Source: Curtobacterium sp. MCSS17_007
Lineage (GTDB): Bacteria; Actinomycetota; Actinomycetes; Actinomycetales; Microbacteriaceae
Assembly: GCF_003234175.2 (NCBI RefSeq)
Contig: NZ_CP126257.1
Span: 372,001-436,000, forward strand
Length of the DNA stretch: 64,000 nt
Reading direction: 5' to 3'
Part shown: in pieces, positions 1 through 64,000 of the stretch
Layout: the number at the start of each line of letters is the position of its first letter
How positions within the stretch are numbered: position 1 is the stretch's first letter
Position numbers and translations under genes: made by a program
The notes under the pieces: generated by a model
Told to the model about the DNA's origin: nothing
What the model saw: only the letters and a program-made list of their open reading frames with translations
Database searches by the model: none

Positions 1-262
1 TGTCCGCGCGGTGCCAGGCCGGTCGGAGCACCAGGAAGAGCGTGTCGCCGTACCGCTCGAGCTTGGCGCGCTGGTGTCCCTTGCGGGCGTCCTCGACGGC
101 GTTCTCGTGCAGCCCGAACTCGGACGCCACGGCCTCGAGCTCCGCGTCGTCCGGGCGCAGCAGCCCGATCCACGCCAGGTCGCCCGGGGTGTCGTGCGAC
201 AGGGTCGTCGGACTGCCGACGCGTCGTCCTGCGACGTAGACGGCGTTGTCGATGCGTGCCAT
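1..262 (-). CDS. CorA-like divalent metal ion transporter, N-terminal part
   Basis: Only the first 87 or so codons lie in the window; the gene runs off the left edge. The translation begins MARIDNAVYVAGRRVG and continues through DLAWIGLLRPDDAELE, HENAVEDARKGHQRAKLE and GDTLFLVLRPAW. This is the usual N-terminal cytoplasmic domain of CorA family Mg2+/Co2+ channels, in which the 'ED...HQRPKLE' stretch is characteristic. The membrane helices and the GMN motif that would prove the call are outside the window. The ATG is preceded by GAGGAG about 7 nt upstream, which supports this start. Two tandem GC-rich hairpins lie upstream at 300-357. A related ZntB-type transporter cannot be excluded. Confidence 0.82.
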   Translation of the reverse strand, partial: MARIDNAVYVAGRRVGSPTTLSHDTPGDLAWIGLLRPDDAELEAVASEFGLHENAVEDARKGHQRAKLERYGDTLFLVLRPAWHRAD

Positions 263-299
263 GTCGTGCTCCTCGTGCTCGGGAGCAGGCCGGTGCGAC

Positions 300-357
300 G
301 CTCCGGCGGCCGGAGCAGGGCGTGCACGTGCTCCGGCGTGGCCGGAGCGGGGCGTGC
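300..357. repeat. Tandem GC-rich hairpins upstream of the corA-like gene
   Basis: Two near-identical units follow one another with a period of about 30 nt. The first reads GCTCCGGCGGCCGGAGC then AGGGCGTGC; the second reads GCTCCGGCGTGGCCGGAGC then GGGGCGTGC. Each unit is an inverted repeat. They lie in the presumed leader or promoter region of the corA-like gene. Possible roles are attenuation or protein binding; nothing further can be shown from sequence alone. Confidence 0.5.
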
Positions 358-510
358 GTCAGCGAACGGGCGCGGTGACGACCGGGGCGGTCGTCCGGCC
401 CGATCGAGGATGGTCACCCGACATCGCGCCTCACCTGCCCTTCTCGTCGTCCGTGGTCGCCAGGGCGCGACCAACGGGTCACGATACCCGGCGGGTTGGT
501 GTGCGTCGAG

Positions 511-524
511 TGAGCGATCGCTCA
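511..524. promoter_or_regulatory. 14-bp perfect palindrome, possible TetR-type operator
   Basis: TGAGCGATCGCTCA is a perfect palindrome that overlaps the idi stop codon. Its form resembles operators of TetR-family repressors. It lies about 250 bp upstream of the divergent corA-like gene and at the 3' end of idi. No TetR gene is in the window. As a hairpin it would have almost no loop, so it is a weak terminator candidate. Confidence 0.3.
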
Positions 525-1064
525 GCGGGTGACGTGCAGGCCCTGCTGCTCGAGCTCCGCGAGCTGCCACCCGAGCCAGGGGCTCCAGGCGAAGGGTGCA
601 CCGCTGACCGACTCGCGCAACGACTCCTCGGAGACCCAGGCGTACTCGGCGACCTCGTCGTCCGCGGGCGCCGGCACGTCGTCGGTCACGGCGCGGAACA
701 CCGGGCAGACCTCGTTCTCGACGATGCCCGACGCGTCGACCGCGCGGTACCGGAAGTCGGGCAGGACGAGCTCGACGTCGCGGACGGTGATGCCCAGCTC
801 GCGCGAGGCGCGTCGGGCGATCGCGTCCTCGAACGCCTCGTCCGGGCCGGGGTGGCCGCAGAAGGTGTTCGTCCACACCCCCGGCCACGTCTTCTTCGAC
901 AGCGCGCGACGGGTCACGAGGACCTGGCCGTCGGCGTTCCGCACGTGGCACGAGAACGCGAGGTGGAGGGGCGTGTGGTCGGTGTGCACCGTGAACTTGT
1001 CCGCCGTCCCGACCGGGGTACGGTCGTCGGCCAGCAGCACCACGGTTTCCGGGAAAGTGTTCAT
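522..1064 (-). CDS. idi: Isopentenyl-diphosphate delta-isomerase, type I (Nudix fold)
   Basis: The enzyme interconverts IPP and DMAPP and supplies the starter for prenyl chain synthesis by the divergent crt operon. The 180-residue product has the usual length of type I IPP isomerases. The catalytic cysteine motif NTFCGHP (Cys69) and the acidic motif VENEVCPVF (Glu116/Glu118) are both present. The ATG is used because the family match begins here (MNTFPETVVLLADD). It lies only 21 nt from the crtE start on the opposite strand, with a TAACCT -10-like box 10 nt before the ATG, so the transcript is probably leaderless. Placement of idi next to crtE is common in C50-carotenoid-producing Microbacteriaceae. 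Confidence 0.95.
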   Translation of the reverse strand: MNTFPETVVLLADDRTPVGTADKFTVHTDHTPLHLAFSCHVRNADGQVLVTRRALSKKTWPGVWTNTFCGHPGPDEAFEDAIARRASRELGITVRDVELVLPDFRYRAVDASGIVENEVCPVFRAVTDDVPAPADDEVAEYAWVSEESLRESVSGAPFAWSPWLGWQLAELEQQGLHVTR

Positions 1065-1085
1065 CTGCCCCGATAGGTTAGGCCA
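1065..1085. promoter_or_regulatory. Divergent overlapping promoters for idi and crtE
   Basis: The whole gap between the two start codons is 21 nt. It contains TAGGTTA, which reads as a -10 box in both directions: TAGGTT on the + strand, 6 nt before the crtE ATG, and TAACCT on the - strand, 10 nt before the idi ATG. This spacing predicts leaderless mRNAs in both directions from one shared core. GGGAAA lies 17 nt upstream of TAGGTT on the + strand, at -35 spacing. A MarR-type CrtR controls this operon in relatives, but no regulator gene lies beside it here. Confidence 0.55.
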
Positions 1086-2144
1086 ATGAGCGAGGAAGCG
1101 GCCACCGTGGCGCAGATCGACCTCGCACTGGTCGACGACTGCATCGAACGCTTCTTCGCGGTGTCGTCGGCTCGTGCGCGTCGGTTCGGCAGACCGTCCG
1201 AGGAACTCTGGCGGGTGCTCCGTCGTGCGAGCATCGGCGGCAAGCGCTTCCGTCCCCGCATGGTTCTCACCGCCTACGCGGGGCTCGGCGGCACGGACGC
1301 CCACGCCGCCGCGAACGTCGCCGCCGCCTACGAGCTCCTCCACACCGCGCTCGTCGTGCACGACGACGTCATCGACCGCGACTGGTCCCGCCGCGGCGAA
1401 CCGAACGTCGCCGGGTCCTTCCGTGACACCGGCACCACGGGCGGGCTCGCACTGCCCACCGCCGAGCACCGCGGGGTGAGCGCCGCGATCATCGCCGGCG
1501 ACCTCGCCCTGGTCGCCGCGGCCCGCTTCGTCGAGGCGTCCGGCGTCACCGGCGAGCGTCGCACCCGCCTGCTCGAGATCCTCGACGACGCCGTCTTCGC
1601 GAGCGCCGCGGGCGAGATGACGGACGTCGACCTCGCGCTGGGCGTGATGCCCTCCGTCGACGAGGTCCTCGCCATGGAGCGCGCGAAGACGAGTGTGTAC
1701 TCGTTCGAGGCGCCGTTGCAGTCCGGCGCCGTGCTCGCCGGTGCGCCCGAGTCCGTCGTCGAGGCGCTCGGTGCGTTCGGCCGCGAGATCGGCATCGCGT
1801 ACCAGATCGTCGACGACCTGCTCGGGGTCTACGGCGATGAGACCGTGACCGGCAAGTCCGTGCTCGGCGACCTGCGCGAGGGCAAGCGCACGATGCTCAT
1901 CGCCCACGCCGCGACCACCGAGTGCTGGGACGACATCGCGCCGTACCTCGGCGACCCCGACCTGACCGAGGAGCGCGCCGCCGAACTGCGTGCGACCCTG
2001 GAGACCTGCGGCGCCAGGGCGGCGGCCGAGTCCCGGATCGCCGAGCACGCCGCACTCGCCCGCGCCGAGCTCGCGGCCCTGCCGTACGAGCTCGCCGAAC
2101 GACTGGAGCACCTGGTGTCCGAACTGCTGGAGCGCGTGCGGTGA
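1086..2144 (+). CDS. crtE: Geranylgeranyl diphosphate synthase (polyprenyl synthase)
   Basis: This trans-prenyltransferase extends DMAPP with IPP to GGPP, the first committed precursor for phytoene. The 352-residue protein shows the family motifs GGKRFRP (51-57), the first aspartate-rich motif DDVID (93-97) and the second, DDLLGVYGD (243-251). A long-chain polyprenyl synthase is the main alternative. Being first gene of a crt operon, with crtB starting inside its stop codon, favours CrtE. The ATG directly follows a -10-like TAGGTT with no Shine-Dalgarno sequence, consistent with a leaderless transcript. Confidence 0.92.
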   Translation: MSEEAATVAQIDLALVDDCIERFFAVSSARARRFGRPSEELWRVLRRASIGGKRFRPRMVLTAYAGLGGTDAHAAANVAAAYELLHTALVVHDDVIDRDWSRRGEPNVAGSFRDTGTTGGLALPTAEHRGVSAAIIAGDLALVAAARFVEASGVTGERRTRLLEILDDAVFASAAGEMTDVDLALGVMPSVDEVLAMERAKTSVYSFEAPLQSGAVLAGAPESVVEALGAFGREIGIAYQIVDDLLGVYGDETVTGKSVLGDLREGKRTMLIAHAATTECWDDIAPYLGDPDLTEERAAELRATLETCGARAAAESRIAEHAALARAELAALPYELAERLEHLVSELLERVR

Positions 2145-3058
2145 CCCAGACCGCACCACCGCGTCTGCCTCTCTACGACGCGACGGCCGAGGCCGCCTCC
2201 GGGGTCGTCATCGCGCGCTACTCCACCTCGTTCGGGCTCGCGAGCCGACTCCTCACGAAGGACACGCGCGAGCACATCCGCAACGTCTACGCCCTGGTCC
2301 GCGTGGCCGACGAGGTCGTCGACGGCCCCGCGACCGAGGCCGGGCTCGACCACGACCTGGCGCGGACGGTGCTCGACGAGCTCGAGGCGGACACGGAGCG
2401 CGCGATGGCGCTCGGGTTCTCGGTGAACCCCGTCGTGCACGCCTTCGCCCGCACCGCCCGGACGACCGGTTTCGGCGCCGAGCTCACGAAGCCGTTCTTC
2501 GCGTCGATGCGCATGGACCTCGAGCGCACGGAGCACGACCAGGAGTCGTTCGACCGCTACGTGTACGGCTCCGCCGAGGTCGTCGGCCTGATGTGCCTGC
2601 GGGCGTTCGTCCACCGCGCAGGGCGTCCGACGTTCGACGACGCCGTGCTCGTCGACGGTGCGCGGGCGCTCGGGGCGGCCTTCCAGAAGGTGAACTTCCT
2701 GCGTGACCTGCACGCCGACTTCGAGGTGCTCGGCCGCTCGTACTTCCCCGGCGTCGACATCCGCACCTTCGACGAGGCCACGAAGGAGCGCCTGGTCGCC
2801 GACGTGCAGGCGGACCTCGACCGTGCCGCGCTGACGGTCCCGCTGCTCCCGGCCGACGCCCGCAAGGCCGTCGCTCTCGCGCACGCGCTGTTCCAGGAGC
2901 TCAACGACCGCATCGCGGCCTGTCCGGCGGACCGGCTCATCGCCACGCGCGTCCGCGTCCCGAACCCGGTCAAGGCGCAGCTCGCCGCGCGCGTCCTCGC
3001 GGGTCGCGCCCCGCTGCCGTCCCGCGCCACCACCCACCGGTCTGGAGGCCGTGCATGA
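2141..3058 (+). CDS. crtB: Phytoene synthase
   Basis: This squalene/phytoene synthase condenses two GGPP molecules to 15-cis-phytoene. The 305-residue product has the two Mg2+-binding motifs DEVVD (57-61) and NFLRDLHAD (185-193) in the expected places. The start is GTG within GTGA, which overlaps the crtE stop and implies translational coupling. An upstream extension in this frame would overlap crtE by over 200 nt and matches nothing. The last codons and the following crtI ribosome-binding site lie in a copy of the dispersed GGAGGC repeat. Confidence 0.95.
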   Translation: MTQTAPPRLPLYDATAEAASGVVIARYSTSFGLASRLLTKDTREHIRNVYALVRVADEVVDGPATEAGLDHDLARTVLDELEADTERAMALGFSVNPVVHAFARTARTTGFGAELTKPFFASMRMDLERTEHDQESFDRYVYGSAEVVGLMCLRAFVHRAGRPTFDDAVLVDGARALGAAFQKVNFLRDLHADFEVLGRSYFPGVDIRTFDEATKERLVADVQADLDRAALTVPLLPADARKAVALAHALFQELNDRIAACPADRLIATRVRVPNPVKAQLAARVLAGRAPLPSRATTHRSGGRA

Positions 3059-3080
3059 CCCCGCCCCGTGCCTCCCGTCC
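3039..3080. repeat. GGAGGC-family element across the crtB-crtI junction
   Basis: The left half GGTCTGGAGGCCGTGC ends crtB and provides the crtI ribosome-binding site. The right half CCCCGTGCCTCCCGTCC lies in the first codons of crtI. GGAGGC (3044-3049) can pair with GCCTCC (3070-3075), which places the crtI start codon in the loop. The stem is imperfect outside these 6 bp. It may modulate crtI translation, but this is inference. Confidence 0.6.
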
Positions 3081-4755
3081 GACCCAGCGCGCGTCGCAGC
3101 GCGCGGTGCCGGCCCGACGTGCCGTGATCGTCGGCGGTGGCATCAGCGGACTCGCGTCCGCCGCGCTGCTCGCGCGCGACGGCTACACCGTCACCGTGCT
3201 CGAGCAGCGCGACCAGCTCGGCGGCCGCGCCGGGTCGTGGGAGCGGGACGGCTTCCGGTTCGACACGGGCCCGTCCTGGTACCTCATGCCCGAGGTCTTC
3301 GACCACTTCTTCCGCCTGCTCGGCACCACGGCCGACGCCGAGATGGACCTCGTCCGGCTCGACCCGGGGTACCGCGTGTACAGCGAGGGCCACGACGAGC
3401 CGATCGACCTGCGCGCCGACCGCGAGGCGAACATCGCGCTCTTCGAGTCGATCGAGCCCGGCGCCGGCGAGCGGATGCGGAAGTACCTCGACTCCGCCGC
3501 GGACACCTACGCGATGGCGGTCCGCCGGTTCCTGTACACGACGTTCGCGGACCTGACGAAGCTCGCCGCCCCCGACGTGCTCCGACGCCTGCCGAAGCTC
3601 GCCCGGCTCCTGCTGCAGCCGCTGTCGACGTTCGCGTCGAAGGCCGTCCGCGACCGCCGGCTCTGGCAGGTCCTCGGGTACCCGGCGGTGTTCCTCGGCA
3701 CGAGCCCGTACGCCGCGCCGAGCATGTACCACCTGATGAGCCACCTCGACCTGGCGGACGGCGTGCTCTACCCGAAGGGCGGCATCACCGAGGTCATCGC
3801 GGCCGTCGAACGGGTCGCCCGCCGCGAGGGCGCCACGATCACGACCGGTGCGCCCGTCGAGCGGATCGTGGTCGAGGACGGCCACGTCACGGGCGTCGTC
3901 CACCGCGACGCGTCCGGAGCGGAGCACACCGTGCCCGCCGACCTCGTGGTGAGCGCCGCGGACCTGCACCACACCGAGCTGCACCTGCTCGACGCGGAGC
4001 ACCGGACGTACCCGGAACCGCACTGGCGCAAGCGCGACCCGGGGCCGAGCGCCGTGCTCGCGTACCTCGGCGTCGACGGTCCCGTGCCCGGACTGCTGCA
4101 CCACACGCTCGTCTTCACCGCCGACTGGGAGGCCAACTTCGGCGCGATCTTCGGGAAGGACCGGCACGTGCCGGACCCGGCGTCGATCTACGTCTGCGCG
4201 CCCTCGCTCACCGACGACACCGTCGCACCCGAGGGGTCGAGCAACCTGTTCGTCCTCGTGCCGCTGCCCGCCGACCTGTCCATCGGGAAGGGCGGGATCG
4301 ACGGCGCGGGTGACGCGGAGGTCGAGCGCATCGCCGACCGGGCCATCGACGTCATCGCCGAGCGTGCCGGGGTGCCGGACCTGCGCGACCGCATCCGGGT
4401 GCGCCGCACGATCGGGCCGCAGGACTTCGCCGACGACTACAACGCGTGGAGCGGCTCGATGCTCGGGCCCGCGCACACGCTGGCGCAGAGCGCGTTCTTC
4501 CGCGAGAAGAACGTCTCCGCCAAGGTCGACGGGCTCTACTACGCGGGCGCCTCCACCACCCCGGGCATCGGTCTGCCGATGTGCCTGATCAGTGCCGAGG
4601 TGCTGCTCAAGCGCATCCACGGCGACACGTCGACCGAGCCGCTGCCGACGCCGCTGCCGGCACCGGCACCGGCACCGGCACCGGCACCGGCGTCGGGGTC
4701 GGCGTCGGGTCCGGCCGGTTCGTCGACGGTGGCGGCCGCCCGGACCGCGGGCTGA
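3055..4755 (+). CDS. crtI: Phytoene desaturase (lycopene-forming)
   Basis: This FAD-dependent desaturase converts phytoene to lycopene in four steps. The dinucleotide-binding motif VIVGGGISGLASAALLA is at 24-40, and the C-terminal family signature YAGASTTPGIGLPMCLISAE is clear. At 566 residues it is longer than usual. The first 20 or so residues (MTPPRASRPTQR...) and a C-terminal Pro-Ala tail are extra. The N-terminal PRASRPT is encoded by the right half of a dispersed palindromic repeat, whose left half supplies the Shine-Dalgarno TGGAGG. The tail is encoded by a CCGGCA hexamer repeat. The ATG overlaps the crtB stop as ATGA. Confidence 0.95.
   Translation: MTPPRASRPTQRASQRAVPARRAVIVGGGISGLASAALLARDGYTVTVLEQRDQLGGRAGSWERDGFRFDTGPSWYLMPEVFDHFFRLLGTTADAEMDLVRLDPGYRVYSEGHDEPIDLRADREANIALFESIEPGAGERMRKYLDSAADTYAMAVRRFLYTTFADLTKLAAPDVLRRLPKLARLLLQPLSTFASKAVRDRRLWQVLGYPAVFLGTSPYAAPSMYHLMSHLDLADGVLYPKGGITEVIAAVERVARREGATITTGAPVERIVVEDGHVTGVVHRDASGAEHTVPADLVVSAADLHHTELHLLDAEHRTYPEPHWRKRDPGPSAVLAYLGVDGPVPGLLHHTLVFTADWEANFGAIFGKDRHVPDPASIYVCAPSLTDDTVAPEGSSNLFVLVPLPADLSIGKGGIDGAGDAEVERIADRAIDVIAERAGVPDLRDRIRVRRTIGPQDFADDYNAWSGSMLGPAHTLAQSAFFREKNVSAKVDGLYYAGASTTPGIGLPMCLISAEVLLKRIHGDTSTEPLPTPLPAPAPAPAPAPASGSASGPAGSSTVAAARTAG
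4657..4692 (+). repeat. Hexanucleotide simple repeat in the 3' end of crtI
   Basis: Five perfect CCGGCA units and one CCGGCG encode a Pro-Ala tail outside the conserved CrtI domain. Because the unit is 6 nt, copy-number change would not alter the reading frame. The tail is therefore likely length-variable between strains but not phase-variable. Confidence 0.8.
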
Positions 4756-5117
4756 TGCCGGGGGCGTACCTCGCCGGACTCCTCGTGTCGATCGCCGGCA
4801 TCGCGGTGCTCGACGCCCGGTACCGGTTGTTCTTCTGGCGGAGCCCCCTGCGCGCCGCCGCGGTGATGGTGATCGGGCTCGTGTTCTTCATGGTGTGGGA
4901 CGTCGCTGGCGTGCACCTCGGCGTCTTCTTCATCGGGCAGAACGAGCTGCTGACGGGGGTGCTGCTCGCGCCGGAGGTCCCGCTCGAGGAGGTCTTCTTC
5001 CTCCTGCTGCTCTGCTGGACGACGATGGACCTGTTCGGTGCCCTGCGCCCGGTCGTGGCCAGGCGGCTCGACCGCTCGGGGGCTCCGGGCGGGTCCGACG
5101 AGGAGTCCCGCGCATGA
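4755..5117 (+). CDS. crtYe: C50 carotenoid cyclase, subunit Ye
   Basis: A 120-residue integral membrane protein with about three helices (residues 2-18, 32-50 and 76-90) and the lycopene-cyclase-domain motif PLEEVFFLLLLCW. In actinobacteria two such half-size proteins form a heterodimeric cyclase that closes the ends of the C50 chain. The start ATG overlaps the crtI stop as TGATG. Adjacent placement with a second subunit and crtEb makes the call firm. Sequence alone does not tell whether the rings are epsilon (decaprenoxanthin), gamma (sarcinaxanthin) or beta. Confidence 0.9.
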   Translation: MPGAYLAGLLVSIAGIAVLDARYRLFFWRSPLRAAAVMVIGLVFFMVWDVAGVHLGVFFIGQNELLTGVLLAPEVPLEEVFFLLLLCWTTMDLFGALRPVVARRLDRSGAPGGSDEESRA

Positions 5118-5518
5118 CCGGGACGGCGACCTACGCCATGCTCGCGGTGCCGTTCCTGGCGTTCGCCGCGCTCGTCGCCGTGGCTGCCGGTGCCGTGGCC
5201 GCGCGCCGACGTGGTGCCGGCCGGCGCCGTGTCGGTGTCGTCAGCGCTGTCGCCGCGGGCGTCGTCCTGCTCGTGATGACCGGCGTCTTCAACAACGTGA
5301 TCGTCGGGCTCGGGATCGTCGCGTACGACGACACCCTGATCTCGGGGGCCCGGGTCGGGCTGTTCCCCGTCGAGGACCTCGCCTACTCGATCGGCGCCGC
5401 CCTGCTGCTGCCGAGCTGCTGGGTCCTGCTGGAGCGGCCGCGTCGGCCGCGCGACGAGCGCCCGGTACTGTCGGAACGCCCGACGCAGCCATCCCGCCGA
5501 CCGGAGGAGACCCCGTGA
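5114..5518 (+). CDS. crtYf: C50 carotenoid cyclase, subunit Yf
   Basis: The second small membrane subunit of the heterodimeric C50 cyclase, 134 residues. It has hydrophobic segments at about 8-25, 38-60 and 85-100 and the motif FPVEDLAYS, the counterpart of PLEE in its partner. The stretch FNNVIVGLGIVAYDD is also typical of the family. The ATG overlaps the crtYe stop as ATGA. The C-terminal 30 residues are a charged, Pro/Arg-rich tail with no recognised function. Confidence 0.9.
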   Translation: MTGTATYAMLAVPFLAFAALVAVAAGAVAARRRGAGRRRVGVVSAVAAGVVLLVMTGVFNNVIVGLGIVAYDDTLISGARVGLFPVEDLAYSIGAALLLPSCWVLLERPRRPRDERPVLSERPTQPSRRPEETP

Positions 5519-6441
5519 ACGCCACCACCGCCTCCAGGCCGTCGACCCTGCGCGCCCTGTTCGTGTCGTCGCGACCGATCAGCTGGGTGAACACGGCCTA
5601 CCCCTTCGGCGCCGCGTACCTGCTCGGCAGCGGGGTCGGCGTCGACGGCGGGGGCGGGTTCTCGCTCGTCGCGTTCCTGGTCGGGGTCGTGTACTTCCTC
5701 GTGCCGTACAACCTGGCGATGTACGGCATCAACGACGTGTTCGACTACGAGTCCGACCTGCGGAACCCGCGCAAGGGCGGGGTCGAGGGCGCGCTGCTCG
5801 ACAAGAGCGTCCACCGCACCACGCTGTGGGCCGTCGTCGTCACGAACGTGCCGTTCCTCGTGGCGCTCGTCGTGCTCGGCGCCCTGAGCGGCAACGGACC
5901 GTGGTCGTGGCTGGTGCTCGCGATCAGCGTCTTCGCGGTGATCGCGTACTCGGCGCCGGGACTGCGGTTCAAGGAGAAGCCGTTCCTCGACTCGCTGACG
6001 TCGTCGACGCACTTCGTCTCCCCGGCGGTCTACGGGCTCGCGCTCGCCGGGCCGCACTGGACGGGGCAGCTCGTCGCACTGTGCGTGGCGTTCTTCCTGT
6101 GGGGCGTGGCCTCGCACGCGTTCGGCGCCGTGCAGGACGTCCTGGCCGACCGCGCCGGCGGGATCGGCTCCGTGGCGACCGTCATCGGTGCCCGGGCGAC
6201 GGTGCGCCTGGCGTTCGTGGCGTACCTCGTGGCCGGTGTCGCGCTGCTGTTCTCGGACTTCCCGGGGCCGATCGCGGCGGTCGTCGTCGTGCCGTACGCG
6301 CTCAACGTGCTGCCCTGGTGGAACGTCACCGACGACGGCGCGGGATCGGCGAACGCGGGGTGGAAGCGCTTCCTCTGGATCAACTACCTGGCGGGGTTCA
6401 TCGTGACGATGGCCCTCATCGCCTACGCCTACGCGCACTGA
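5515..6441 (+). CDS. crtEb: Lycopene elongase (UbiA-type prenyltransferase)
   Basis: A 308-residue UbiA-superfamily membrane prenyltransferase that adds C5 units to both ends of lycopene to give flavuxanthin, the C50 precursor for CrtYe/Yf. The aspartate-rich motif NDVFDYESD (73-81) and a second acidic loop (DVLADRAGG) line the active site. Seven to nine membrane helices are evident. The start is GTG within GTGA, overlapping the crtYf stop, with GGAGGAGA 8 nt upstream. Residues 5-11 (TASRPST) are encoded by a 14-nt core of the dispersed repeat in reverse orientation (5530-5543). Last gene of the crt operon. Confidence 0.93.
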   Translation: MNATTASRPSTLRALFVSSRPISWVNTAYPFGAAYLLGSGVGVDGGGGFSLVAFLVGVVYFLVPYNLAMYGINDVFDYESDLRNPRKGGVEGALLDKSVHRTTLWAVVVTNVPFLVALVVLGALSGNGPWSWLVLAISVFAVIAYSAPGLRFKEKPFLDSLTSSTHFVSPAVYGLALAGPHWTGQLVALCVAFFLWGVASHAFGAVQDVLADRAGGIGSVATVIGARATVRLAFVAYLVAGVALLFSDFPGPIAAVVVVPYALNVLPWWNVTDDGAGSANAGWKRFLWINYLAGFIVTMALIAYAYAH

Positions 6442-6442
6442 C

Positions 6443-6463
6443 GCGCGGGTCGTCAACCCGCGC
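6443..6463 (+). terminator. Hairpin after the crt operon
   Basis: GCGCGGGT, 5-nt loop, ACCCGCGC: a perfect 8-bp stem starting 2 nt after the crtEb stop. There is no T-tract, which is usual in high-GC actinobacteria. Confidence 0.5.
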
Positions 6464-6487
6464 CCGCCCACGTCCCCCCGCGCCGTT

Positions 6488-6547
6488 CGTCGATGGAGCA
6501 GACGACGTCGGGTCGGGGGAACGCACTCGACGTCTGCTGCTCCATCG
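6488..6547. repeat. Long imperfect inverted repeat between crtEb and the oxidoreductase gene
   Basis: CGATGGAGCAGACGACGTCG (6491-6510) pairs with CGACGTCTGCTGCTCCATCG (6528-6547), 17 of 20 positions matching. The 14-mer CGTCGATGGAGCAG at its left end recurs on the other strand at 34634-34647, which marks a second dispersed repeat class. It could act as a terminator for the crt operon. Confidence 0.55.
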
Positions 6548-6649
6548 CCCGCCCGCCGGGGTCCCCTGCGCGACACTCGTCGCCGGCCTGACAGACTGGA
6601 CGAACGCGCCGCGGGAGTCGTGGTGCGCCGGTCACGAAGGAGTGCACGC

Positions 6650-7693
6650 ATGACGGTCCGCATCATCCACGTCGGTCTCGGAGGCTGGGGCGGCAACTGG
6701 GCCCGCACCGCCATCCCGCAGGTCACCGAAGTGGAGGTGGTCGGGCTCGTCGACCCGGTCCCCGCGACGCTGGACGCCGTGCGCGAGGACCTGGACCTGC
6801 CCGAGTCGGCCGCGTTCGCCTCGCTGACCGAGGCACTCGCCGGGGTCGAGGCCGACGCCGTCGTGATCACCGCGCCGGCCGTGACGCACGTGCCGCTCGC
6901 GCTCGAGGCCCTCGAGGCCGGCAAGCACGTCCTGGTCGAGAAGCCGTTCGCGAACTCCACCGACGAAGCGCTCACCGCGGTCCGCCGGGCCGAGGAGCTC
7001 GGGCTCGTGCTGCAGGTCAGCCAGAACTACCGCTGGTACCCGGCGCCCCGCGCCGTCAAGGACCTGCTCGCGGCGAAGGAACTCGGCGAGCTGTCGGCGA
7101 TCAGCATCGACTTCCGGCAGTGGGACAACGACCAGCCCGTCGAGACCTACCCGCACTACCGGTTCCCGCACCCGATGATCAACGACATGGCGATCCACCA
7201 CTTCGACCTGCTCCGGATGATCACCGGGCTCGAGGCGGTCCGCGTGTACGCCCGGGCGTCGTACCCGAGCTACAGCAAGTACCAGGACGAGGCCGTCACG
7301 TCGATGATCATCGAGCTCGAGGACGGCCTGGTCGTGAGCTACCGGGGCAGCTGGCTCTCGCGTGCGCCCCGGACCGCGTGGGCGGGGGAGTGGAGCATCC
7401 AGGGCGAGGACGGCGAGATCTGGTTCACCAGCCGTGACGGGTCGCCGAGCGAGATCGCCGGTGACCGCGTGACGCTGCGGGCCGACCAGGACGCCGAGGC
7501 CGAGGCCGTGGACCTGCCGACGCTCGAGCACACCGACCGGCAGGGTGGGCTGCAGGCCTTCGCGCGCTCGGTCGAGGGTGGCCCGGCGCCCGAGACGAGC
7601 GGTCGTGACAACCTCCGGAGCCTCGCGCTGATGGAGGCAGCGGGACGCTCGGCCGCGTCCGGTCGCCCCGAGGACGTGGTCCTGCCCGAGTAG
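6650..7693 (+). CDS. Gfo/Idh/MocA family NAD(P)-dependent oxidoreductase
   Basis: A 347-residue protein with an N-terminal Rossmann fold (IIHVGLGGWGGNWARTAIP, residues 5-23), the family EKP motif (VEKPFANS) that carries the catalytic lysine, and the C-terminal substrate domain with DMAIHHFDLLRM. Members oxidise or reduce sugars, inositols and sugar derivatives. The substrate cannot be named from sequence or context, since no sugar gene is adjacent. AAGGAG 8 nt before the ATG supports the start. Probably monocistronic. Confidence 0.85.
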   Translation: MTVRIIHVGLGGWGGNWARTAIPQVTEVEVVGLVDPVPATLDAVREDLDLPESAAFASLTEALAGVEADAVVITAPAVTHVPLALEALEAGKHVLVEKPFANSTDEALTAVRRAEELGLVLQVSQNYRWYPAPRAVKDLLAAKELGELSAISIDFRQWDNDQPVETYPHYRFPHPMINDMAIHHFDLLRMITGLEAVRVYARASYPSYSKYQDEAVTSMIIELEDGLVVSYRGSWLSRAPRTAWAGEWSIQGEDGEIWFTSRDGSPSEIAGDRVTLRADQDAEAEAVDLPTLEHTDRQGGLQAFARSVEGGPAPETSGRDNLRSLALMEAAGRSAASGRPEDVVLPE

Positions 7694-7860
7694 GGCAGCC
7701 CGGAGCCGGGGGTCCTGCCCGGGTGCGACCTGCCCGGAGGTTCCGGGCGTGCCTGGTGGATCCGAGCGTCCCTGATCGTTCCGTTCGACCAGGTACGCCC
7801 GTTCCCGCCAGCCATCGCGTCCGTTCTGGGAAGGAGCGGGCACGGGGGAGCGCGCGCTGC

Positions 7861-7907
7861 GACGGTCGGGAGGCGCGGGGCGGCGCCGCCACGCGCCTCC
7901 CGTCCGT
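7861..7907. repeat. GGAGGC-family palindromic element
   Basis: CGGGAGGCGCGGGGCGGC (7867-7884) is followed directly by its near-complement GCCGCCACGCGCCTCCCG (7885-7902), with one mismatch in 18. The flanks GACGGT/CCGTC extend the family resemblance. It lies between convergent genes and is a likely bidirectional terminator. Confidence 0.75.
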
Positions 7908-7927
7908 CATCCCGCTCACCGTCACTG

Positions 7928-7982
7928 CCGCGAGAGCGACAGACCGACGCGGACCGTTCAGCGCACGCTGTCGCTCTCGCGG
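7928..7982. terminator. Perfect 15-bp inverted repeat, likely bidirectional terminator
   Basis: CCGCGAGAGCGACAG, a 25-nt loop, then CTGTCGCTCTCGCGG. It lies before the end of the metallo-beta-lactamase-fold gene and after the oxidoreductase gene. The sequence is unrelated to the GGAGGC family. Confidence 0.5.
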
Positions 7983-8020
7983 TACGGTCCGAGCGCGCCG
8001 CGGCCACGCGCCGCGCGCCG

Positions 8021-8761
8021 CTACGCGGCGCCGGCCACCCGCCGGGCCTGCGCGACCGCGGCGCGGACGCCCCGGTCGAACGCAGGGCCGTGGCCGGGCA
8101 GGACGTGCCGCGCCTCGGTGTCCTCGAGGCGACCGAGCGACGCGACCGCCTCGTCGACGTCCGACGTCGCGGCCGGCGCGACCACCCGCGGGCCGATCCC
8201 GCCCGTGTACGGGTCGAAGGTGACCAGAGCGTCGCCCGCGATCAGCGCATCCCGATCGGCGAAGTGCAGCGCCACGTGCCCGTCCGTGTGTCCGGGCGTC
8301 TCGATGATCCACGGCGACCCGGGCACATCGGCGCGGGACTCCAGCGGCAGCGTGTCGTCGATCCCGTCGACGGTGGCCGCACCGGCCAGCAGCATGCGGC
8401 CCAACGGCGCGAGCCCGCCGGGGTGCACCGCGACGAAGCCGAAGCGGTTCGTCTGCGGCCGGTACGAGTACGGGTGCGCCGCCAGGTCCCGGTCGCCCGG
8501 GTGCACGAACACCGGCGTACCCCACTCCCGGTGCATCCGCGCCGCGGTGCCGACGTGGTCGAAGTGCCCGTGCGTCAGCAGCAGGCCCTCGACGCGATCG
8601 GGCGAGTACCCCAGGTCGTGCACGGCGAGCAGCAGGTGCGGCCACGCGGCGGGGAGCCCCGCGTCGACGACGAGCAGCTGGTCACCCGTCTCGACGAGGT
8701 ACGTGTTGGTGTGTGCGATCTCGAGGCGGTGGATCCCCTCGGCGACGTCCCGGAAGAGCAT
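8021..8761 (-). CDS. Metallo-beta-lactamase-fold hydrolase
   Basis: A 246-residue protein of the metallo-hydrolase superfamily, probably cytoplasmic. The zinc-binding motif THGHFDHVG (His64, His66, Asp68, His69) is intact, and further metal ligands are seen in PGHTDGHV and VLPGHGPAF. These match glyoxalase II-like and related MBL hydrolases. The substrate is unknown. The ATG was chosen because the family match starts at MLFRDVAEGIHRLEIAHTNTY; the frame stays open far upstream, but only as antisense of the neighbouring genes. The start is divergent from the gene at 8825, 63 nt away. Confidence 0.85.
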   Translation of the reverse strand: MLFRDVAEGIHRLEIAHTNTYLVETGDQLLVVDAGLPAAWPHLLLAVHDLGYSPDRVEGLLLTHGHFDHVGTAARMHREWGTPVFVHPGDRDLAAHPYSYRPQTNRFGFVAVHPGGLAPLGRMLLAGAATVDGIDDTLPLESRADVPGSPWIIETPGHTDGHVALHFADRDALIAGDALVTFDPYTGGIGPRVVAPAATSDVDEAVASLGRLEDTEARHVLPGHGPAFDRGVRAAVAQARRVAGAA

Positions 8762-8824
8762 GGCCTGCACCGTAGACCGCGGCTCCTCGGTGCGGTGCCG
8801 GGTACCGCCTGGTAGGCACGATGC

Positions 8825-9346
8825 ATGGCCAAGGACAGCATCCCCGAGCTGGAGCTCGCCAACGTGCGGACCCGCGAACGCCTGACGGACAGCGTCAGCG
8901 AGATCAGGCGGCGCTCCGACGTGCCCGCTCGCACCCGGCTCGCGGTGGCGAAGGCCCGGCAGCGCTGGCACCGTGACCCCACCCCGCTCGTGGCCATGGC
9001 GGTGACGGCTGCGACCGGCATCGCGGCGATCGTCCTCGGCACCCGCATCGGGCGGACCGACGCCGGGCACCTCGACGAGCCGGCGGCCTCGACGGCGTTC
9101 ACCGCCCTGCTGCCGTTCGGTGCCCGCGGTGCGGTCGATCCCGACCAGGCGAAGGGCGGTCGCACGGCACGGAAGGCCCGTCGGAAGGCGGCCGAGGAGG
9201 CCCTCGAGCGTGACCCGGCGCACAAGAACCGCGTGAAGCAGCGCGTCGGCATCGTCGCGGTGCAGCGGCGGGCGAACAAGAACCGGAAGCAGGCCGCGAA
9301 GCGGTCGAAGGCCGCGGCGAAGGCCGCGCTGAAGGCGAAGGGCTAG
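8825..9346 (+). CDS. Small membrane protein, DUF3618-like
   Basis: 173 residues. The N-terminal part (ELANVRTRERLTDSVSEI) resembles DUF3618 proteins, which have an amphipathic 'ERTRERL' helix followed by one membrane helix, here about residues 56-76 (PLVAMAVTAATGIAAIVLG). The C-terminal half is unusually basic and Ala/Lys-rich, ending KRSKAAAKAALKAKG, and might bind nucleic acid or acidic lipids. The next gene starts 3 nt after the stop, so the two are co-transcribed. Function unknown; the DUF assignment is from the helix pattern only. Confidence 0.6.
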   Translation: MAKDSIPELELANVRTRERLTDSVSEIRRRSDVPARTRLAVAKARQRWHRDPTPLVAMAVTAATGIAAIVLGTRIGRTDAGHLDEPAASTAFTALLPFGARGAVDPDQAKGGRTARKARRKAAEEALERDPAHKNRVKQRVGIVAVQRRANKNRKQAAKRSKAAAKAALKAKG

Positions 9347-9349
9347 ACC

Positions 9350-10411
9350 ATGGCGCGCAAGGACCACGACCTGCAGCACGACATGCAGCACAAGCCGGCG
9401 CCGGACGACCCCCGGAAGCCGGACAGCCCCACCGACCTGACGAAGCCCTCGTTCACGTACACGCTGAAGAAGACACTCCGCGAGTTCACCGGTGACCAGT
9501 GCACCGACCTCGCGGCGAGCCTGACGTACTACACGGTGCTCGCGCTCTTCCCCGGGCTGCTGGCGGTCGTCTCGATCCTCGGTCTGGTGTCCAACCCGAA
9601 GGACACCATCGACACCCTGCTCGACGTCGTCACGAACGTCGGTGGCGGGCAGGTCGCCGAGCTCCTGCGCGACCCGGTCGAGGGACTCGTCCGCTCGCCC
9701 GCGGCCCCGATCACGTTCATCGTCGGTGTGCTCGGTGCCCTCTGGTCGGCCTCCGGGTACGTCGGCGCGTTCGGTCGCGCGATGAACCGCATCTACAACG
9801 TCCGCGAGGGCCGACCGATCTGGAAGCTCCGTCCGACCATGCTCGGCGTGACGGTCTTCACCGTGGTGCTGCTCGTCATCGGCCTGCTCGTGCTCGTCTC
9901 GGGCCCGCTCGCCCGGGCGTTCGGCGACGTGATCGGCCTCGGCGACGCCGCTGCGCTCGTGGTCTCGATCGTGCAGTGGCCGATCCTGCTCGTCATCATG
10001 GTCGCCGTCGTCGCGGTCCTGTACTACTGGGCGCCGAACATCCGGCAGTCGAAGTTCAAGTGGGTCAGCGGTGGTGCCATCGTCGCGATCGTGATCTGGA
10101 TCATCGCGAGCGTCGGCTTCGGGTTCTACGTCGGCAACTTCTCGAACTACAACGCGACGTACGGCTCCCTCGGTGGCGTGATCGTGTTCCTGCTGTGGAT
10201 CTGGATCACGAACAACGCGCTGCTCTTCGGTGCGGAGTTCGACGCGGAGCTCGAGCGCGGTCGCCAGCTGCAGGCCGGCATCCGGGCCGAGGAGGACATC
10301 CAGCTCCCCGAGCGCGACACACGCCAGATCGAGAAGCAGGACGAGAAGCACGCGCAGGACGTGCTCGAGGGGATCAAGATCCGCGAGAGCGCCGGGCGCA
10401 CGAAGGACTGA
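9350..10411 (+). CDS. YihY/BrkB-type inner membrane protein
   Basis: A 353-residue membrane protein with about six helices. It shows the hallmark start of the family: helix, then DLAASLTYYTVLALFPGLLAV, which corresponds to 'A.a.aYy...sLFPlll'. Later parts, ATYGSLGGVIVFLLWIWITN and NNALLFGAEFDAELER, are also diagnostic. The family was once annotated as ribonuclease BN by mistake. Its role is unknown, with envelope or transport functions suggested. Translation probably couples with the preceding gene. Confidence 0.88.
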   Translation: MARKDHDLQHDMQHKPAPDDPRKPDSPTDLTKPSFTYTLKKTLREFTGDQCTDLAASLTYYTVLALFPGLLAVVSILGLVSNPKDTIDTLLDVVTNVGGGQVAELLRDPVEGLVRSPAAPITFIVGVLGALWSASGYVGAFGRAMNRIYNVREGRPIWKLRPTMLGVTVFTVVLLVIGLLVLVSGPLARAFGDVIGLGDAAALVVSIVQWPILLVIMVAVVAVLYYWAPNIRQSKFKWVSGGAIVAIVIWIIASVGFGFYVGNFSNYNATYGSLGGVIVFLLWIWITNNALLFGAEFDAELERGRQLQAGIRAEEDIQLPERDTRQIEKQDEKHAQDVLEGIKIRESAGRTKD

Positions 10412-10435
10412 GCAGCTCCTGCACAGCAGCCGCGG

Positions 10436-10473
10436 CCGGCACCGCCCTCCACGGCCTGGAGGCGCGGTGCCGG
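10436..10473. terminator. GGAGGC-family hairpin after the YihY gene
   Basis: CCGGCACCGCCCTCCA pairs with TGGAGGCGCGGTGCCGG with one bulged base and a 5-nt loop (CGGCC). It begins 24 nt after the stop codon. The right half carries ACGGCCTGGAGGC, 13 of the 14 nt of the repeat core. Confidence 0.65.
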
Positions 10474-10491
10474 TCCGTCACGCCCGCTCCG

Positions 10492-10497
10492 TAGGGT
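10492..10497 (+). promoter_or_regulatory. -10 box of a probable leaderless promoter for the SDR gene
   Basis: TAGGGT ends 7 nt before the ATG of the short-chain dehydrogenase gene, so the transcript would start at or next to the start codon. GGGAGG also precedes the ATG, but with only 1 nt spacing. Confidence 0.45.
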
Positions 10498-10504
10498 GGG
10501 AGGC

Positions 10505-11203
10505 ATGACCGACACCGCACCCGCCGCCGACCGTCCGACCGCCCTCGTCACCGGGGCCACCCGCGGGATCGGTCGGGCGATCGCGCTGGACCTCGGCCGG
10601 ACGCACCACGTCCTGGTCGGCGGCCGCAAGGCGGCGGCCGTCGACGAGCTCGTCGCAGCGCTGCCGAGTGCGGCGCCCTTCGTCGGCGACCTCGGCGCCG
10701 GCGACGTGCCGGAACTGCCGGAGTCGCTCGACGTCCTCGTGCACAGCGCGGGCGTCGAGCAGGGCACGCGCATCGCCGACACTACGCGCGACGTCTGGGA
10801 GCAGGTGTTCGCCACGAACGTCTTCGCGGTCGCCGAGCTGACCCGGCTGGCGCTCCCCGCGCTCCGGGCCGCTCGGGGCATCGTCGTGCCGATCAACAGC
10901 GGCTCGGGCTTCACCGCGGGCCCCGGCGGCGGGGTGTACGCGGCGTCGAAGTTCGCGCTCCGGGCCTTCGCCGACGCCCTGCGCGAAGAGGAGCGGGCGA
11001 ACGGCGTCCGGGTGTCGAGCGTGCACCCGGGGCGGACCGACTCGGACATGCAGCGTGCCCTGACCGAGAAGCTCGGCGAGGACTACGACACCGCCTACTA
11101 CCTGGCGCCCGAGGACGTCGCCGCCGCCGTCCGGACCGTCGTCGACCTGCCGGAGCGCGGCACGATCGAGTCGCTCGCGATCCGGCCGACCCGGAAGCGG
11201 TAG
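10505..11203 (+). CDS. Short-chain dehydrogenase/reductase
   Basis: A 232-residue classical SDR with the cofactor motif TGATRGIG (16-23), HSAGV in place of the usual NNAG, and the catalytic YAASK (Tyr145, Lys149). The acidic-free Rossmann turn (GGRKAAAVDELV) hints at NADP(H) preference. Substrate unknown. It converges on the ABC-F gene, and both stop codons lie inside one short palindrome. A GTG at 10496 is a possible alternative start, but ATG with a leaderless -10 box is preferred. Confidence 0.88.
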   Translation: MTDTAPAADRPTALVTGATRGIGRAIALDLGRTHHVLVGGRKAAAVDELVAALPSAAPFVGDLGAGDVPELPESLDVLVHSAGVEQGTRIADTTRDVWEQVFATNVFAVAELTRLALPALRAARGIVVPINSGSGFTAGPGGGVYAASKFALRAFADALREEERANGVRVSSVHPGRTDSDMQRALTEKLGEDYDTAYYLAPEDVAAAVRTVVDLPERGTIESLAIRPTRKR

Positions 11204-11217
11204 GCCGGGCCTACCGC
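11197..11217. terminator. Palindrome spanning the stop codons of two convergent genes
   Basis: GCGGTAGGCC, one G, GGCCTACCGC. The SDR stop TAG is in the left arm and the ABC-F stop (TAG on the minus strand) is in the right arm. It is too tight a loop for a good hairpin as written, but inner bases can open. The gap between the stops is 7 nt. Confidence 0.4.
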
Positions 11218-12785
11218 AGCTCGATCCGCCCGGTCAGGTCGAGGCGCGCGAGGAACGTCTCGTCGTGACTGACGACGACGAGGGCGCCGCGGTACGCCCT
11301 GAGCGCGTCGACGAGCTGGTCGACGCTCGTCAGGTCGAGGTCGTTCGTCGGCTCGTCGAGCACGAGCAGCTGCGGCGGCGGGTCGGCCAGCACGAGGGCG
11401 GCCAGCGCGACCCGGAAGCGCTCGCCGCCCGACAGCGACCGCACCGGTCGGCCGACGGTGTCCCCGCGGACGAGCAGCCGTGCCAACTGGTTCCGGAGCT
11501 CCCTGTCGGGTACGTGGGGTGCGTCCCGCCGGACGTTCGCCAGGACGGTGGCGTCGTCGTCCAGCGCGTCCCGCCGTTGCTCCAGGTACCCGATCCGGTC
11601 GACGTGCGGGACTGCCGAGGTCTCCGGCAGCGGGTGTTCACGAGCGCCCGGCGCGCCGACGAGTTGGTCGAGGAGCGTCGTCTTGCCGACGCCGTTGTCC
11701 CCGGTCACCGCCAGGCGTTCCGGCCCCTGGACGACGGTGTCCCGTCCACGGACGGTGATCGTCGCGATCCGCCTCGACCCGCGGACGTCCGGGTCGGGCA
11801 GCGCGACGTGCAGGGTCTCGTCGTCGCGGAGCCGCAGCTCGGCTTCGCGGACGGCCGACAGTGCCTGCGCCTCGGCCGTACCGTGCGCCGTGCGGAGCCG
11901 ACCGGCGGTCTCCTGCGCCTGCTTCCGCTGCTCGTTCGCCAGGATCTTCGGCATCGAGCGGCCCGCCTTCTCACCCGCCTTCGCCCGGCGCGCGATCGTC
12001 GTCTCGGCCTCGATGCGCTGCCGCTGCTCGGCCCGGTGGCGCTGCTCGGCCACCCGGACCTCGCGCTCCACGGCTGCCTGCTGCACGGCGAGTTGCTCCT
12101 CGTACGCGCTGAACGTCCCGCCGAACACCGTCGCTGATCCGCTGCGGAGCTCGACGGTCTCGTCGACGTGCTCGAGCAGCTCCCGGTCGTGGCTCACGAC
12201 GACGAGGGTGCCGCTCCACCCGTCGACCAGGTCGAGCAGGGCGGCACGGGCACGGCGGTCGAGGTTGTTCGTCGGCTCGTCGAGCAGCGCGATCGGACGG
12301 CCTCGCAGCCGGATGCCGGCGACCGCCGTCAGGACCGCCTGCCCGCCGGACAGTGTCGTGACGGGCCGGTCGAGGTCGGTACCGTCGAGCCCCGGGACGC
12401 CTGCGAGCGCGGCGGCGGCGCGCTCCTCGACGTCCCAGTCGTCGCCGATCGCGTCGAAGTGCTCCTCCGAGGCGTCCCCGTCGAGGACCGCGCGGAGCGC
12501 CGTCAGCGCCGGACCCACCCCGAGCAGGTCCGCCACGGTGTCCTCGGGACGGGCGTGCAGGCGCTGGGGCAGATGGTCCACCGGGCCGGTCGTGGTGACC
12601 GAGCCGGACGTGGGGTGGAGCTGGCCGGTGACGAGCCGGACCAGCGTGGACTTGCCGGCGCCGTTCCTCCCGACCAGGCCGGTGCGGCCGCGGCCGAACG
12701 CAGTGGTGAGGTGGTCGAGCGCGACGGAGCCGTCGGGCCAGGTGAAGGTGAGGTCGTGCAGGACGACGGACGGTGCTGCGGGCAT
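11211..12785 (-). CDS. ABC-F family ATPase
   Basis: 524 residues with two ABC cassettes on one chain and no membrane domain, which is the ABC-F layout. The first cassette has GRNGAGKS, LSGGQ and LDEPTNNLD; the second has GDNGVGKT, LSGGERFRVALA and LDEPTNDLD. A charged alpha-helical linker (residues about 225-320, Arg/Glu/Ala-rich) separates them, as in the P-site tRNA interaction motif. ABC-F proteins act on the ribosome, either as translation factors or as antibiotic-resistance factors. The subfamily cannot be fixed here. GGGAGG upstream of the ATG resembles half of the dispersed repeat. Confidence 0.92.
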   Translation of the reverse strand: MPAAPSVVLHDLTFTWPDGSVALDHLTTAFGRGRTGLVGRNGAGKSTLVRLVTGQLHPTSGSVTTTGPVDHLPQRLHARPEDTVADLLGVGPALTALRAVLDGDASEEHFDAIGDDWDVEERAAAALAGVPGLDGTDLDRPVTTLSGGQAVLTAVAGIRLRGRPIALLDEPTNNLDRRARAALLDLVDGWSGTLVVVSHDRELLEHVDETVELRSGSATVFGGTFSAYEEQLAVQQAAVEREVRVAEQRHRAEQRQRIEAETTIARRAKAGEKAGRSMPKILANEQRKQAQETAGRLRTAHGTAEAQALSAVREAELRLRDDETLHVALPDPDVRGSRRIATITVRGRDTVVQGPERLAVTGDNGVGKTTLLDQLVGAPGAREHPLPETSAVPHVDRIGYLEQRRDALDDDATVLANVRRDAPHVPDRELRNQLARLLVRGDTVGRPVRSLSGGERFRVALAALVLADPPPQLLVLDEPTNDLDLTSVDQLVDALRAYRGALVVVSHDETFLARLDLTGRIELR

Positions 12786-13063
12786 GGGGGTGCCTCCCGG
12801 ATCGTGAGCTGGGCGCACGACACCGGATCCGCGGCGACCGGAGGGGTCGGCGGCGCGGACGCGCCCGACGGGGCGCGACGATCACGGTGTCAGCGCGAGG
12901 ACTGCGCGGTACCGGTGATCGACTGCACGGCTGCTCGTTCCGTCGGGGACCCCCGTGTCCGCCACCCGTGCTGCCGGTCGGTCTCCCGCCCCGGCTGCCC
13001 CGCGTGACGACGAGGTGTCACCCACCGTACCTGTTCCGGGGCGGGAGGTGACAGGCTGGGTGC
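12786..13063. other. 278-nt divergent intergenic region
   Basis: It lies between the starts of the ABC-F and DUF3151 genes. I see no gene. Close to the DUF3151 gene, CAGGCT sits 6 nt before the ATG and may be a leaderless -10 box. On the ABC-F side no clear -10 box was found. ABC-F genes with long leaders are sometimes controlled by attenuation, but no leader peptide was recognised. Confidence 0.4.
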
Positions 13064-13489
13064 ATGCCGGAGAACCTGCTGCCGAACCCGACCGCGAACC
13101 CCGCCACCCTGCTGCCGGAGGAACCGGAGGTGACCGCCGCGCTCGCCGCCGACGCCCCCGTCTCGAGCGTCGTCGTGTCGCACCCGTCGTCGAGCCTGGC
13201 GTGGGCGCTCCTCGCCGACGAAGCCTGGGAGCGCGGTGCGACCCTGGAGTCCTACGCCTACGCCCGCGTGGGGTACCACCGCGGCCTCGACGCCCTGCGC
13301 AAGGCCGGCTGGCGCGGTGCCGGGCCGGTGCCGTGGTCGCACGAGCCGAACCGTGGCGTGCTCCGGGCGTTGTTCGCCCTGCGCCGCGCGGCCGAGGCGA
13401 TCGACGAGCCGGGCGAGCCCGAGCGCCTGACCGAGTTCCTCGACGCGTCCGACCCGGAGGCGCTGCGCGCCCTCACAGCGGGGGAGTAG
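13064..13489 (+). CDS. DUF3151 family protein
   Basis: 141 residues, soluble, matching the actinobacterial DUF3151 family. It begins MPENLLPNPT.TLLPEEPEV, has the central SSLAWALLADEAW, YAYARVGYHRGLDALR and the late GPVPWSHEPNRG. The fold resembles a TPR-like helical protein. No function is established. It is monocistronic and converges with lacZ across a long inverted repeat. The ATG is 6 nt after a CAGGCT box with no Shine-Dalgarno sequence. Confidence 0.88.
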   Translation: MPENLLPNPTANPATLLPEEPEVTAALAADAPVSSVVVSHPSSSLAWALLADEAWERGATLESYAYARVGYHRGLDALRKAGWRGAGPVPWSHEPNRGVLRALFALRRAAEAIDEPGEPERLTEFLDASDPEALRALTAGE

Positions 13490-13515
13490 CGCGGGCGGGC
13501 GGCTGCCGCGGCTGC

Positions 13516-13578
13516 CGAACCACGAATCCGACATCGAACCAGGCCCGAGGGCTGGTTCGATGTCGGATCCGTGGTTCG
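13516..13578. terminator. 26-bp inverted repeat between convergent genes
   Basis: Two 26-nt arms (13516-13541 and 13553-13578) match at 25 of 26 positions. They start CGAACCACG and end ATCGAACCA, and the loop continues as GCCC/GGGC. It lies 27 nt after the DUF3151 stop and 29 nt after the lacZ stop on the other strand. It is a strong bidirectional terminator candidate, or a structured repeat of its own class. Confidence 0.7.
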
Positions 13579-13606
13579 ACTCGACCGCGCGCGCCCGCGC
13601 GCCCCG

Positions 13607-16600
13607 CTACCCGAGCACCACGCTCCACGAGAACGCCTGCGGCCACAGCTGGTGCTCCGGCAGCACGTCGAGGCCGCACGCCCGCGACCCCAGCCCGTGC
13701 TGCGCCGCGTCGAGGTACAGGTACGCGTGCTCCGGCGTCGGCAGCTCGTACGGGTGCATCGCGCGCCCGAGCTCCTGCGCGGTCCACGGCGAGAGCGTGA
13801 AGCCCGCCCGGTGCGCCCCGACGGTCGACACCGTGAACGGCCCGACCGACAGCGTCCGCAGCCCGGGCCGGTGCCCGGTCTCCTGCGGCATCGAGTAGTC
13901 GACCGTCAGCGCACGCACCGGAGCGCTGAAGCGTCCGACGCGGGCCGCGTGCGACGAGTCCGCGTACGACTCCGCCGGTCCGGTCCCGAACCACGAGGCA
14001 TCGGTGTCGAGCACCGACGCCGGCAGGTCGAACCGCACGCCGATCCGCGGCCAGGTCACGTCCCACGCCCCGAACGGCACGGCGTCGGTCTGCAGCAGCA
14101 GCCCGTCGTCGGTCAGCGTCCAGCGGTGCGTCACGTCGACGCCCCATCCACTGTTCGCCGCCGCCACGCGGACGCGCTGCTCCAGCCCGTGGTCGGTCCG
14201 TGACACCGACACGAGCCGGTGCGTCAGCCGGTCGAGCCCACGCTCGCGCCAGCGGACCGCCGACGCGGGGGCGTCGGGTTCACCGACGCCCTTCGTCAGC
14301 ACCGGATCGGCCGTCTCGTAGCCGCCCTGCGAGGCCAGGCTGTCGTTGTCCGTCGGCGCCCGCCACAGCTCGAGCCGCGGCCCGGCCACCTCGTGCCCCT
14401 TCCAGGACACCAGGTCGCCACGGGCGGTGAAGGTCCCCTCGCCGAGACGGTCGCCGTCCCAGCCCTGCCGGGAGGCCCTGGGCACCTCCGCCTCGCGGCT
14501 CGCCACGAGCCGCTGCGTGCGTGCGACGACGTGGCCGGTGTCCGCCCAGGCCGTCGGCCCCGCCAGCTCCGCCGTCACGTCGAACCACAGCTCGTCGCCA
14601 GGCGCCAGGGACGCGGTGTCCGCGGCGGCCGCGAGGACCTCGTCGGGCACCGGGACGGTCGCCGACTGCCGCGCGGCGACGACTCCGGGGGTGAGGCGGC
14701 CGCCGGCCTCCTCGACGCCGTTCCGCGACAGGGTCCATCGGAAGCGCAGCCCCGCGGTCGAGGCCGAGTGGTACCGGTTCTCGACGAGCACGGTGGTGTC
14801 CGACACCGAGAACCGGACCGGGGCGACGACGGCCGCGAACTCCGCGAGACCGGGGGTCGGGGTGTCGTCGGGCAGCACGAGGCCGTCCAGCACGAAGTTG
14901 CCGTCGTGCACGACCTCGCCGAAGTCGCCGCCGTAGGCGTAGTAGTCCGCACCCGACGCCGTCTGCGCCAGCAGCCCGTGGTCGCGCCACTCCCACACGA
15001 ACCCGCCGTGCAGGCGCGGGTACTTGTCGACCAGGTCCTCGTACTCCTGGATCTGGCCCGGACCGTTGCCCATCGCGTGGACGTACTCGCAGTGCAGGAA
15101 CGGCTTCGACCGCTGCCGTGCGGCCTCGGCCGGACCGCACCCGAGCAGCGGGGTCTCCGGGCCGCCGCCGATCGACTCGGTCTCCTGCAGCGTCGGGTAC
15201 ATCCGCGAGTACACGTCCGTGTAGGCGCCGGTGTAGTCGCCCTCGTAGTGCACGGGGCGCTCGTCGTCGCGGTCGTGCACCCACTGCGACATCGCGGCGA
15301 GGTTCCGCCCGGTGCCGGACTCGTTGCCGAGCGACCACATCACGATCGACGCGTGGTTCTTGTCGCGCTCGACCGTCCGGGCGATCCGGTCCAGGTACGC
15401 CTCGCGCCAGGCCGGGTCGTCCGAGGGGTTCCCGACCCAGTCGGTGAACAGGAAGCCGTGGGTCTCGAGGTCGCACTCCAGGACCACCCAGAACCCGAGC
15501 TCGTCGGCCAGGTCGAGCACGCGCGGGTGCGGCGGGTAGTGCGAGGTGCGGATCGCGTTGACGTTGTTGCGCTTCATGAGCGCCATGTCCGCTCGTGCGT
15601 GCTCCTCGTCGAAGACGCGGCCCCGCACGGGGTGCGTCTCGTGCCGGTTCACGCCGTGGAACACCACGCGCTCGCCGTTGACCAGGAACCGGTCGCCCTC
15701 GATCGAGACCGTGCGGAAGCCGAGGCGCAGCGAGACGGTCTCGCCGCCCGCACGGCCGCCGGCATCCGTACCGGTCGCGAGCGTGGCGTCGTACAGCTTC
15801 GGCACCTCGGCGCTCCACGGCTCGACGCCCTCGAGGGTGATCGGCGCCACCTCGTCGGCCGAGGCCCACGTCACGTCGACACCGAGGCCGGGCACCCGGA
15901 AGCGCACCGGGAACGCGGCGTCGAGCGTGGGGAACGTGATCGTCCCGGTACCGGTCTCCGGCCGGCCCGACGCAGCGGTGCCGGCGGTCGCGGCGTCACC
16001 GAGGGTCGAGGTCCAGCCAGCCCGGACGAACACGTCGTCGATCGCTGCGGTCGGCCGCGCGAGCAGCGTGACGCTCCGGAAGATGCCGGGCAGCCACCAC
16101 TGGTCCTGGTCCTCGAGGTACGAGGCCGCGGACCACTGGTGCACCCGGACGAGCAGCTCGTTCGTGCCCGGGACGAGCAGCGAGGTCACGTCGAACTCGG
16201 TCGCGAGCCTCGATCCGGTCGACCAGCCGACGAGGGACCCGTTCAGCCACACCCGGAAGTGCGACTCCACGCCGTCGAAGCGCAGCAGCACGCGGGCCGC
16301 CGCATCGAAGGTCGCGGGGACCTCGAACGTGCGGCGGTGGTCGCCCGTCGGGTTCTCCTCCGGCGGGTGCGGCGGGTCGATCGGGAACGGGTACTGCAGG
16401 TTCGTGTAGCTCGGCGCGCCGTGACCGTGCAGGACCCAGTGCGACGGCACGGGGAGGCTGCCCCACTCCGCCTCCGACCCCGGCACCGGGACGTCCGCGA
16501 CCGGCGACCACCGGAAGTCCCACTCCCCGTCGAGTGACAGGGAGGGAGCGTCCGTGTGGAGCCAGGCCCTCGGCGCGAGCCGGGTGTCCGAACCCGGTGC

Positions 16601-16684
16601 GGTCGAGGCCAGCGCGCCGAGCGCATCGCGCTCGTCCGGCGCGGCCGTGGCCGAGGTGGAGGGGGAGTGAGCAGCGATGGTCAA
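13607..16684 (-). CDS. lacZ: Beta-galactosidase, GH2 (LacZ type)
   Basis: 1,025 residues, as in classical LacZ. It hydrolyses terminal beta-D-galactosides such as lactose. The GH2 jelly-roll, Ig-like, TIM-barrel and C-terminal small-chain domains are all represented. The acid/base is Glu455 in LGNESGTGR and the nucleophile Glu533 in HCEYVHAMGNGPG. The start is TTG in TTGA, overlapping the stop of the upstream permease, which makes translational coupling likely; upstream readings in this frame only repeat the permease gene in another frame. No signal peptide, so cytoplasmic. Last gene of an ABC transporter operon whose substrate is therefore probably lactose or a galactoside. Confidence 0.93.
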   Translation of the reverse strand: MTIAAHSPSTSATAAPDERDALGALASTAPGSDTRLAPRAWLHTDAPSLSLDGEWDFRWSPVADVPVPGSEAEWGSLPVPSHWVLHGHGAPSYTNLQYPFPIDPPHPPEENPTGDHRRTFEVPATFDAAARVLLRFDGVESHFRVWLNGSLVGWSTGSRLATEFDVTSLLVPGTNELLVRVHQWSAASYLEDQDQWWLPGIFRSVTLLARPTAAIDDVFVRAGWTSTLGDAATAGTAASGRPETGTGTITFPTLDAAFPVRFRVPGLGVDVTWASADEVAPITLEGVEPWSAEVPKLYDATLATGTDAGGRAGGETVSLRLGFRTVSIEGDRFLVNGERVVFHGVNRHETHPVRGRVFDEEHARADMALMKRNNVNAIRTSHYPPHPRVLDLADELGFWVVLECDLETHGFLFTDWVGNPSDDPAWREAYLDRIARTVERDKNHASIVMWSLGNESGTGRNLAAMSQWVHDRDDERPVHYEGDYTGAYTDVYSRMYPTLQETESIGGGPETPLLGCGPAEAARQRSKPFLHCEYVHAMGNGPGQIQEYEDLVDKYPRLHGGFVWEWRDHGLLAQTASGADYYAYGGDFGEVVHDGNFVLDGLVLPDDTPTPGLAEFAAVVAPVRFSVSDTTVLVENRYHSASTAGLRFRWTLSRNGVEEAGGRLTPGVVAARQSATVPVPDEVLAAAADTASLAPGDELWFDVTAELAGPTAWADTGHVVARTQRLVASREAEVPRASRQGWDGDRLGEGTFTARGDLVSWKGHEVAGPRLELWRAPTDNDSLASQGGYETADPVLTKGVGEPDAPASAVRWRERGLDRLTHRLVSVSRTDHGLEQRVRVAAANSGWGVDVTHRWTLTDDGLLLQTDAVPFGAWDVTWPRIGVRFDLPASVLDTDASWFGTGPAESYADSSHAARVGRFSAPVRALTVDYSMPQETGHRPGLRTLSVGPFTVSTVGAHRAGFTLSPWTAQELGRAMHPYELPTPEHAYLYLDAAQHGLGSRACGLDVLPEHQLWPQAFSWSVVLG

Positions 16685-17616
16685 CCCTTGACCGATCCTT
16701 CCGTGAGGCCCCCGCGCCAGAAGCGCTGCAGGACGATGATCGCGATCACCAGCGGGATCACCGAGACGAGCACGCCGCCGGTGGTGAGCTGGTAGAACTC
16801 TGGCAGACGATCGACCTGTGCCCGCCAGTTGTTGAGTCCCAGTGTGATCGGGTAGAGCTTCTGGTCCGCCAGCATGATGAGCGGCAGGAAGAAGTTGTTC
16901 CAGATGCCCACGACCTGGAACAGGAACACGGTCACGAGCGCCGGGGTCATCTGGCGGAGCACGATCGTGTGGAAGATCCGCAGCTCTCCGGCGCCGTCGA
17001 TGCGCGCCTGCTCGAGCAGCGCCGTGTCGACCGAGGCCGCCGCGTACACCCGGCACAGGAACAGCCCGAACGGCGAGACGAGGCTCGGGATGAGCACGCT
17101 CCAGTACGTGTCGGTCAGGCCCATCGTCGAGAAGAGCAGGAACAGCGGCAGCGCCGTCGCGGTCCCCGGCACGAGCACGCCGCCCAGGATCGTGCCGAAC
17201 ACGAGCTGCCGCCCGCGGAACTCGTACTTCGCGAGCGCGTACCCGCCGGCCGCGGCGAAGTAGGTCGCGAGGACCGCGCCGACGCCCGAGTACAGGACGC
17301 TGTTCGCGATCCAGCGGACGAAGATGCCGCCGTCGTACGAGAACACCTGCTGGATGTTGCTGAACAGCGCGAACTCGCCGCCGAACCAGAACCCGTTCGT
17401 CGCGAACAGGGCACCGGTGGTCTTCGTCGCCGCGATGACGACCCAGTACAGCGGCACGAGGAAGTAGACCGCGACGATCACCAGGATCGCGGTGACGACG
17501 ATCTGCGAGCGGGGAGAGCGATCGAGCTTGCGGCGCTGGTGCGCCGTGATCGACGTGGTGTCGACGGGCTCGGCGGCCTGCTTGGTCACCGGCGCCTCGA
17601 TGGCTTCACTGGTCAT
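16681..17616 (-). CDS. Sugar ABC transporter permease, MalG type
   Basis: 311 residues with a cytoplasmic N-terminus, six predicted helices and the EAA-loop signature DTALLEQARIDGAGELRIFHTIVLRQMTP (positions about 200-230). MalG/LacG-type permeases work as heterodimers with a MalF-type partner, here the gene just upstream. ATG overlaps the partner's stop as ATGA. No ATPase gene is in the operon, so a shared MsiK-type ATPase elsewhere is likely, as in other actinobacteria. Confidence 0.92.
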   Translation of the reverse strand: MTSEAIEAPVTKQAAEPVDTTSITAHQRRKLDRSPRSQIVVTAILVIVAVYFLVPLYWVVIAATKTTGALFATNGFWFGGEFALFSNIQQVFSYDGGIFVRWIANSVLYSGVGAVLATYFAAAGGYALAKYEFRGRQLVFGTILGGVLVPGTATALPLFLLFSTMGLTDTYWSVLIPSLVSPFGLFLCRVYAAASVDTALLEQARIDGAGELRIFHTIVLRQMTPALVTVFLFQVVGIWNNFFLPLIMLADQKLYPITLGLNNWRAQVDRLPEFYQLTTGGVLVSVIPLVIAIIVLQRFWRGGLTEGSVKG

Positions 17617-18716
17617 GCTTCCGCCCCCTTGCGGTCGGTCTGGAGGCCCGTGGCGGCTCCGGTGGTGGTGCTGCGGTTCGCGACACCGGTGGCGGGTCGC
17701 GACCCGGTGGCGGACGTGGCGCGCGTCTGGAGCGCACGCCGCGCCTCCAGGCCGTCGCGCTTGGCCCGCTTCTTCTGGTCGCGCTCGTTCTTCGGCGCAC
17801 GGTTCGTCAGCGCGAGGAACGCGAACGACAGGATGAACGCGGCCAGCGCGATGATCACGGCCTGCGCGCTCGCGACGCCGTACTCGTTGAACGCGAAGGC
17901 GTTCGTGTACGCCGCGTAGTTCGGCGTGTACTCGGTGTCGATGGCGGGCGCGACCGTCGACAGGATCTGCGGCTCGGCGAAGAGCTGCAGCGTGCCGATG
18001 ATCGAGAAGACCGTCGTGAGCACCAGGGCCGGTGCGATGAGCGGGATCTGGATCCGCCACGCGACCTGGAAGGGGCCGGCGCCGTCCATCTTCGCCGCCT
18101 CGTAGACCTCGCCGGGGATCGACTTGAGCTGCGCCACGATGATGAGCATGTTGTAGCCCGTGTACGTCCACGTGACGATGTTCGCGATCGACCACAGCAC
18201 GCTGTTCGCGCCGAGGAAGTCCGGCTGCAGCCCCATCGACTGCAGCAGCGACACGATCGGGGACAGGCCGGGCACGTAGAGGAACGACCACAGGATCGTG
18301 GCGATGACGCCGGGGACGCCGTACGGCATGAAGTAGACCGCGCGGAAGAAGGCGGGCCAGCGGGCGCTCGCCGACTCGAGCAGCAGCGCGAGGATCGTGC
18401 AGAGGACGATCATCACCGGCACCTGCACGATGCCGAACAGGAGCATGCGCCAGATCGAGCCGACGAACCCGGCGTCGTTCAGCGCGGTGACGTAGTTGTC
18501 GAAGCCGGCGAAGCGGCCGGTGACGCCGTCCTCGCCGAACAGGCCCTCGCGGTCGACGGTCGTGAAGCTCTGGAAGAGCGCACTGATGATCGGGATGATG
18601 AACGTCAGCACGAACAGGGCGAGGAACGGGGCGAGCAGGATCCACGGGGCGCGCTTCTGGGCGCTGGTGGCCTTGGTGCTCGTGCGGAAGCCGGAGCCCG
18701 GCTGCGTGGCGGTCAT
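17613..18716 (-). CDS. Sugar ABC transporter permease, MalF type, with repeat-derived C-terminal tail
   Basis: 367 residues. Six helices and the EAA loop (GEVYEAAKMDGAGPFQVAWRI) identify the MalF/LacF-type partner. The last helix ends at about residue 310. The following 50 or so residues (KRDGLEARRALQ... to ...TTTGAATGLQTDRKGAEA) are not part of the family. They are encoded by two halves of the dispersed palindromic repeat, GACGGCCTGGAGGC at one end and GGTCTGGAGGCC (reverse) at the other. The start ATG overlaps the binding-protein stop as ATGA. Confidence 0.92.
   Translation of the reverse strand: MTATQPGSGFRTSTKATSAQKRAPWILLAPFLALFVLTFIIPIISALFQSFTTVDREGLFGEDGVTGRFAGFDNYVTALNDAGFVGSIWRMLLFGIVQVPVMIVLCTILALLLESASARWPAFFRAVYFMPYGVPGVIATILWSFLYVPGLSPIVSLLQSMGLQPDFLGANSVLWSIANIVTWTYTGYNMLIIVAQLKSIPGEVYEAAKMDGAGPFQVAWRIQIPLIAPALVLTTVFSIIGTLQLFAEPQILSTVAPAIDTEYTPNYAAYTNAFAFNEYGVASAQAVIIALAAFILSFAFLALTNRAPKNERDQKKRAKRDGLEARRALQTRATSATGSRPATGVANRSTTTGAATGLQTDRKGAEA
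17637..17756. repeat. Two GGAGGC-family half-elements inside the lac permease gene
   Basis: GGTCTGGAGGCC (17637-17648, + strand) and GACGGCCTGGAGGC (17743-17756, - strand) face each other about 95 nt apart. Both lie within the C-terminal codons of the MalF-type permease gene and are read through in frame. The second is an exact copy of the 14-nt core also found at 5530, 30665 and 57634. Confidence 0.7.
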
Positions 18717-20077
18717 CGTGCGGTCCTGACGCTGAGGCCCTTGTCCGTGAAGGACTGGACGATCTCCCGCTGGGCGAGCTCGACCGCGTCGGTGAGCTTC
18801 AGCCCGCCGGTGAGCTTGCGGCGGAACTGGTTCTGCAGGCTGGTGAAGGCCGACTGGGTGACGGGCGACCACGACCACTCCAGGTTCTGCTCCTGGGCCG
18901 AGGGGACGAAGACCTCCTCGTTGTAGTTCTGCCCGGAGAACCACTCGGACGGCTGTTGGCGGGCCTTGCCGATGTAGTCCTTCGCCGGCGACCACCCGAT
19001 GCCGCAGTACTTGATCATCGCGTCGACGCCCTCCTTCGAGGTGGTCATCCACGTGATGAACTCGAGCGCCTCCTCCGGGTGCTTCGCGTTCGCCAGCACC
19101 GCGGCCGTCGAGCCGCCGATCGAGCTCGAGCCGTAGCCCGTGTCGCCCCACGTCTGCATCGGCGCGACCTTCCACTTGCCCTCGCCGCCCTGCACGGACT
19201 GGATGAGGGCGTCACCCCAGCTCGCGCTCGTGACGGCGGCGATCTTGCCGCTCGCGGCGGCGGCGTACCACCCGGGGGAGTAGGCGCCGGCGCTGGTGTC
19301 GACGAGCTTCTCGTCGATGACCCCGTCGAAGAACTCGGCGACCATCATCGTCTTGTCGTCGGTCATGTCGACGACCCACGAGTCGCCGTCGGTCCGGAAC
19401 CAGCGGGCGCCGGCCTGCTGCGCGTACGCGGCGAAGGGCGATGCGTCGGAGACCGGGAAGACCTCGAGGTAGTTGCCGTTCCCCGTGCCGCGCACCTTGT
19501 CTGCCAGGTCACGCCACTCGTCCCACGTCGTCGGGGGTTCGCCGCCGGCCTGCTCGAGGACCGCGGTCTGGTAGTAGAAGCCCATCGGGCCGGTGTCCTG
19601 GGGGATGCCGTACACGCCGTCGACGAACTCGACCTGCGACCACGCTGCCTCGTCGTACTTCGACTGCACGTCCTTCGCGCCGTACCGGGCGAGGTCGACC
19701 AGGCCGTTGGCGAGCATGAACTCGGGGATCTGCCGGAACTCCACCTGCCCGATGTCCGGGCCGCCTCCGGCCGCGAGCGCCGAGTACATCTTCTGGTACC
19801 CGCCCGCGGTGCCGCCCGGGATCCAGTTCGCGGTGACCTGGATCCGCGGGTTCTTCGCGTTCCAGACGTCGCAGACCTTCTGCAGGTCCTTCAACCAGGC
19901 CCAGTACGTGAGCTGGACGGTCTCACCGCCGGCGGCGGCCGGTACCAGCGCCGCCTTGTTGACGTTCGTCGAGCCAGGGACGGCACAACCGGCGAGCAAC
20001 CCCGCCGCTGCTGTGCCGAGCCCGAGGCCCAACAGGTTCCTTCTGGACAACACTCGTTGCGATGGGGTCGGCGTCAT
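18713..20077 (-). CDS. Sugar ABC transporter substrate-binding lipoprotein
   Basis: 454 residues. The N-terminus has a twin-arginine segment (SRRNLLGLGLG) and ends in the lipobox LLAGC, so it is a Tat-exported lipoprotein anchored outside the membrane. The mature part has the family 1 extracellular solute-binding pattern (VQLTYWAW..LQKVCDVWNAKNPRIQV, then WDEWRDLADKV). The downstream LacZ suggests a galactoside ligand. The ATG at MTPTPSQRV was chosen over an upstream in-frame ATG because GGAG precedes it and the signal sequence then has normal length. First gene of the four-gene operon. Confidence 0.92.
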   Translation of the reverse strand: MTPTPSQRVLSRRNLLGLGLGTAAAGLLAGCAVPGSTNVNKAALVPAAAGGETVQLTYWAWLKDLQKVCDVWNAKNPRIQVTANWIPGGTAGGYQKMYSALAAGGGPDIGQVEFRQIPEFMLANGLVDLARYGAKDVQSKYDEAAWSQVEFVDGVYGIPQDTGPMGFYYQTAVLEQAGGEPPTTWDEWRDLADKVRGTGNGNYLEVFPVSDASPFAAYAQQAGARWFRTDGDSWVVDMTDDKTMMVAEFFDGVIDEKLVDTSAGAYSPGWYAAAASGKIAAVTSASWGDALIQSVQGGEGKWKVAPMQTWGDTGYGSSSIGGSTAAVLANAKHPEEALEFITWMTTSKEGVDAMIKYCGIGWSPAKDYIGKARQQPSEWFSGQNYNEEVFVPSAQEQNLEWSWSPVTQSAFTSLQNQFRRKLTGGLKLTDAVELAQREIVQSFTDKGLSVRTAR

Positions 20078-20347
20078 TGCCTGAGCTCCGGTTCGTCGTC
20101 GGATCGGGTTCCCCGCCAGCAAAGCACAAAACCGAGCGCTGCTGTGCATTCACGAAGTATCCACAGAACGTCGTGACCGAACCGTGTTCCACCGGGGCCC
20201 GGAGTGCCTGCCGAGGCACCCAGCTGCGTGTTCGCTCCGACCTCCGAGCGCCGTCAGTGCCCGGGGCGCAGCGTGGACGGCACGCAGAACACCGAAGCCG
20301 CGGGCGGCCCGACAGCGCCGTCGGCGGCACGAACGGGAGGACACGCC
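20078..20347. other. 270-nt divergent intergenic region upstream of the lac operon
   Basis: No gene is seen. An inverted pair GCACA (20124-20128) / TGTGC (20143-20147) encloses AGCGCT, which could be a LacI-family operator core for the lac operon; the flanks are poorly symmetric. No convincing -35/-10 pair was found. The right end carries GGGAGGA, the ribosome-binding site of the gene at 20348. Confidence 0.3.
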
Positions 20348-20632
20348 ATGACCGATCGCGGGAACAGCACGCACGGACCGGAACTCGACGAGCAGCTCGC
20401 GCACGAGGCGCAGAGCATCGTGCAGGGGCACGGCAGCAACGCCCACGTCGAGGAGTTCCGGCAGTCCGAGCCGGTGCCCGACGACACCGACGACGCCGAG
20501 ACGGTCACGGCCTCCGGCTACGACGGCGAGCTCGAGGGGTCGCTGCAGGACGACTCCACCGACACCACGGCGGACGGGTCCGGCTCCGACACCGTCTTCA
20601 CGACCGAGACCGACGAGGAGGGCGACCGCTGA
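20348..20632 (+). CDS. Acidic small protein, function unknown
   Basis: 94 residues, very acidic and Asp/Glu/Thr-rich (for example DDTDDAETVTASG and TTETDEEGDR), with no hydrophobic segment, so probably soluble and partly disordered. GGGAGGA lies 6 nt before the ATG. Its stop overlaps the ATG of the baeRF gene (TGATG), which implies coupled translation and a joint role. I do not recognise a family. Confidence 0.7.
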   Translation: MTDRGNSTHGPELDEQLAHEAQSIVQGHGSNAHVEEFRQSEPVPDDTDDAETVTASGYDGELEGSLQDDSTDTTADGSGSDTVFTTETDEEGDR

Positions 20633-21798
20633 TGGCGCAGACGACGCGTGAGACCAGCGCCCTGCAGTCCGACGTCGTCCGGGCGCTCCAGACGCCGGGC
20701 ACCTGGACGTGGGCGTACGTCGACGCCTCGGGCAACCGGGAGGACCCGCGTCGGCTCGCCGCCCTGCAACGCCGGACGGTCTCCGACGCGCTCGCCCAGC
20801 AGGGGTGCTCCGCCCGCGCCGCCGAGATCATCGAGGAGGAGCTCGTCGAGCAACCCGGCGTGCCCGCACCCGTCGCCCGGTACGTGCTCGTCCGCGACGA
20901 CGAGCTCGTGCTCAGCGAGGTGCTGCCCGGACACCTGCACGGGAGGGAGTCGATCGGCACCGGGGCCGTCCCCGACCTGCTGCCCCTGCTCGCGCACCGG
21001 CCGTTCGACCTGCCGTTCCTGGTCGTCACCGTCGGGCGCGAGGGCGGTGGCTTCCGCGGCTACCGCCTCGGGCACGCACCGAGCGGTGCCGCCGAGGACG
21101 AACAGCGCATCCAGGGTCGCACCGACACGCTGCACAAGTCGAAGACCGGGGGCGGCTGGTCGCAGCCGCACTGGCACCAGCACACCGAGGAGATCTGGAA
21201 GCAGACCGCCGGCGAGGTCGCGGCGGCGATCGAGGAGACCGTCCGGGCGACCTCGCCCCGCCTCATCGTGCTCGCCGGGGACATCCGCGCCCGCGAGCTG
21301 CTCCGCGGCGAGCTCTCGACGTCGACCCGCGCACTCGTCACCGAGGTCGCGGTCGACCCGCGCGCCGACGATGCGTCCGAGAAGGCGCTCGTGCAGCACG
21401 TCGACCTCGCTCTCGCCCGGATCCTGGCGACGCGGCGACACGACGTGCAGGACCTGCTCCGCACGCACGAGGGACGCGGGGACAACGAGAGCGTCAGCGG
21501 GCTCGGCGCCGTCGTGTCCGCGTTGCAGCAGGCCCAGGCGGCCGTCGTCGCGCTCGACGCGGGGGCGCTCGGCGACCGCACGCTCCTGGCCCTCGACGCC
21601 GCGCCGTGGGTCGCGACCGCACCGGAGCAGGCCGCCGGAGCGACCGTGCTCGGTCAGGTGCCGGCCGTGTGCGCGCTCGTGCGAGCGGTGGTCCTCACCG
21701 ACGCCGAACTCGTCCTGGTGAACGCCGCGTCGCTGCCGAGCGGCGCCCCGGCGTCCGCGCTCCTGCGGTGGCCGGTGGGCCCGGCCGTCCCCGCCTGA
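20632..21798 (+). CDS. baeRF family 2-like protein (eRF1/Vms1-related)
   Basis: 388 residues. The segment HKSKTGGGWSQPHWHQHTEE (169-188) matches the bacterial archaeo-eukaryotic release-factor families, in which a GG[WQ]S-type loop followed by basic/His residues sits where eRF1 has GGQ. The C-terminal part (residues 195-300, starting RLIVLAGDIRARELLRGEL) resembles the eL30e-like domain that contacts the ribosome in this superfamily. The closest family known to me is that of mycobacterial Rv2629. Likely role: acting on stalled ribosomes or peptidyl-tRNA under stress or dormancy; this is inference. It is the second gene of a two-gene unit and ends before a long inverted repeat. Confidence 0.72.
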   Translation: MAQTTRETSALQSDVVRALQTPGTWTWAYVDASGNREDPRRLAALQRRTVSDALAQQGCSARAAEIIEEELVEQPGVPAPVARYVLVRDDELVLSEVLPGHLHGRESIGTGAVPDLLPLLAHRPFDLPFLVVTVGREGGGFRGYRLGHAPSGAAEDEQRIQGRTDTLHKSKTGGGWSQPHWHQHTEEIWKQTAGEVAAAIEETVRATSPRLIVLAGDIRARELLRGELSTSTRALVTEVAVDPRADDASEKALVQHVDLALARILATRRHDVQDLLRTHEGRGDNESVSGLGAVVSALQQAQAAVVALDAGALGDRTLLALDAAPWVATAPEQAAGATVLGQVPAVCALVRAVVLTDAELVLVNAASLPSGAPASALLRWPVGPAVPA

Positions 21799-21820
21799 CC
21801 CGCCCGACCCCTTCCGCAAC

Positions 21821-21880
21821 ACGCAACGTCGGCGGTTCCTCGCAGCGGTACAGCGCTGCGAGCAACCGCCGACGTTGCGT
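21821..21880. terminator. 27-bp inverted repeat between convergent genes
   Basis: Arms 21821-21847 and 21854-21880 match at 26 of 27 positions, with a 6-nt loop GTACAG. The left arm begins ACGCAACGTCGGCGGTT. It starts 22 nt after the baeRF stop and ends 41 nt before the MFS stop on the other strand. Strong bidirectional terminator candidate; sequence unrelated to the GGAGGC family. Confidence 0.75.
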
Positions 21881-21921
21881 CCCGCCGTCGCCGGTCCCAC
21901 GCCCTGGCCGGACGTCGCGCG

Positions 21922-23127
21922 TCAGTCGTGGGAGACGTCGCTGCGCGGGACGACCGACAGCGCGAGCAAGGGCAGCGCGGCCACGATCGCGAACGACGCC
22001 GCGAAGCCGAGTGCCCCGACCAACGCGCCGACCCCCGGACCGACGGCGCTCGCCGCGAGGAACTGCCCGGTGTTCTGCGCCCCGAGCGCCCGGCCTGACC
22101 AGGACGCTCCCGCCGCCTCGGCCACCGACGTGTACGCGAGCCCGTTGTCGGCGACGGTGACGCTCGTCGCGACGACGAGGAACACCGCTGCGGGCGCCCA
22201 GTGCGACACGTCGACGAGCGCGAGCGCGCCCATCACCGCGGCGGCCGCCACCGCGACGATCCGCAGCGGCCCGACCCGGGAACCCGCGCGATCACTCCAC
22301 GCGCCGACGATGATCCGGCCGACGGCACCGACGAACTGCGAGACCCCCACGAGCAGCCCTGCCGCGGGGGTGGACCACCCGAGGCCCACGAGCCACACCA
22401 GGCCGTAGGTCGAGAGGGTGAACTGCGGCACCACGAGGAGCACGGAGACCAGGTGCACCCGCCACAGGAACGTCGACGCGCGGTAGGGGTTCGTGGGTGA
22501 CGCAGACCGCGCTGCGGGTGCCGCTGGCGGCCGCGGCGGGTCGGCGATCCCGACGGCGCAGAGCACGGTGAGCACGGCGCAGAGCGCGAACGGCAGGAGC
22601 AGGGCGCTCCGGATGCCGTCCGTCTCGGTGAGCAGGGGAACCGTCACGGCCGCGAGCGTGACACCGAGCGGCTGCGACATCTGCCGGATGCCCATCGCCA
22701 GACCCCGGCGCTCCTTCGGGAACCACCCGACGACGACCCGCCCGCTCGCCGCGTTCGTCGACGCACTCGTCATGCCGGCGGCCAGGAACGCGATGCCGAG
22801 CAGGAGCGGGTCTCCGGCCGTGATCCACGCACCGACGACGGTCAGGGTGGTCAGCGCGAGACCACCGGCGATCACCACGCGTTCACCGACCCGATCGGTC
22901 ACCGCACCCCAGGCGATGAGGGTGAGGACGAGCCCGATCGTCGGCGCAGCAGCGAAGAGCCCGGCGGACGCGAACGGCATCCCCTGCGCGAGCAGGTGTG
23001 GGATGAGGAGCGCCGGCGCGGAGACGACGAGGGTCCCCGCGGCCTGCGCGGCGACACCGAGTGCGAGCATCGTCCACGCCCGGGCCGGGACGACGGTCGG
23101 TGGCGCGGTGGCGGTCTGCACGGGCAC
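21922..23127 (-). CDS. MFS transporter
   Basis: 401 residues with about 12 membrane helices and MFS loop signatures (WGAVTDRVGERVVIAGG after helix 2, and FPKERRGLAMGIRQMSQPLG). This is the size of small-solute or anion MFS permeases. The substrate is unknown. The GTG start is supported by the signature beginning at once, but its Shine-Dalgarno sequence is weak. It is transcribed away from a GntR regulator gene, with a perfect operator between the two, so the pair is almost certainly a regulator and its target. Confidence 0.88.
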   Translation of the reverse strand: MPVQTATAPPTVVPARAWTMLALGVAAQAAGTLVVSAPALLIPHLLAQGMPFASAGLFAAAPTIGLVLTLIAWGAVTDRVGERVVIAGGLALTTLTVVGAWITAGDPLLLGIAFLAAGMTSASTNAASGRVVVGWFPKERRGLAMGIRQMSQPLGVTLAAVTVPLLTETDGIRSALLLPFALCAVLTVLCAVGIADPPRPPAAPAARSASPTNPYRASTFLWRVHLVSVLLVVPQFTLSTYGLVWLVGLGWSTPAAGLLVGVSQFVGAVGRIIVGAWSDRAGSRVGPLRIVAVAAAAVMGALALVDVSHWAPAAVFLVVATSVTVADNGLAYTSVAEAAGASWSGRALGAQNTGQFLAASAVGPGVGALVGALGFAASFAIVAALPLLALSVVPRSDVSHD

Positions 23128-23149
23128 GGTGGTTCCGTTCTGGAAGCAA

Positions 23150-23174
23150 TTGGTATACCATCACGGTATACCAA
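23150..23174. promoter_or_regulatory. GntR-family operator between MFS and GntR genes
   Basis: TTGGTATACC, 5-nt spacer ATCAC, then GGTATACCAA: a perfect 10-bp inverted repeat. TGGTATACCA inside the left arm is itself a palindrome of the TGGTnnACCA kind used by FadR-subgroup GntR proteins. It covers the promoter gap of both divergent genes, so binding should control the transporter and the regulator itself. Confidence 0.75.
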
Positions 23175-23191
23175 CCCTCGTGGATCCGCAC

Positions 23192-23197
23192 TATGCT
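23192..23197 (+). promoter_or_regulatory. -10 box of the GntR gene, probably leaderless
   Basis: TATGCT ends 8 nt before the GTG start. The -35 region would fall on the right arm of the operator, which fits autorepression. Confidence 0.45.
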
Positions 23198-23205
23198 GGT
23201 CCGCC

Positions 23206-23949
23206 GTGACCGAGACGACCGAGAACGCCGTGCCCGTGTCGCAGACGAGCCAGCTCTACGACAACCTGCGCGAGGCGATCCTCACGCTCGACATCGCACC
23301 CGGTGAGCGCATCTCGGAGCGTGGTCTCGAAGGGCGCTTCCACGCCTCGCGCACTCCCGTCCGGGCAGCGCTGTCTCGCTTGGAGCGCGAGGGGCTCATC
23401 CTCCACGAGGGGCGCTCGTGGACGGTCACGCCGATCGACCTCGACGAGATCGCCTCCCTCGCCGAACTCCGGGGCGTGCTCGAACCCGCGGCCGCCCGGC
23501 TCGCCGTCGAGCGTGCCTCGGCCGAGCAGCTCGACGATGTCCGTGCGCACCTCGACCAGCTCCGCAGCACGCCCGACCGCGAGGCCGGGATCCGCATGGG
23601 CTCGACGTTCCACCTCGACCTGGCCGCACTCGGCGGCAACCGGTTCATCACCGACGCCATCGCCGACGCACTGACACGCCTCGAGCGCACGCGGTGGATC
23701 GAGGTCCGTACCGCCGAGGCCCGCGAGGCCGCGTGGGAGGAGCACAGCGCGATCCTCGACGCCGTCCGCGCCGGGCAGGCGGACCGTGCAGCGGAACTGC
23801 TCGCGGCGCACGTCGCCGGCACCAACGACCGTCTGCTCGCGTGGATCGCGCAGGAGCGACGGCGCCTCCGCGGAGCGGGCATGGCCATCGTGGGCAGCCC
23901 CGCACTGCTCGGCGGCGAGCACGACCAGGTCGACACGGCGGACCGCTGA
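23206..23949 (+). CDS. GntR-family transcriptional regulator (FadR/FCD subgroup)
   Basis: 247 residues. The N-terminal winged helix-turn-helix (LYDNLREAILTLDIAPGERISE, then RFHASRTPVRAALSRLEREGLI) is followed by an all-helical FCD ligand domain (ELRGVLEPAAARLAVERA, and metal or ligand histidines in FHLDLAALGG, EEHSAILDA and LLAAHVAG). FCD regulators bind carboxylates and often control transport of the same acids, so the divergent MFS may carry an organic acid. GTG start chosen by domain start and leaderless promoter. Confidence 0.9.
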   Translation: MTETTENAVPVSQTSQLYDNLREAILTLDIAPGERISERGLEGRFHASRTPVRAALSRLEREGLILHEGRSWTVTPIDLDEIASLAELRGVLEPAAARLAVERASAEQLDDVRAHLDQLRSTPDREAGIRMGSTFHLDLAALGGNRFITDAIADALTRLERTRWIEVRTAEAREAAWEEHSAILDAVRAGQADRAAELLAAHVAGTNDRLLAWIAQERRRLRGAGMAIVGSPALLGGEHDQVDTADR

Positions 23950-24015
23950 CCCGCAGGCTGCCGTCGAGCCGGCTGCTGCCACGCCGGCTGCGGCCACGCT
24001 GTCTGCTGCCGCACC

Positions 24016-24069
24016 GACCGCGGGAGGGCACGAGCGGGGGAGGACCCGACCCGTGCCTCCCGGCCGGTC
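24016..24069. repeat. GGAGGC-family element, convergent junction
   Basis: GACCGCGGGAGGGCACG (24016-24032) pairs imperfectly with CGTGCCTCCCGGCCGGTC (24052-24069). Positions 24048-24069, read on the - strand, are a 22-nt exact match to a stretch inside the beta-mannosidase gene (59795-59816). The element lies 3' of the GntR gene and touches the stop codon of the small minus-strand gene. Confidence 0.65.
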
Positions 24070-24223
24070 AGGCCCTGGTCGTGGATTCCTCGGATCCGTC
24101 GATGTCCTGGGCGGCCCATGCCGCCCCGTGCTCGGTGTGGTCGAGGAGTGCGTCGCGCACCTCGGCCTCGTCGGTGGTGAGTCGGATGGCGTGCTTGCTG
24201 CCGGACCGCGTCTGCTGGGACAT
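24068..24223 (-). CDS. Small protein of 51 residues, function unknown
   Basis: The frame reads MSQQTRSGSKHAIRLTTDE then AEVRDALLDHTEHGAAW and ends GSEESTTRA. A perfect Shine-Dalgarno AGGAGGAA lies 7 nt before the ATG, and codon use is that of the neighbours (G/C at third positions), so it is probably real. The product is soluble and acidic with one short helix. It is divergent from the lacI-type gene. I recognise no family. Confidence 0.6.
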   Translation of the reverse strand: MSQQTRSGSKHAIRLTTDEAEVRDALLDHTEHGAAWAAQDIDGSEESTTRA

Positions 24224-24365
24224 CGAGAGTTCCTCCTGTGTGCGTGGGCACCGTGGCGGTGCGCTTCCTCACGGGACGTTCTGAGGTCGCAACAGTCTGC
24301 GCCTGCCTGTCCGTCGGACGCAAGGGTGTCGGCGCACCTGTGGAGGAGTCGGGAGCGAGCCCGTG

Positions 24366-24428
24366 CCTAGGATGGTGCGGCCGCGCACCGGCGCGGCGGC
24401 GAGGCGCACGTCGGACGGGAGGCACGGC
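24366..24428 (+). promoter_or_regulatory. Promoter and repeat-derived ribosome-binding site of the LacI gene
   Basis: TAGGAT (24366-24371) is a plausible -10 box. Just before the ATG lies GACGGGAGGCACGGC, a half-element of the dispersed repeat, in which GGGAGG serves as Shine-Dalgarno sequence. Confidence 0.45.
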
Positions 24429-25532
24429 ATGAGCACGCAGCGCACCGCACCTCCCACGGTCTACGACGTCGCGTCCGAGGCCGGCGTCTCGATCGCCACC
24501 GTCTCCCGCGTGCTCCGCACGCCGGATGCCGTCCGTGAGGGCACCCGCGACCGCGTCCAGGCGGCGATCCGGAGCCTCGGCTACGTGCCGTCCGGCAACG
24601 CGCGGGCCCTGGCCGGCAAGCGGACCGGCGTGGTCGGTCTGCTGCTGCCCGGGTTCGACGTCGTGCCGGACGAGCGACCCGACCTCGTCACCGACGGCGG
24701 TGTCCGGGTCGTCGACGACCGGCGGCACGTCACGCAGCCGTTCTCCTCGAACCTGTACTTCGACGAGGTCCTCCGCGGTGCCGAGACCGAGGCGTGGCAG
24801 CGGGGGCTCGCCCTCATGGTGGCGGCCGGGCGCGGGTCCTCGCGGGACGTCATCGTGAACGACGTCGCGGGCCGGGTCGACGGGCTGGCGGTCCTGGCAC
24901 AGACCGTGCCGGACGACCTGCTCGAGCACGTGGCACGGCGCATCCCGGTCGTGGTGCTCGCGGACGATCGACGGTCGCACGGCTTCGACTCCGTGAGCGT
25001 CGACAACGCCGCGGGCATGCGCACGCTGGCGTCGCACGTGATCGGGCGGCTCGGGATCCGGTCGCTGGCGTACCTGGCGGGGCCGATCGACTCGCCGGAC
25101 GACATGGAGCGGTGGGCGGGGTTCCGACAGGCACTCGCGGACCACGACCTGACCGGCTCCGACGTCCGCGTGGTGCACGGCGACTTCGGGCGGGCACGCG
25201 CCCGCGAGCTCGCGTCGACCCTGTTCGACGGCGCAGACGTCCCACGTGCCGTGATCTGCTCGAACGACCAGTCGGCGCTCGGCGTGCTCGACGCCGCCGG
25301 AGCGCGGGGCCTGCGGGTGCCGGAGGACGTCGTGGTCACCGGCTTCGACGGCATCGACGCCGGGCGCTTCTCGGCGCCGCGCCTGACGACGGTGCACCAG
25401 CCGATGGGGGAGCTCGGGCGTGCGGCCGTCCGGGCGATCGTCGACCGGTTCGAGCGGCGCGAGGGGCCTCCGCGGGCCGTCCGGCTGCCGGTCGAGGTGC
25501 TGCTGCGCGAGAGCTGCCCGCCGGCGCTGTAG
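24429..25532 (+). CDS. LacI-family transcriptional regulator
   Basis: 367 residues. The N-terminal helix-turn-helix and hinge (VYDVASEAGVSIATVSRVL, 11-29, and GYVPSGNARALAGKRTG) are followed by a periplasmic-binding-protein-like ligand domain with SNDQSALGVLDA and GFDGIDAG. The domain carries an insertion of about 25 residues near 78-100 (DVVPDERPDL to VDDRRHVTQPF). The best candidate target in the window is the beta-glucoside operon at 26990, whose promoter holds a LacI-type operator; the lac operon is another. The effector is unknown. Confidence 0.9.
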   Translation: MSTQRTAPPTVYDVASEAGVSIATVSRVLRTPDAVREGTRDRVQAAIRSLGYVPSGNARALAGKRTGVVGLLLPGFDVVPDERPDLVTDGGVRVVDDRRHVTQPFSSNLYFDEVLRGAETEAWQRGLALMVAAGRGSSRDVIVNDVAGRVDGLAVLAQTVPDDLLEHVARRIPVVVLADDRRSHGFDSVSVDNAAGMRTLASHVIGRLGIRSLAYLAGPIDSPDDMERWAGFRQALADHDLTGSDVRVVHGDFGRARARELASTLFDGADVPRAVICSNDQSALGVLDAAGARGLRVPEDVVVTGFDGIDAGRFSAPRLTTVHQPMGELGRAAVRAIVDRFERREGPPRAVRLPVEVLLRESCPPAL

Positions 25533-25610
25533 GTGTCGACCGCGCGATCCGCTCCGGCAACGCCCTCCGCCGCTCGCTGCTCGGGTCCGGACCGTCGCCG
25601 CGCGACGCCG

Positions 25611-25626
25611 GGAGACCCGGGCCTCC
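25611..25626. terminator. Short palindrome between LacI and glycosyltransferase genes
   Basis: GGAGACCC/GGGCCTCC, one mismatch, ending directly at the stop codon of the minus-strand glycosyltransferase. Weak terminator candidate between convergent genes. Confidence 0.3.
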
Positions 25627-26823
25627 TCAGCGTCCGGCGGTTGCCAGGTCGTCCTGCTCGGCGCTGTCCGCGCTGTCGAGCTGACCGATCTCACCGCTCC
25701 GCCGCTTCCGCGTCGTCGTCGCGACGGTCCCGCGGAGTGCCCGTTCGTACGCCGAGCAGACACCGTCCCAGGTGTACGCGGTCCGCGCCCGGTCGCGCAC
25801 CTGCCGGCTGATCGCCCGCTGACGCTCTTCGTCCTCGAGCAGGTCGATCACGGCGGTGGCGATCGCGTCCGGTTCGGGGGCGATGAAGACGGCGCCGGTG
25901 CCGTCGAGCACCTCGCGGTTGTAGACGGTGTCCCGCGCGACGGTGGGGGCACCGCAGTGCATGGCCTGCACCAGTGCCGGATTGGTGCCGCCGACACTGT
26001 GGCCGTGGAAGTAGGCACTCGTGTGGTGCCAGAGTGCGAGGAGTCGCTCGTCGTCAGCGACGTGACCGAGCCAGTGGACCTCGGGATTGCACGCGGCGAG
26101 CGCTGCGACGCGGTCGTCGAGCTCGCCGCCGTACCCGGACGACCCGACGATCACGACCGGGTGACGCTCGGCGATGCGTTCCGCTGCAGCGAGGAACTGC
26201 GGCACGGTGTTCTCCGGGACGAAGCGAGCCACGACGAGGGCGAACCGCTTCCCCGCCAGGTGCGCATCGTCGGCGTGGAGGGGGAGCGAGTCGACCTCGG
26301 TGCCGCCGTACGGGATCATCACGCCGGTCGACCGGAACTCCCGCTCCCAGTACCGGCGGATGGCCTCTGCGTCGAAGACCAGCTGGTCAGCGAACCGCGC
26401 GGTGCACCAGGCCCCGGCCCGGAAGACCGCTCGCGCGAGTCGACCCCACTTGGCTCGCTGCCACTCGAGTCCGTCGACGTTGACGATCGTGCGGATCCCC
26501 GCGGCCCTGAGCAGCGGCAACCAGAAGCCGTTGGCGCAGTTCATCACGAGCGCCGCGTCGGGTCGGTGACGGACGGCGTCCAGCGTCGCGGTCAGCCCGA
26601 AGGTCATGGTCGAGAGGGACTTCGATTCGGTGCCGCGGGTCGTCCGACGGATCACCCGGCGGTCGAGGGTGGGGTCGTCGTCGCGCTCCTGACCCGGGCG
26701 ACCGTACACGGTCACCTCCCAATCGGCGTCCGCGAGGTGCGGGGCGAGGTGCCTGACGGCCGTCTCGAACCCCCCGTAGTACGACGGGTACCCCCGCGTG
26801 CCGATGATCGCCGCTCGCTGCAT
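25627..26823 (-). CDS. DUF1972-type glycosyltransferase (GT4), exopolysaccharide
   Basis: 398 residues. The start MQRAAIIGTRGYPSYYGGFE is diagnostic of DUF1972 glycosyltransferases, several of which add rhamnose to a lipid-linked sugar early in capsule or exopolysaccharide synthesis. The C-terminal half is a GT-B fold with SVGGTNPALVQAMHCGAPTVAR, the nucleotide-sugar binding region. GAGAGGAGC precedes the ATG. Sugar specificity is not proven. The gene is separated from the rest of the polysaccharide locus by the beta-glucoside operon, and an AT-rich promoter with TTAAAATAT lies upstream. Confidence 0.85.
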   Translation of the reverse strand: MQRAAIIGTRGYPSYYGGFETAVRHLAPHLADADWEVTVYGRPGQERDDDPTLDRRVIRRTTRGTESKSLSTMTFGLTATLDAVRHRPDAALVMNCANGFWLPLLRAAGIRTIVNVDGLEWQRAKWGRLARAVFRAGAWCTARFADQLVFDAEAIRRYWEREFRSTGVMIPYGGTEVDSLPLHADDAHLAGKRFALVVARFVPENTVPQFLAAAERIAERHPVVIVGSSGYGGELDDRVAALAACNPEVHWLGHVADDERLLALWHHTSAYFHGHSVGGTNPALVQAMHCGAPTVARDTVYNREVLDGTGAVFIAPEPDAIATAVIDLLEDEERQRAISRQVRDRARTAYTWDGVCSAYERALRGTVATTTRKRRSGEIGQLDSADSAEQDDLATAGR

Positions 26824-26922
26824 GCGTGCTCCTCTCCGCCGATATTTTAACCGGTGAAATGTGAGACAGCATGGAGAGCAGAGTCTCCGGCTCCGCCGCT
26901 GTTCCTCGTCGCGACCCGGCAG

Positions 26923-26951
26923 TTGCGCGCCGACATGTAAGCGCATACATT
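26923..26951 (+). promoter_or_regulatory. Promoter of the beta-glucoside operon with overlapping LacI-type operator
   Basis: TTGCGC (26923-26928), 17-nt spacer, TACATT (26946-26951). The near-palindrome TGTAAGCGCATACA (26936-26949) covers the spacer and the -10 box. Its central AGCGC and 14-bp length fit LacI-family operators. Repressor binding would block RNA polymerase. Confidence 0.65.
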
Positions 26952-26989
26952 GGCTGCAGTACACACTCGACACGGAGGTCGACCGAGCA

Positions 26990-28750
26990 ATGACGCTTCC
27001 CCCACAGCGCACGCGCGGGCACCGCGACCCGCGCCCGGAGGGACCGCGGACGCCACCGGCGCCGCACACCCCCGCCCGACGCCGCGGCCGCATCGCCGCC
27101 GCCATCGCTGGACTCGCGGTCGTGGCCCTCGTGGCCACCGGCTGCAGCATCCAGGTCCGCTCCCAGCCGGACCCGAGCATCGGCAAGGACACGATGCTCA
27201 TCAACGCGGACCGTGGCAACCCGCTGTTCGACCGCAACTTCAACCCCTACATCCCGAACGCCCGCACCGCGAGCAAGTGGATGTACGAGCCGCTCATCGA
27301 GATCAACCCCCTCGACGGCACGGGCACCCCGTGGCTCGCGAGCTCGTGGGAGCTGCCCGACGCCCGCACGATCGACATGACGATCCGCAAGGGCGTCGAG
27401 TGGTCCGACGGCACGAAGTTCACGCCAGAGGACGTCCTCTTCACGTTCGACCTGCTCAAGAAGTTCCCCGCGATGGACGTCAAGGGTGCGTGGCAGCACA
27501 TCGACCGCATCGAGCGGGACGGCGACCACCTGGTCTTCCACCTCAAGGGCGAGGACGTCCCGAGCCTCAACATCATCGGCGCGACGTACATCCTCCCGGA
27601 GCACCACTACGGCAAGGTGAAGGACCCCGTCACCTGGCGTGACCCGAACCCCGTCGGCACCGGCCCGTTCGTGCTCGGCAACTACTCCGACCAGCAGTAC
27701 TCGATGGACAAGAACCCGACGTACTGGCAGGCCGACGAGATCGCGATCAAGCACCTCGTGCTCCCCGCGACGAACACGCAGCTCGACACCGTCACGCGCG
27801 GCTACGACTGGGCGTACTCGTTCATCTCGGACGTCAAGGGCACGTGGGGCGCCGCATCACCCGACAACAGGTGGTGGTTCCCGGCCGGCGGTGTCATCGG
27901 CCTCATCCCGAACCTGACGAAGGCGCCGTACGACGACGTCAACGTGCGCAAGGGCATCTCGTACGCGCTCGACCGCGACGGCATCGCCGAGACCGCCTCC
28001 GAGGGCAACCTCAGCGCCGCTGGCCAGACCGGCCTGATCCTGCCGAACCAGGAGCAGTACCTCGACCCGTCGATCCCGGACAAGGGGATGATCACGCAGG
28101 ACACCGACCGTGCCCTCGCCGAGTTCGCGAAGTCCGGCTACGAGCAGCAGGACGGCAAGCTCGTCAAGGACGGCAAGCAGCTCGAGATCAACCTGATGAC
28201 CGCGAACGGGTACTCGGACTGGCTCCGCGCCGCCCAGCAGGTGCAGCGCGACCTCGGGGAGATTGGCATCAAGGTGCAGATCCAGGCGCCGCAGCCCGCC
28301 GGCTACCAGCAGAACATCAACAACGGCAAGTTCGACATGGCGATGGGCGGCATGGGGAACGGCGACGTCTTCCAGGCCTACAACTCGCTGTTGTCGAGCG
28401 ACTTCTACCAGCCGGTCGGCAAGTCGACGGTGAACAACTTCGAGCGGTACAAGAACGCGGACACCCAGAAGCTCCTCGACGAGTACCGCGGTACGACCGA
28501 CCGGGGTGAGCAGCAGCAGATCCTCAACCAGCTGCAGGCCATCGTGTACGACGACCTGCCCGTGATCGGCATGTACTACGGCGGCCTCTGGGGCCTGTTC
28601 AACACCGGCAAGTTCGTCGGCTGGCCGAGCGCGGAGGACCCGTACATGGCACCACAGAACTACGACTCGGCACCGCTGCTGATCTTCACGAAGCTCCGAC
28701 TCCGTGACAGCGAAGCAGGCAGGAAGATCCTGGAGGAGCAGGCCAAGTGA
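26990..28750 (+). CDS. Dpp/Opp-type ABC transporter substrate-binding lipoprotein (family 5)
   Basis: 586 residues. After a long basic N-terminus (residues 1-32) comes a signal segment ending in the lipobox VALVATGC. The mature protein is a family 5 solute-binding protein (YEPLIEINPLDGTGTPWLASSWE, then LRKGVEWSDGTKFTPEDVLFT-like signature at about 128-150). Such proteins take peptides or, in many soil bacteria, oligosaccharides. The linked GH1 enzyme and hydrolase favour a beta-glucoside. GGAGGT lies about 12 nt before the ATG. First gene of a six-gene operon with overlapping starts. Confidence 0.9.
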   Translation: MTLPPQRTRGHRDPRPEGPRTPPAPHTPARRRGRIAAAIAGLAVVALVATGCSIQVRSQPDPSIGKDTMLINADRGNPLFDRNFNPYIPNARTASKWMYEPLIEINPLDGTGTPWLASSWELPDARTIDMTIRKGVEWSDGTKFTPEDVLFTFDLLKKFPAMDVKGAWQHIDRIERDGDHLVFHLKGEDVPSLNIIGATYILPEHHYGKVKDPVTWRDPNPVGTGPFVLGNYSDQQYSMDKNPTYWQADEIAIKHLVLPATNTQLDTVTRGYDWAYSFISDVKGTWGAASPDNRWWFPAGGVIGLIPNLTKAPYDDVNVRKGISYALDRDGIAETASEGNLSAAGQTGLILPNQEQYLDPSIPDKGMITQDTDRALAEFAKSGYEQQDGKLVKDGKQLEINLMTANGYSDWLRAAQQVQRDLGEIGIKVQIQAPQPAGYQQNINNGKFDMAMGGMGNGDVFQAYNSLLSSDFYQPVGKSTVNNFERYKNADTQKLLDEYRGTTDRGEQQQILNQLQAIVYDDLPVIGMYYGGLWGLFNTGKFVGWPSAEDPYMAPQNYDSAPLLIFTKLRLRDSEAGRKILEEQAK

Positions 28751-29727
28751 AGTACATCCTCCAGAAACTCGTCCTCTTCGTCCTGACCCTCTGGGCCGCG
28801 GTCACGCTGAACTTCGTGCTCCCGCGACTCATGCCGGGCAGCCCGTCCGACGCGGCGCTCGCGAAGCTCAGCCAGAACGGCCCGGTCACCGACGCGACGA
28901 AGAAGGCCATCGAGGCCCAGCTCGGCGTCCCCAGCGGCAACCTCTGGGACCAGTACGTCAGCTACCTGCACCAGGTCGTCACCCTCGACTTCGGCACGAG
29001 CTACACGTTCTACCCGCAGCCCGTCGGCGACCTGGTCGGCCGCGCACTGCCGTACACGCTCGTGCTCGTCGGCACCGTGACGATCCTGGCGTTCGTCATC
29101 GGCACCCTGATCGGCGTCGCGGCGGCCTGGAAGCGCGGCACCTGGCTCGACTCGCTCCCGACCCTGTCGGGCTCCTTCATGTCGACGTTCCCGTACTTCT
29201 GGACGGCGCTCCTGCTGCTGTTCTTCCTCGGCTACGTCCTGCACTGGTTCCCGACCACCGGCGCCTCGTCCGCGACGAGCGTGCCGGGCTGGAACGGCAC
29301 CTACATCGGCGACGTCCTGCGGCACGCGATCCTGCCGGCGGTGACGATCCTGGTGACGAGCCTGGGCGGCTGGATCATCGGCATGCGTAACGCGATGATC
29401 AACACCCTCGGCGACGACTACGTGACCTTCGCCGAGGCGAACGGCCTCCGCGGTCGCACGGTCGCCGTCCGCTACGCCGCCCGGAACGCGATCCTGCCGA
29501 ACCTGACCGGCTTCGGTCTGGCGCTCGGCGGCGTGGTCGGCGGCTCGGTCCTGGTCGAGCAGGTGTTCGGCTACCCGGGCATCGGCTACCTGCTGTTCAA
29601 CGCCGTGATCGGGCAGGACTACCCGCTCATGCAGGCCCTCTTCCTGATGATCACCGTGTCGGTGCTCATCGCCAACTTCATCGTGGACGTCCTGTACGGC
29701 GTCCTGGACCCGAGGACTCGACGATGA
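28747..29727 (+). CDS. Dpp/Opp-type ABC permease, DppB type
   Basis: 326 residues, six helices, with the DppB-type opening (YILQKLVLFVLTLWAAVTLNFVLPRLMPG) and the EAA-type loop YVTFAEANGLRGRTVAVRYAARNAILP. Forms a heterodimeric pore with the next gene product. Start is GTG in GTGA, overlapping the binding-protein stop. Confidence 0.93.
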   Translation: MKYILQKLVLFVLTLWAAVTLNFVLPRLMPGSPSDAALAKLSQNGPVTDATKKAIEAQLGVPSGNLWDQYVSYLHQVVTLDFGTSYTFYPQPVGDLVGRALPYTLVLVGTVTILAFVIGTLIGVAAAWKRGTWLDSLPTLSGSFMSTFPYFWTALLLLFFLGYVLHWFPTTGASSATSVPGWNGTYIGDVLRHAILPAVTILVTSLGGWIIGMRNAMINTLGDDYVTFAEANGLRGRTVAVRYAARNAILPNLTGFGLALGGVVGGSVLVEQVFGYPGIGYLLFNAVIGQDYPLMQALFLMITVSVLIANFIVDVLYGVLDPRTRR

Positions 29728-30650
29728 GCACTGTCGCAGTGAGAACACAAGAACAGGCCGCCCCGTCCAAGTGGCGCGCCGCCGCCCGCCAGTTCGGCGT
29801 CGTCTGGAGCAACACCAAGGCCCGCGTCGGCATCTGCATCCTCGGCGCCTTCGTCCTCATCGCCCTGTTCGCCCCGCTCCTCGCCCCCTACGGCGCGAGC
29901 CAGAACGGCTTCGAACGGAACGCCGACGCCACGTGGGCGCACTGGATGGGCACCACCGCCGCCGGCGAGGACGTCCTCTCCCAGTTGATCTACGGCGCCC
30001 GGGTCTCCGTGCTCGTCGGTGCGGTCGCGGGCTTCCTGTCCACGCTCGTCGCCGTCGCGATCGGTCTCAGCTGGGGCTACATCCGCGGCTGGGTCGCCGA
30101 GGTCATCGGGTTCATCGTGAACCTGTTCCTCGTCATCCCGGGGCTCCCGCTCATGATCGTCATCGCGGCGTACCTGCAGAACGGCGGCATCGCGGTGATC
30201 ATCGCCGTGATCGTCGTCACCGGCTGGGCGTGGGGCGCGCGCGTCCTCCGCAGCCAGACCCAGTCCCTGCGCAGCCGCGACTTCGTCACCGCCGCACAGT
30301 TCTCCGGCGACGGCGCGACCCGCATCGTCTTCCGCGAGATCCTGCCGAACATGACGAGCCTGATCGTCGGGAGCTTCTTCGGCGCGGCGACGAGCGCGAT
30401 CCTCGCCGAGGCCGGCCTCGAGTTCCTGGGGCTCGGCGACTCGTCGATCGTCAGCTGGGGCACGATCCTCTACTGGGCGCAGAACTCGAACGCACTGCTC
30501 ACCGGCCAGTGGATCCTGCTCTTCGCCCCGGGCCTCTGCATCGCCCTCCTGGCGATGAGCCTGACCCTGATCAACTTCGGCGTCGACGCCGTGTCCAACC
30601 CGCGGCTGCGCGAGGGCGCGCGCCGCAAGCGCAAGGAGGTCACCGCATGA
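29724..30650 (+). CDS. Dpp/Opp-type ABC permease, DppC type
   Basis: 308 residues, DppC type, with the N-terminal cytoplasmic stretch before helix 1, the extracytoplasmic loop HWMGTTAAGEDVLSQLIYGARVS and the conserved LRSRDFVTAAQFSGDGATRI motif that contacts the ATPase. ATG overlaps the preceding stop as ATGA. Confidence 0.93.
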   Translation: MSTVAVRTQEQAAPSKWRAAARQFGVVWSNTKARVGICILGAFVLIALFAPLLAPYGASQNGFERNADATWAHWMGTTAAGEDVLSQLIYGARVSVLVGAVAGFLSTLVAVAIGLSWGYIRGWVAEVIGFIVNLFLVIPGLPLMIVIAAYLQNGGIAVIIAVIVVTGWAWGARVLRSQTQSLRSRDFVTAAQFSGDGATRIVFREILPNMTSLIVGSFFGAATSAILAEAGLEFLGLGDSSIVSWGTILYWAQNSNALLTGQWILLFAPGLCIALLAMSLTLINFGVDAVSNPRLREGARRKRKEVTA

Positions 30651-32419
30651 GCGGCGCAACCAGCGACGGCCTGGAGGCCCGTGGCGGCACCGCCACGCGC
30701 CTCCCGTCCGACACGACCCAGCACGACGTCCTGCTCGACGTCCGCGACCTGTCCGTCGTCTACGAGTCGGCCGGCCAGACGGCCGTCCAGGCCGTCGACC
30801 ACGTCTCCTTCCAGCTGCGCAAGGGCGAGTTCGTCGGCCTGGTCGGCGAATCGGGTTCCGGGAAGTCGACCCTCGGCTACGCGCTCACCCGGCTGCAGAA
30901 GCCCCCGGCGCGGACCAACGGCGGCAGCATCGTCTTCGGTGGGGCGGACATCCGCGACCTCGACGACGAGGCACTCCGGCAGCAGCGCCAGGGCGGCTTC
31001 GCGATGGTGCTGCAGTCCGGCATGAACGCGCTCAACCCGGTGCGCACGGTCCGCAACCACTTCATCGACGTCTTCAAGGCGCACGGCCACGTGCCGCGTG
31101 AGCGGTGGGACGCCCGGATGCGCGAGCTGATCGGCAAGGTGAAGCTGCCCGAGACGATGCTCGCGCGGTACCCCGGGGAGCTCTCCGGCGGCATGCGGCA
31201 GCGCGTCTCGATCGCGCTCGCGTTGTCCCTCGAACCGCAGCTCATGGTGTTCGACGAGCCGACCACGGCCCTCGACGTCCTCGTGCAGCACGCGGTGATG
31301 GACACGATCATCGAGCTGCAGCGCTCCGAGGGGTTCACCGCGATCCTCATCAGCCACGACCTCGGCATCGTGCTCGAGGCCACCGAGCGCGTGCTCGTCA
31401 TGCACGAGGGGCGGATCGTCGAGGACGGCCGCTCGCTCGAGGTCCTCCGCGACCCGCAGGACGACTACACGAAGATGCTGCTGTCGCACTACGCGGACCC
31501 GCGCGCGGAGATCGTCAGCCTGCCCGGGTTCCCCGACCGGTCACTGCGATCGTCCGAGGGGGCGACGCGGCAGGAGACGACGTCGTCGTTCAGCACCGTC
31601 GGCTCCCGCGAGCGCTCCGCCGCGAAGAACCCGATCGTCGTCGACCACCTCGTCAAGACGTACCCGGCACCCCGTCGTGGCGAGCAGCCCGTGCAGGCCG
31701 TCCGCGACGTGTCGTTCACCCTCGAGCCCGGGCAGTCGCTCGCCCTCGTCGGCCAGTCCGGTTCGGGCAAGTCGACCATCGCGAAGATGCTCACCGGCGT
31801 CGAGCAGCCGACTTCGGGCACGGTCCGCTTCGGTGACACGGACGTGACGAAGCTCGGGAGGCGGGGGCTGAAGGACCTGCGCTCCGAGGTGCAGATGGTG
31901 TTCCAAGACCCGTACGCGGCGCTCAACCCGCTGCACACCGTGGAGTACATCCTGTCCCGGCCGATCGCGAACTACACCGGGCTCCGCGGGCGCGATGCCC
32001 GGCGCCGGATGCTCGAGATCCTCGAGACCGTCGGCCTGACGCCCGTCGAGCAGTTCGCGCAGAAGCTCCCGCACCAGCTCTCCGGCGGGCAGCGGCAGCG
32101 CGTGGTCATCGCCCGGGCGCTCGCGAGCGACCCGCAGGTGATCATCGCCGACGAGCCCGTCTCGATGCTCGACGTCACCCTGCGGGCCGGCGTGCTCGCG
32201 CTGCTCGAGGACCTGCGGGAGCAGTGGGGCGTCTCGCTCCTCTACATCACGCACGACCTGCTGAGTGCCCGGCTCATCACCGACGACATCATGGTGCTGC
32301 ACGACGGCGCCGTGGTCGAGCGGGGCCGGACGGCCGAGGTGCTCCAGCACCCGCAGGACGACTACACGGTGGCGCTGCTGGACGCGGTGCCGAACCCGCG
32401 GAGGACGCTGCTGGCATGA
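30647..32419 (+). CDS. Fused DppD-DppF ABC ATPase with repeat-encoded N-terminus
   Basis: 590 residues, two ATPase cassettes in one chain. The first has Walker A GESGSGKST (67-75), LSGGMRQRVSIALAL and the Walker B region LMVFDEPTTALD. The second has GQSGSGKST, LSGGQRQRVVIARAL and VIIADEPVSMLD. Fused DppDF ATPases are common in actinobacterial oligosaccharide or peptide importers. Residues 7-21 (DGLEARGGTATRLPS) are encoded by a 45-nt copy of the dispersed palindrome inserted in frame just before the first cassette. ATG overlaps the permease stop as ATGA. Confidence 0.94.
   Translation: MSGATSDGLEARGGTATRLPSDTTQHDVLLDVRDLSVVYESAGQTAVQAVDHVSFQLRKGEFVGLVGESGSGKSTLGYALTRLQKPPARTNGGSIVFGGADIRDLDDEALRQQRQGGFAMVLQSGMNALNPVRTVRNHFIDVFKAHGHVPRERWDARMRELIGKVKLPETMLARYPGELSGGMRQRVSIALALSLEPQLMVFDEPTTALDVLVQHAVMDTIIELQRSEGFTAILISHDLGIVLEATERVLVMHEGRIVEDGRSLEVLRDPQDDYTKMLLSHYADPRAEIVSLPGFPDRSLRSSEGATRQETTSSFSTVGSRERSAAKNPIVVDHLVKTYPAPRRGEQPVQAVRDVSFTLEPGQSLALVGQSGSGKSTIAKMLTGVEQPTSGTVRFGDTDVTKLGRRGLKDLRSEVQMVFQDPYAALNPLHTVEYILSRPIANYTGLRGRDARRRMLEILETVGLTPVEQFAQKLPHQLSGGQRQRVVIARALASDPQVIIADEPVSMLDVTLRAGVLALLEDLREQWGVSLLYITHDLLSARLITDDIMVLHDGAVVERGRTAEVLQHPQDDYTVALLDAVPNPRRTLLA
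30665..30709 (+). repeat. GGAGGC-family element in frame within the DppDF gene
   Basis: A 45-nt unit with left arm GGAGGCCCGTGGCGG, 2-nt loop and right arm CCGCCACGCGCCTCC (one mismatch in 15), framed by GACGGCCT and CGTCC. It begins 18 nt after the start codon and adds 15 residues. It starts with the exact 14-nt core GACGGCCTGGAGGC. Confidence 0.85.
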
Positions 32420-33303
32420 GCACCCTCCACGAGTTCCCTGCCGTTGCGCCCTTCGGCCACCTCCCCACGCCCGAGGGAGTCGACGTCGTCGGCATCGACC
32501 TGCCCGTCGGACGGCTCACCGCCTACCGCGTGGTCCCTGCGGGGGAGTCGAAGGGCACCGTCCTGATCGTCCCCGGGTACACCGGCTCGAAGGAGGACTG
32601 GCGCACCTTCATGCCGCTCCTCCGTGACGCCGGCTGGACCGCGGTCGCGATCAGCCGCCGCGGTCAGGCCGACTCCGCTGCGCCGACGTCACCGTCGGAC
32701 TACTCCCTCGACGAGGAGGCCGCCGACGTCGTCCGGGTGGCCGCCCTGCTCGACGGCGGCGCCCCGGTGCACCTCATCGGGCACTCGCTCGGCGGCGTGA
32801 TCGCCCGTGCGGCCGCGATCGCCGCAACGGAGTCGTTCCGCAGCGTCGTGCAGTTCTGCTCCGGCCCGTACGGCTGGCCCTACCGCAAGGTCACCGAGCT
32901 GACGATCCTGCACGACACCGGCGGGAACCTCCGCCAGCTGTTCGACGCGACGAACCCCCTCTGGGCCGGACGTCCGGACGACGAGCTCCCCGACGACGTC
33001 CGCATGGTCCGCGACCGCTTCGACGCGACGAGCCCCCTGAGCGTCGTCGCGGGCGGGCACATCCTCGAGGACCACACCGACGCGTCCGCCGAGCTCCGCG
33101 CGACCGGGCTCCCCGTCCTCGTCGCGCACGGCGAGTGGGACGGCGCATGGCCGATCCCGTGGCAGCGGCAGATGGCGGAGGACACCGGCGCTCGCTACGA
33201 GGTCGTCCCCACGAGCTACCACGGCCCCCACGTCGAGAACCCCGCCGCGACCATCGCGCTCTTCGACGACTTCCTCGGCCGGCATGCGCCGGCTCGCACC
33301 TGA
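32416..33303 (+). CDS. Alpha/beta hydrolase
   Basis: 295 residues, alpha/beta hydrolase fold with nucleophile elbow GHSLGG (Ser about 122), the acid in HGEWDGAWP and the catalytic His in SYHGPHVENP. The oxyanion region is VPGYTGSKEDW. No signal peptide. Within a beta-glucoside operon it may remove acyl groups from an imported aryl or acylated glycoside; this is inference. ATG overlaps the ATPase stop as ATGA. Confidence 0.88.
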   Translation: MSTLHEFPAVAPFGHLPTPEGVDVVGIDLPVGRLTAYRVVPAGESKGTVLIVPGYTGSKEDWRTFMPLLRDAGWTAVAISRRGQADSAAPTSPSDYSLDEEAADVVRVAALLDGGAPVHLIGHSLGGVIARAAAIAATESFRSVVQFCSGPYGWPYRKVTELTILHDTGGNLRQLFDATNPLWAGRPDDELPDDVRMVRDRFDATSPLSVVAGGHILEDHTDASAELRATGLPVLVAHGEWDGAWPIPWQRQMAEDTGARYEVVPTSYHGPHVENPAATIALFDDFLGRHAPART

Positions 33304-34508
33304 AAGGCTCCATCATCACCACGCTGCAGTTCCCCGACGGCTTCCTCTGGGGCGCCGCCACCGCCGCCCACCAGATCGAGGGCAACAACGTCAACAGCAA
33401 CTGGTGGGTGCACGAGCACGAGCCCGACACCACCATCGTCGAACCCTCCGGCGACGCCGCGGACAGCTACCACCGGTACCGCGAGGACATCCGCATCGCC
33501 GCCGACCTCGGCCTGAACTCCTACCGGTTCAGCATCGAGTGGGCACGCATCGAGCCCGAGCGCGGTCACGTGTCCCGCGCCGAGATCGACCACTACCGCC
33601 GCATGGTCGAGGCCTGCCACGACGCCGGCATCGAACCGATCGTCACGCTCATGCACTTCACCGTGCCCCGGTGGTTCGAGCGCGACGGCTTCTGGCGCGC
33701 GGACGACGCCGCCGACCTGTTCGCCCGGTACACCGAGGCCGCGCTCCCCGTCGTGCAGGACGGCGTCCGCTACGTCTGCACGATCAACGAGCCGAACATC
33801 GCGGCGATGCTCGCGGGCGGCGAGGACGCGTCGAACCTCGTCGCCTACGGCCTGCCGAACCCCGACCTGCACGTGGCGGACCAGCTGCTCGCGTCGCACA
33901 AGCGGTCCCGCGAGGTCCTCTCCCAGGTGTCCGGCCTGCAGTCCGGCTGGACGATCGCGACACAGGCGTTCAAGCCCTCCGGCGAGGAGGGTTCCGAGGA
34001 GATGCTCCGTGAGTACGGCTACCCGCGCGACGACTGGTACCTCGAGCAGGCCGCCGGCGACGACTTCCTCGGCGTCCAGGCGTACACACGCACGTTCATC
34101 GGGCCGAAGGGGCCGCTGCCCGTGTCCGAGGACGTCGAGACGACCCTGACCGGGTGGGAGTTCTACCCCGAGGCGTCGGCCGACGGGCTCCGCAGCGCGT
34201 GGGAGCTGTCCGGGCACGTGCCGCTGATGATCACCGAGAACGGCATCGCCACCGCCGACGACTCCCGGCGGGTCGCCTACACGCAGGGTGCCCTCGAGGG
34301 GATCCACCGCTGCATCGAGGACGGCATCGAAGTCCTCGGCTACCAGCACTGGTCGCTCCTCGACAACTACGAGTGGGCCTCCGGCTACCGCCCGACCTTC
34401 GGGCTCGTGGCATGGGACCGCGAGACGTTCGCGCGGACGCCGAAGGACTCGGCGCGCTGGTACGGGAAGGTCGCGCAGGCGAACGCGCTCGAGACGCGTC
34501 GCGACTGA
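33300..34508 (+). CDS. GH1 beta-glucosidase, non-canonical start
   Basis: 402 residues counted from CTG. GH1 family: FPDGFLWGAATAAHQIEGN at the N-terminus, acid/base Glu164 in TINEPN and nucleophile Glu313 in ITENG. Cytoplasmic; hydrolyses beta-glucosides brought in by the upstream transporter. No ATG, GTG or TTG exists in frame between the upstream gene and the conserved N-terminus. Two options remain: CTG within CTGA overlapping the previous stop, exactly like the ATGA/GTGA junctions of the rest of the operon, or ATC at 33315, which has GAAAGG 7 nt upstream and would give ITTLQFPDG where relatives have MTTL. I chose CTG; a sequencing error at the ATC is also possible. Confidence 0.85.
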   Translation: MKGSIITTLQFPDGFLWGAATAAHQIEGNNVNSNWWVHEHEPDTTIVEPSGDAADSYHRYREDIRIAADLGLNSYRFSIEWARIEPERGHVSRAEIDHYRRMVEACHDAGIEPIVTLMHFTVPRWFERDGFWRADDAADLFARYTEAALPVVQDGVRYVCTINEPNIAAMLAGGEDASNLVAYGLPNPDLHVADQLLASHKRSREVLSQVSGLQSGWTIATQAFKPSGEEGSEEMLREYGYPRDDWYLEQAAGDDFLGVQAYTRTFIGPKGPLPVSEDVETTLTGWEFYPEASADGLRSAWELSGHVPLMITENGIATADDSRRVAYTQGALEGIHRCIEDGIEVLGYQHWSLLDNYEWASGYRPTFGLVAWDRETFARTPKDSARWYGKVAQANALETRRD

Positions 34509-34522
34509 CGCGACCGGGTGGC

Positions 34523-34564
34523 GGACGGGAGGCCCGCGGCGATGCCGCCACGGGCCTCCCGTCC
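34523..34564. terminator. GGAGGC-family hairpin after the beta-glucosidase gene
   Basis: GGACGGGAGGCCCGCGGC, loop GATGCC, GCCACGGGCCTCCCGTCC, one mismatch in 18. It begins 15 nt after the stop of the operon's last gene. Confidence 0.75.
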
Positions 34565-34571
34565 GTTCTGC

Positions 34572-34647
34572 GGTTGCTGCTCCTCCGTCGTGGAGCAGCA
34601 ACCGTCGAGTCCGGCCGACGCTCCCGACAGTTCCTGCTCCATCGACG
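34572..34647. repeat. Compound inverted repeat between GH1 and ankyrin genes
   Basis: GGTTGCTGCTCC (34572-34583) and GGAGCAGCAACC (34592-34603) form a perfect 12-bp stem with an 8-nt loop. The right arm overlaps a longer inverted pair ending CTGCTCCATCGACG (34634-34647), whose complement CGTCGATGGAGCAG also occurs at 6488-6501. Probable terminator for the convergent ankyrin gene. Confidence 0.5.
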
Positions 34648-34671
34648 TGGCACGCGGGGCCGCGGGAACCG

Positions 34672-35610
34672 TCAGCGGGTCGCCTCGTCGCTCGAGGGGT
34701 CGTCGGCCACGTACGCCTCGCCGACCGCGTGGGCGTCGAACCAGGCGAGGAGGACCTCCTCCGCCTTGCGCGAGCCGCGCTCGCGGGCGATGTCGAGCGC
34801 CGTCCGGCCCTCCGCGTCGAGCACCGTGACGTCCGCCCCGCGCTCGATGAGGGCCTCGGTCGTGCCGCGTCGGTCGAACCAGGCGGCGGCGTGCAGCGGG
34901 GCGAAGCCCCAGCGCGGGTCGACCTCGTCGATGCCGGTCGGGTCCACGCCGAAGCCGTCGAGCTCGAGCGAGAGCCCGCCGACGTCGCCGTGGCCCGCTG
35001 CTCGAACCGCGGGGGCGGCCCACTCGAGCCAGCCGTCCGGCACCGGGCCGTGCCAGCCGTGGGCGGGGCGTGACTCCAGGTCGGACCACGCGGACTCGGC
35101 GACGGGACGGACCTCGACCACCACGTCGCGGAAGTGCACGGCGAGTTCGCCGGTGGGCGAGAGCAGCAGTCGGAGCTCCCAGACGTCCGCATCGACGTGC
35201 GCGATCTCGCCGCGGGAGACCTGCACGTCGCCGGCCAGGACGGCGAGCGGCGCGGTGTCCTCGGGTTCGAGCACGGCGCGGTGGAACTCGAGCGTCACGC
35301 GCGCGTGGTTCCAGCGGCGCCACAGGCCGTCCGGGGTGTCGAGGACCTCGTCGGTCCGGACCACGACGACGGATCGGACCGTGCGGGTCGGAGCCTCGTC
35401 GATGCCGGCGGTGTCCGGGCCGCCGGTCGGCGTCGTGGTGGCGGCCTCGTGCCACTCGGCGATGCGTGCCTCGTTCCACGTCACGGACGCGAGGGCCGCG
35501 ACGGACGGGGGTGCATCGGTGACCAGGCGGGCGAGGTGCTCGGGGTAGCCCTCGACGTCCTCGAGGGAGACGTACCCGACCCCGGGCCAGCCCACTCGAC
35601 TCCATCGCAC
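34672..35610 (-). CDS. Ankyrin-repeat protein
   Basis: 312 residues. The C-terminal 90 residues contain ankyrin repeats (WGFAPLHAAAWFDRRGTTEALIE, then RGADVTVLDAEGRTALDIARERG). The N-terminal 200 residues, starting VRWSRVGWPGVGYVSLEDVEGYP, match no domain I know. Cytoplasmic by composition. The GTG start is uncertain; the reading frame is open further upstream into the 3' end of the acyltransferase gene. It lies 10 nt downstream of that gene on the same strand and may share its transcript. Confidence 0.72.
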   Translation of the reverse strand: MRWSRVGWPGVGYVSLEDVEGYPEHLARLVTDAPPSVAALASVTWNEARIAEWHEAATTTPTGGPDTAGIDEAPTRTVRSVVVVRTDEVLDTPDGLWRRWNHARVTLEFHRAVLEPEDTAPLAVLAGDVQVSRGEIAHVDADVWELRLLLSPTGELAVHFRDVVVEVRPVAESAWSDLESRPAHGWHGPVPDGWLEWAAPAVRAAGHGDVGGLSLELDGFGVDPTGIDEVDPRWGFAPLHAAAWFDRRGTTEALIERGADVTVLDAEGRTALDIARERGSRKAEEVLLAWFDAHAVGEAYVADDPSSDEATR

Positions 35611-35620
35611 GGGATCGACG

Positions 35621-36712
35621 TTACCGTGGTCTGTTCGCCGAGCGCCCCACGCACGGTCGGCTGACACGCCCGCTGTGCGCCCTCGGGGTCGACCAGCGGC
35701 CGAGCACGGACAGCAACGCCGGTGGGACGCGGAACACCCACTGGAGCTTCGTCCCGGCGGTCCACCGGTGCACCACCAACGGGACGGCGACGGCAGCGGT
35801 GAACACGAGACCCGCTGCCGCCGTCCGCTCTGCCGGTCCCATCGCCACAGGAGGTCGGCCGCCGAGCGCGATCACGAGCACGGCGATGACGAGCATGTGC
35901 AGGAGATACGGCGCGATCGACCTGCTTCCGGCCCACGCCAGCGCTCGTCCCCAGGGGAACGCGAGCAGCGACCGAGCCGTTGCGAGCGTCGCCACGACTC
36001 CGATCAGGGTGGTCGCCGGCGCGATGTGCGGTGGGTGCAACGTCTGCAGGGTGGCCACGAACGACCACGTCCCGGCCGCGAGGAGCAGCGCACAGCGAGT
36101 CCGGAGCGCGCTGATCCTCGTGATCACGCCCGGTGTTCGCGCACCGAGCAGCGTCAGGAGTGCGAACTGCGGGAGTCCCTGCAACCCGGGGCCCAGGAGG
36201 TGCCAGGTCTGTCCACCGAGGACGTCCTTCCCCCAGCCCTGGACGGTCACGAAGACGGCCAGAGCCGGGACCAGCACAACCGCGGCGGGCGCCCGGCGCG
36301 TCCAGAACGTGACGAGGAGGTGCACCGCCAGCGCCCAGAGGTACCACAGTTCACCGCTCGGGCGCACCGGGACGGCGAGGAACCGGAGTACCTCACCGGA
36401 CAGGTCGACCCGCCCGTCCGCCAGGCTCGTGAGCAGCCGGTGGGCCACTACGACAGGGCTCCACAGGACGTACAGCCACAGCAGGCCGACCATCCTGTTC
36501 GCTACGGTTCGCCCGGTTGCCCGTTCCCCGACGACGTCGTTGCGGACGACGAAGCCCGACACCAGGAAGAGCACGCCGAGCGACATCGACGCGGCTGCCC
36601 CGAGTCCGGAAGCGCGCTCGACAGAGAGGCTGGCATCAGTGTGCACGAGGACGATCGCGGCGACGGCAAGTGCTTTCGCGATGTCGATCCACGGGAGGCG
36701 CGCGCTGGACAC
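35621..36712 (-). CDS. Acyltransferase 3 family membrane protein
   Basis: 363 residues with about ten helices. The start ARLPWIDIAKALAVAAIVLVH carries the conserved Asp and the His of the family 3 acyltransferases (OafA/NodX-like), followed by FLVSGFVVRN. These proteins acetylate or succinylate cell-surface sugars, here probably the exopolysaccharide. GTG start is chosen because the domain begins directly after it; no strong Shine-Dalgarno sequence is seen. Confidence 0.85.
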   Translation of the reverse strand: MSSARLPWIDIAKALAVAAIVLVHTDASLSVERASGLGAAASMSLGVLFLVSGFVVRNDVVGERATGRTVANRMVGLLWLYVLWSPVVVAHRLLTSLADGRVDLSGEVLRFLAVPVRPSGELWYLWALAVHLLVTFWTRRAPAAVVLVPALAVFVTVQGWGKDVLGGQTWHLLGPGLQGLPQFALLTLLGARTPGVITRISALRTRCALLLAAGTWSFVATLQTLHPPHIAPATTLIGVVATLATARSLLAFPWGRALAWAGSRSIAPYLLHMLVIAVLVIALGGRPPVAMGPAERTAAAGLVFTAAVAVPLVVHRWTAGTKLQWVFRVPPALLSVLGRWSTPRAHSGRVSRPCVGRSANRPR

Positions 36713-36800
36713 GGGACGATCCTGACACGGGCGGAGCTCAGGGTTGCGTACTCCACATCCAACATGCAAGACGACGTGACAGTGGGCTCCGATCTCGTGT

Positions 36801-38114
36801 TCAGCCGAGCCGGTGCGTCCGGCAGCACCGCCGGACGCACCGGAGTGCGCAGGAGGCGTCAGCCCTGGTGGGGATGTGGAACGACGCGAACGACTGCGCT
36901 GTCAGACGGGACACCTGTCCGACGTTGATCGAACCGGCAACGACGTTGGAGACGAGCGTCGCCACCGCGGCGCCGACTGCTCCCCACGACGGAACGAGGA
37001 CGACGAGGGCGACGACGTTCACGACGGCGCCGATGACCATGGAGGCGCTCCGGAGGTGCGGGAGGCCCCGAGCGCTCAGCCCTGCGCCCGCGACCGAGCC
37101 GGGTACGCCGATCGTCACGGCGACGAGGAGGACGACGGTCGGGGGCACGGCCCCGTCGAAACCGGATCCGAAGACGATCGGGAGACACCACGGGGCACTC
37201 GCCCCGATGAGGAGGGCTGCTGCCGCGCTGGCCGCGAACGCGGTACGTCCGGCCTGTGCAAGGGCGTGCTCGTCCGGATCGCGCGCATGCGTTGTCAGGA
37301 CGACCTCGCGGACAGCTGTGGTGAGCACGAGTGGGAGTTCGCTGATCGTCGCCGCGACGGCGTACAGGCCGAGTTGCTCGGTGGAACCCAGCGGCGTCAT
37401 CAACACCTGGTCGAGACGACTGAGCGCGACGCCGGCAAGCGAACCGACCCAGGCTCGGGTCCCGTAACCCAGGAGCTGTACGACGCCCGCGGCCTGCTCT
37501 CGGAGTGAGTCCTCCGGCTCGGCCTCGTCGTCCCGCGCGGTCCTCTGGCAGTCTGACCGGAGGTACGCCAAGCCGCTGATCACGGGAGCGAGCGTGATCA
37601 CGGTCGCCGCCGAGGCGACGGAGAGCGAGTCGCTGAGCCAGAGCACGATGAAGGCGACCAGGCGGACCGCCGGGCCGACGGTGCGTTCGATCGCGATCTG
37701 CCCCCAGTGCCCGAGGCCGGCGGCGGTACCGCGGAGGATCCCGACCAGTGCGCTCGGCACGACGGTCAGTGCCAGGACCGCGATCTGCGGTGTCAGCTCG
37801 TGCGAGCCCGCCGCCAGGGTCGGCGCGAGAGCGACGACGACGACGGCGGCGGTGAGGGCGGCGATGCCGACGAGTGCCGATCCCCGTCTCCGCGCGGTGC
37901 CCGCCGACCCTGGCGTTCGAGCGACGAAGTAGGTGACGGCATCAGGGATCCCGACGGCCGACACCGTGGCAGCCAGGAGGATCGGAGCAGTCACCGCCGC
38001 GACCTCGCCTCGACCGTCCACTCCCAGACCGTGAGCGAGTAGCGGAGCACTCGCCAGTCCGGCGAGCGGGCCCGCCACGTTGCCCAGCGCGTTCCGGAGG
38101 AGTGCTCCGGACAC
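36801..38114 (-). CDS. Wzx-type polysaccharide flippase
   Basis: 437 residues with 12 to 14 helices, typical of the MVF/MATE-like Wzx flippases that carry lipid-linked repeat units across the membrane. The N-terminus VSGALLRNALGNVAGPLAGLASAPLLAHGLGVDGRGEVAA shows the usual pattern. GTG start with GGTAGG 5 nt upstream; the gene begins 22 nt after the polymerase gene. The last 13 residues (CVRRCCRTHRLG) are encoded by a 14-bp hairpin and look unlike the rest. Confidence 0.85.
   Translation of the reverse strand: MSGALLRNALGNVAGPLAGLASAPLLAHGLGVDGRGEVAAVTAPILLAATVSAVGIPDAVTYFVARTPGSAGTARRRGSALVGIAALTAAVVVVALAPTLAAGSHELTPQIAVLALTVVPSALVGILRGTAAGLGHWGQIAIERTVGPAVRLVAFIVLWLSDSLSVASAATVITLAPVISGLAYLRSDCQRTARDDEAEPEDSLREQAAGVVQLLGYGTRAWVGSLAGVALSRLDQVLMTPLGSTEQLGLYAVAATISELPLVLTTAVREVVLTTHARDPDEHALAQAGRTAFAASAAAALLIGASAPWCLPIVFGSGFDGAVPPTVVLLVAVTIGVPGSVAGAGLSARGLPHLRSASMVIGAVVNVVALVVLVPSWGAVGAAVATLVSNVVAGSINVGQVSRLTAQSFASFHIPTRADASCALRCVRRCCRTHRLG
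36810..36843. terminator. Perfect 14-bp hairpin within the 3' end of the flippase gene
   Basis: CCGGTGCGTCCGGC, loop AGCACC, GCCGGACGCACCGG. It ends 7 nt before the flippase stop codon, so it is translated. It could terminate transcription before the downstream acyltransferase gene or limit 3' decay. Confidence 0.5.
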
Positions 38115-38136
38115 CGACCTACCGCGTCGCCGACCG

Positions 38137-39447
38137 TCAGCGGAGCGCACGGCCGGCCTCCCGGGGGCAGCGCCGCCGACTGCCGCGCAGCTCCCCACGT
38201 GACGACGATCCGCCTTCTGGTCGCTGGACCAGCGCCGCGACCATGACCGCGATGAACGACCATGCGAGCAGACCGAAGGTGTTGGTCGCGCCGTACGAGC
38301 TGTAGGCGAAACCCCACGTGATGGCGACGACACCGATCGAGCGCGTGCGGAACCGCGGTCGTGACGGCACCAGCAGGACAGCCGCGACCTGCACGCCGAG
38401 CAGACCGGCGAAGACGAGGGTGCCTGCTCCGGCAGCGAGGCTGAGGTAGGCGTTCTCGAAACTGCTCGGCAGGTTCGCCTCCACCCACCGGTAACTGAAG
38501 CCCAGGCCGCTTCCGGTCAGGGGTCTGGCCTGCACGAACTGCAGACCGGTGTGGAGTGCGAGCTCACGGGCAGACGTCGACAGCGACCCGCGGGCGCCGA
38601 ACCGCTCGAACAGGGAGGCCGCTGCTGCCGAGGTCGCGAGGAACAGCCCCCCGGCGAGCAGTGCAGCCGCGAGGACCGGCTCGGACAACCGGGACGTCCG
38701 GTGGTTGAACAGGGCGGCGAGCAGCAGGACCACAGCGAGGAGCATGGCCGTCCTCGAGCCGGTGCAGACGATGCCGAGCGTGAGGAGGACCGCGCAGCTG
38801 CACCGCCGCCACGGCTTGGGATCGAGGCCGACCACGGCGAGGCTCATCGAGAGGAATGCACCGAGGTCGAGCGGGGTGTCGAACGTCCCCGCGCTCCGGC
38901 CTGTCCGTGCCATCCACGCGAGCGGCGACCGGTACTCCTCGAAGACGACCGCGGCACCGACCGTGCGCTGCGCCAGCGACAGGACGGATTCGATCGCCGC
39001 GAGGGCGAAGACCGCAGCGAGGACTGCCGGCACGACCTTCCGGGACGGGTCCGCGCAGACGGCCGTGATGATCGCGACGAAGGCGACGGCGGGGAGTGCC
39101 CAGATCCGGATGAACGCCGCGCCGTCCGCGACTCCGTGGGCGACGGTGCAGAGCGTGACCCCGACGGCGACCCAGGCCACGAGTCCCGTGAGGAGGAGCC
39201 TCACGGACCTGGGCAACGGCTCTCGGGTGCCGCGGGAGCAGAGGGTCACCCCGGCACCGGCGGCGAAGAACCAGACCGCTGGGTGTACGTCCGCCAGGTC
39301 GCCAGCGCCCCCGAACCATGCTCGGGTCGCAGTCCGGGGGAGCAGCACCGCGATCGAGATCGAGGAGCAGATCCACCACGCAGGGTGTCTCCGGCTCGCT
39401 GTTGCGAGGGCGATGGCGCCGACCACCGTGACGACGAGCAGGATCAC
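38137..39447 (-). CDS. Wzy-type polymerase / O-antigen ligase family protein
   Basis: 436 residues with about 11 helices and the ligase/polymerase signature region around TGSRTAMLLAVVLLLAAL and the later extracellular loop ARPLTGSGLGFSYRW...SSFENAYLSL. These proteins polymerise lipid-linked oligosaccharide repeats outside the membrane. GTG start in GTGA overlaps the upstream glycosyltransferase stop. The longer open frame upstream is antisense or out-of-frame sequence of that gene and is not used. Confidence 0.85.
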   Translation of the reverse strand: MILLVVTVVGAIALATASRRHPAWWICSSISIAVLLPRTATRAWFGGAGDLADVHPAVWFFAAGAGVTLCSRGTREPLPRSVRLLLTGLVAWVAVGVTLCTVAHGVADGAAFIRIWALPAVAFVAIITAVCADPSRKVVPAVLAAVFALAAIESVLSLAQRTVGAAVVFEEYRSPLAWMARTGRSAGTFDTPLDLGAFLSMSLAVVGLDPKPWRRCSCAVLLTLGIVCTGSRTAMLLAVVLLLAALFNHRTSRLSEPVLAAALLAGGLFLATSAAAASLFERFGARGSLSTSARELALHTGLQFVQARPLTGSGLGFSYRWVEANLPSSFENAYLSLAAGAGTLVFAGLLGVQVAAVLLVPSRPRFRTRSIGVVAITWGFAYSSYGATNTFGLLAWSFIAVMVAALVQRPEGGSSSRGELRGSRRRCPREAGRALR

Positions 39448-40331
39448 GGGACGTCCGATCGGATCAGGTCGAGCGTGTGCGCGTCGTAGGTGCTGGCGAC
39501 CTGCCGGTCGTTCCCGCCCGCCGCGGTGTTGTCGTGGTTCAGAGCGGTCGACTGTGTGCCCGGAACCTCCAGGAACGTCCGTGCTCTCGGGCCGACCTGT
39601 CGGACCTTCGACCCGGACAGCAACGTCACGTGGTGCAGCCAGATGTCGTCCGCGGTCGGGCAGCGGTCGATGAACGACCGCCCGGACGCACGGAGCGCTT
39701 CCTGGACGGCGACCGGGTACAGCGCGCCGGCGCTCCCGGTCGCGAAGTGGCGCGTGCGTCCTTCGGTGGACGTCGTCAAGTGCCAGCCTTCGTACGGTGC
39801 CGGGCTCCCGTCGCGATCGACCTTGACCAATCGGACGCGGTGGCCGACGACGTCGTCGGGCGACTCTGCAGCGGCGTCCACGAGGCGGCGGAGCCACCAC
39901 CTGGGGTAGAAGACGTCATCGTCGGCCGTGACCAGCGGGCCCACCGGGTCCTCGAAGTGCACCATCGGGAAGTACTTGTTGTGGGATCGGATGTCCCACG
40001 GGCTCGAACGGATCTGCAAGCCCCGCCCGCACAGTCGCTTCAGTCGTCTCGGCAGGGCCTCCGGATCGACCTGGGGACCGAGCCACAGCACGACGCGGCT
40101 CGGGCGCAGCGACCCGCGGCCGATCGACTCGATGACGAGGTGTACGCGTTCGAGGCGGACGCCGTACGAGGTCAGGGACACCGAGACGGGGTGCGAAGGG
40201 TCGACGAGTGGACGTCGACCGCACGCCGACAAGGCGGCGAACCGGAGTTGCGCGACACGACACCGGCAGGACCGTGCCGCACGCTCGAGGAGACGCCGCA
40301 CTTTCGTCGTGATCGACCGAACCGGGAGCAT
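39444..40331 (-). CDS. Glycosyltransferase family 2-like protein
   Basis: 295 residues. VSVSLTSYGVRLERVHLVIESI and LVTADDDVFYP show a GT-A-type fold with a DxD-like metal motif (ADDD, about residues 135-138). It is a compact form seen in capsule loci. The transferred sugar is unknown. First gene of a minus-strand unit (glycosyltransferase, polymerase, flippase). The ATG follows an AT-rich promoter by about 5 nt, so the mRNA is probably leaderless. Confidence 0.75.
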   Translation of the reverse strand: MLPVRSITTKVRRLLERAARSCRCRVAQLRFAALSACGRRPLVDPSHPVSVSLTSYGVRLERVHLVIESIGRGSLRPSRVVLWLGPQVDPEALPRRLKRLCGRGLQIRSSPWDIRSHNKYFPMVHFEDPVGPLVTADDDVFYPRWWLRRLVDAAAESPDDVVGHRVRLVKVDRDGSPAPYEGWHLTTSTEGRTRHFATGSAGALYPVAVQEALRASGRSFIDRCPTADDIWLHHVTLLSGSKVRQVGPRARTFLEVPGTQSTALNHDNTAAGGNDRQVASTYDAHTLDLIRSDVP

Positions 40332-40351
40332 GCATTAATATATAACATGTG
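40332..40351. promoter_or_regulatory. Divergent AT-rich promoter of two polysaccharide units
   Basis: Reading the - strand: CACATGTTATATATTAATGC immediately before the glycosyltransferase ATG. Reading the + strand: TTAATATATAACATGT immediately before the acyltransferase GTG. -10-like hexamers (TATATT and TAATAT) lie 5-7 nt from each start codon, which suggests leaderless transcripts both ways. It shares CACATG and TATATATT with the elements at 41849 and 46864. Confidence 0.6.
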
Positions 40352-41344
40352 ATCTCCTCGACCGACAAGCCGTCCCCCGACGCCGGATGCCGCAGCTGGG
40401 GTGTCGACATGGTCCGGGTGGTCGGCATCATCGCGATCATCGTCGGGCACGTCTGGGCCGACTCGGCCACGGTGCGTCAGTGGATCTACCCGTGGAGCGT
40501 GCCCCTCTTCTTCTTCCTGTCCGGGTACCTCGATCGGACCAGCGGTGCGACGCTCCTCCGATCGATCCGCTGCCTCTCGCTGCTGCTGCCCTACGTGAGT
40601 TGGCTGATCGTCATCGGGGCTGCCTGGGTGGCGTCCGGTTGCGGGTCACGCTGCTCGACCGCAGGCATTGCCGAGGTGTTGCTCGGGGGAGCGCACGCGA
40701 CCCGTCCGTTCTCGACGTTCTGGTTCGTCACGGCGCTGGTGGTCGTCCGGCTCTCGGTCGTGGTGCTGAGCCGGGCGGGCGCCTGGGTCCCGTGGCTGGT
40801 GGGCGCGATCGGATGGGCCCTCACCGCGCTGTGGCCCTCGACTGTGGCGGCCGTCCCTTTCGCGGCCGGTGTCGCCGTGCCTGCGATGGTGTTCTTCGCC
40901 GCGGGTCGGGTGGTGCAGCGTGCGCGAGCGGTACGACCGTTGATGGTCGTGCTCGTCGCAGGAGGCGCGCTCGCCCCCGCGGTGGTGATGATGGCCAGCG
41001 GCGTCGCGCCGTTCGACCTGAAGTACGGGCAGCTCGGAACACCGTTCCTGTCTGCGGTGTGCGCACTCCTGGTCTGTGTCGGTGCCGTGTGCGTCGCGCA
41101 GTTGCTGGACCAGGTGCGCGCGAGCCGGGTGTGTTCAGCCGTCAGTGCGCTCGCCGTCTGTGGTGTCGGTGTCGTCCTGACGCATCCCGCGGTGCTCTGG
41201 GTGCTCGACGTACCGACGTCGGGGTCGTGGACCGGCTTCGCAGCTGCTTGCGTCGTTCCGTGGGTGGTGATGCTCGCTCTCCTCCGCACTCGAGCGGCGC
41301 CGTTGCTGCTCGGGCGCCCTCCCCTGGTCCGGCGCTCCTGGTGA
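40349..41344 (+). CDS. Acyltransferase 3 family membrane protein
   Basis: 331 residues, about ten helices. SWGVDMVRVVGIIAIIVGHVW carries the conserved Asp, Arg and His of the family, and FFFLSGYL follows. Probably adds an acyl group to the exopolysaccharide. GTG at 40349 is chosen because a later ATG (40409) would remove the conserved Asp; the transcript is probably leaderless. It is smaller than the paralogue at 35621 and not closely similar to it. Confidence 0.82.
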   Translation: MISSTDKPSPDAGCRSWGVDMVRVVGIIAIIVGHVWADSATVRQWIYPWSVPLFFFLSGYLDRTSGATLLRSIRCLSLLLPYVSWLIVIGAAWVASGCGSRCSTAGIAEVLLGGAHATRPFSTFWFVTALVVVRLSVVVLSRAGAWVPWLVGAIGWALTALWPSTVAAVPFAAGVAVPAMVFFAAGRVVQRARAVRPLMVVLVAGGALAPAVVMMASGVAPFDLKYGQLGTPFLSAVCALLVCVGAVCVAQLLDQVRASRVCSAVSALAVCGVGVVLTHPAVLWVLDVPTSGSWTGFAAACVVPWVVMLALLRTRAAPLLLGRPPLVRRSW

Positions 41345-41345
41345 T

Positions 41346-41381
41346 GCCAGGCGGGCTGCTCGGTGGGGCGGCCCGCCTGGC
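41346..41381 (+). terminator. Hairpin after the acyltransferase gene
   Basis: GCCAGGCGGGC, 14-nt loop, GCCCGCCTGGC: perfect 11-bp stem, 2 nt after the stop. It lies just before the stop of the convergent lipoprotein gene and may serve both. Confidence 0.6.
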
Positions 41382-41387
41382 GTCATG

Positions 41388-41819
41388 TCACTGTGCCGTG
41401 ATCGTGTTGTCGGCGCCGTGATCCTCGACGGAGCTCTCGCCGCCGTGGGTGATCTTGTTGTGGGAACCCGGGACCACGATGCGCTGCGCCGTGTCGACGG
41501 AGATCGTGGCCTCGTCGCCCTCCACCACGAGGACCTCGACCGTTCCGAGACGGATGACCGAACCTGCCGGCGCTTTCCCGACGACGGAGATGGATGCACA
41601 GTCGCCGAACGACTGCTCCTGCTCGCGCTCCAGGTCCGACGCGAGGATGGTCTCGTTCCCGTTGATGCACTCGCCGTAACGGGTCTCCTCCGCATTCGCT
41701 GTCGGGTCGGCTGCTGGCGGAGTCCCGCGCCCGTCGGGCGCGGTGGACGAGCAGGCTGTGAGCGAAGCCGTGAGCACGGCGGTGATCAAGGTGGCGGCGA
41801 GTGTCGTGGAGCGGTGCAT
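41388..41819 (-). CDS. DUF3060-like lipoprotein
   Basis: 143 residues. A signal peptide ends in the lipobox LTACSS (Cys about 23), followed by a Pro/Thr-rich linker. The C-terminal part (IVVPGSHNKITHGG, then DNTITAQ) has the short beta-helix-like G.N.I pattern of DUF3060 proteins, and two cysteines may form a disulphide. AGGAGGT precedes the ATG, which decides against the longer upstream frame. Function unknown; it lies inside the exopolysaccharide locus and shares its promoter type. Confidence 0.7.
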   Translation of the reverse strand: MHRSTTLAATLITAVLTASLTACSSTAPDGRGTPPAADPTANAEETRYGECINGNETILASDLEREQEQSFGDCASISVVGKAPAGSVIRLGTVEVLVVEGDEATISVDTAQRIVVPGSHNKITHGGESSVEDHGADNTITAQ

Positions 41820-41848
41820 GGGACCTCCTGTGGTCAGATCGGAAGGTG

Positions 41849-41866
41849 CTAATATATCATGTGACA
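41849..41866. promoter_or_regulatory. AT-rich promoter element between lipoprotein and dehydrogenase genes
   Basis: On the - strand it reads TGTCACATGATATATTAG, with the extended -10 TGATATATT pointing towards the lipoprotein gene. On the + strand CTAATATATCATGTGACA points towards the sugar dehydrogenase gene, with its own Shine-Dalgarno GAGAGGAA further down. It shares CACATGATATATT with the other polysaccharide promoters. Confidence 0.6.
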
Positions 41867-41885
41867 TTTCTTACGAGAGGAACAC

Positions 41886-43145
41886 ATGCAGCAGTCGCAC
41901 GTGATCGTGATCGGTCAGGGATACGTCGGGCTACCGCTCGCGATGCGCGCCGTGGAGGTCGGGTTCGACGTCACGGGCGTCGACGTCGACCGGCGGCGGA
42001 CGGACGCTCTCCTCGCGGGGACGTCCTTCGTGGAGGACGTGCCGTCGAGCACGATCCGGGCCGCGCTCGACGCAGGCAGGTACCACCCGGTCGGCTCCTA
42101 CGATCGGCTCGGCCGTTGGGACGTCGCCGTGATCACCGTCCCGACGCCGCTCCGCGATGCCCTACCCGACCTGCGGTTCGTCGAGGAAGCTTGCCGTTCG
42201 ATCGCTGAGACGCTGCGTCCCGGTTGCCTGGTCGTGCTGGAGTCCACGACGTACCCGGGCACCACTGATGAGCTCGTGGTCCCGATCCTGCAGGAGATCT
42301 CGGGGTTGCGGGCCGGCGCCGACTTCGCGGTGGGGTACAGCCCCGAACGCATCGATCCCGGCAACGCTCGCTGGGGCTTCGTCTCGACGCCGAAGGTGGT
42401 CTCGGGGATCGATGCGGCGTCGAAGGACCGTGTGGCACGCTTCTACGACATGCTCGTGGACCGGGTGGTCCCGGTCTCCGGCACCCGCGAGGCAGAGCTC
42501 ACGAAGCTGCTCGAGAACACGTTCCGACACGTCAACATCGGACTCGTCAACGAACTCGCGGTCCTCGCCGACGAACTCGGTGTCGACGTCTGGGAAGCCA
42601 TCGACGCCGCTTCGACCAAGCCGTTCGGGTTCATGCGCTTCACTCCTGGACCCGGCGTGGGTGGTCACTGTCTACCGGTCGATCCGAGCTACCTCTCGTG
42701 GCAGGTCAAACGCCGCCTCGGGCGCACCTTCCGGTTCGTCGAGCTCGCGAACGACGTGAACGAGCACATGCCGGACCACGTCGTCGGACGTGCTGTCGCG
42801 ATGCTCAACGACCGCAGCCGCGCCGTCCGGGGGAGCCGGATCGCGTTGGTCGGTCTCGCGTACAAGAAGAACTCCGGAGACACGCGAGAGGCGCCGGCGA
42901 TCCGCGTCGTCGAACTGCTCAAGCAGCTGGGCGCGGAGCTCGTCGGTGTCGATCCGCACGTCGAGGACCACCGGTGGCCCGCGGGGGTGGAACGTCGGGA
43001 GCTCACCCCGGGGTCCCTCGACGACATCGACCTGGCCGTGCTGCTGACCGATCACGATGACGTCGATCACTCCCTGCTGGAAGGTGTTCCGACGTTCGAC
43101 ACGCGTCACGTGCTGCCGGTGGGTCAGGACGTGCAGGTGCTGTGA
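41886..43145 (+). CDS. Nucleotide-sugar 6-dehydrogenase (UDP-GlcNAc/UDP-Glc type)
   Basis: 419 residues with the three-domain UDP-sugar dehydrogenase layout: Rossmann motif VIGQGYVGLPLA (8-19), YSPERIDPGN (151-160), the catalytic Cys262 in GPGVGGHCLPVDPSYL and the C-terminal NAD-binding-like domain (VGLAYKKNSGDTREAP). The SPER.DPGN and GGHC.P.DP forms fit the WbpA/WecC branch (UDP-HexNAc dehydrogenases) more than UDP-glucose dehydrogenase. It supplies a uronic acid to the polysaccharide. GAGAGGAA lies 5 nt before the ATG. Confidence 0.88.
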   Translation: MQQSHVIVIGQGYVGLPLAMRAVEVGFDVTGVDVDRRRTDALLAGTSFVEDVPSSTIRAALDAGRYHPVGSYDRLGRWDVAVITVPTPLRDALPDLRFVEEACRSIAETLRPGCLVVLESTTYPGTTDELVVPILQEISGLRAGADFAVGYSPERIDPGNARWGFVSTPKVVSGIDAASKDRVARFYDMLVDRVVPVSGTREAELTKLLENTFRHVNIGLVNELAVLADELGVDVWEAIDAASTKPFGFMRFTPGPGVGGHCLPVDPSYLSWQVKRRLGRTFRFVELANDVNEHMPDHVVGRAVAMLNDRSRAVRGSRIALVGLAYKKNSGDTREAPAIRVVELLKQLGAELVGVDPHVEDHRWPAGVERRELTPGSLDDIDLAVLLTDHDDVDHSLLEGVPTFDTRHVLPVGQDVQVL

Positions 43146-43157
43146 CCGTGCCTGCTC

Positions 43158-43211
43158 GGGATGACGATGGCCCCCGTTCGGAGCAATCCGAACGGGGGCC
43201 ATCGTCATCCC
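43158..43211. terminator. Perfect 25-bp hairpin, bidirectional terminator
   Basis: Two 25-nt arms are exact complements around a GCAA tetraloop. The left arm starts GGGATGACGATGGCCCCCG. It lies 12 nt after the dehydrogenase stop and 45 nt after the BY-kinase stop on the other strand. The best terminator in the window. Confidence 0.85.
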
Positions 43212-43256
43212 TGGGAGGCCGTGTTCGTGTCGACGCGGCGTACTCGACGGAGACCG

Positions 43257-44693
43257 CTACTGCTGCGTCGGATCGATGTCGGCCGCTCGACGCCCCGGCC
43301 GCTTGGGTGTGGCTGTCTCATCGACACTCAGGTCGTCGCCGTAGTACCGCGAGTAGGTGCTGTACCCGTACGTACCCTTCTTGTTCGGGACCTTCGTCAG
43401 GACGACGCCGAAGGTTCGTGCTCCGATGCTCGTGAGAGCGTCGAGCGCCGTGCGGAGCTGCTTGCGGGTTGCCCGGCCGACAGCGGAGATGACGACCGCT
43501 CCGCCGGTGATGCGGCTCAGGATGGCCGCGTCCGTCACCGGGAGCAGCGGTGGGGCATCGATGACGACGAAGTCGTAGTCGGCGATCAGCTGCGTCGTCA
43601 GCGCACGCATGCTCGCGCTCCCCAGCAGCTCGCTCGGATTGGGCGGGATCCGTCCCGCTGGGAGCACGTGCAGACCACCCGCTCCCCAGGGGATCACCAC
43701 ATCCTCGAGCTCAGCACGTCCGATGAGGACGTCCGTGAGCCCGGCTGCTCCGTCCAGCCCGAGGACCTCGGCAACGCGGGGGCGCCGGAGGTCTGCATCG
43801 ACGAGCATCACTCGGGCACCGCTCTCCGCCATCGCGATCGCCAGGTTGGCTGCGGTCGTCGACTTCCCCTCCGAGGGGAGCGCAGAGGTGATCGTGAAGC
43901 TCCGGCGGGTCTCGTCGAGATCCAGGAACCGCACGTTCGTCCGCAGTGACCGGAAGGACTCAGCTCGCGGGTTCCGCGGATCCATGTGGACGATCAGGGG
44001 GCGCTCATCGGCGGTCGGATCGAAGCCGATCGCTCCGATGACGGGTACGTCCGCGACGGATTCGACGTCGTCCACCGAGCGGACTCGCGTGTCCAGCGAG
44101 AACCGGAGCAGCGCGAGCCCGAGACCGATGACCAGGCCCGTCGCGCCACCGAGCAGCGTCCTCCGGACGACGTTCGGTGATTCAGGGGACGTCGGGGTGA
44201 CGGGTGGCTCGATCATCTCGATCTTCACGAGTGACGCTCCGCCGGTGGTCGGCTTCTCCAACTGCTCGGTGACCACCTTCGTGAAGCTCTCCGCCACCGC
44301 CATCGCGATGCGACGTGCAGCGGCGGGGTCCTCGTCGCGCACCGAGATGTCGAGCAGGACGCTGTTGAGCGGAGAGGATGCCGACACGTGCCTGGCGAGG
44401 CGAGAGACGTCGGTTCGGAGACCGAGTTCGTCGATCACCGGTTGGAGGACGCGGGCGCTCCTGGCCACCTCGATGTACGAGGCCACCTTCTGCTGCGCGG
44501 CACTGTTCCCCTGCACCAGTTCAGCCGGATCGGGTGACGTGGGTTGGATCGCGACGAAGAGTTCCGTGTCCGCTCGGTAGACAGGGTCCTGCAGTCGGAC
44601 GGAGAGCGCGCCGAGTCCGATCCCGATCAGGACAGCGCAGATGATCAGCAGCCAGGAGCGTCGCATCATCCTGGCGGTGTCGGTGAAGGTCAC
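43257..44693 (-). CDS. Wzz/BY-kinase: polysaccharide co-polymerase with tyrosine kinase domain
   Basis: 478 residues. An N-terminal Wzz-type chain-length domain lies between helices at about 14-31 and 180-197. A cytoplasmic bacterial tyrosine kinase domain follows, with Walker A SALPSEGKST (269-278), Walker A' VMLVDADLRRP and Walker B VVIDAPP. The C-terminal tyrosine cluster (Tyr442, 444, 447, 450, 451) is the usual autophosphorylation site. It sets polymer length and export in Wzy-dependent pathways. Fusion of both domains is the usual form in actinobacteria and proteobacteria. GTG start overlaps the upstream stop as GTGA. Confidence 0.93.
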   Translation of the reverse strand: MTFTDTARMMRRSWLLIICAVLIGIGLGALSVRLQDPVYRADTELFVAIQPTSPDPAELVQGNSAAQQKVASYIEVARSARVLQPVIDELGLRTDVSRLARHVSASSPLNSVLLDISVRDEDPAAARRIAMAVAESFTKVVTEQLEKPTTGGASLVKIEMIEPPVTPTSPESPNVVRRTLLGGATGLVIGLGLALLRFSLDTRVRSVDDVESVADVPVIGAIGFDPTADERPLIVHMDPRNPRAESFRSLRTNVRFLDLDETRRSFTITSALPSEGKSTTAANLAIAMAESGARVMLVDADLRRPRVAEVLGLDGAAGLTDVLIGRAELEDVVIPWGAGGLHVLPAGRIPPNPSELLGSASMRALTTQLIADYDFVVIDAPPLLPVTDAAILSRITGGAVVISAVGRATRKQLRTALDALTSIGARTFGVVLTKVPNKKGTYGYSTYSRYYGDDLSVDETATPKRPGRRAADIDPTQQ

Positions 44694-45739
44694 GGGGTCC
44701 TCATCAGTGTGTCAAGGGCTGCCAGCGCAGCATCGAGTGAGGCGTCTTCGGAGAGCCGCCGAGCACTGGCTGCGAGGTGGGACGAGACGCGACGCCGCAG
44801 GTCTTCGTCCGCGGTGAGGGCGCGGACTGCTGCAACCCACGCGGGGACGTCGCCGACCGGGAGGACGAACCGACGTTCGAGGTCTGGATCGCGGAAGAGC
44901 AGCGGCGCCACCCCGGTCCGATCGCTGAGCACCACGGGGACACCTGCGCTCGCTGCCTCGACAGCGCTCCTGCCGAAGGCTTCGCGGTGAGACGGGCACA
45001 GGAGTGTCCCGGGGGCAGCCCAGACATCCTCGTGAGGCGTCCAACCGTGCCAACGCACCGAGCTTGCGGCTGTGCGCTGGGCACTTGAGAGCAGCGGCCC
45101 CTCGCCATGGACACGAGCCGGGAGGGCGGTGCGGTGCGCGACCTCGAGGAACATCTCGATGTTCTTCTCCGCCGACAGTCGCCCGGCGAAGATCAACTCG
45201 CCGGCATCGGATCCATCGTGACGACGGTCGAGGATCGGGATTCCAGCCGGGACGACCGTCGCGGAGGGGCCCCACCCCATCTCCTCCCTGAGGAGTGGAG
45301 AGGTGACCCACACCGCGTCGGCTCTCCTCAGCGCGCGTCGTTCGATCGCGGCGATCGCGGATCGTCGCCAACCGGGTTGCTCCCCCCGTGCTGGCCACGG
45401 GAGCCCGCGCACCCAAGCAATCCGGAGAGGAGACCCGACCGACCGTGCGGCAGACACGGCGACGTCGCTCTGTGGGACCATGGAGATGACCACGTCAGCT
45501 GCGGCGACCGACGGCGCACTCCTTCGCTGCACCTCGTGGACGACGCGAGCACCGTGATCGCGGGCCGTGTACTCGATCACGCCCGGAGCGGTCGTCGGCC
45601 GACCGCTCGCCTCCGCACGTACCCCGATGCAGGCCTGCCAGTCGAGTCCGCGCCGTCGTGCTGCGGCGACGAGGTCCAGTGTCGATCGGTACACACCGCT
45701 CCGCGCGGACAACGGGGCGGCGACGATCACGACGCGCAC
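44690..45739 (-). CDS. Glycosyltransferase, GT4 type
   Basis: 349 residues, GT-B fold. The N-terminal domain has APLSARSGVYRSTLDLV; the C-terminal domain has GRLSAEKNIEMFLEVA and the nucleotide-sugar site CPSHREAFGRSAVEAASAG with the EX7E-like pattern. Sugar unknown. GTG start; the gene overlaps the end of the preceding glycosyltransferase by 13 nt and the kinase start by 4 nt, so the three form one operon. Confidence 0.85.
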   Translation of the reverse strand: MRVVIVAAPLSARSGVYRSTLDLVAAARRRGLDWQACIGVRAEASGRPTTAPGVIEYTARDHGARVVHEVQRRSAPSVAAADVVISMVPQSDVAVSAARSVGSPLRIAWVRGLPWPARGEQPGWRRSAIAAIERRALRRADAVWVTSPLLREEMGWGPSATVVPAGIPILDRRHDGSDAGELIFAGRLSAEKNIEMFLEVAHRTALPARVHGEGPLLSSAQRTAASSVRWHGWTPHEDVWAAPGTLLCPSHREAFGRSAVEAASAGVPVVLSDRTGVAPLLFRDPDLERRFVLPVGDVPAWVAAVRALTADEDLRRRVSSHLAASARRLSEDASLDAALAALDTLMRTP

Positions 45740-46863
45740 TGGACCCCCAGGAGTTCGAGCATGATCCGTGTCTTGTGCTGCCAGGTCACGCGCTCGGGGA
45801 TCGCCGGCGCGACGCGCGCCACTCGAGGTCCTTCCTCGGTCCAGTCCGCGAGGACCTCGTGGTGCCGGCTCATCGGCACCGTCGTCACCCCGTCGAGTCC
45901 TCGACGGCCGGCGCCGGCGATTGCGGTGGTGAGGACCGGCAGGCCGGCTGCTCGGTACTCGTACGTCTTGATGACGTCACCGCCGACCTCACCGCGGCCG
46001 ACGAGGTGCGGCACCCAGCCGACGTCGAAGGTCCGCAGCAGTGCCGGGACCTGGTCGTAGTGGACGTCCCCGAGCAGCCGGATGTTCGGCTGCTCGGCGA
46101 GGGGAGCACGGTAGTTGCGGTCCAGGACGGGCCCAGCGAAGATGAACTCGACCTCCGGGAGGGCTGCCGCCGTCGAGATGATGCCGTCGAGGTCGAGACG
46201 TCTCCCGATCTTGCCCACGTACCCGACCCGGGTGGCACCTCGGAGATCCCTCGGGGTGGGATCGAAGCGTTCGGGGTCGCAGCCGTTCGGCAGGAGGACC
46301 ACATCGTCACGTCCGTGACGCCGTGCGAGTTCTGCGGCGCCTTCTCCGTTCGCCGTGACGCGCGTTGCAGCGTCGAATGCCGCTCGGTACGCGCGATGCA
46401 CGTCATCGCGGATGGTCGCGAACGCGTGGTGCGTGGTCCAGTCGTCGAGGAGGTCGAGCACGGTGGTGCGTCCGCCGCGGAAGGGATTACGGCGGTCCTG
46501 CGTGAGCGCCAAGAACGGGTTCCAGACCAGGGCGGGCGTCGACGAGTTGTCGGAGGGGATCTTCGGGTACCACTGCGCGGAGGCAACCCACCAACGCCGA
46601 CGACCCCGTGGGTCGGGGAGCAGGGGTGCTCGCGACCGGACGGCGCGCGTACCGACAGCGCCCGGCTGTCCGTGTCGTCGGACTGGAGGCGCGAGGACCG
46701 GATCCGGGCGGCTCACCACCGATGCGCCGCCCGGGGTGAGGGTGCCGATCCACTCGATCACGTGTCCGTCACGAGTGCGGTATCCCTCGGTGAGGAGCTT
46801 CCGTTGGCCGTGCATCGGGTAGGTGAGCACGTCGCCGCACCATCCCTGTCTCTGCGTACTCAT
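45727..46863 (-). CDS. Glycosyltransferase, GT4-like
   Basis: 378 residues. The C-terminal domain is a clear GT-B acceptor and donor site (RVGYVGKIGRRLDLDGIISTAAALP, and VIKTYEYRAAGLPVLTT), as in capsule glycosyltransferases of the 'TuaH' kind. The N-terminal domain is less conserved. First gene of the unit glycosyltransferase, glycosyltransferase, BY-kinase. The ATG follows directly on an AT-rich extended -10 promoter, so the transcript is probably leaderless. Confidence 0.82.
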   Translation of the reverse strand: MSTQRQGWCGDVLTYPMHGQRKLLTEGYRTRDGHVIEWIGTLTPGGASVVSRPDPVLAPPVRRHGQPGAVGTRAVRSRAPLLPDPRGRRRWWVASAQWYPKIPSDNSSTPALVWNPFLALTQDRRNPFRGGRTTVLDLLDDWTTHHAFATIRDDVHRAYRAAFDAATRVTANGEGAAELARRHGRDDVVLLPNGCDPERFDPTPRDLRGATRVGYVGKIGRRLDLDGIISTAAALPEVEFIFAGPVLDRNYRAPLAEQPNIRLLGDVHYDQVPALLRTFDVGWVPHLVGRGEVGGDVIKTYEYRAAGLPVLTTAIAGAGRRGLDGVTTVPMSRHHEVLADWTEEGPRVARVAPAIPERVTWQHKTRIMLELLGVQCAS

Positions 46864-46884
46864 CGTATAAATATATCACGTGCC
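46864..46884 (-). promoter_or_regulatory. Extended -10 promoter of the glycosyltransferase/BY-kinase operon
   Basis: On the - strand GGCACGTGATATATTTATACG lies directly before the ATG. TGATATATT is an extended -10 box (TGn plus TATATT), preceded by CACG. The same CACRTGATATATT occurs at 41849. Confidence 0.65.
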
Positions 46885-46895
46885 AGGTTGTGTAT

Positions 46896-46937
46896 AGCGC
46901 TGCGCCCCCTCTCCGGATGGTGAGGGGGCGCAGCGCT
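46896..46937 (-). terminator. Hairpin after the surface repeat protein gene
   Basis: AGCGCTGCGCCCCCTC, 10-nt loop, GAGGGGGCGCAGCGCT: perfect 16-bp stem, 18 nt after the stop of the large minus-strand gene. It separates that gene from the glycosyltransferase promoter. Confidence 0.8.
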
Positions 46938-46955
46938 TGTCCGACCGTGTGCCGA

Positions 46956-49589
46956 TCAGTCGGTGGCGGGGCCGAAGTCGTCGAGGCCGGTGCTGCTGGT
47001 GGTGCCGTCAGGGTCGGTTGCGACGATGTCGAGGTTGTAGACAGCGGTGGGACCGAATGCACGCGACTTGGTCCAGTTGCCGTCAGCGTCGGCGGTGGTC
47101 GAGGTCAGGACGTTGCCGGAGAGGCGGGACTTGATCTCGATCTTCGCGCCCGGCGTGGCCGTGCCGGTGAACATGACGGGCACGCCCGGGGTGTACTTGT
47201 CACCGGCCTTCGGGGCGGTCAGGATGACGTCCTGGTGTCCCTTCGGCGGGGTGAGCACGATCGGGGTGATGCTGTCGGTCGTGCCGTCCGCGGCGGTCTG
47301 GGTGAGCGTCACCACGTAGGTTGCGGACGGACCGAAGGCTCGGGTCGTTGCCCAGGACCCGTCGGTCTGGCTGGCGCGGGTCTCGAAGAGCTTCGAGCCC
47401 CAGCTCGAGGTGGCCACGATTCGTGCTCCCGGGGTGGCGGTGCCGCGGAACAGCATCGCCTCGCCGGGCTGGTAGGTGGCGTTCAGAGCGGGCGTCTCGA
47501 GCTTCAGGGGCTTGAATGCACCGAGCGGGGCGAGGGTGAACGGGGACGAGGCGGAGGTGGTGCCGTCGAGGCGGGTCTGCGTCGCGGTCAGGGTGTAGAC
47601 CGCGGAGGGGCCGTACTGGCGGGCGAACGACCAGGACCCGTCGCCCTTTGCCGTGGTGGTCGTGAGCACGGTGTTCCACTGGTTCCGGACCTCGATGGTG
47701 GCGTACGGGGTCGCGGTGCCGACGACGACAGTGCGCTCTCCTGGCGTGTAGGTGTTGGTGCTGGGTTCGGAGATCACGACCGGAGTCGGGGTCTGCGGCC
47801 CGTCGGGGTTCACGGTGACCTCAGCGGTGGTACGCAGATCGCCCTTCGAGTGCTGCTCGACGGTGATCGTGGCAGGGGTCTTCGAACCGGGAACCTCGAT
47901 GTCGGTCGACCACGTCCCGTTCTCGACGGTGGCCTCGGCGCTCTGGTCGCCGACGGTCGTGGTGATCTTCGCACCGTTCTGACCGGTGCCGGAAACGGTG
48001 ATGGTGCCCGGCGTGATCGTGCTCGCGGAGGGCGAGGTGATCGCGACTGCGTCGCCGTAGTCGGCCACGACCGTGGTGGTCTGGGTGCCGTCGATGCCGG
48101 TCTGCTCGATCGTCAGGGTGTGCTTGCCGGCACCGATCGGGTCGATCTCGAGCGACCACTTGCCGTCCTCGACCGTGGTGTCACCGAGTTCCTTCGCCCC
48201 GTCCTTCACGGTGATCGTCGCACCGTCGGCGCCCCCACCGGACACCACGGCCTTCTTCGTCACGTCCGCGTCGAACCGCACGTCCGCGGTCGGTTCTTCG
48301 ACCGTCGACTTGCCGGGGTTGATCGTGATCTCCTGCTTCGTCACGTTCTTCCCAGCTGAGGTCTGGGTCACGATGAGCTTGTGCTCGGAGTCGCTCAGGG
48401 AGTCGGTGCTGAGGTTCCAGGCGTTGTTCACCAGGACGTCCGTCGAACCGACGACCTCGCTCGTCGACTTGTCGGTCACGACGATCTTCGAGCCGGCAGC
48501 ACCGAAGCCCATCATGATCAGGGACCCACCGTTGTGTGCGGCACCGTCGGAAGGCGTCGACACGGTGACGGCAGCGCCGTAGGGGATGGTGACGGGGACC
48601 TGCCCGATGCTCTGGCCCGCGAAGACCTGGGACACCGTGAGCGGGTAGTCGCCGGCAGCGTTGGGAGCGGGGATCGAAACCGTGTACGAGCCCAGCGGTC
48701 CAGTGGTGGGAGCCGAACTGACGAGTTTGCCCGTTGCGTCACGCACCTCGATGACGGCACCCGGCTCCGCAACACCTGTGACCTGCGCCTCAGTGCTCAC
48801 TGTGCCCCGATCGACCTCCGCCGTCAGGTTCGTGAGCTCGAAGTTCACGTCCGCGACCCGGTCCTGCTTCTGGTTCCAGGTGCCGTCCTGCTGGACGTAC
48901 TCCGAGACCGGGATGTGGTTCGTCTCACCGAGCTTCAGGCCCGAAACCGTCGCCTTCCACGCACCGGTGGTCGCGTCCGCGGTGACCTGCTGCGTGCCGT
49001 TGACCAGCACGACCGCACCCGGAACCGCCGTGCCCGACAGCTCCGCCGACTGCGTCGCGACGTCCCGCGTATCGACCTTCACCGAGAACGGCAGACCGAA
49101 CGCGTCACCGCTGAAGTAGGTGCCACCACCGCTCGCCGTCATCTTGACGGCCCCCCCACTGAACGTGGCGAGGTGGAGGTTGCCGGCCGCGATCCTGCCG
49201 TCCTTCGTGACCGTGAACTGCGTGATCTTCCCCGAGGGGAGCGCGTTGCACTTCGCCCAGGTGATCGCAGCCTCAGCGGCGGACACGAGGCAGTTGCCGT
49301 AGTCATCGCTGATGGTGCCGGTGCCACCGACCTGCGGCATGTTGAACCACCTCGAGTGTGCACGTGCCTCTGCCAGGGTCGAGTTGGACTTGGCTTCCAG
49401 GTTGCTGGTTCCGAAGTTGTAAGAATCGAGACCGTTACTGACGAGCTGTGCGTGCTGCGTGGTCGACGCCTTCGCATCCTCCTGGTCCAGGTCGACGGCG
49501 TTGGCCGCGGCTGGACCGAACCCCAGCCCGGTGATGACGGTCGCAGCAGCCAGGCCCGCGGCCCCGACTGCACGAAGCTTCTTGTTCAT
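46956..49589 (-). CDS. Secreted protein with Ig-like repeats, possible matrix protein
   Basis: 877 residues. A Sec signal peptide (AVGAAGLAAATVITGLGFG, then ANA) is followed by a domain of about 150 residues with two cysteines (YGNCLV, WAKCNA) that I do not recognise. Seven or eight Ig-like/bacterial adhesin repeats of 75 to 90 residues follow. The last three are closely similar, each with PG...GTATPGA.I and AFGPSA.Y. No LPXTG motif or C-terminal helix is present, so it is released or held non-covalently. Placed in the exopolysaccharide locus but on its own transcript, it may be a matrix or adhesion protein. Confidence 0.8.
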   Translation of the reverse strand: MNKKLRAVGAAGLAAATVITGLGFGPAAANAVDLDQEDAKASTTQHAQLVSNGLDSYNFGTSNLEAKSNSTLAEARAHSRWFNMPQVGGTGTISDDYGNCLVSAAEAAITWAKCNALPSGKITQFTVTKDGRIAAGNLHLATFSGGAVKMTASGGGTYFSGDAFGLPFSVKVDTRDVATQSAELSGTAVPGAVVLVNGTQQVTADATTGAWKATVSGLKLGETNHIPVSEYVQQDGTWNQKQDRVADVNFELTNLTAEVDRGTVSTEAQVTGVAEPGAVIEVRDATGKLVSSAPTTGPLGSYTVSIPAPNAAGDYPLTVSQVFAGQSIGQVPVTIPYGAAVTVSTPSDGAAHNGGSLIMMGFGAAGSKIVVTDKSTSEVVGSTDVLVNNAWNLSTDSLSDSEHKLIVTQTSAGKNVTKQEITINPGKSTVEEPTADVRFDADVTKKAVVSGGGADGATITVKDGAKELGDTTVEDGKWSLEIDPIGAGKHTLTIEQTGIDGTQTTTVVADYGDAVAITSPSASTITPGTITVSGTGQNGAKITTTVGDQSAEATVENGTWSTDIEVPGSKTPATITVEQHSKGDLRTTAEVTVNPDGPQTPTPVVISEPSTNTYTPGERTVVVGTATPYATIEVRNQWNTVLTTTTAKGDGSWSFARQYGPSAVYTLTATQTRLDGTTSASSPFTLAPLGAFKPLKLETPALNATYQPGEAMLFRGTATPGARIVATSSWGSKLFETRASQTDGSWATTRAFGPSATYVVTLTQTAADGTTDSITPIVLTPPKGHQDVILTAPKAGDKYTPGVPVMFTGTATPGAKIEIKSRLSGNVLTSTTADADGNWTKSRAFGPTAVYNLDIVATDPDGTTSSTGLDDFGPATD

Positions 49590-49735
49590 GGTCTATTTCG
49601 TCTTTCGAGAGAGCGCCGCGTCGATGCGCGGCCCTGATGGGTCAACCAGAATATTGAATGTACAAGCTGAAGTTCTACCAAGCGCAATGCATACGCTCGG
49701 CTTGCGTTCCCTCGACGCAACTTCTCTCGCTCGCA
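49590..49735. other. Intergenic region between surface protein and dnaK
   Basis: The left part carries the promoter of the minus-strand surface protein gene: on the - strand, AT-rich CATTCAATATTCTGG about 50-60 nt upstream of the ATG. The Shine-Dalgarno sequence of that gene is weak (GAAAGA). No gene is seen. Confidence 0.4.
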
Positions 49736-49736
49736 C

Positions 49737-49764
49737 TTGACGCCCGCCGCGCCCTGAGTAAACT
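49737..49764 (+). promoter_or_regulatory. Housekeeping-type promoter of the dnaK operon
   Basis: TTGACG (49737-49742), 16-nt spacer, TAAACT (49759-49764). It overlaps the HspR box that follows. Confidence 0.65.
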
Positions 49765-49783
49765 TGAGTGGAGCGGACGCAAC
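49763..49783 (+). promoter_or_regulatory. HAIR-like HspR operator
   Basis: CTTGAGT, 7-nt spacer, ACGCAAC. The consensus HspR-associated inverted repeat is CTTGAGT-N7-ACTCAAG; the left half is perfect and the right half matches 5 of 7. Its place at the promoter and the hspR gene as fourth gene of the operon make autoregulation by HspR very likely. Confidence 0.7.
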
Positions 49784-49835
49784 TCCGCGTAGGCTTCAGC
49801 AAGACCCGCGAACCCAACCGAAGGAGCACCAACAC

Positions 49836-51704
49836 ATGGGACGTGCAGTAGGCATCGACCTCGGAACCACCAACTCCGTCGTCTCCGTTCTCGAAGGTGG
49901 CGAGCCCACCGTCATCGCGAACGCCGAGGGGCTCCGGACCACCCCGTCGATCGTCGCCTTCACGAAGGACGGCGAGGTCCTCGTCGGCGAGACCGCCAAG
50001 CGCCAGGCCGTCACGAACGTCGACCGCACCATCGCCAGCGTCAAGCGCCACATCGGCACCGACTGGACGACCGACATCGACGGCAAGAAGTACACGCCGC
50101 AGGAGATCTCGGCTCGTACCCTCGGCAAGCTCAAGCGCGACGCCGAGCAGTACCTGGGCGAGGACGTCACCGACGCGGTCATCACCGTCCCGGCGTACTT
50201 CAACGATGCCGAGCGTCAGGCCACGAAGGACGCCGGTGAGATCGCCGGCCTCAACGTCCTCCGCATCATCAACGAGCCGACCGCGGCTGCGCTGGCGTAC
50301 GGCCTCGACAAGGGCAAGGAGGACGAGCTCATCCTCGTCTTCGACCTCGGTGGTGGCACGTTCGACGTCTCCCTGCTCGAGGTGGGCAAGGACGACGACT
50401 TCTCCACGATCCAGGTCCGCGCGACGGCCGGCGACAACCGCCTCGGCGGCGACGACTGGGACCAGCGCATCGTCGACCACCTGATCAAGAAGTTCAAGGC
50501 CGACCACGGTGTCGACCTGTCCACGGACAAGATCGCGAAGCAGCGTCTGAAGGAAGCTGCCGAGCAGGCGAAGAAGGAGCTGTCGAGCCAGCTCAGCGCC
50601 AACATCCAGCTGCCCTACCTCACGCTCACGAGCGAAGGCCCGCTCAACCTCGACGAGACCATCTCGCGCGCGCAGTTCGAGCAGATGACCTCCGACCTGC
50701 TCGACCGCACGAAGAAGCCGTTCAACGACGTCATCAAGGAGGCGGGTGTCTCGGTCAACGACATCGCGCACGTGGTGCTCGTCGGTGGCTCGACCCGCAT
50801 GCCCGCCGTGGCCGAGGTCGTCAAGAGCCTGACCGGTGGCAAGCAGCCGAACCAGGGTGTCAACCCGGACGAGGTCGTCGCCGTCGGTGCCGCACTGCAG
50901 GCCGGTGTCCTGAAGGGCGAGCGCAAGGACGTCCTGCTCATCGACGTCACCCCGCTGTCCCTCGGCATCGAGACCAAGGGCGGCCTGATGACGAAGCTCA
51001 TCGACCGCAACACCGCGATCCCGACCAAGCGCAGCGAGACCTTCACGACCGCCGACGACAACCAGCCGTCGGTCGCGATCCAGGTCTTCCAGGGCGAGCG
51101 TGAGTTCACCCGCGACAACAAGCCGCTCGGCACCTTCGAGTTGACCGGCATCGCTCCGGCTCCCCGTGGTGTTCCGCAGGTCGAGGTCACGTTCGACATC
51201 GACGCGAACGGCATCGTGCACGTGTCCGCGAAGGACAAGGGCACCGGCAAGGAGCAGTCGATGGTCATCTCCGGCGGCTCGTCGCTGCCGAAGGAGGACA
51301 TCGAGCGCATGGTCCGCGAGGCCGAGGAGCACGCGGCCGAGGACAAGGCCCGCCGCGAGGCCAACGAGCGTCGCAACCAGGCCGAGCAGCTCGTCTACTC
51401 GATCGAGAAGCTCATCAAGGAGAACGACGAGAAGCTCCCCGCGGACGTCAAGTCCGAGGTGCAGGCGGACGTCGACTCCCTCAAGTCGGCCCTCGCGGGT
51501 GACGACGACGAGGCCGTGAAGACCGCGTTCGACAAGCTCAACGAGTCGCAGGGCAAGCTCGGCCAGGCGATCTACGCGCAGCAGGACGCTCCGGCGGCCG
51601 GCGGCGAGCAGCCGACCGGTGACCAGGGCCAGCAGCAGGCTGACGACGAGGACATCGTCGACGCCGAGGTCGTGGACGACGAGGACGACAAGGACAAGAA
51701 GTAA
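49836..51704 (+). CDS. dnaK: Chaperone DnaK (Hsp70)
   Basis: 622 residues, full length. [37 protein letters not shown] and [15 protein letters not shown] are the Hsp70 signatures of the ATPase domain, followed by the beta-sandwich substrate domain and a charged C-terminal tail ([17 protein letters not shown]). Folds nascent and stress-denatured proteins with GrpE and DnaJ. AAGGAG precedes the ATG. First gene of dnaK-grpE-dnaJ-hspR. Confidence 0.98.
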
Positions 51705-51706
51705 CG

Positions 51707-52366
51707 ATGACGGACCCCCAGGACAACGTGCCCGAGGACCGCGAGCCCCAGGTCGAGGGCGACGCGACCAACGCGCAGGAGCCCGAGGACCTCATCGAGG
51801 CGGAGGGGCCGGACGTGGAACTCCCCACGGACGGCCCCGCCGCCGGCGGCCCGCAGGCTGACGAAGCGAACGACCTCTCCCCGGAGGACCAGGCGCTGCT
51901 CGACGACGCCGCCCGCGGCATCGAAGAGGACAAGCTGAGCCAGGCCGACCGCGACCTCGTCGCCGACATGCGTGCCGACATGCTCCGCGCGCAGGCCGAG
52001 CTGGTGAACTTCCGGAAGCGCGTCGAGCGCGACCGCGAGGCGAACCGCGACGCCGTCATCGCCGAGGTCGTCCGGGCCCTGCTGCCCGCACTCGACGACC
52101 TGACCCGCGCGGAGGCACACGGCGACCTCGCCGAGGGCCCCATGCAGGTCATCGCGCAGAAGATCCGCGGCGGCTTCGGCAAGTTCAAGCTGGAGCAGAT
52201 CGGTGAGAAGGGCGAGCCCTTCGACCCGAACGTGCACGAGGCGATCGTGCAGCTCCCGACGCCGGGTGCGACCGGCCAGACCGTGGCGGACGTCGTCGAG
52301 CCGGGCTACAAGCTCGGCGAGCGGGTGCTCCGGGCGGCCAAGGTCGCCGTGGCGGTCCCGGCCTGA
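51707..52366 (+). CDS. grpE: Nucleotide exchange factor GrpE
   Basis: 219 residues. A long acidic, disordered N-terminus (residues 1-75) precedes the coiled coil (MRADMLRAQAELVNFRKRVERDREANRD) and the C-terminal beta domain with FDPNVHEAIVQLPTPGATGQTVADVVEPGYKLGERVLRAAKV. It exchanges ADP on DnaK. Starts 2 nt after the dnaK stop. Confidence 0.96.
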   Translation: MTDPQDNVPEDREPQVEGDATNAQEPEDLIEAEGPDVELPTDGPAAGGPQADEANDLSPEDQALLDDAARGIEEDKLSQADRDLVADMRADMLRAQAELVNFRKRVERDREANRDAVIAEVVRALLPALDDLTRAEAHGDLAEGPMQVIAQKIRGGFGKFKLEQIGEKGEPFDPNVHEAIVQLPTPGATGQTVADVVEPGYKLGERVLRAAKVAVAVPA

Positions 52367-52389
52367 TCGCGGGAAGGAGGTAGGGATTC

Positions 52390-53394
52390 ATGGCCAGTCA
52401 GGACTGGTTCGACAAGGACTTCTACAAGGTCCTCGGCGTCGACAAGACGGCGAGCGACGCTGAGCTGAAGAAGACCTACCGGAAACTCGCGCGGCAGTTC
52501 CACCCGGACTCCAACCCGGGTGACGCGGCCGCCGAGGCCCGCTTCAAGGAGATCAGCGAGGCGTACTCCGTGCTCTCCGACAAGGAGCAGCGTGCCGAGT
52601 ACGACCAGGTCCGCGCCATGGGGTCGGGCGCCCGCTTCACCGCGGGTGGCCCGGGCCAGGGCGGCGGGTTCGAGGACGTCTTCGGTGGGATGTTCGGCCA
52701 ACAGGGCGGGCAGCGTGTCCGCTTCGGCCAGGGCGGTGCCCGTGGTGGTGCCGGCGGCTTCGAGGACATCCTCGGCGGGATGTTCGGCGGCGGTCAGGGC
52801 TTCGGCCAGCCCACCGGCGGTTTCCGCGGGTTCGGAGGACCGACGAAGGGGCGCGACGTCACGGCGTCGACGACCCTCGACTTCACCACCGCGATCGCCG
52901 GCGACACCGTCAAACTGTCGCAGGGCAACGGCCGACCGGTGAACGTCCGCATCCCGGCTGGTGTGGCGGACGGGCAGAAGATCCGCCTGCGCGGCCGCGG
53001 CGAGTCGAGCCCGGACGGCGGCGAGGCCGGTGACCTCGTGGTCACCGTCAGCGTCCGCAAGCACCCGGTGTTCGAGCGCGACGGGCAGCACCTCCGCGTG
53101 GACGTCCCCGTGACGTTCGCCGAGGCGGCACTCGGCGCGACCATCCAGGTCCCCACCCTCGGTGGCGACCCGGTGAAGCTCAAGGTCGCTCCCGGCACCC
53201 CGTCGGGTCGCGTCCTGCGCGTGAAGGGCCGCGGTGTCACGACGAAGAACGGCACGGGCGACCTGCTCGCGACCGTCCAGGTCGCGGTGCCGTCGCACCT
53301 GTCGGACAAGCAGCGCGAGGCCGTCGAGGCGCTCCGCGCCGCCCTGCCCGACGAGGACCCGCGCGAGGACCTGCTCGCCAAGGCACGCAGCTAG
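52390..53394 (+). CDS. dnaJ: DnaJ-type co-chaperone without zinc finger
   Basis: 334 residues. The J domain (DFYKVLGVDKTASDAELKK, then RQFHPDSNPGD with the HPD tripeptide) is followed by a long Gly/Phe-rich region (about 75-150) and the two C-terminal beta domains. The four CxxCxGxG motifs of classical DnaJ are absent, so it is a type II/CbpA-like protein, as is usual for the copy in actinobacterial dnaK operons. A strong ribosome-binding site, AAGGAGG, precedes the ATG. Confidence 0.95.
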   Translation: MASQDWFDKDFYKVLGVDKTASDAELKKTYRKLARQFHPDSNPGDAAAEARFKEISEAYSVLSDKEQRAEYDQVRAMGSGARFTAGGPGQGGGFEDVFGGMFGQQGGQRVRFGQGGARGGAGGFEDILGGMFGGGQGFGQPTGGFRGFGGPTKGRDVTASTTLDFTTAIAGDTVKLSQGNGRPVNVRIPAGVADGQKIRLRGRGESSPDGGEAGDLVVTVSVRKHPVFERDGQHLRVDVPVTFAEAALGATIQVPTLGGDPVKLKVAPGTPSGRVLRVKGRGVTTKNGTGDLLATVQVAVPSHLSDKQREAVEALRAALPDEDPREDLLAKARS

Positions 53395-53418
53395 CGCTGC
53401 GCGACCAACACCAAGACC

Positions 53419-53470
53419 GGTCTGGAGGCTCGGTGCGGCTCCGTCAGGAACCGTCACCGGGCCTCCAGAC
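53419..53470. terminator. GGAGGC-family hairpin between dnaJ and hspR
   Basis: GTCTGGAGGCTCGGTG (53420-53435), 19-nt loop, CACCGGGCCTCCAGAC (53455-53470), one mismatch in 16. It starts 26 nt after dnaJ and ends 39 nt before hspR, so it may attenuate transcription into the repressor gene. Confidence 0.65.
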
Positions 53471-53509
53471 TGTCTCCCAGGACCACGAGGACGACGGAAG
53501 GGACGCGTC

Positions 53510-53929
53510 ATGACCGACATGGACGAGAACTCGCCCGTCTTCGCCATCGCGACGGCGGCGGAGCTCGCTGAGATGCACCCGCAGACGCTGCGGCAGTACG
53601 ACCGGCTCGGCCTGGTCGTCCCCGGCCGCACCCGCGGAGGTTCCCGCCGCTACTCGATGCGCGACGTGGCGCAGCTGCGCGAGATCGCCCGACTCGGCAG
53701 CGAGGGCGTGTCGCTCGAGGGGATCCGACGGGTGCTCGACCTCGAGAACGAGAACAAGGCGCTGCGCGACCGCGTGCGGGAGCTCGAGCGTGCCCTCGCC
53801 GACCAGATGATCAACCGGCCGGGCGCGCGGGTGTTCGCGGCGACGACGACGGGTGCCGCGGTGTCGCTGCGTGCCGGGATGCGACCGCAGCGGAACACGG
53901 CGGTCGTGCTGTACCGGCCCGAGCGCTGA
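53510..53929 (+). CDS. hspR: Heat-shock repressor HspR (MerR family)
   Basis: 139 residues. The MerR helix-turn-helix (FAIATAAELAEMHPQTLRQYDRLGLV, then RTRGGSRRYSMRDVAQLREI) is followed by a coiled coil (ENKALRDRVRELERALADQ) and a C-terminal tail ending NTAVVLYRPER, typical of HspR. It represses the dnaK operon by binding HAIR sites with DnaK as co-repressor. GGAAGGG lies 7 nt before the ATG. Confidence 0.95.
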   Translation: MTDMDENSPVFAIATAAELAEMHPQTLRQYDRLGLVVPGRTRGGSRRYSMRDVAQLREIARLGSEGVSLEGIRRVLDLENENKALRDRVRELERALADQMINRPGARVFAATTTGAAVSLRAGMRPQRNTAVVLYRPER

Positions 53930-54095
53930 CGCCGGCCGGACTCACCACGGCCAGGGCAGGTCGTCCCGCAGCTCAGTCGTCCCGTCCGCGGCGGTGCAGC
54001 GAGGGGGCTGGGCTCGCTCGTCCGGTGGCCGACAGGATGTCAGTCGTCGGGCGCGGACGTCCCGGACGACGGCGCGCAGGCATTCCACGCACACC

Positions 54096-54755
54096 TCAGC
54101 GCTCCTTCCGGTCCGGGTCGGGCAGTTGGTGGATCGTCCACGTCGCCCGCTCGGCGAGGCGGCCGTCCCGGCAGTCGATCGCGATCCGGAGCGCGACCAG
54201 ACCGTTGCGGATCTGCTCCCACGGCAGCGCGTTCCGCACGGCGTCGTGCCGGAGCCGGTAGGTCAGCCCGTCCGTGGCGCTCTCGAGGACGGCGGCGAGC
54301 ACCGGGTTCTCGCACGCAGCGATGAGGGAGCGGTAGATCGGCGAGAGGGCGTCCCCCCGGCTCGTGGTCCACAGCGGGTCACCCATGCAGTCGAGCAGGA
54401 GCCCGAGGCGTCGGAAGAGCACGGACCGCGCACGGTCGTCCATGCCGGGGACGGCGGTCCGGACCACCCCGCCGAAGAGCAGTCCGAGCGCCTGCAGCGT
54501 GGGCAGCAGCTCCTCGTGCCGCGGGACGACCACCCGCGTGTACCGGTTCGGGCGGAGTTCGACGAGTCCGAGGTGCGCGAGGTCCGACAGTGCCTCGCGC
54601 ACCGGGGTCCGTGAGCACCGGAGGCGCAGGGCGAGCTGCTCGTCGTCGAGCAGGGTGCCCGGCGCGAGCGAGCCGTCCATGATCTCGGTCCGCAGGCGTT
54701 CCCGCGCCTGGTCGCGGAGCCGCGGTCGCAGCTGGGCGTCTGGCGAAGCGAACAT
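54096..54755 (-). CDS. GntR-family transcriptional regulator (FadR/FCD subgroup)
   Basis: 219 residues. Winged helix (RLRTEIMDGSLAPGTLLDDEQLALRLRCSRTPVREALSDLAHLGLV) and an all-helical FCD-like ligand domain. Unlike the regulator at 23206, the usual metal-binding histidines are not obvious. It is divergent from the rRNA methyltransferase gene; two GGTAT half-sites lie in the gap. No catabolic genes are adjacent, so the target is unknown. Confidence 0.82.
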   Translation of the reverse strand: MFASPDAQLRPRLRDQARERLRTEIMDGSLAPGTLLDDEQLALRLRCSRTPVREALSDLAHLGLVELRPNRYTRVVVPRHEELLPTLQALGLLFGGVVRTAVPGMDDRARSVLFRRLGLLLDCMGDPLWTTSRGDALSPIYRSLIAACENPVLAAVLESATDGLTYRLRHDAVRNALPWEQIRNGLVALRIAIDCRDGRLAERATWTIHQLPDPDRKER

Positions 54756-54812
54756 CGGCCCCTCTCGCGCTCGTCTTCCCGCCCGGTGGGAGCGGCTGAC
54801 CACGAGCGTAGA

Positions 54813-54844
54813 GCCTTGGGATACCAGGTGCGTCGGTGATATAC
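54813..54844. promoter_or_regulatory. Possible GntR half-sites upstream of the regulator gene
   Basis: On the - strand GGTATATC and GGTATCCC occur as direct half-sites about 20 nt apart, resembling the GGTATACC half of the operator at 23150. They lie in the promoter gap of this GntR gene and may be for autoregulation. Imperfect, so low confidence. Confidence 0.3.
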
Positions 54845-54885
54845 CGCGGATGTCCACCACGGCACGCTCGCTCGGGGCCACTGGG

Positions 54886-54891
54886 TACCCT
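54886..54891 (+). promoter_or_regulatory. -10 box of a probable leaderless promoter for the methyltransferase gene
   Basis: TACCCT ends 6 nt before the GTG start codon and no Shine-Dalgarno sequence is present. Confidence 0.4.
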
Positions 54892-54897
54892 TGGGCG

Positions 54898-56046
54898 GTG
54901 CCGTTCGACTTCGCAGACCACTTCCGGCGCCGCAGCGACGGCGACCAGCCGGACATCGTCGCGATCGACGGCACCGACCGCTTCATGCTCGACGAGGCAC
55001 CGTTCCTGCACGGCGACGCGCTGCGCCAGCCCGGCGAGGTCGCCGTCGTCGACGACCGCTACGGCGTGCTCACCCTCGGGCTGCTCGCCGTGGACGGAGC
55101 GCGCGACGTCCGGGTGGTGCAGGACTCGCTCGTGGGAGAGCGCGCCCTCACGGCGAACGCGGGCACCTTCGGCCGGCGGGGCTTCCACCACCCGGCGACG
55201 TTCGAGGACGCCTTCCGCGACGTGCGGCTCGTGCTCCTCCGGCTGCCGAAGTCGAACGACCGGCTCGACGAGGTCGTGCGTGCGATCGCCCGGTGGGCGG
55301 CCCCGGACGTCGTGGTCGTCTGCGGCGGTCGCGTGAAGCACATGACGCTGTCGCAGAACGACGTCCTGCGTCGCTACTTCGGCGAGGTCACGGCCTCCCG
55401 CGGGCGGGCCAAGTCGCGGCTGCTCATCGCGCAGGACCCGCTGCACGCCGCGGCCGCCCGCGCCGACGTGACGGCACCCTGGCCGCGGCGGGTGCACAAC
55501 GACGAGCTCGGCATCACGATCGCCGCCCACGGCGGGGTGTTCGCCGGCACGTCCCTCGACCTCGGTACGCGGGTGCTGCTCGACGTGGTCGACGAGGCGG
55601 TGCCGGCGGCGCGGAACGCGGTCGACCTCGGGTGCGGGAACGGCACGATCGCCACCGTGCTCGCGCGGCGTCGTCCGACGATCAAGGTCGTCGCCACCGA
55701 CGTCTCGAGCGCCGCCGTGGCGTCGACGCGGCTCACGGCGGACCTGAACGGCGTCGGCGACCGCGTCACGACCGCGCGGACCGATGCCGGCGACGAGCTC
55801 GACACCGGCTCGACGAAGCTCGTGCTCTGCAACCCGCCGTTCCACGACGGCACGAGCGTCAGCACCGAGGCCGCTGCAGCGATGTTCCGGAACGCAGCGA
55901 GGATCCTGCAGCAGGACGGTGAGCTCTGGTGTGTCTGGAACGGGCACCTGCGCTACCGCTCCGACCTCGAACGGGCCGTCGGCCCGACCCGACAGGTGGT
56001 GCGGACATCGCGCTTCACGGTCACCGCGTCACGCGTCACGTCCTGA
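54898..56046 (+). CDS. Class I SAM methyltransferase, RsmC/RlmG type
   Basis: 382 residues in two related halves, as in the guanine-N2 rRNA methyltransferases RsmC and RlmG. The catalytic C-terminal half has the SAM motif VDLGCGNGTIATVLARR (242-258) and the NPPF motif (Asn312) in LCNPPFHDGTS. The N-terminal half is a degenerate copy used for RNA binding. Which rRNA position it modifies cannot be read here. GTG start chosen by domain start and leaderless promoter. Confidence 0.87.
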   Translation: MPFDFADHFRRRSDGDQPDIVAIDGTDRFMLDEAPFLHGDALRQPGEVAVVDDRYGVLTLGLLAVDGARDVRVVQDSLVGERALTANAGTFGRRGFHHPATFEDAFRDVRLVLLRLPKSNDRLDEVVRAIARWAAPDVVVVCGGRVKHMTLSQNDVLRRYFGEVTASRGRAKSRLLIAQDPLHAAAARADVTAPWPRRVHNDELGITIAAHGGVFAGTSLDLGTRVLLDVVDEAVPAARNAVDLGCGNGTIATVLARRRPTIKVVATDVSSAAVASTRLTADLNGVGDRVTTARTDAGDELDTGSTKLVLCNPPFHDGTSVSTEAAAAMFRNAARILQQDGELWCVWNGHLRYRSDLERAVGPTRQVVRTSRFTVTASRVTS

Positions 56047-56060
56047 GGCGAGTGCAGACC

Positions 56061-56100
56061 GACGGGAGGCCCGTGGCTGCGCAGCCACGGGCCTCCCGTC
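56061..56100. terminator. Perfect 40-nt GGAGGC-family palindrome after the methyltransferase gene
   Basis: GACGGGAGGCCCGTGGCTGC is followed at once by its exact complement. It begins 15 nt after the stop codon and 37 nt from the stop of the convergent aldo/keto reductase gene. The cleanest copy of the family in the window. Confidence 0.85.
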
Positions 56101-56136
56101 CGTCCGTCGGTCACCTCGTCAGGTGACCTGTCCCGC

Positions 56137-56967
56137 TCAGGCCGGGACGTAGTCGAACGTGTCCGGGTCCGGACCCGTGCGGTGGCCCTTGTCGAGCGAC
56201 GTGATCGCGGTCATGTCGTCGTCGGTGAGCTCGAAGTCGAAGATCGCGAAGTTCTCCTCGACGCGCGAGCGGGTGACCGACTTCGGGAAGACGATGTCGC
56301 CGCGCTGGATGTGCCAGCGGAGGACGACCTGTGCCGGGGTCTTGCCCGTGGCGTCGGCGATGCGGGTGATGGTCTCGTCGTCGAGGACGAGGCCCTGCGC
56401 GATCGGCGACCAGGCCTCGGTCGCGATGCCGTGCTCGCGGCCGTAGGCGCGCAGCTCCTCCTGCACGAGGTACGGGTGCACCTCGATCTGGTTCACGGCC
56501 GGCGTGATGGTGGTCTCGGCGGCGAGGCGGTTGAGGTGGTGCGCCTGGAAGTTGCTCACGCCGATCGAGCGGGCGGTGCCGGCGTGGTACAGCTCCTCCA
56601 TCGCCTTCCACGTCGGGACGAAGTCCGACACGGTGGGCAGCGGCCAGTGGATGAGGAACAGGTCGGTGTAGCCGCCGAGCAGGTCGGCGGACTTCTTGCC
56701 GTTCTCGGCGGCGAGCGCCGGGTCGTGGAAGCCGTTGTTGAGCTTCGAGGTGACGAAGATCTCCGAGCGGTCGATGCCGGACTCGGCGATGGCCTCGCCG
56801 ACCTCCTTCTCGTTGCCGTACATCTCGGCGGTGTCGATGTGGCGGTAGCCGACCTCGAGCGCCGTCAAGGTCGCTTCCTTGGTGTTCTCCGGTTCGATCT
56901 GGAAGACGCCGAAGCCGAGCTGCGGGATGGTCTTGCCGTCGTTCAGGGTGATGTTCGGAACGGTCAT
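56137..56967 (-). CDS. Aldo/keto reductase
   Basis: 276 residues, AKR fold. The catalytic tetrad is Asp45 and Tyr50 (HIDTAEMYGNE), Lys75 (VTSKLNNGF) and His107 (LIHWPL). PKSVTRSRVEEN at the C-terminus binds NADPH. It resembles the 2,5-diketo-D-gluconate reductase/AKR5 group of bacterial enzymes. Substrate unknown. The ATG at MTVPNITLNDG is the family start. Confidence 0.92.
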   Translation of the reverse strand: MTVPNITLNDGKTIPQLGFGVFQIEPENTKEATLTALEVGYRHIDTAEMYGNEKEVGEAIAESGIDRSEIFVTSKLNNGFHDPALAAENGKKSADLLGGYTDLFLIHWPLPTVSDFVPTWKAMEELYHAGTARSIGVSNFQAHHLNRLAAETTITPAVNQIEVHPYLVQEELRAYGREHGIATEAWSPIAQGLVLDDETITRIADATGKTPAQVVLRWHIQRGDIVFPKSVTRSRVEENFAIFDFELTDDDMTAITSLDKGHRTGPDPDTFDYVPA

Positions 56968-57070
56968 GCCGCCATGCAACCAAACGGGGCCCAGGAGGCA
57001 TTCCGGCAACGTCCAGCCGGGCGCGTCCCCCTGCGCAGACCGGACGGTCGAGCGTCGTGCGCCGGCTGGT

Positions 57071-57481
57071 TCAGGCCAGCGACGCCTCGATGTAGGCCAG
57101 CAGCGCCGCGCCGTAGGTCTCCTCGGCGTCCGACCCGGAGAACGTCCGCGGCGCACCGGAGACCGTCGCGGTGACGGTCAGGTCCGGCCCGGAGCGCGCG
57201 AGCGACACGAACGCCGGGCCGAGCAACTCGCGCAGCTGGTCCTCGCGCGGGAGCCAGAGCGACTCGTCCGCCGAGACCGAGTCGAGCGCCCACTCCGTCG
57301 TGCCGTTGAACCCGAGCACGGTGCCCGACGGGTGGTCGTGCCGCTCGACGGTCATCTCGGACACGGTGTAGACGTCGTCGTCGACGCCGGGCTTGTCGAT
57401 GACGAAGCGGTCCCCGGTCGCGGGGTGCCACCGGAGTCCGGCGTCACGGAGGGCCTTGGCGGTGTCGACGGTGATCACCAT
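57071..57481 (-). CDS. Conserved actinobacterial protein of unknown function
   Basis: 136 residues, soluble. Features: DTAKALRDAGLRWHPATGDRF, VLGFNGTTEWALDSV and WLPREDQLRELLG. I recognise this as a small protein widely found in Microbacteriaceae and sometimes labelled 'pilus assembly protein CpaE', but nothing in the sequence (no P-loop) supports a pilus role. ATG start chosen; a GTG 3 nt downstream is equally possible. The long open frame upstream is antisense of the mannosidase gene. Confidence 0.72.
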   Translation of the reverse strand: MVITVDTAKALRDAGLRWHPATGDRFVIDKPGVDDDVYTVSEMTVERHDHPSGTVLGFNGTTEWALDSVSADESLWLPREDQLRELLGPAFVSLARSGPDLTVTATVSGAPRTFSGSDAEETYGAALLAYIEASLA

Positions 57482-57751
57482 CCCACCCTGCCATGCGCCA
57501 CCGCCGAGCGCGGACCCGCCGCCGGGCGGAGGCGGGCGGCAAGGTCCGCGTACTAGCATCGCCGAGCACCCCCGCGCGCGACGAGCGATCGTCCGCGCGC
57601 GCGGACGCGACGATGCTGGGCGACCGGTGCCGTGCCTCCAGGCCGTCTCCGCGGCCATGGGCGCGACCGGCGGTCCGGCATCCGGGCGCCGGCCGCAGCC
57701 TGCCGCCCGACCGCGTCCGCACCGCCGAAGTCCGCCCAGCAAAGGACCCGC
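57482..57751. other. 270-nt divergent intergenic region with a repeat half-element
   Basis: It holds the start side of the small conserved gene and the leader of the mannosidase gene. TACTAGCAT near 57551 is a possible -10 region. GACGGCCTGGAGGC lies on the - strand at 57634-57647 as a lone half of the dispersed repeat. No gene is seen. Confidence 0.4.
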
Positions 57752-60433
57752 ATGACCCTCGAGCGCGAGGAACTCCGCGACGACTGGACCGTGACGATCG
57801 CCGGCGACCAGCCGCCGGTCGGTGCACCGGACGGCATCGCGGGACGCACCATCCCCGCCACGGTGCCGGGTCAGGTGCACACCGACCTCGAGCGGGAGGG
57901 TCTCGTCGTGGACCCGCTCTTCGACCGCAACGAGCCCGCTGCCGCCTGGGTGGGCCGCGCGGACTGGTCGTACCGCCGCACGGTGGACGTGGCCCCGCGG
58001 GGCTTCGAACGCGTCGACCTGGTGTGCGAGGGGCTCGACACCGTCGCCGAGCTGAGCCTGGACGGCGTCGTCGTCGGAACCACGCGCAACATGCACCGCC
58101 GCTACCGCTTCGACCTCAACGACGTGCCCGGCCCGTCGGGCGAACGGGAGCTCGAGATGCTCTTCGAGTCGCCGTACCGCGAGGCCGGCCGTGTCGCCGC
58201 CCGCGCCGGCTCGATGCCGGGTCCGTACGACGAGCCGTTCCCGTACGTCCGCAAGATGGCCTCGAACTTCGGGTGGGACTGGGGTCTGACCGCGGTCACG
58301 AGCGGGCCGTGGCGTCCGGTCGCGATCGAGCGCTGGTCCACCGCCCGGCTGGCCGAGGTGCGTCCGCTCGTCGACGTCGAGGCCGGCGAGGGCGTCCTCG
58401 ACGCCCACATCACGGTCGAGCGGTCCGGCATGAACGACCTCGACCAGGACGGCGAGGACGACGACCTCGTGCTCGTCGTGACGGTGAGCGGCCCGACGGT
58501 CGACGGCGGTACGACCCGGCAGCGCTCCCGTGCGCAGCTGACCCCGCAGAGCGACGAGACGGTCGTCACCGTTCGGGTGCCCGACGTCCGCCGGTGGTGG
58601 CCCCGGGGTTACGGGGAGCAGGTGCAGTACGACGTGACGGTCGAGCTGCAGACGGTGGACGGCGAGGTCCTTGACCGCCGGACGAGCCGCACCGGGTTCC
58701 GCTCGACCCGGATCGACACCGCCGCCGACGAGATCGGCAAGCCCTTCACCGTCGTGGTGAACGGCACGGTGATCGACGTCCGGGGTGTCAACTGGATCCC
58801 CGACGACGTCATCGTGTCGCGGGTCGACCGCGCCCGGATCGAGGACCGGCTGCGTGCCGCCGCGGACCTGCACGTGAACCTCGTGCGGGTGTGGGGTGGC
58901 GGCGTCTACGAGTCGCACGACTTCTACGACGTGTGCGACGAGCTCGGCCTGCTCGTGTGGCAGGACTTCCCGTTCGCCTGCTCGGCCTACCCGGAGATCG
59001 AGCCGATCCGCAGCGAGGTCATCGCCGAGGCCCGGGACAACGTCGCCCGCCTCGCCGGGCACCCGTCGCTCGTGGTGTGGAACGGCAACAACGAGAACAT
59101 CTGGCTGCACGACGCCGACGGGTGGGGCGAGGAGCTCGGCGACCGCGGCTGGGGTCTCGACTACTACCTCGACCTGCTGCCGACGATCGTCGACGCGGTC
59201 GACCCGTCGCGCTTCTACACGGTCGCCTCACCGTGGTCGGGGTCGGAGAGCCTGCCCGCGAACCACGTCGACCACGAGACGCACCACTCGTGGGACGTCT
59301 GGAACCGCCTGTCGGACGACCACTACCGCGACTCCGTGCCGCGGTTCGTCTCCGAATTCGGGTGGCAGGCCCCGCCCGCGTGGCGCACGCTCCGCGATGC
59401 GGTCTCCGACGAGCCGATGCGCGTCGACTCGCCCGGGGTCGTCCACCACCAGAAGGCCGACGACGGCATGGGCAAGCTCGCGCGCGGCATCGCGCCGCGC
59501 TTCGGCGCCGTGGACCCGGGCGACCTGGACCGCTGGCACTACCTGACGCAGCTCCAGCAGACCCGCGCGATCGCGACGGGTGTCGAACACTGGCGCACGC
59601 ACTGGCCGCGCAACTCCGGGGTCGTGGTGTGGCAGCTGAACGACCTTTGGCCGGTGTCCTCGTGGTCGGCGATCGACTCGGCGGGGCGGCTCAAGCCGCT
59701 CGCGCACGAGCTGCGTCGCCTGTACGACGACGTGCTGCTGACGATCCGTCCGGTCGCCACCCGCGCGACGGCCGCCGGTCCGGCGGACGGCGACGACCGG
59801 CCGGGAGGCACGGGTCACCCCGACCGTCCGACCCACGACGGCGAGACGGCGGAGCTGGCCGACACGCTCTCGCTCGGCGTCTCGCCGGGCGCCTTCGGCA
59901 ACGCCCCGATCGAGGTCGCCGTCCGGTCGTCGCGCACCGGCATCGACAGCGTCGTCCGTGTCCGGCGCATCGCGCTCTCGGGAGCGATCCTGGCCGAGGT
60001 CACCCTGCCGGTGCAGCTGTCCGCGTCCGGGGTCGCCGTGGTGGCGCTGCCGGAGTCGGTGGGCGTCGTCGACGACCCGACGAACGAGCTGGTCGTCGCC
60101 GACATGGACTGGCACCGTGCGGTGTGGACGCCGTCGCCGGACCGCGAGATGCGCTGGCAGCCGGCGCGGTACCGGACCTCGGTGACACCGGCACCCGACG
60201 GCGACGGCCACGACCTGGTCGTCGAGGCGGACTCGCTCGTGCGCGACCTGCTGCTCCAGCCGGACCGCCTCGCGCCGACCGGCACCGTCGACCGCGGGTT
60301 CATGACCCTGCTGCCGGGGGAGCGTGTGGGCTTCCGGCTGCGCGGGCTGACCGCGCAGGACGTGGCGGCGATCGCGAACGCTCCGGTGACGTGGACGCTC
60401 GACAAGGTCCTCGCTCTCGGTATTTCAGACTGA
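57752..60433 (+). CDS. Beta-mannosidase, GH2
   Basis: 893 residues. GH2 layout: sugar-binding domain with DDWTVTIAGD and VPGQVHTDLEREGLV, Ig-like domain, then TIM barrel with acid/base Glu448 in VWNGNNENIW and nucleophile Glu535 in RFVSEFGWQAPP. The NGNNEN and SEFGWQ forms mark beta-mannosidases rather than galactosidases. No signal peptide, so it would act on imported manno-oligosaccharides, although no transporter is adjacent. Residues about 682-690 (DRPGGTGHP) lie in a poorly conserved loop encoded by a repeat half-element. AAAGGA precedes the ATG. Confidence 0.9.
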   Translation: MTLEREELRDDWTVTIAGDQPPVGAPDGIAGRTIPATVPGQVHTDLEREGLVVDPLFDRNEPAAAWVGRADWSYRRTVDVAPRGFERVDLVCEGLDTVAELSLDGVVVGTTRNMHRRYRFDLNDVPGPSGERELEMLFESPYREAGRVAARAGSMPGPYDEPFPYVRKMASNFGWDWGLTAVTSGPWRPVAIERWSTARLAEVRPLVDVEAGEGVLDAHITVERSGMNDLDQDGEDDDLVLVVTVSGPTVDGGTTRQRSRAQLTPQSDETVVTVRVPDVRRWWPRGYGEQVQYDVTVELQTVDGEVLDRRTSRTGFRSTRIDTAADEIGKPFTVVVNGTVIDVRGVNWIPDDVIVSRVDRARIEDRLRAAADLHVNLVRVWGGGVYESHDFYDVCDELGLLVWQDFPFACSAYPEIEPIRSEVIAEARDNVARLAGHPSLVVWNGNNENIWLHDADGWGEELGDRGWGLDYYLDLLPTIVDAVDPSRFYTVASPWSGSESLPANHVDHETHHSWDVWNRLSDDHYRDSVPRFVSEFGWQAPPAWRTLRDAVSDEPMRVDSPGVVHHQKADDGMGKLARGIAPRFGAVDPGDLDRWHYLTQLQQTRAIATGVEHWRTHWPRNSGVVVWQLNDLWPVSSWSAIDSAGRLKPLAHELRRLYDDVLLTIRPVATRATAAGPADGDDRPGGTGHPDRPTHDGETAELADTLSLGVSPGAFGNAPIEVAVRSSRTGIDSVVRVRRIALSGAILAEVTLPVQLSASGVAVVALPESVGVVDDPTNELVVADMDWHRAVWTPSPDREMRWQPARYRTSVTPAPDGDGHDLVVEADSLVRDLLLQPDRLAPTGTVDRGFMTLLPGERVGFRLRGLTAQDVAAIANAPVTWTLDKVLALGISD
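59795..59816 (+). repeat. GGAGGC-family half-element inside the mannosidase gene
   Basis: This 22-nt stretch, containing CCGGGAGGCACGGG, is identical to the complement of 24048-24069. It falls in a hydrophilic, low-complexity linker of the C-terminal region and is read in frame. Confidence 0.6.
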
Positions 60434-60460
60434 TATACTCTTCGGGTGGCGATGCCACCC
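60431..60460 (+). promoter_or_regulatory. Extended -10 promoter and leader hairpin of the sugar transferase gene
   Basis: TGATATACT (60431-60439) is an extended -10 box whose TGA is also the mannosidase stop codon. About 5 nt downstream lies GGGTGGC, GAT, GCCACCC, a perfect 7-bp hairpin at or near the 5' end of the mRNA. The box resembles TGATATATT of the exopolysaccharide promoters. Confidence 0.55.
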
Positions 60461-60503
60461 GTGCGTCCTCCTCGTCGCGCGGTCGTCGATGGAGGAGTGC
60501 CCG

Positions 60504-61991
60504 GTGTCGATCGCAGTTCGCCAGGGTCGGGCAGCAGCCGCTCCGGCCACCGTGCGCCGGCCCGACCGCGCCGGCCTCTCTGGGTACGCACGGACGGTGG
60601 CCGCCGTCGACCTCGCGTTGCTGATCGCGGCGTCCTGGGTCGCCCACGGCATCCGGTTCCCCGGCGAGTCCCTCCTCGCGCCCGAGCAGCCGGGGTGGCT
60701 CGAGTTCGTCGCCGGGCCGGCGGTCATCGCCCTGTGGATGGCCTTCCTCGCAGCCTTCCGGACGCGGGAGCCGCGCATCGCCGGCGTCGGTGGTGAGGAG
60801 TACCGCCGCGTCCTGGTCGCAAGTCTCGCCGCGTGCGCGACAACCGCCGTCGTCGCCTACGTGGCGCAGCTCGACCTCGCCCGCGGTTACGTCGCGATCG
60901 CCTTCCCGCTCGGTACCGCGCTGCTCGCGCTCGGTCGGCGGAACGCGCGCGCCGTGCTCGCGAGACGACGGGCGCGGGGGCAGCACCTGCAGGACGTCCT
61001 CGTCGTCGGTGACCCGGCGGACGTTCGGTACGTCGGGCATCGGATCGCCGCGACCCCCGCCGCGGGCTACCGCGTCGCCGCGGTGGCGACCGACGCTGCG
61101 AGCGGTGCCGACTCGGGCACGGACTCCGTCGTGCTCGGTCCGGACGAGGTCCCGGTCGTCGGCAGGGTCGACGACGTGCTCGACCTCGCGACGGAGCACG
61201 GGGTCGAGGCCGTCGTGGTCGCGGGCGCGATCCCGGGCGGACACGAACGACTCCGGCGGCTCGGGTGGCAGCTCGAGGAGCACGGCATCGAGCTCGTGGT
61301 GTCGTCCCCGCTCGCCGACATCGATGCCGACCGTGTGCACGAGCGACCGGTCGACGGCCTGCCGCTCATGCACGTGGAGACCCCGGACTACCGGTGCCGC
61401 ACCGGCAAGCGCGCCCTCGACGTCATCGGCGCTGCGGTCGGTCTCCTGCTCCTCGCACCGGTGTTCGCGGCCGTCGCGCTCGCGATCCGTCTCGACGACG
61501 GCGGGCCGGTCCTCTTCCGGCAGGAGCGCATCGGCCGCGGCGGCGCACCCTTCCGCATCTGCAAGTTCCGGACGATGTGCATCGACGCCGAGGACCGCGT
61601 CTCGGAGCTGGACGCGCTGGACGAGGGCGCCGGTCCGCTCTTCAAGGTGCGGCAGGACCCGCGGGTCACCCGCGTCGGGGCGTTCCTGCGGCGGACGTCC
61701 CTCGACGAGCTCCCGCAGCTCTGGAACGTCCTCACCGGCACGATGAGCCTCGTCGGTCCCCGTCCGGCGCTCCCTCGAGAGGTCGCCGTCTACGAGGACT
61801 TCGCCGACCGTCGGCTCCTCGTGACGCCGGGCATGACCGGACTGTGGCAGGTGAGCGGCCGGTCCGACCTCGACTGGGCCGAGGGGGTGCGGCTCGACCT
61901 GCACTACGTCGAGAACTGGTCCTTCCTGCACGACGTCGTGATCCTCGCGCGGACGGTCCCCTCGGTCCTGCGTTCGCGGGGCGCCTACTGA
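60504..61991 (+). CDS. Polyprenyl glycosylphosphotransferase (initiating sugar transferase)
   Basis: 495 residues. Four N-terminal helices and a CoA-binding-like domain ([15 protein letters not shown]) precede a fifth helix and the bacterial sugar-transferase domain: [56 protein letters not shown] and [13 protein letters not shown]. It loads the first sugar-1-phosphate on undecaprenyl phosphate in Wzy-dependent synthesis. GTG at 60504 is preferred over the ATG at 60489 because GGAGGAG lies 7 nt before it. It is the one missing enzyme of the locus at 25627-49589, over 10 kb away. Confidence 0.93.
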
Positions 61992-62037
61992 GCGCCCCCT
62001 CGACTCCGGTCGCGCCTCGACCCTCGACCGGAACGGA

Positions 62038-62070
62038 GCACCCCCGGAACGCAGCGGCTTCCGGGGGTGC
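62038..62070 (+). terminator. Hairpin after the sugar transferase gene
   Basis: GCACCCCCGGAA, 9-nt loop, TTCCGGGGGTGC: perfect 12-bp stem, 46 nt after the stop codon. Confidence 0.7.
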
Positions 62071-62211
62071 TGCCTGTGTGTCCGGTGTCCGTCGCACGAC
62101 CCGTCTGGCCATGGTGGATGCCGCGGGTTACGCTTGCAGGACGACGGACTTCCGCCGCTCGCGTCGACGGTGACACGCAGACGGCGACCTGTTCCAGAAC
62201 AAGGAGACATG

Positions 62212-62502
62212 ATGCTCGGAAACCTCGGTGGCATCCACCTGCTGATCATCCTCGGGATCATCATCCTGCTGTTCGGCGCGACGAAGCTCCCTGCGCTCGC
62301 CAAGGGTCTCGGCCAGTCGATCAACATCTTCAAGAAGGAGATGGGCGACGACAAGAAGCAGACGAAGGACGGCACGGTGCAGGACTCCGCGCAGCCCGGG
62401 TCGGCCCAGTACACCGCGCCGCAGGCCGACAGCGCCGCCCCTGTCGTGAACCCGGGCCCCTCGGTCCAGCCGAACGTGCACTCCACGGAGCCCCGCAACT
62501 AG
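62212..62502 (+). CDS. tatA: Twin-arginine translocase subunit TatA
   Basis: 96 residues. One N-terminal helix ([15 protein letters not shown]), then the [16 protein letters not shown] hinge and amphipathic helix and INIFKKEM, followed by an unstructured tail. This is the TatA/E pattern; tatC is not adjacent. AAGGAG is 5 nt before this ATG and only 2 nt before the alternative ATG at 62209, so 62212 is chosen. Relevant here because the lac binding protein has a Tat signal. Confidence 0.93.
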
Positions 62503-62550
62503 ACCTCCCGCACCGGGAACCAGACCAGGACCCAGCCCCGTCCTGTCGGC

Positions 62551-62584
62551 GAAGCCCCCGCGACCCATCGGTCGCGGGGGCTTC
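62551..62584 (+). terminator. Hairpin after tatA
   Basis: GAAGCCCCCGCGACC, loop CATC, GGTCGCGGGGGCTTC: perfect 15-bp stem, 48 nt after the stop. Confidence 0.8.
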
Positions 62585-62623
62585 CGCGTTCCCCGCTGAC
62601 CGCGGTCAGAGCACGATGGGTGC

Positions 62624-64000
62624 ATGACCACCGCACGCGGCACCGCGCCGCTCCGCGACGACCGCCGCGTGGTGCTCGTCGTGGCGATCCTGGCGTCGTT
62701 CGTCGTCGGGCTCGACTCGAGCGTCGTGACCGTGGCGCTCCCGGCGGTCCGGCACGAACTCGGTGGCGGGTTGATCGTGCAGCAGTGGGTGGTCGACGCC
62801 TACCTGGTGACGCTCGGTTCGCTCATCCTGGTCGCCGGGTCGCTGTCCGACGTGTTCGGCCGGGTCCGCATCGTCACGTGGGGCCTGGTGGTGTTCGGTC
62901 TCGCCTCGGTCGCCTGCGCGGTCGCCCCGTCGGGTGCGGTGCTCATCGTCGCCCGCGCGCTGCAGGGTGTCGGCGGAGCCCTGGTCACCCCGAGTGCGCT
63001 CGCGCTCATCGTCGCCGCCTTCCGTGGGGCGGCGCAGGCGAAGGCGATCGGGACGTGGACGGCCTGGTCGAGCGCCGCGGTCATCGTCGGGCCGGTCGTC
63101 GGCGGGCTGGTCGTCGACGGCATCGGGTGGCGGTGGGTGTTCGTCCTGTCGGCGGTGCCGATCGCGGTGACGATCCCGCTCGTGGTGCGCATCACGGGTG
63201 ACGTGCGACCGGAGTCCGGGCATCGGATCGACGTGCTCGGTGCCGTGCTCGCCGTGGTCGGCGTCGGCGGGGTGGTCCTCGGGCTGATCGAGCAGGAGCG
63301 GCTCGGGTGGTCGTCGCCGCTCGTCGTCGCGGCACTCGTCGTCGGTGCCGTGGCGCTCGTGGCGTTCGTGCCGTGGGAGCGACGGGTCACCAGGACCGGT
63401 GGAGGGCCGCTCGTGCCGCTCGAGCTCTTCCGTGCGCGGAACTTCGCGGTGGGGAACCTCGCGACCCTCTCGATCTACGGTGCGCTCGGGATGGTCGGCT
63501 TCGTCGTGACGCTCTTCCTGCAGGAGGTCTGGTCGTTCCCCGCGTGGCTCGCCGGCATCGCCAGCCTGCCGCCGACGCTCCTGCTGCTCGCGCTGTCCAC
63601 CACGGTCGGTGGGCTCGCCGGGCGGTACGGCCCGCGCTGGTTCATGGCTGCCGGACCCGCGATCGCGGCGGTGGGGGCGCTCGTGATGCTCGGCGCCGGC
63701 GACGACCCGGCGGCGTACTGGTGGGCGGTGCTCCCCGGGTTGGTGCTCGTCGGCGTCGGGATCGCGACCATGGTGACACCGCTGACGAGCGCCGTGCTCG
63801 GGTCCGTGCCGGAGCGCGAGGCCGGTGTCGGCTCGGCGGTCAACAACGCCGTCGCCCGGGTCGCCGGTCTGGTCGTCGTGGCGCTCGCCGGGGTCGTGCT
63901 CGGTGGTGGCGTGAGCACGGCGGGTCTCCACCGGGCGATGGTCGTGATGGCGCTCCTCCTGTTCGCGGGCGCGGTGGTGAGTGCCGTCGGGATCCGGAAT
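62624..64000 (+). CDS. DHA2-type MFS exporter, C-terminus beyond the window
   Basis: 459 codons are visible and the frame is open at the right edge. Features: FVVGLDSSVVTVALPAVRHEL (helix 1 signature of the 14-helix drug:H+ antiporters), WVVDAYLVTLGSLILVAGSLSDVFGR and ARALQGVGGALVTPSALALI (motif C region). This is the QacA/EmrB branch, which exports drugs or other toxic compounds. No regulator is adjacent in the window. No clear Shine-Dalgarno sequence precedes the ATG. Confidence 0.9.
   Translation, partial: MTTARGTAPLRDDRRVVLVVAILASFVVGLDSSVVTVALPAVRHELGGGLIVQQWVVDAYLVTLGSLILVAGSLSDVFGRVRIVTWGLVVFGLASVACAVAPSGAVLIVARALQGVGGALVTPSALALIVAAFRGAAQAKAIGTWTAWSSAAVIVGPVVGGLVVDGIGWRWVFVLSAVPIAVTIPLVVRITGDVRPESGHRIDVLGAVLAVVGVGGVVLGLIEQERLGWSSPLVVAALVVGAVALVAFVPWERRVTRTGGGPLVPLELFRARNFAVGNLATLSIYGALGMVGFVVTLFLQEVWSFPAWLAGIASLPPTLLLLALSTTVGGLAGRYGPRWFMAAGPAIAAVGALVMLGAGDDPAAYWWAVLPGLVLVGVGIATMVTPLTSAVLGSVPEREAGVGSAVNNAVARVAGLVVVALAGVVLGGGVSTAGLHRAMVVMALLLFAGAVVSAVGIRN

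What the first reader, a model, noticed from the sequence alone, without database searches (positions are those of the whole stretch)
3039..59816. Dispersed palindromic repeat family (GGAGGC/GCCTCC) in terminators, ribosome-binding sites and coding regions
About a dozen copies or half-copies share GGAGGC flanked by GACGGCCT, GACGG or GGTCT on one side and CCGTGGCGGC-like sequence on the other. The 14-mer GACGGCCTGGAGGC occurs exactly at 5530, 17743, 30665 and 57634; by simple arithmetic a given 14-mer is expected far less than once in 64 kb. Full copies: 7861-7907, 10436-10473, 24016-24069, 30665-30709, 34523-34564, 53419-53470, 56061-56100. Split or half copies: 3039-3080, 5530-5543, 17637-17756, 24414-24428, 57634-57647, 59795-59816. 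One sequence family thus sits in non-coding, regulatory and protein-coding contexts, which recalls the Rickettsia palindromic elements but in an actinobacterium. No transposase is seen, so the way it spreads is open.
Basis: partly seen in the sequence, partly recalled or inferred. Interest (0 to 1): 0.78.

Follow-up and report, generated by a model that had tools for sequence, protein, structure and literature searches.

The report
Genus-wide paired DNA motif in Curtobacterium
A short DNA motif is repeated through the genomes of one genus of plant and soil bacteria, mostly as mirror-image pairs just after genes; the copies hold fixed places rather than jumping, and the pattern resembles the tags that some bacteria use to recognise DNA of their own kind.

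Summary
The repeat family is real and genome-wide. Its unit is a 15-nt arm, CGG[A/C/T]C[G/T]GGAGGCNCG. In 584 kb sampled, 85 of 135 exact arms lie in inverted pairs, 31 stand alone in genes and 19 alone between genes. Of 61 pairs in 464 kb, 51 have an exact 26-nt offset, giving 48-nt palindromes, mostly just after stop codons.

The family is confined to Curtobacterium: 12-297 palindromes in each of 66 genus genomes; 0-2 in each of 292 genomes of other genera.

It is not now behaving as a mobile element. For 16 own pairs with synteny in both relatives tested, 29 of 32 comparisons show a pair at the same place, and no Y1 (REP-type) transposase was found. Yet two sites lack it in other genera, so copies were gained near the base of the genus.

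Outer arms vary without compensation, inner stems covary; arms inside genes exceed synonymous shuffles tenfold (33 vs 3.2).

I favour a DNA-level recognition motif resembling uptake sequences, at modest confidence. Against it: solitary arms are hardly more conserved than flanks. A transposase-less REP-like family is almost as likely.

The parts
3039..3080 (.). two arms facing each other across the junction of a squalene/phytoene synthase gene and an amine-oxidoreductase-type gene; the left arm lies before and the right arm just after the ATG at 3055
   Evidence: profile 27.7 bits for the right arm; same place in G342 (29.1 bits) and G317 (28.5); Pfam of both genes
5530..5543 (-). 14-mer copy near the start of a UbiA-family gene; weak, below the profile threshold
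   Evidence: exact 14-mer; not listed at 13 bits; Pfam UbiA
7861..7908 (.). 48-nt palindrome, convergent gap
   Evidence: pair26, 57.8 bits; present in G342 and G317
10450..10465 (+). solitary arm inside a different hairpin (10436-10473)
   Evidence: 24.7 bits; same place in G342 (17.7) and G317 (21.6)
17634..17756 (.). two arms 101 nt apart in the C-terminal tail of a permease gene (17613-18716, minus strand)
   Evidence: pair101, 45.9 bits; both arms in G342 and G317; Pfam BPD_transp_1
24047..24069 (-). solitary arm in an imperfect hairpin (24016-24069)
   Evidence: 22.3 bits; half-site present in G342 and G317 intervals
24410..24427 (+). solitary arm whose GGAGG lies at ribosome-binding distance from the ATG of a LacI-family gene (24429)
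   Evidence: 23.0 bits; aligned in 9 genomes; Pfam LacI
30665..30712 (.). 48-nt palindrome read in frame as residues in the N-terminal tail of an ABC-transporter ATPase (gene 30647-32419)
   Evidence: present in 31 of 31 Curtobacterium genomes; absent in 15 of 15 loci not labelled Curtobacterium
34520..34567 (.). 48-nt palindrome, convergent gap after a GH1 gene
   Evidence: full pair in 13 of 31 genomes; interior subfamily differs between genomes
53412..53474 (.). longer palindrome (offset 37) between dnaJ and a MerR-type (hspR-like) gene
   Evidence: orthologous copies, inverted loop in G301; no element in the gap of G163, G295 and five genomes of other genera
56057..56104 (.). 48-nt palindrome, convergent gap
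   Evidence: pair26, 45.2 bits; present in G342, none in the G317 interval
57634..57647 (-). solitary arm in a divergent gap
   Evidence: 23.9 bits; same place in G342 and G317
59795..59818 (+). solitary arm inside a GH2-family gene (57752-60433)
   Evidence: 16.9 bits; half-sites mapped near this place in four relatives on the same strand of the gene alignment; Pfam GH2

Best explanation
The unit is a short DNA recognition motif (15-nt core CGG[A/C/T]C[G/T]GGAGGCNCG, roughly 950 sites per genome if the sampled density holds), specific to Curtobacterium. Most likely it works like an uptake signal: something that handles incoming DNA prefers DNA carrying the motif, so that motif-bearing alleles arise by point mutation or local copying, spread by homologous recombination, and persist in permissive places of the core genome. 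Inverted pairs after stop codons would serve twice, as two motif copies and as a hairpin that ends or protects transcripts; this second use would keep the inner stem paired. Shown: the motif, its genus restriction, fixed sites, sequence-constrained arms, excess inside genes on both strands beyond codon and protein constraint, and core-genome bias. Inferred: that the recogniser acts in DNA uptake, and that the hairpins act on transcripts. Not shown: any binding protein, competence of this organism, or uptake preference.
For: Half-sites of 17 bits or more: 167 in 584 kb, 0 with the reversed profile. CGGCCGGGAGGCNCG: own 109 against control 0; deep-branching G295 165 against 1; [quoted passage not shown] In 487 CDS (475.5 kb) 33 exact cores against 3.17 in 60 synonymous shuffles (largest 8), 0.97 with codon order shuffled, 0 for the reversed pattern; both strands, no polarity by chromosome half (26+/28- and 27+/19-, 100 of 109 places listed). 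Core DNA 42 half-sites in 130.6 kb against 1 in 29.6 kb accessory in the own genome (P 0.0016); pooled over three related genomes 131 in 375.8 kb against 6 in 78.0 kb. Outer arms: paired positions 2-13 no more often matched than chance columns would give, so each arm is constrained as sequence. Tandem pairs show no sense/antisense difference, 15 vs 17, P 0.79. A ComEC gene is present. Natural transformation is reported in two other Microbacteriaceae (PMC11577799, passages). Neisserial uptake sequences are described as core-enriched, in permissive places and often inverted pairs acting as terminators (PMC2397512, passages).
Against: Solitary arms are hardly more conserved than their flanks between species: coding 0.909 vs 0.897, intergenic 0.908 vs 0.865. 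Exact arms are mostly paired (85 of 135), and pairs have one preferred spacing with interior subfamilies shared among loci, which suggests copying of a whole 48-nt unit. Intergenic solitary arms look partly like decayed pairs: the mate position at offset 26 scores -18.2 against a baseline of -36.9, P 8e-8; coding ones only slightly, -28.9 vs -37.1, P 0.002. Density, about 0.29 per kb, is well below that of known uptake sequences. Core bias is also expected of any old repeat, and in one of five segments (G317a) it is reversed. Evenness of spacing is only suggestive: P 0.017 for all sites, 0.083 for pairs. ComEC is near-universal: the same search rings in 10 of 14 control genomes. No receptor was sought.
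Confidence: 0.38

Rival explanations
1. A REP-like palindrome family without a dedicated Y1 transposase. A 48-nt unit was copied to several hundred gene ends around the origin of the genus by an enzyme now lost or not recognised, was kept there as 3'-end hairpins, and now evolves by gene conversion among copies. Solitary arms are mostly decayed copies.
For: Gains at the dnaJ-hspR and opp sites relative to basal species or other genera; one preferred spacing and shared interiors; wholesale change of interior subfamily at a fixed site with flanks kept, e.g. G000 452594: left flank 35/37, right flank 53/58 identical while the interior changes type in G342; tandem copy-number change at one locus, own 2, G317 2, G342 4; one extra pair beside an existing one in G317 only; excess at convergent and tandem gaps, 24 of 53 and 24 of 125 gaps of 60 nt or more, against 1 of 69 divergent; intergenic solitary arms resemble decayed pairs.
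Against: No Y1_Tnp in the complete genome; no new insertion seen between species at 85-94% identity apart from the extra neighbouring pair; does not by itself explain 33 arms inside genes against 3.2 expected, most of them without a mate, nor why outer arms stay fixed in sequence without compensatory change.
Confidence: 0.33
2. Binding site of a sequence-specific chromosome-organising or transcription-ending protein, with a dimer or two proteins on each palindrome.
For: Arms constrained as sequence and used symmetrically; genome-wide spread without strand polarity; strong bias to gene ends.
Against: No candidate protein identified; arms inside genes and near-absence from accessory DNA are not specifically predicted.
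Confidence: 0.17
3. Ordinary hairpin terminators that happen to share sequence.
For: Stable hairpins, -31.5 to -47.9 kcal/mol for five window copies; 30 of 32 tandem pairs begin within 65 nt of the stop codon; inner stem positions covary.
Against: Only 2 of 114 outward flanks have 4 or more T in the first 8 bases; other strong hairpins at convergent gaps of the same genome have different sequences, so a hairpin alone does not demand this arm; solitary arms inside genes are unexplained.
Confidence: 0.08

Closest known systems
DNA uptake sequences (DUS, Neisseriaceae) and uptake signal sequences (USS, Pasteurellaceae)
   Same: Short motif over-represented genome-wide, group-specific with variant forms, on both strands, in permissive coding and intergenic places, enriched in core DNA, frequent as inverted pairs at gene ends (compared with passages of PMC2397512 and PMC3630211)
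   Different: Other phylum and cell envelope; about 0.29 sites per kb by profile; one strongly preferred pair spacing with a further paired inner stem; solitary copies hardly more conserved than flanks; no uptake test or receptor
REP elements (GTAG-tagged, RAYT-associated) and CGTC-tagged REPs
   Same: Short palindromes in high copy, mainly downstream of genes between convergent or tandem genes, rare in divergent gaps; CGTC REPs also lack a dedicated transposase (PMC3733652, abstract and passages)
   Different: No GTAG end, no Y1 transposase; no unpaired tag at one end, since the GACG/CGTC ends belong to the palindrome; 48 nt instead of 20-40; symmetric; arms also occur singly inside genes
Rickettsia palindromic elements (RPE)
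   Same: A palindrome that can be read in frame inside genes and occurs between genes too
   Different: Only 3 of 56 pairs are coding; RPE length and main placement inside ORFs are recalled, not taken from a call

Membership tests
DNA uptake sequence (DUS/USS) | short motif far above chance over the genome and restricted to a related group | tested here: met
   109 vs 0 in own genome; 0-6 in eight genomes of other genera; 167 vs 0 by profile in 584 kb
DNA uptake sequence (DUS/USS) | present in genes on both strands beyond protein constraint | tested here: met
   33 vs 3.17 in synonymous shuffles
DNA uptake sequence (DUS/USS) | enriched in core, rare in recently acquired DNA | tested here: met
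   own 42 in 130.6 kb vs 1 in 29.6 kb; one of five segments goes the other way
DNA uptake sequence (DUS/USS) | copies themselves more conserved than their surroundings | tested here: inconclusive
   arms of pairs 0.92 vs flanks 0.83; solitary arms 0.909 vs 0.897 coding and 0.908 vs 0.865 intergenic
DNA uptake sequence (DUS/USS) | promotes DNA uptake or transformation | not testable with these tools
   needs an uptake assay; only a ComEC gene was found
REP / REPIN (RAYT-associated) | REP-associated Y1 tyrosine transposase in the genome | tested here: not met
   PF01797: 0 matches in own complete genome; rings in 5 of 14 control genomes
REP / REPIN (RAYT-associated) | GTAG tag at one end | tested here: not met
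   the 57 aligned 48-mers begin mostly GACGG and end CCGTC
REP / REPIN (RAYT-associated) | extragenic, mainly downstream of genes | tested here: met
   49 of 56 pairs in convergent or tandem gaps, 2 divergent, 3 coding, 2 at an edge
CGTC-tagged REP | unpaired CGTC at one end of an 8-9 bp stem | tested here: not met
   ends are symmetric and part of a 24-bp palindrome; definition from PMC3733652 passages
Rickettsia palindromic element | inserted in frame mainly inside ORFs | tested here: not met
   3 of 56 pairs coding; the definition is recalled
intrinsic terminator | GC hairpin followed by a T tract | tested here: not met
   2 of 114 flanks with 4 or more T in the first 8
Rfam families | match at the gathering score | tested here: not met
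   0 matches in the window

The most novel reading that the evidence does not exclude
Curtobacterium has a genome-wide uptake-signal system, the first in a Gram-positive or actinobacterial genus: a 15-nt motif marks own DNA for preferential uptake or recombination, with a CGGCCGGGAGGC form prominent in a deep-branching clade and a CGGACGGGAGGC form in palindromes at gene ends.
Probability: 0.33. Interest if true: 0.86.

Novelty: new variant of a known kind. Interest (0 to 1): 0.66.

Why it matters
Uptake sequences were described as a peculiarity of Neisseria and the Pasteurellaceae (PMC3630211, passage). A comparable motif in an actinobacterium would be an independent origin of the same kind of DNA self-recognition and could be tested with one uptake assay. 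If it is instead a REP-like family, it is a transposase-less one whose copies are fixed in place yet stay alike across some 200 sites and change interior type at fixed sites, which makes the upkeep of palindromic repeats directly testable. Either way the genus has a natural series for this: 12 copies in G163, 48 in G295 and G335, and 108-297 in the other 63 genomes.

Tried and rejected
Chance: rejected. RAYT-driven REPs: no Y1_Tnp. Known RNA family: no Rfam match in the window. Strand-polar motif of the Chi or KOPS kind (recalled types): no polarity. RNA-level function of one arm: no sense/antisense asymmetry in 32 tandem pairs. Ordinary T-tailed terminator: 2 of 114 flanks. Similar palindromes in other genera: in 240 kb of four other genera (12 stretches, five genomes) only two long palindromes passed my filter and neither was of this family; single weak half-sites of 13-17 bits occurred in five of the 12 stretches. 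The extra 120-190 nt between oppB and oppC in G301, G302 and G322 is not explained by this family: no element of 13 bits or more was listed there. Literature: ten searches showed no description of this repeat in their listings; (motif strings) found 26 papers, 20 listed, none of whose titles concerns these bacteria, none opened, 6 not seen; one search found 36 papers, 20 listed. Most subscription papers are not in that library.

Limits: start codons and gene ends come from a simple caller of my own, not from an annotation. Comparisons among related genomes are not independent, and one search counts each pair of genomes in both directions. Covariation of inner positions may partly reflect two related subfamilies. 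Rates come from 584 kb, 17.6% of the genome (464 kb in the earlier counts); L004 was dropped from the 584 kb set because it overlaps L041 and L042. A k-mer look at G163 was planned but did not run (loaded no G163 sequence).
Full report
What was checked. The window is 372001-436000 of a complete 3.31 Mb chromosome. The genus is Curtobacterium: relative G317 has the length of Curtobacterium sp. MR_MD2014 (3,443,800, and the abstract shown in the listing), and named loci share contig lengths with several relatives (for example 295057, 252010 and 521228).

Anatomy. A profile built from the window arms and refined on 464 kb gave a half-site with core CGG-M-C-K-GGAGGC-N-CG. Of 61 arm pairs within 110 nt, 51 have GGAGGC and GCCTCC offset by exactly 26, making 48-nt palindromes such as GACGGACGGGAGGC-N20-GCCTCCCGTCCGTC. 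In 584 kb there are 167 half-sites of 17 bits or more against 0 with the reversed profile; at 13 bits 216 against 7. Exact cores number 135: 85 in pairs, 31 solitary in genes, 19 solitary between genes. Two interior types recur, CGGTGCCAGCTGGCACCG and CGTGGCGGNNCCGCCACG.

Two layers of constraint. In 57 palindromes of the own genome the outer arm positions 2-13 are nearly invariant and their pairing is what independent columns would give (for example 50 vs 48.5, 43 vs 43.2, 52 vs 50.3), so departures are not compensated. Inner positions 14, 17, 18, 21 and 23 are paired far more than independent columns would be (42 vs 24.5, 40 vs 25.6, 39 vs 23.1, 45 vs 26.2, 39 vs 22.6). The outer arm is thus kept as sequence, the inner stem as a pairing; part of the inner covariation may come from the two related subfamilies.

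Place. Of 56 pairs with offset 20-40 in 464 kb, 25 lie in convergent and 24 in tandem gaps, 3 in gene starts, 2 in divergent gaps and 2 at an edge. Among gaps of 60 nt or more, 24 of 53 convergent, 24 of 125 tandem and 1 of 69 divergent hold a pair. In tandem gaps 30 of 32 pairs start within 65 nt of the stop codon, and the arm in the sense of the gene scores no better than the other (15 vs 17, P 0.79). T tracts are lacking (2 of 114 flanks).

Distribution. With up to 3 mismatches the palindrome has 226 matches in the own genome and 8-246 in the other six genus members of a family-wide sample; 15 of 292 genomes of other genera have 1 or 2 matches, about the level of the control (9 of 292 have 1). 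A shorter form is found in 66 of 66 genus genomes: G163 12, G295 and G335 48 each, the other 63 between 108 and 297. The solitary-type core CGGCCGGGAGGCNCG has 109 matches in the own genome, 165 in G295, 161 in G335, 10 in G163, 44-158 in six further genus genomes, and 0-6 in eight genomes of other genera.

Fixed, not moving. In the own 204 kb compared with G342 and G317, 16 of 18 own pairs have syntenic flanks in both; 29 of 32 comparisons show a pair, 2 one arm, 1 nothing (the 56065 site in G317, where a 2.3-kb stretch intervenes). The converse scan gave one pair in G317 without counterpart in the two others, next to an existing one. In ten relatives the window copies from 24 to 60 kb mostly recur at the same place; a pair at about window 21824-21927 was found only in G337 and G329. 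Over 31 genomes the opp N-terminal copy is present in 31, while the 34528 site holds a full pair in 13; in the other 18, read by eye, 15 keep a GGAGGC soon after the stop codon and 3 (G322, G325, G343) do not.

Gained near the base of the genus. Between dnaJ and the hspR-like gene the gap is short and has no element in G163 (49 nt), G295 (16), G004 (57), G087 (36), G035 (75), G055 (8) and G058 (5), lengths being those between the tblastn matches; G318 has a hairpin with a variant arm. The opp ATPase has the palindrome-coded N-terminal tail in the six Curtobacterium loci looked at (five pairs, one single arm) and no element in 15 of 15 others, namely 13 of named other genera and two labelled only Microbacteriaceae bacterium, one of which starts near a contig end; 21 of the 80 loci fetched were looked at. 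Insertion and local rewriting of a variable tail cannot be told apart there.

Turnover in place. At two orthologous sites the interior changes wholesale between the two types while the flanks stay alike (own 34528, and G000 452594 with flanks 35/37 and 53/58). The loop of the dnaJ-hspR copy is inverted in G301. A tandem array has 2, 2 and 4 copies in own, G317 and G342. Over 18 orthologous comparisons the outer 14 nt are 92% identical, the inner 20 nt 84% and the 60-nt flanks 83%; the GGAGGC of the 5' arm is identical in all 18.

Arms inside genes. In 487 complete CDS (475.5 kb) there are 33 exact cores; keeping the proteins and the codon pool but shuffling synonymous codons gives 3.17 on average (60 shuffles, largest 8); shuffling codon order gives 0.97; the reversed pattern 0. 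They occur on both strands. The excess is at the DNA level and is not explained by protein sequence or codon use. Most of the 29 coding solitary arms show no mate at offset 26 (only one above 0 bits), though the mean is slightly raised (P 0.002); the 19 intergenic ones are clearly raised (P 8e-8), as if partly decayed pairs.

Core bias and spacing. Own genome: 42 half-sites in 130.6 kb shared with relatives, 1 in 29.6 kb not shared (P 0.0016); five segments of three genomes pooled: 131 in 375.8 kb and 6 in 78.0 kb, with one segment (G317a, 14 in 46.8 kb vs 2 in 4.9 kb) the other way; these are not independent. Sites are somewhat more even than a control that draws gene gaps for pairs and random places for single arms: coefficient of variation 0.67 vs 0.94, P 0.017; for pairs alone P 0.083.

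Reading. No Y1 transposase was found and ComEC is present. Sequence-fixed arms used singly and in pairs on both strands, a group-specific motif, core bias and inverted pairs at gene ends together resemble neisserial and Pasteurellaceae uptake sequences more than any other kind I know, and natural transformation is reported for two Microbacteriaceae (PMC11577799, passages). The main results against this are that solitary arms are hardly more conserved than flanks (0.909 vs 0.897 in genes), that most exact arms are in pairs of one spacing with shared interiors, and that the density is low. A REP-like family without transposase, spread near the base of the genus and kept alike by gene conversion, explains the palindromes well but not the arms in genes. 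I put the two at 0.38 and 0.33. A mixed history, palindromes copied as units whose arms are recognised by a protein, is possible and would satisfy most observations.

Literature. PMC3733652 was seen as abstract and passages; PMC2397512, PMC3630211 and PMC11577799 as passages; all other papers only in search listings. In ten searches no description of this repeat was seen.

Noticed in passing
window 13516-13578; L016 about 6661-6765: A second near-perfect palindrome family at convergent gene ends (CGAACCACGAATCCGACATCGAACCAG...), unrelated to the GGAGGC family; its words are among the most over-represented 10-mers between genes.
   Followed up: no
L018 about 7216-7352 and elsewhere in the own-genome sample: A third palindrome family with CCAGGTACGCCCG words, over-represented between genes.
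   Followed up: no
window 21821-21880, 43150-43219; L018 about 1895: Further strong hairpins of other sequence at convergent gaps; at about window 21824-21927 G337 and G329 have a GGAGGC-family pair instead.
   Followed up: partly
L086 9430-9680 (G295); G342 C1 about 483.9-484.1 kb; own C1 about 470.4 kb: Tandem arrays of the palindrome with a period near 52 nt and differing copy number between species.
   Followed up: partly
G301, G302, G322 between oppB and oppC orthologues: About 120-190 extra nucleotides at the gene junction that are absent in the window genome, without a GGAGGC-family element.
   Followed up: no
window about 35.6-49.7 kb: A lower-GC stretch without synteny to G342 and G317 over most of its length, containing no palindrome and one weak half-site (46685, 15.2 bits).
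   Followed up: partly
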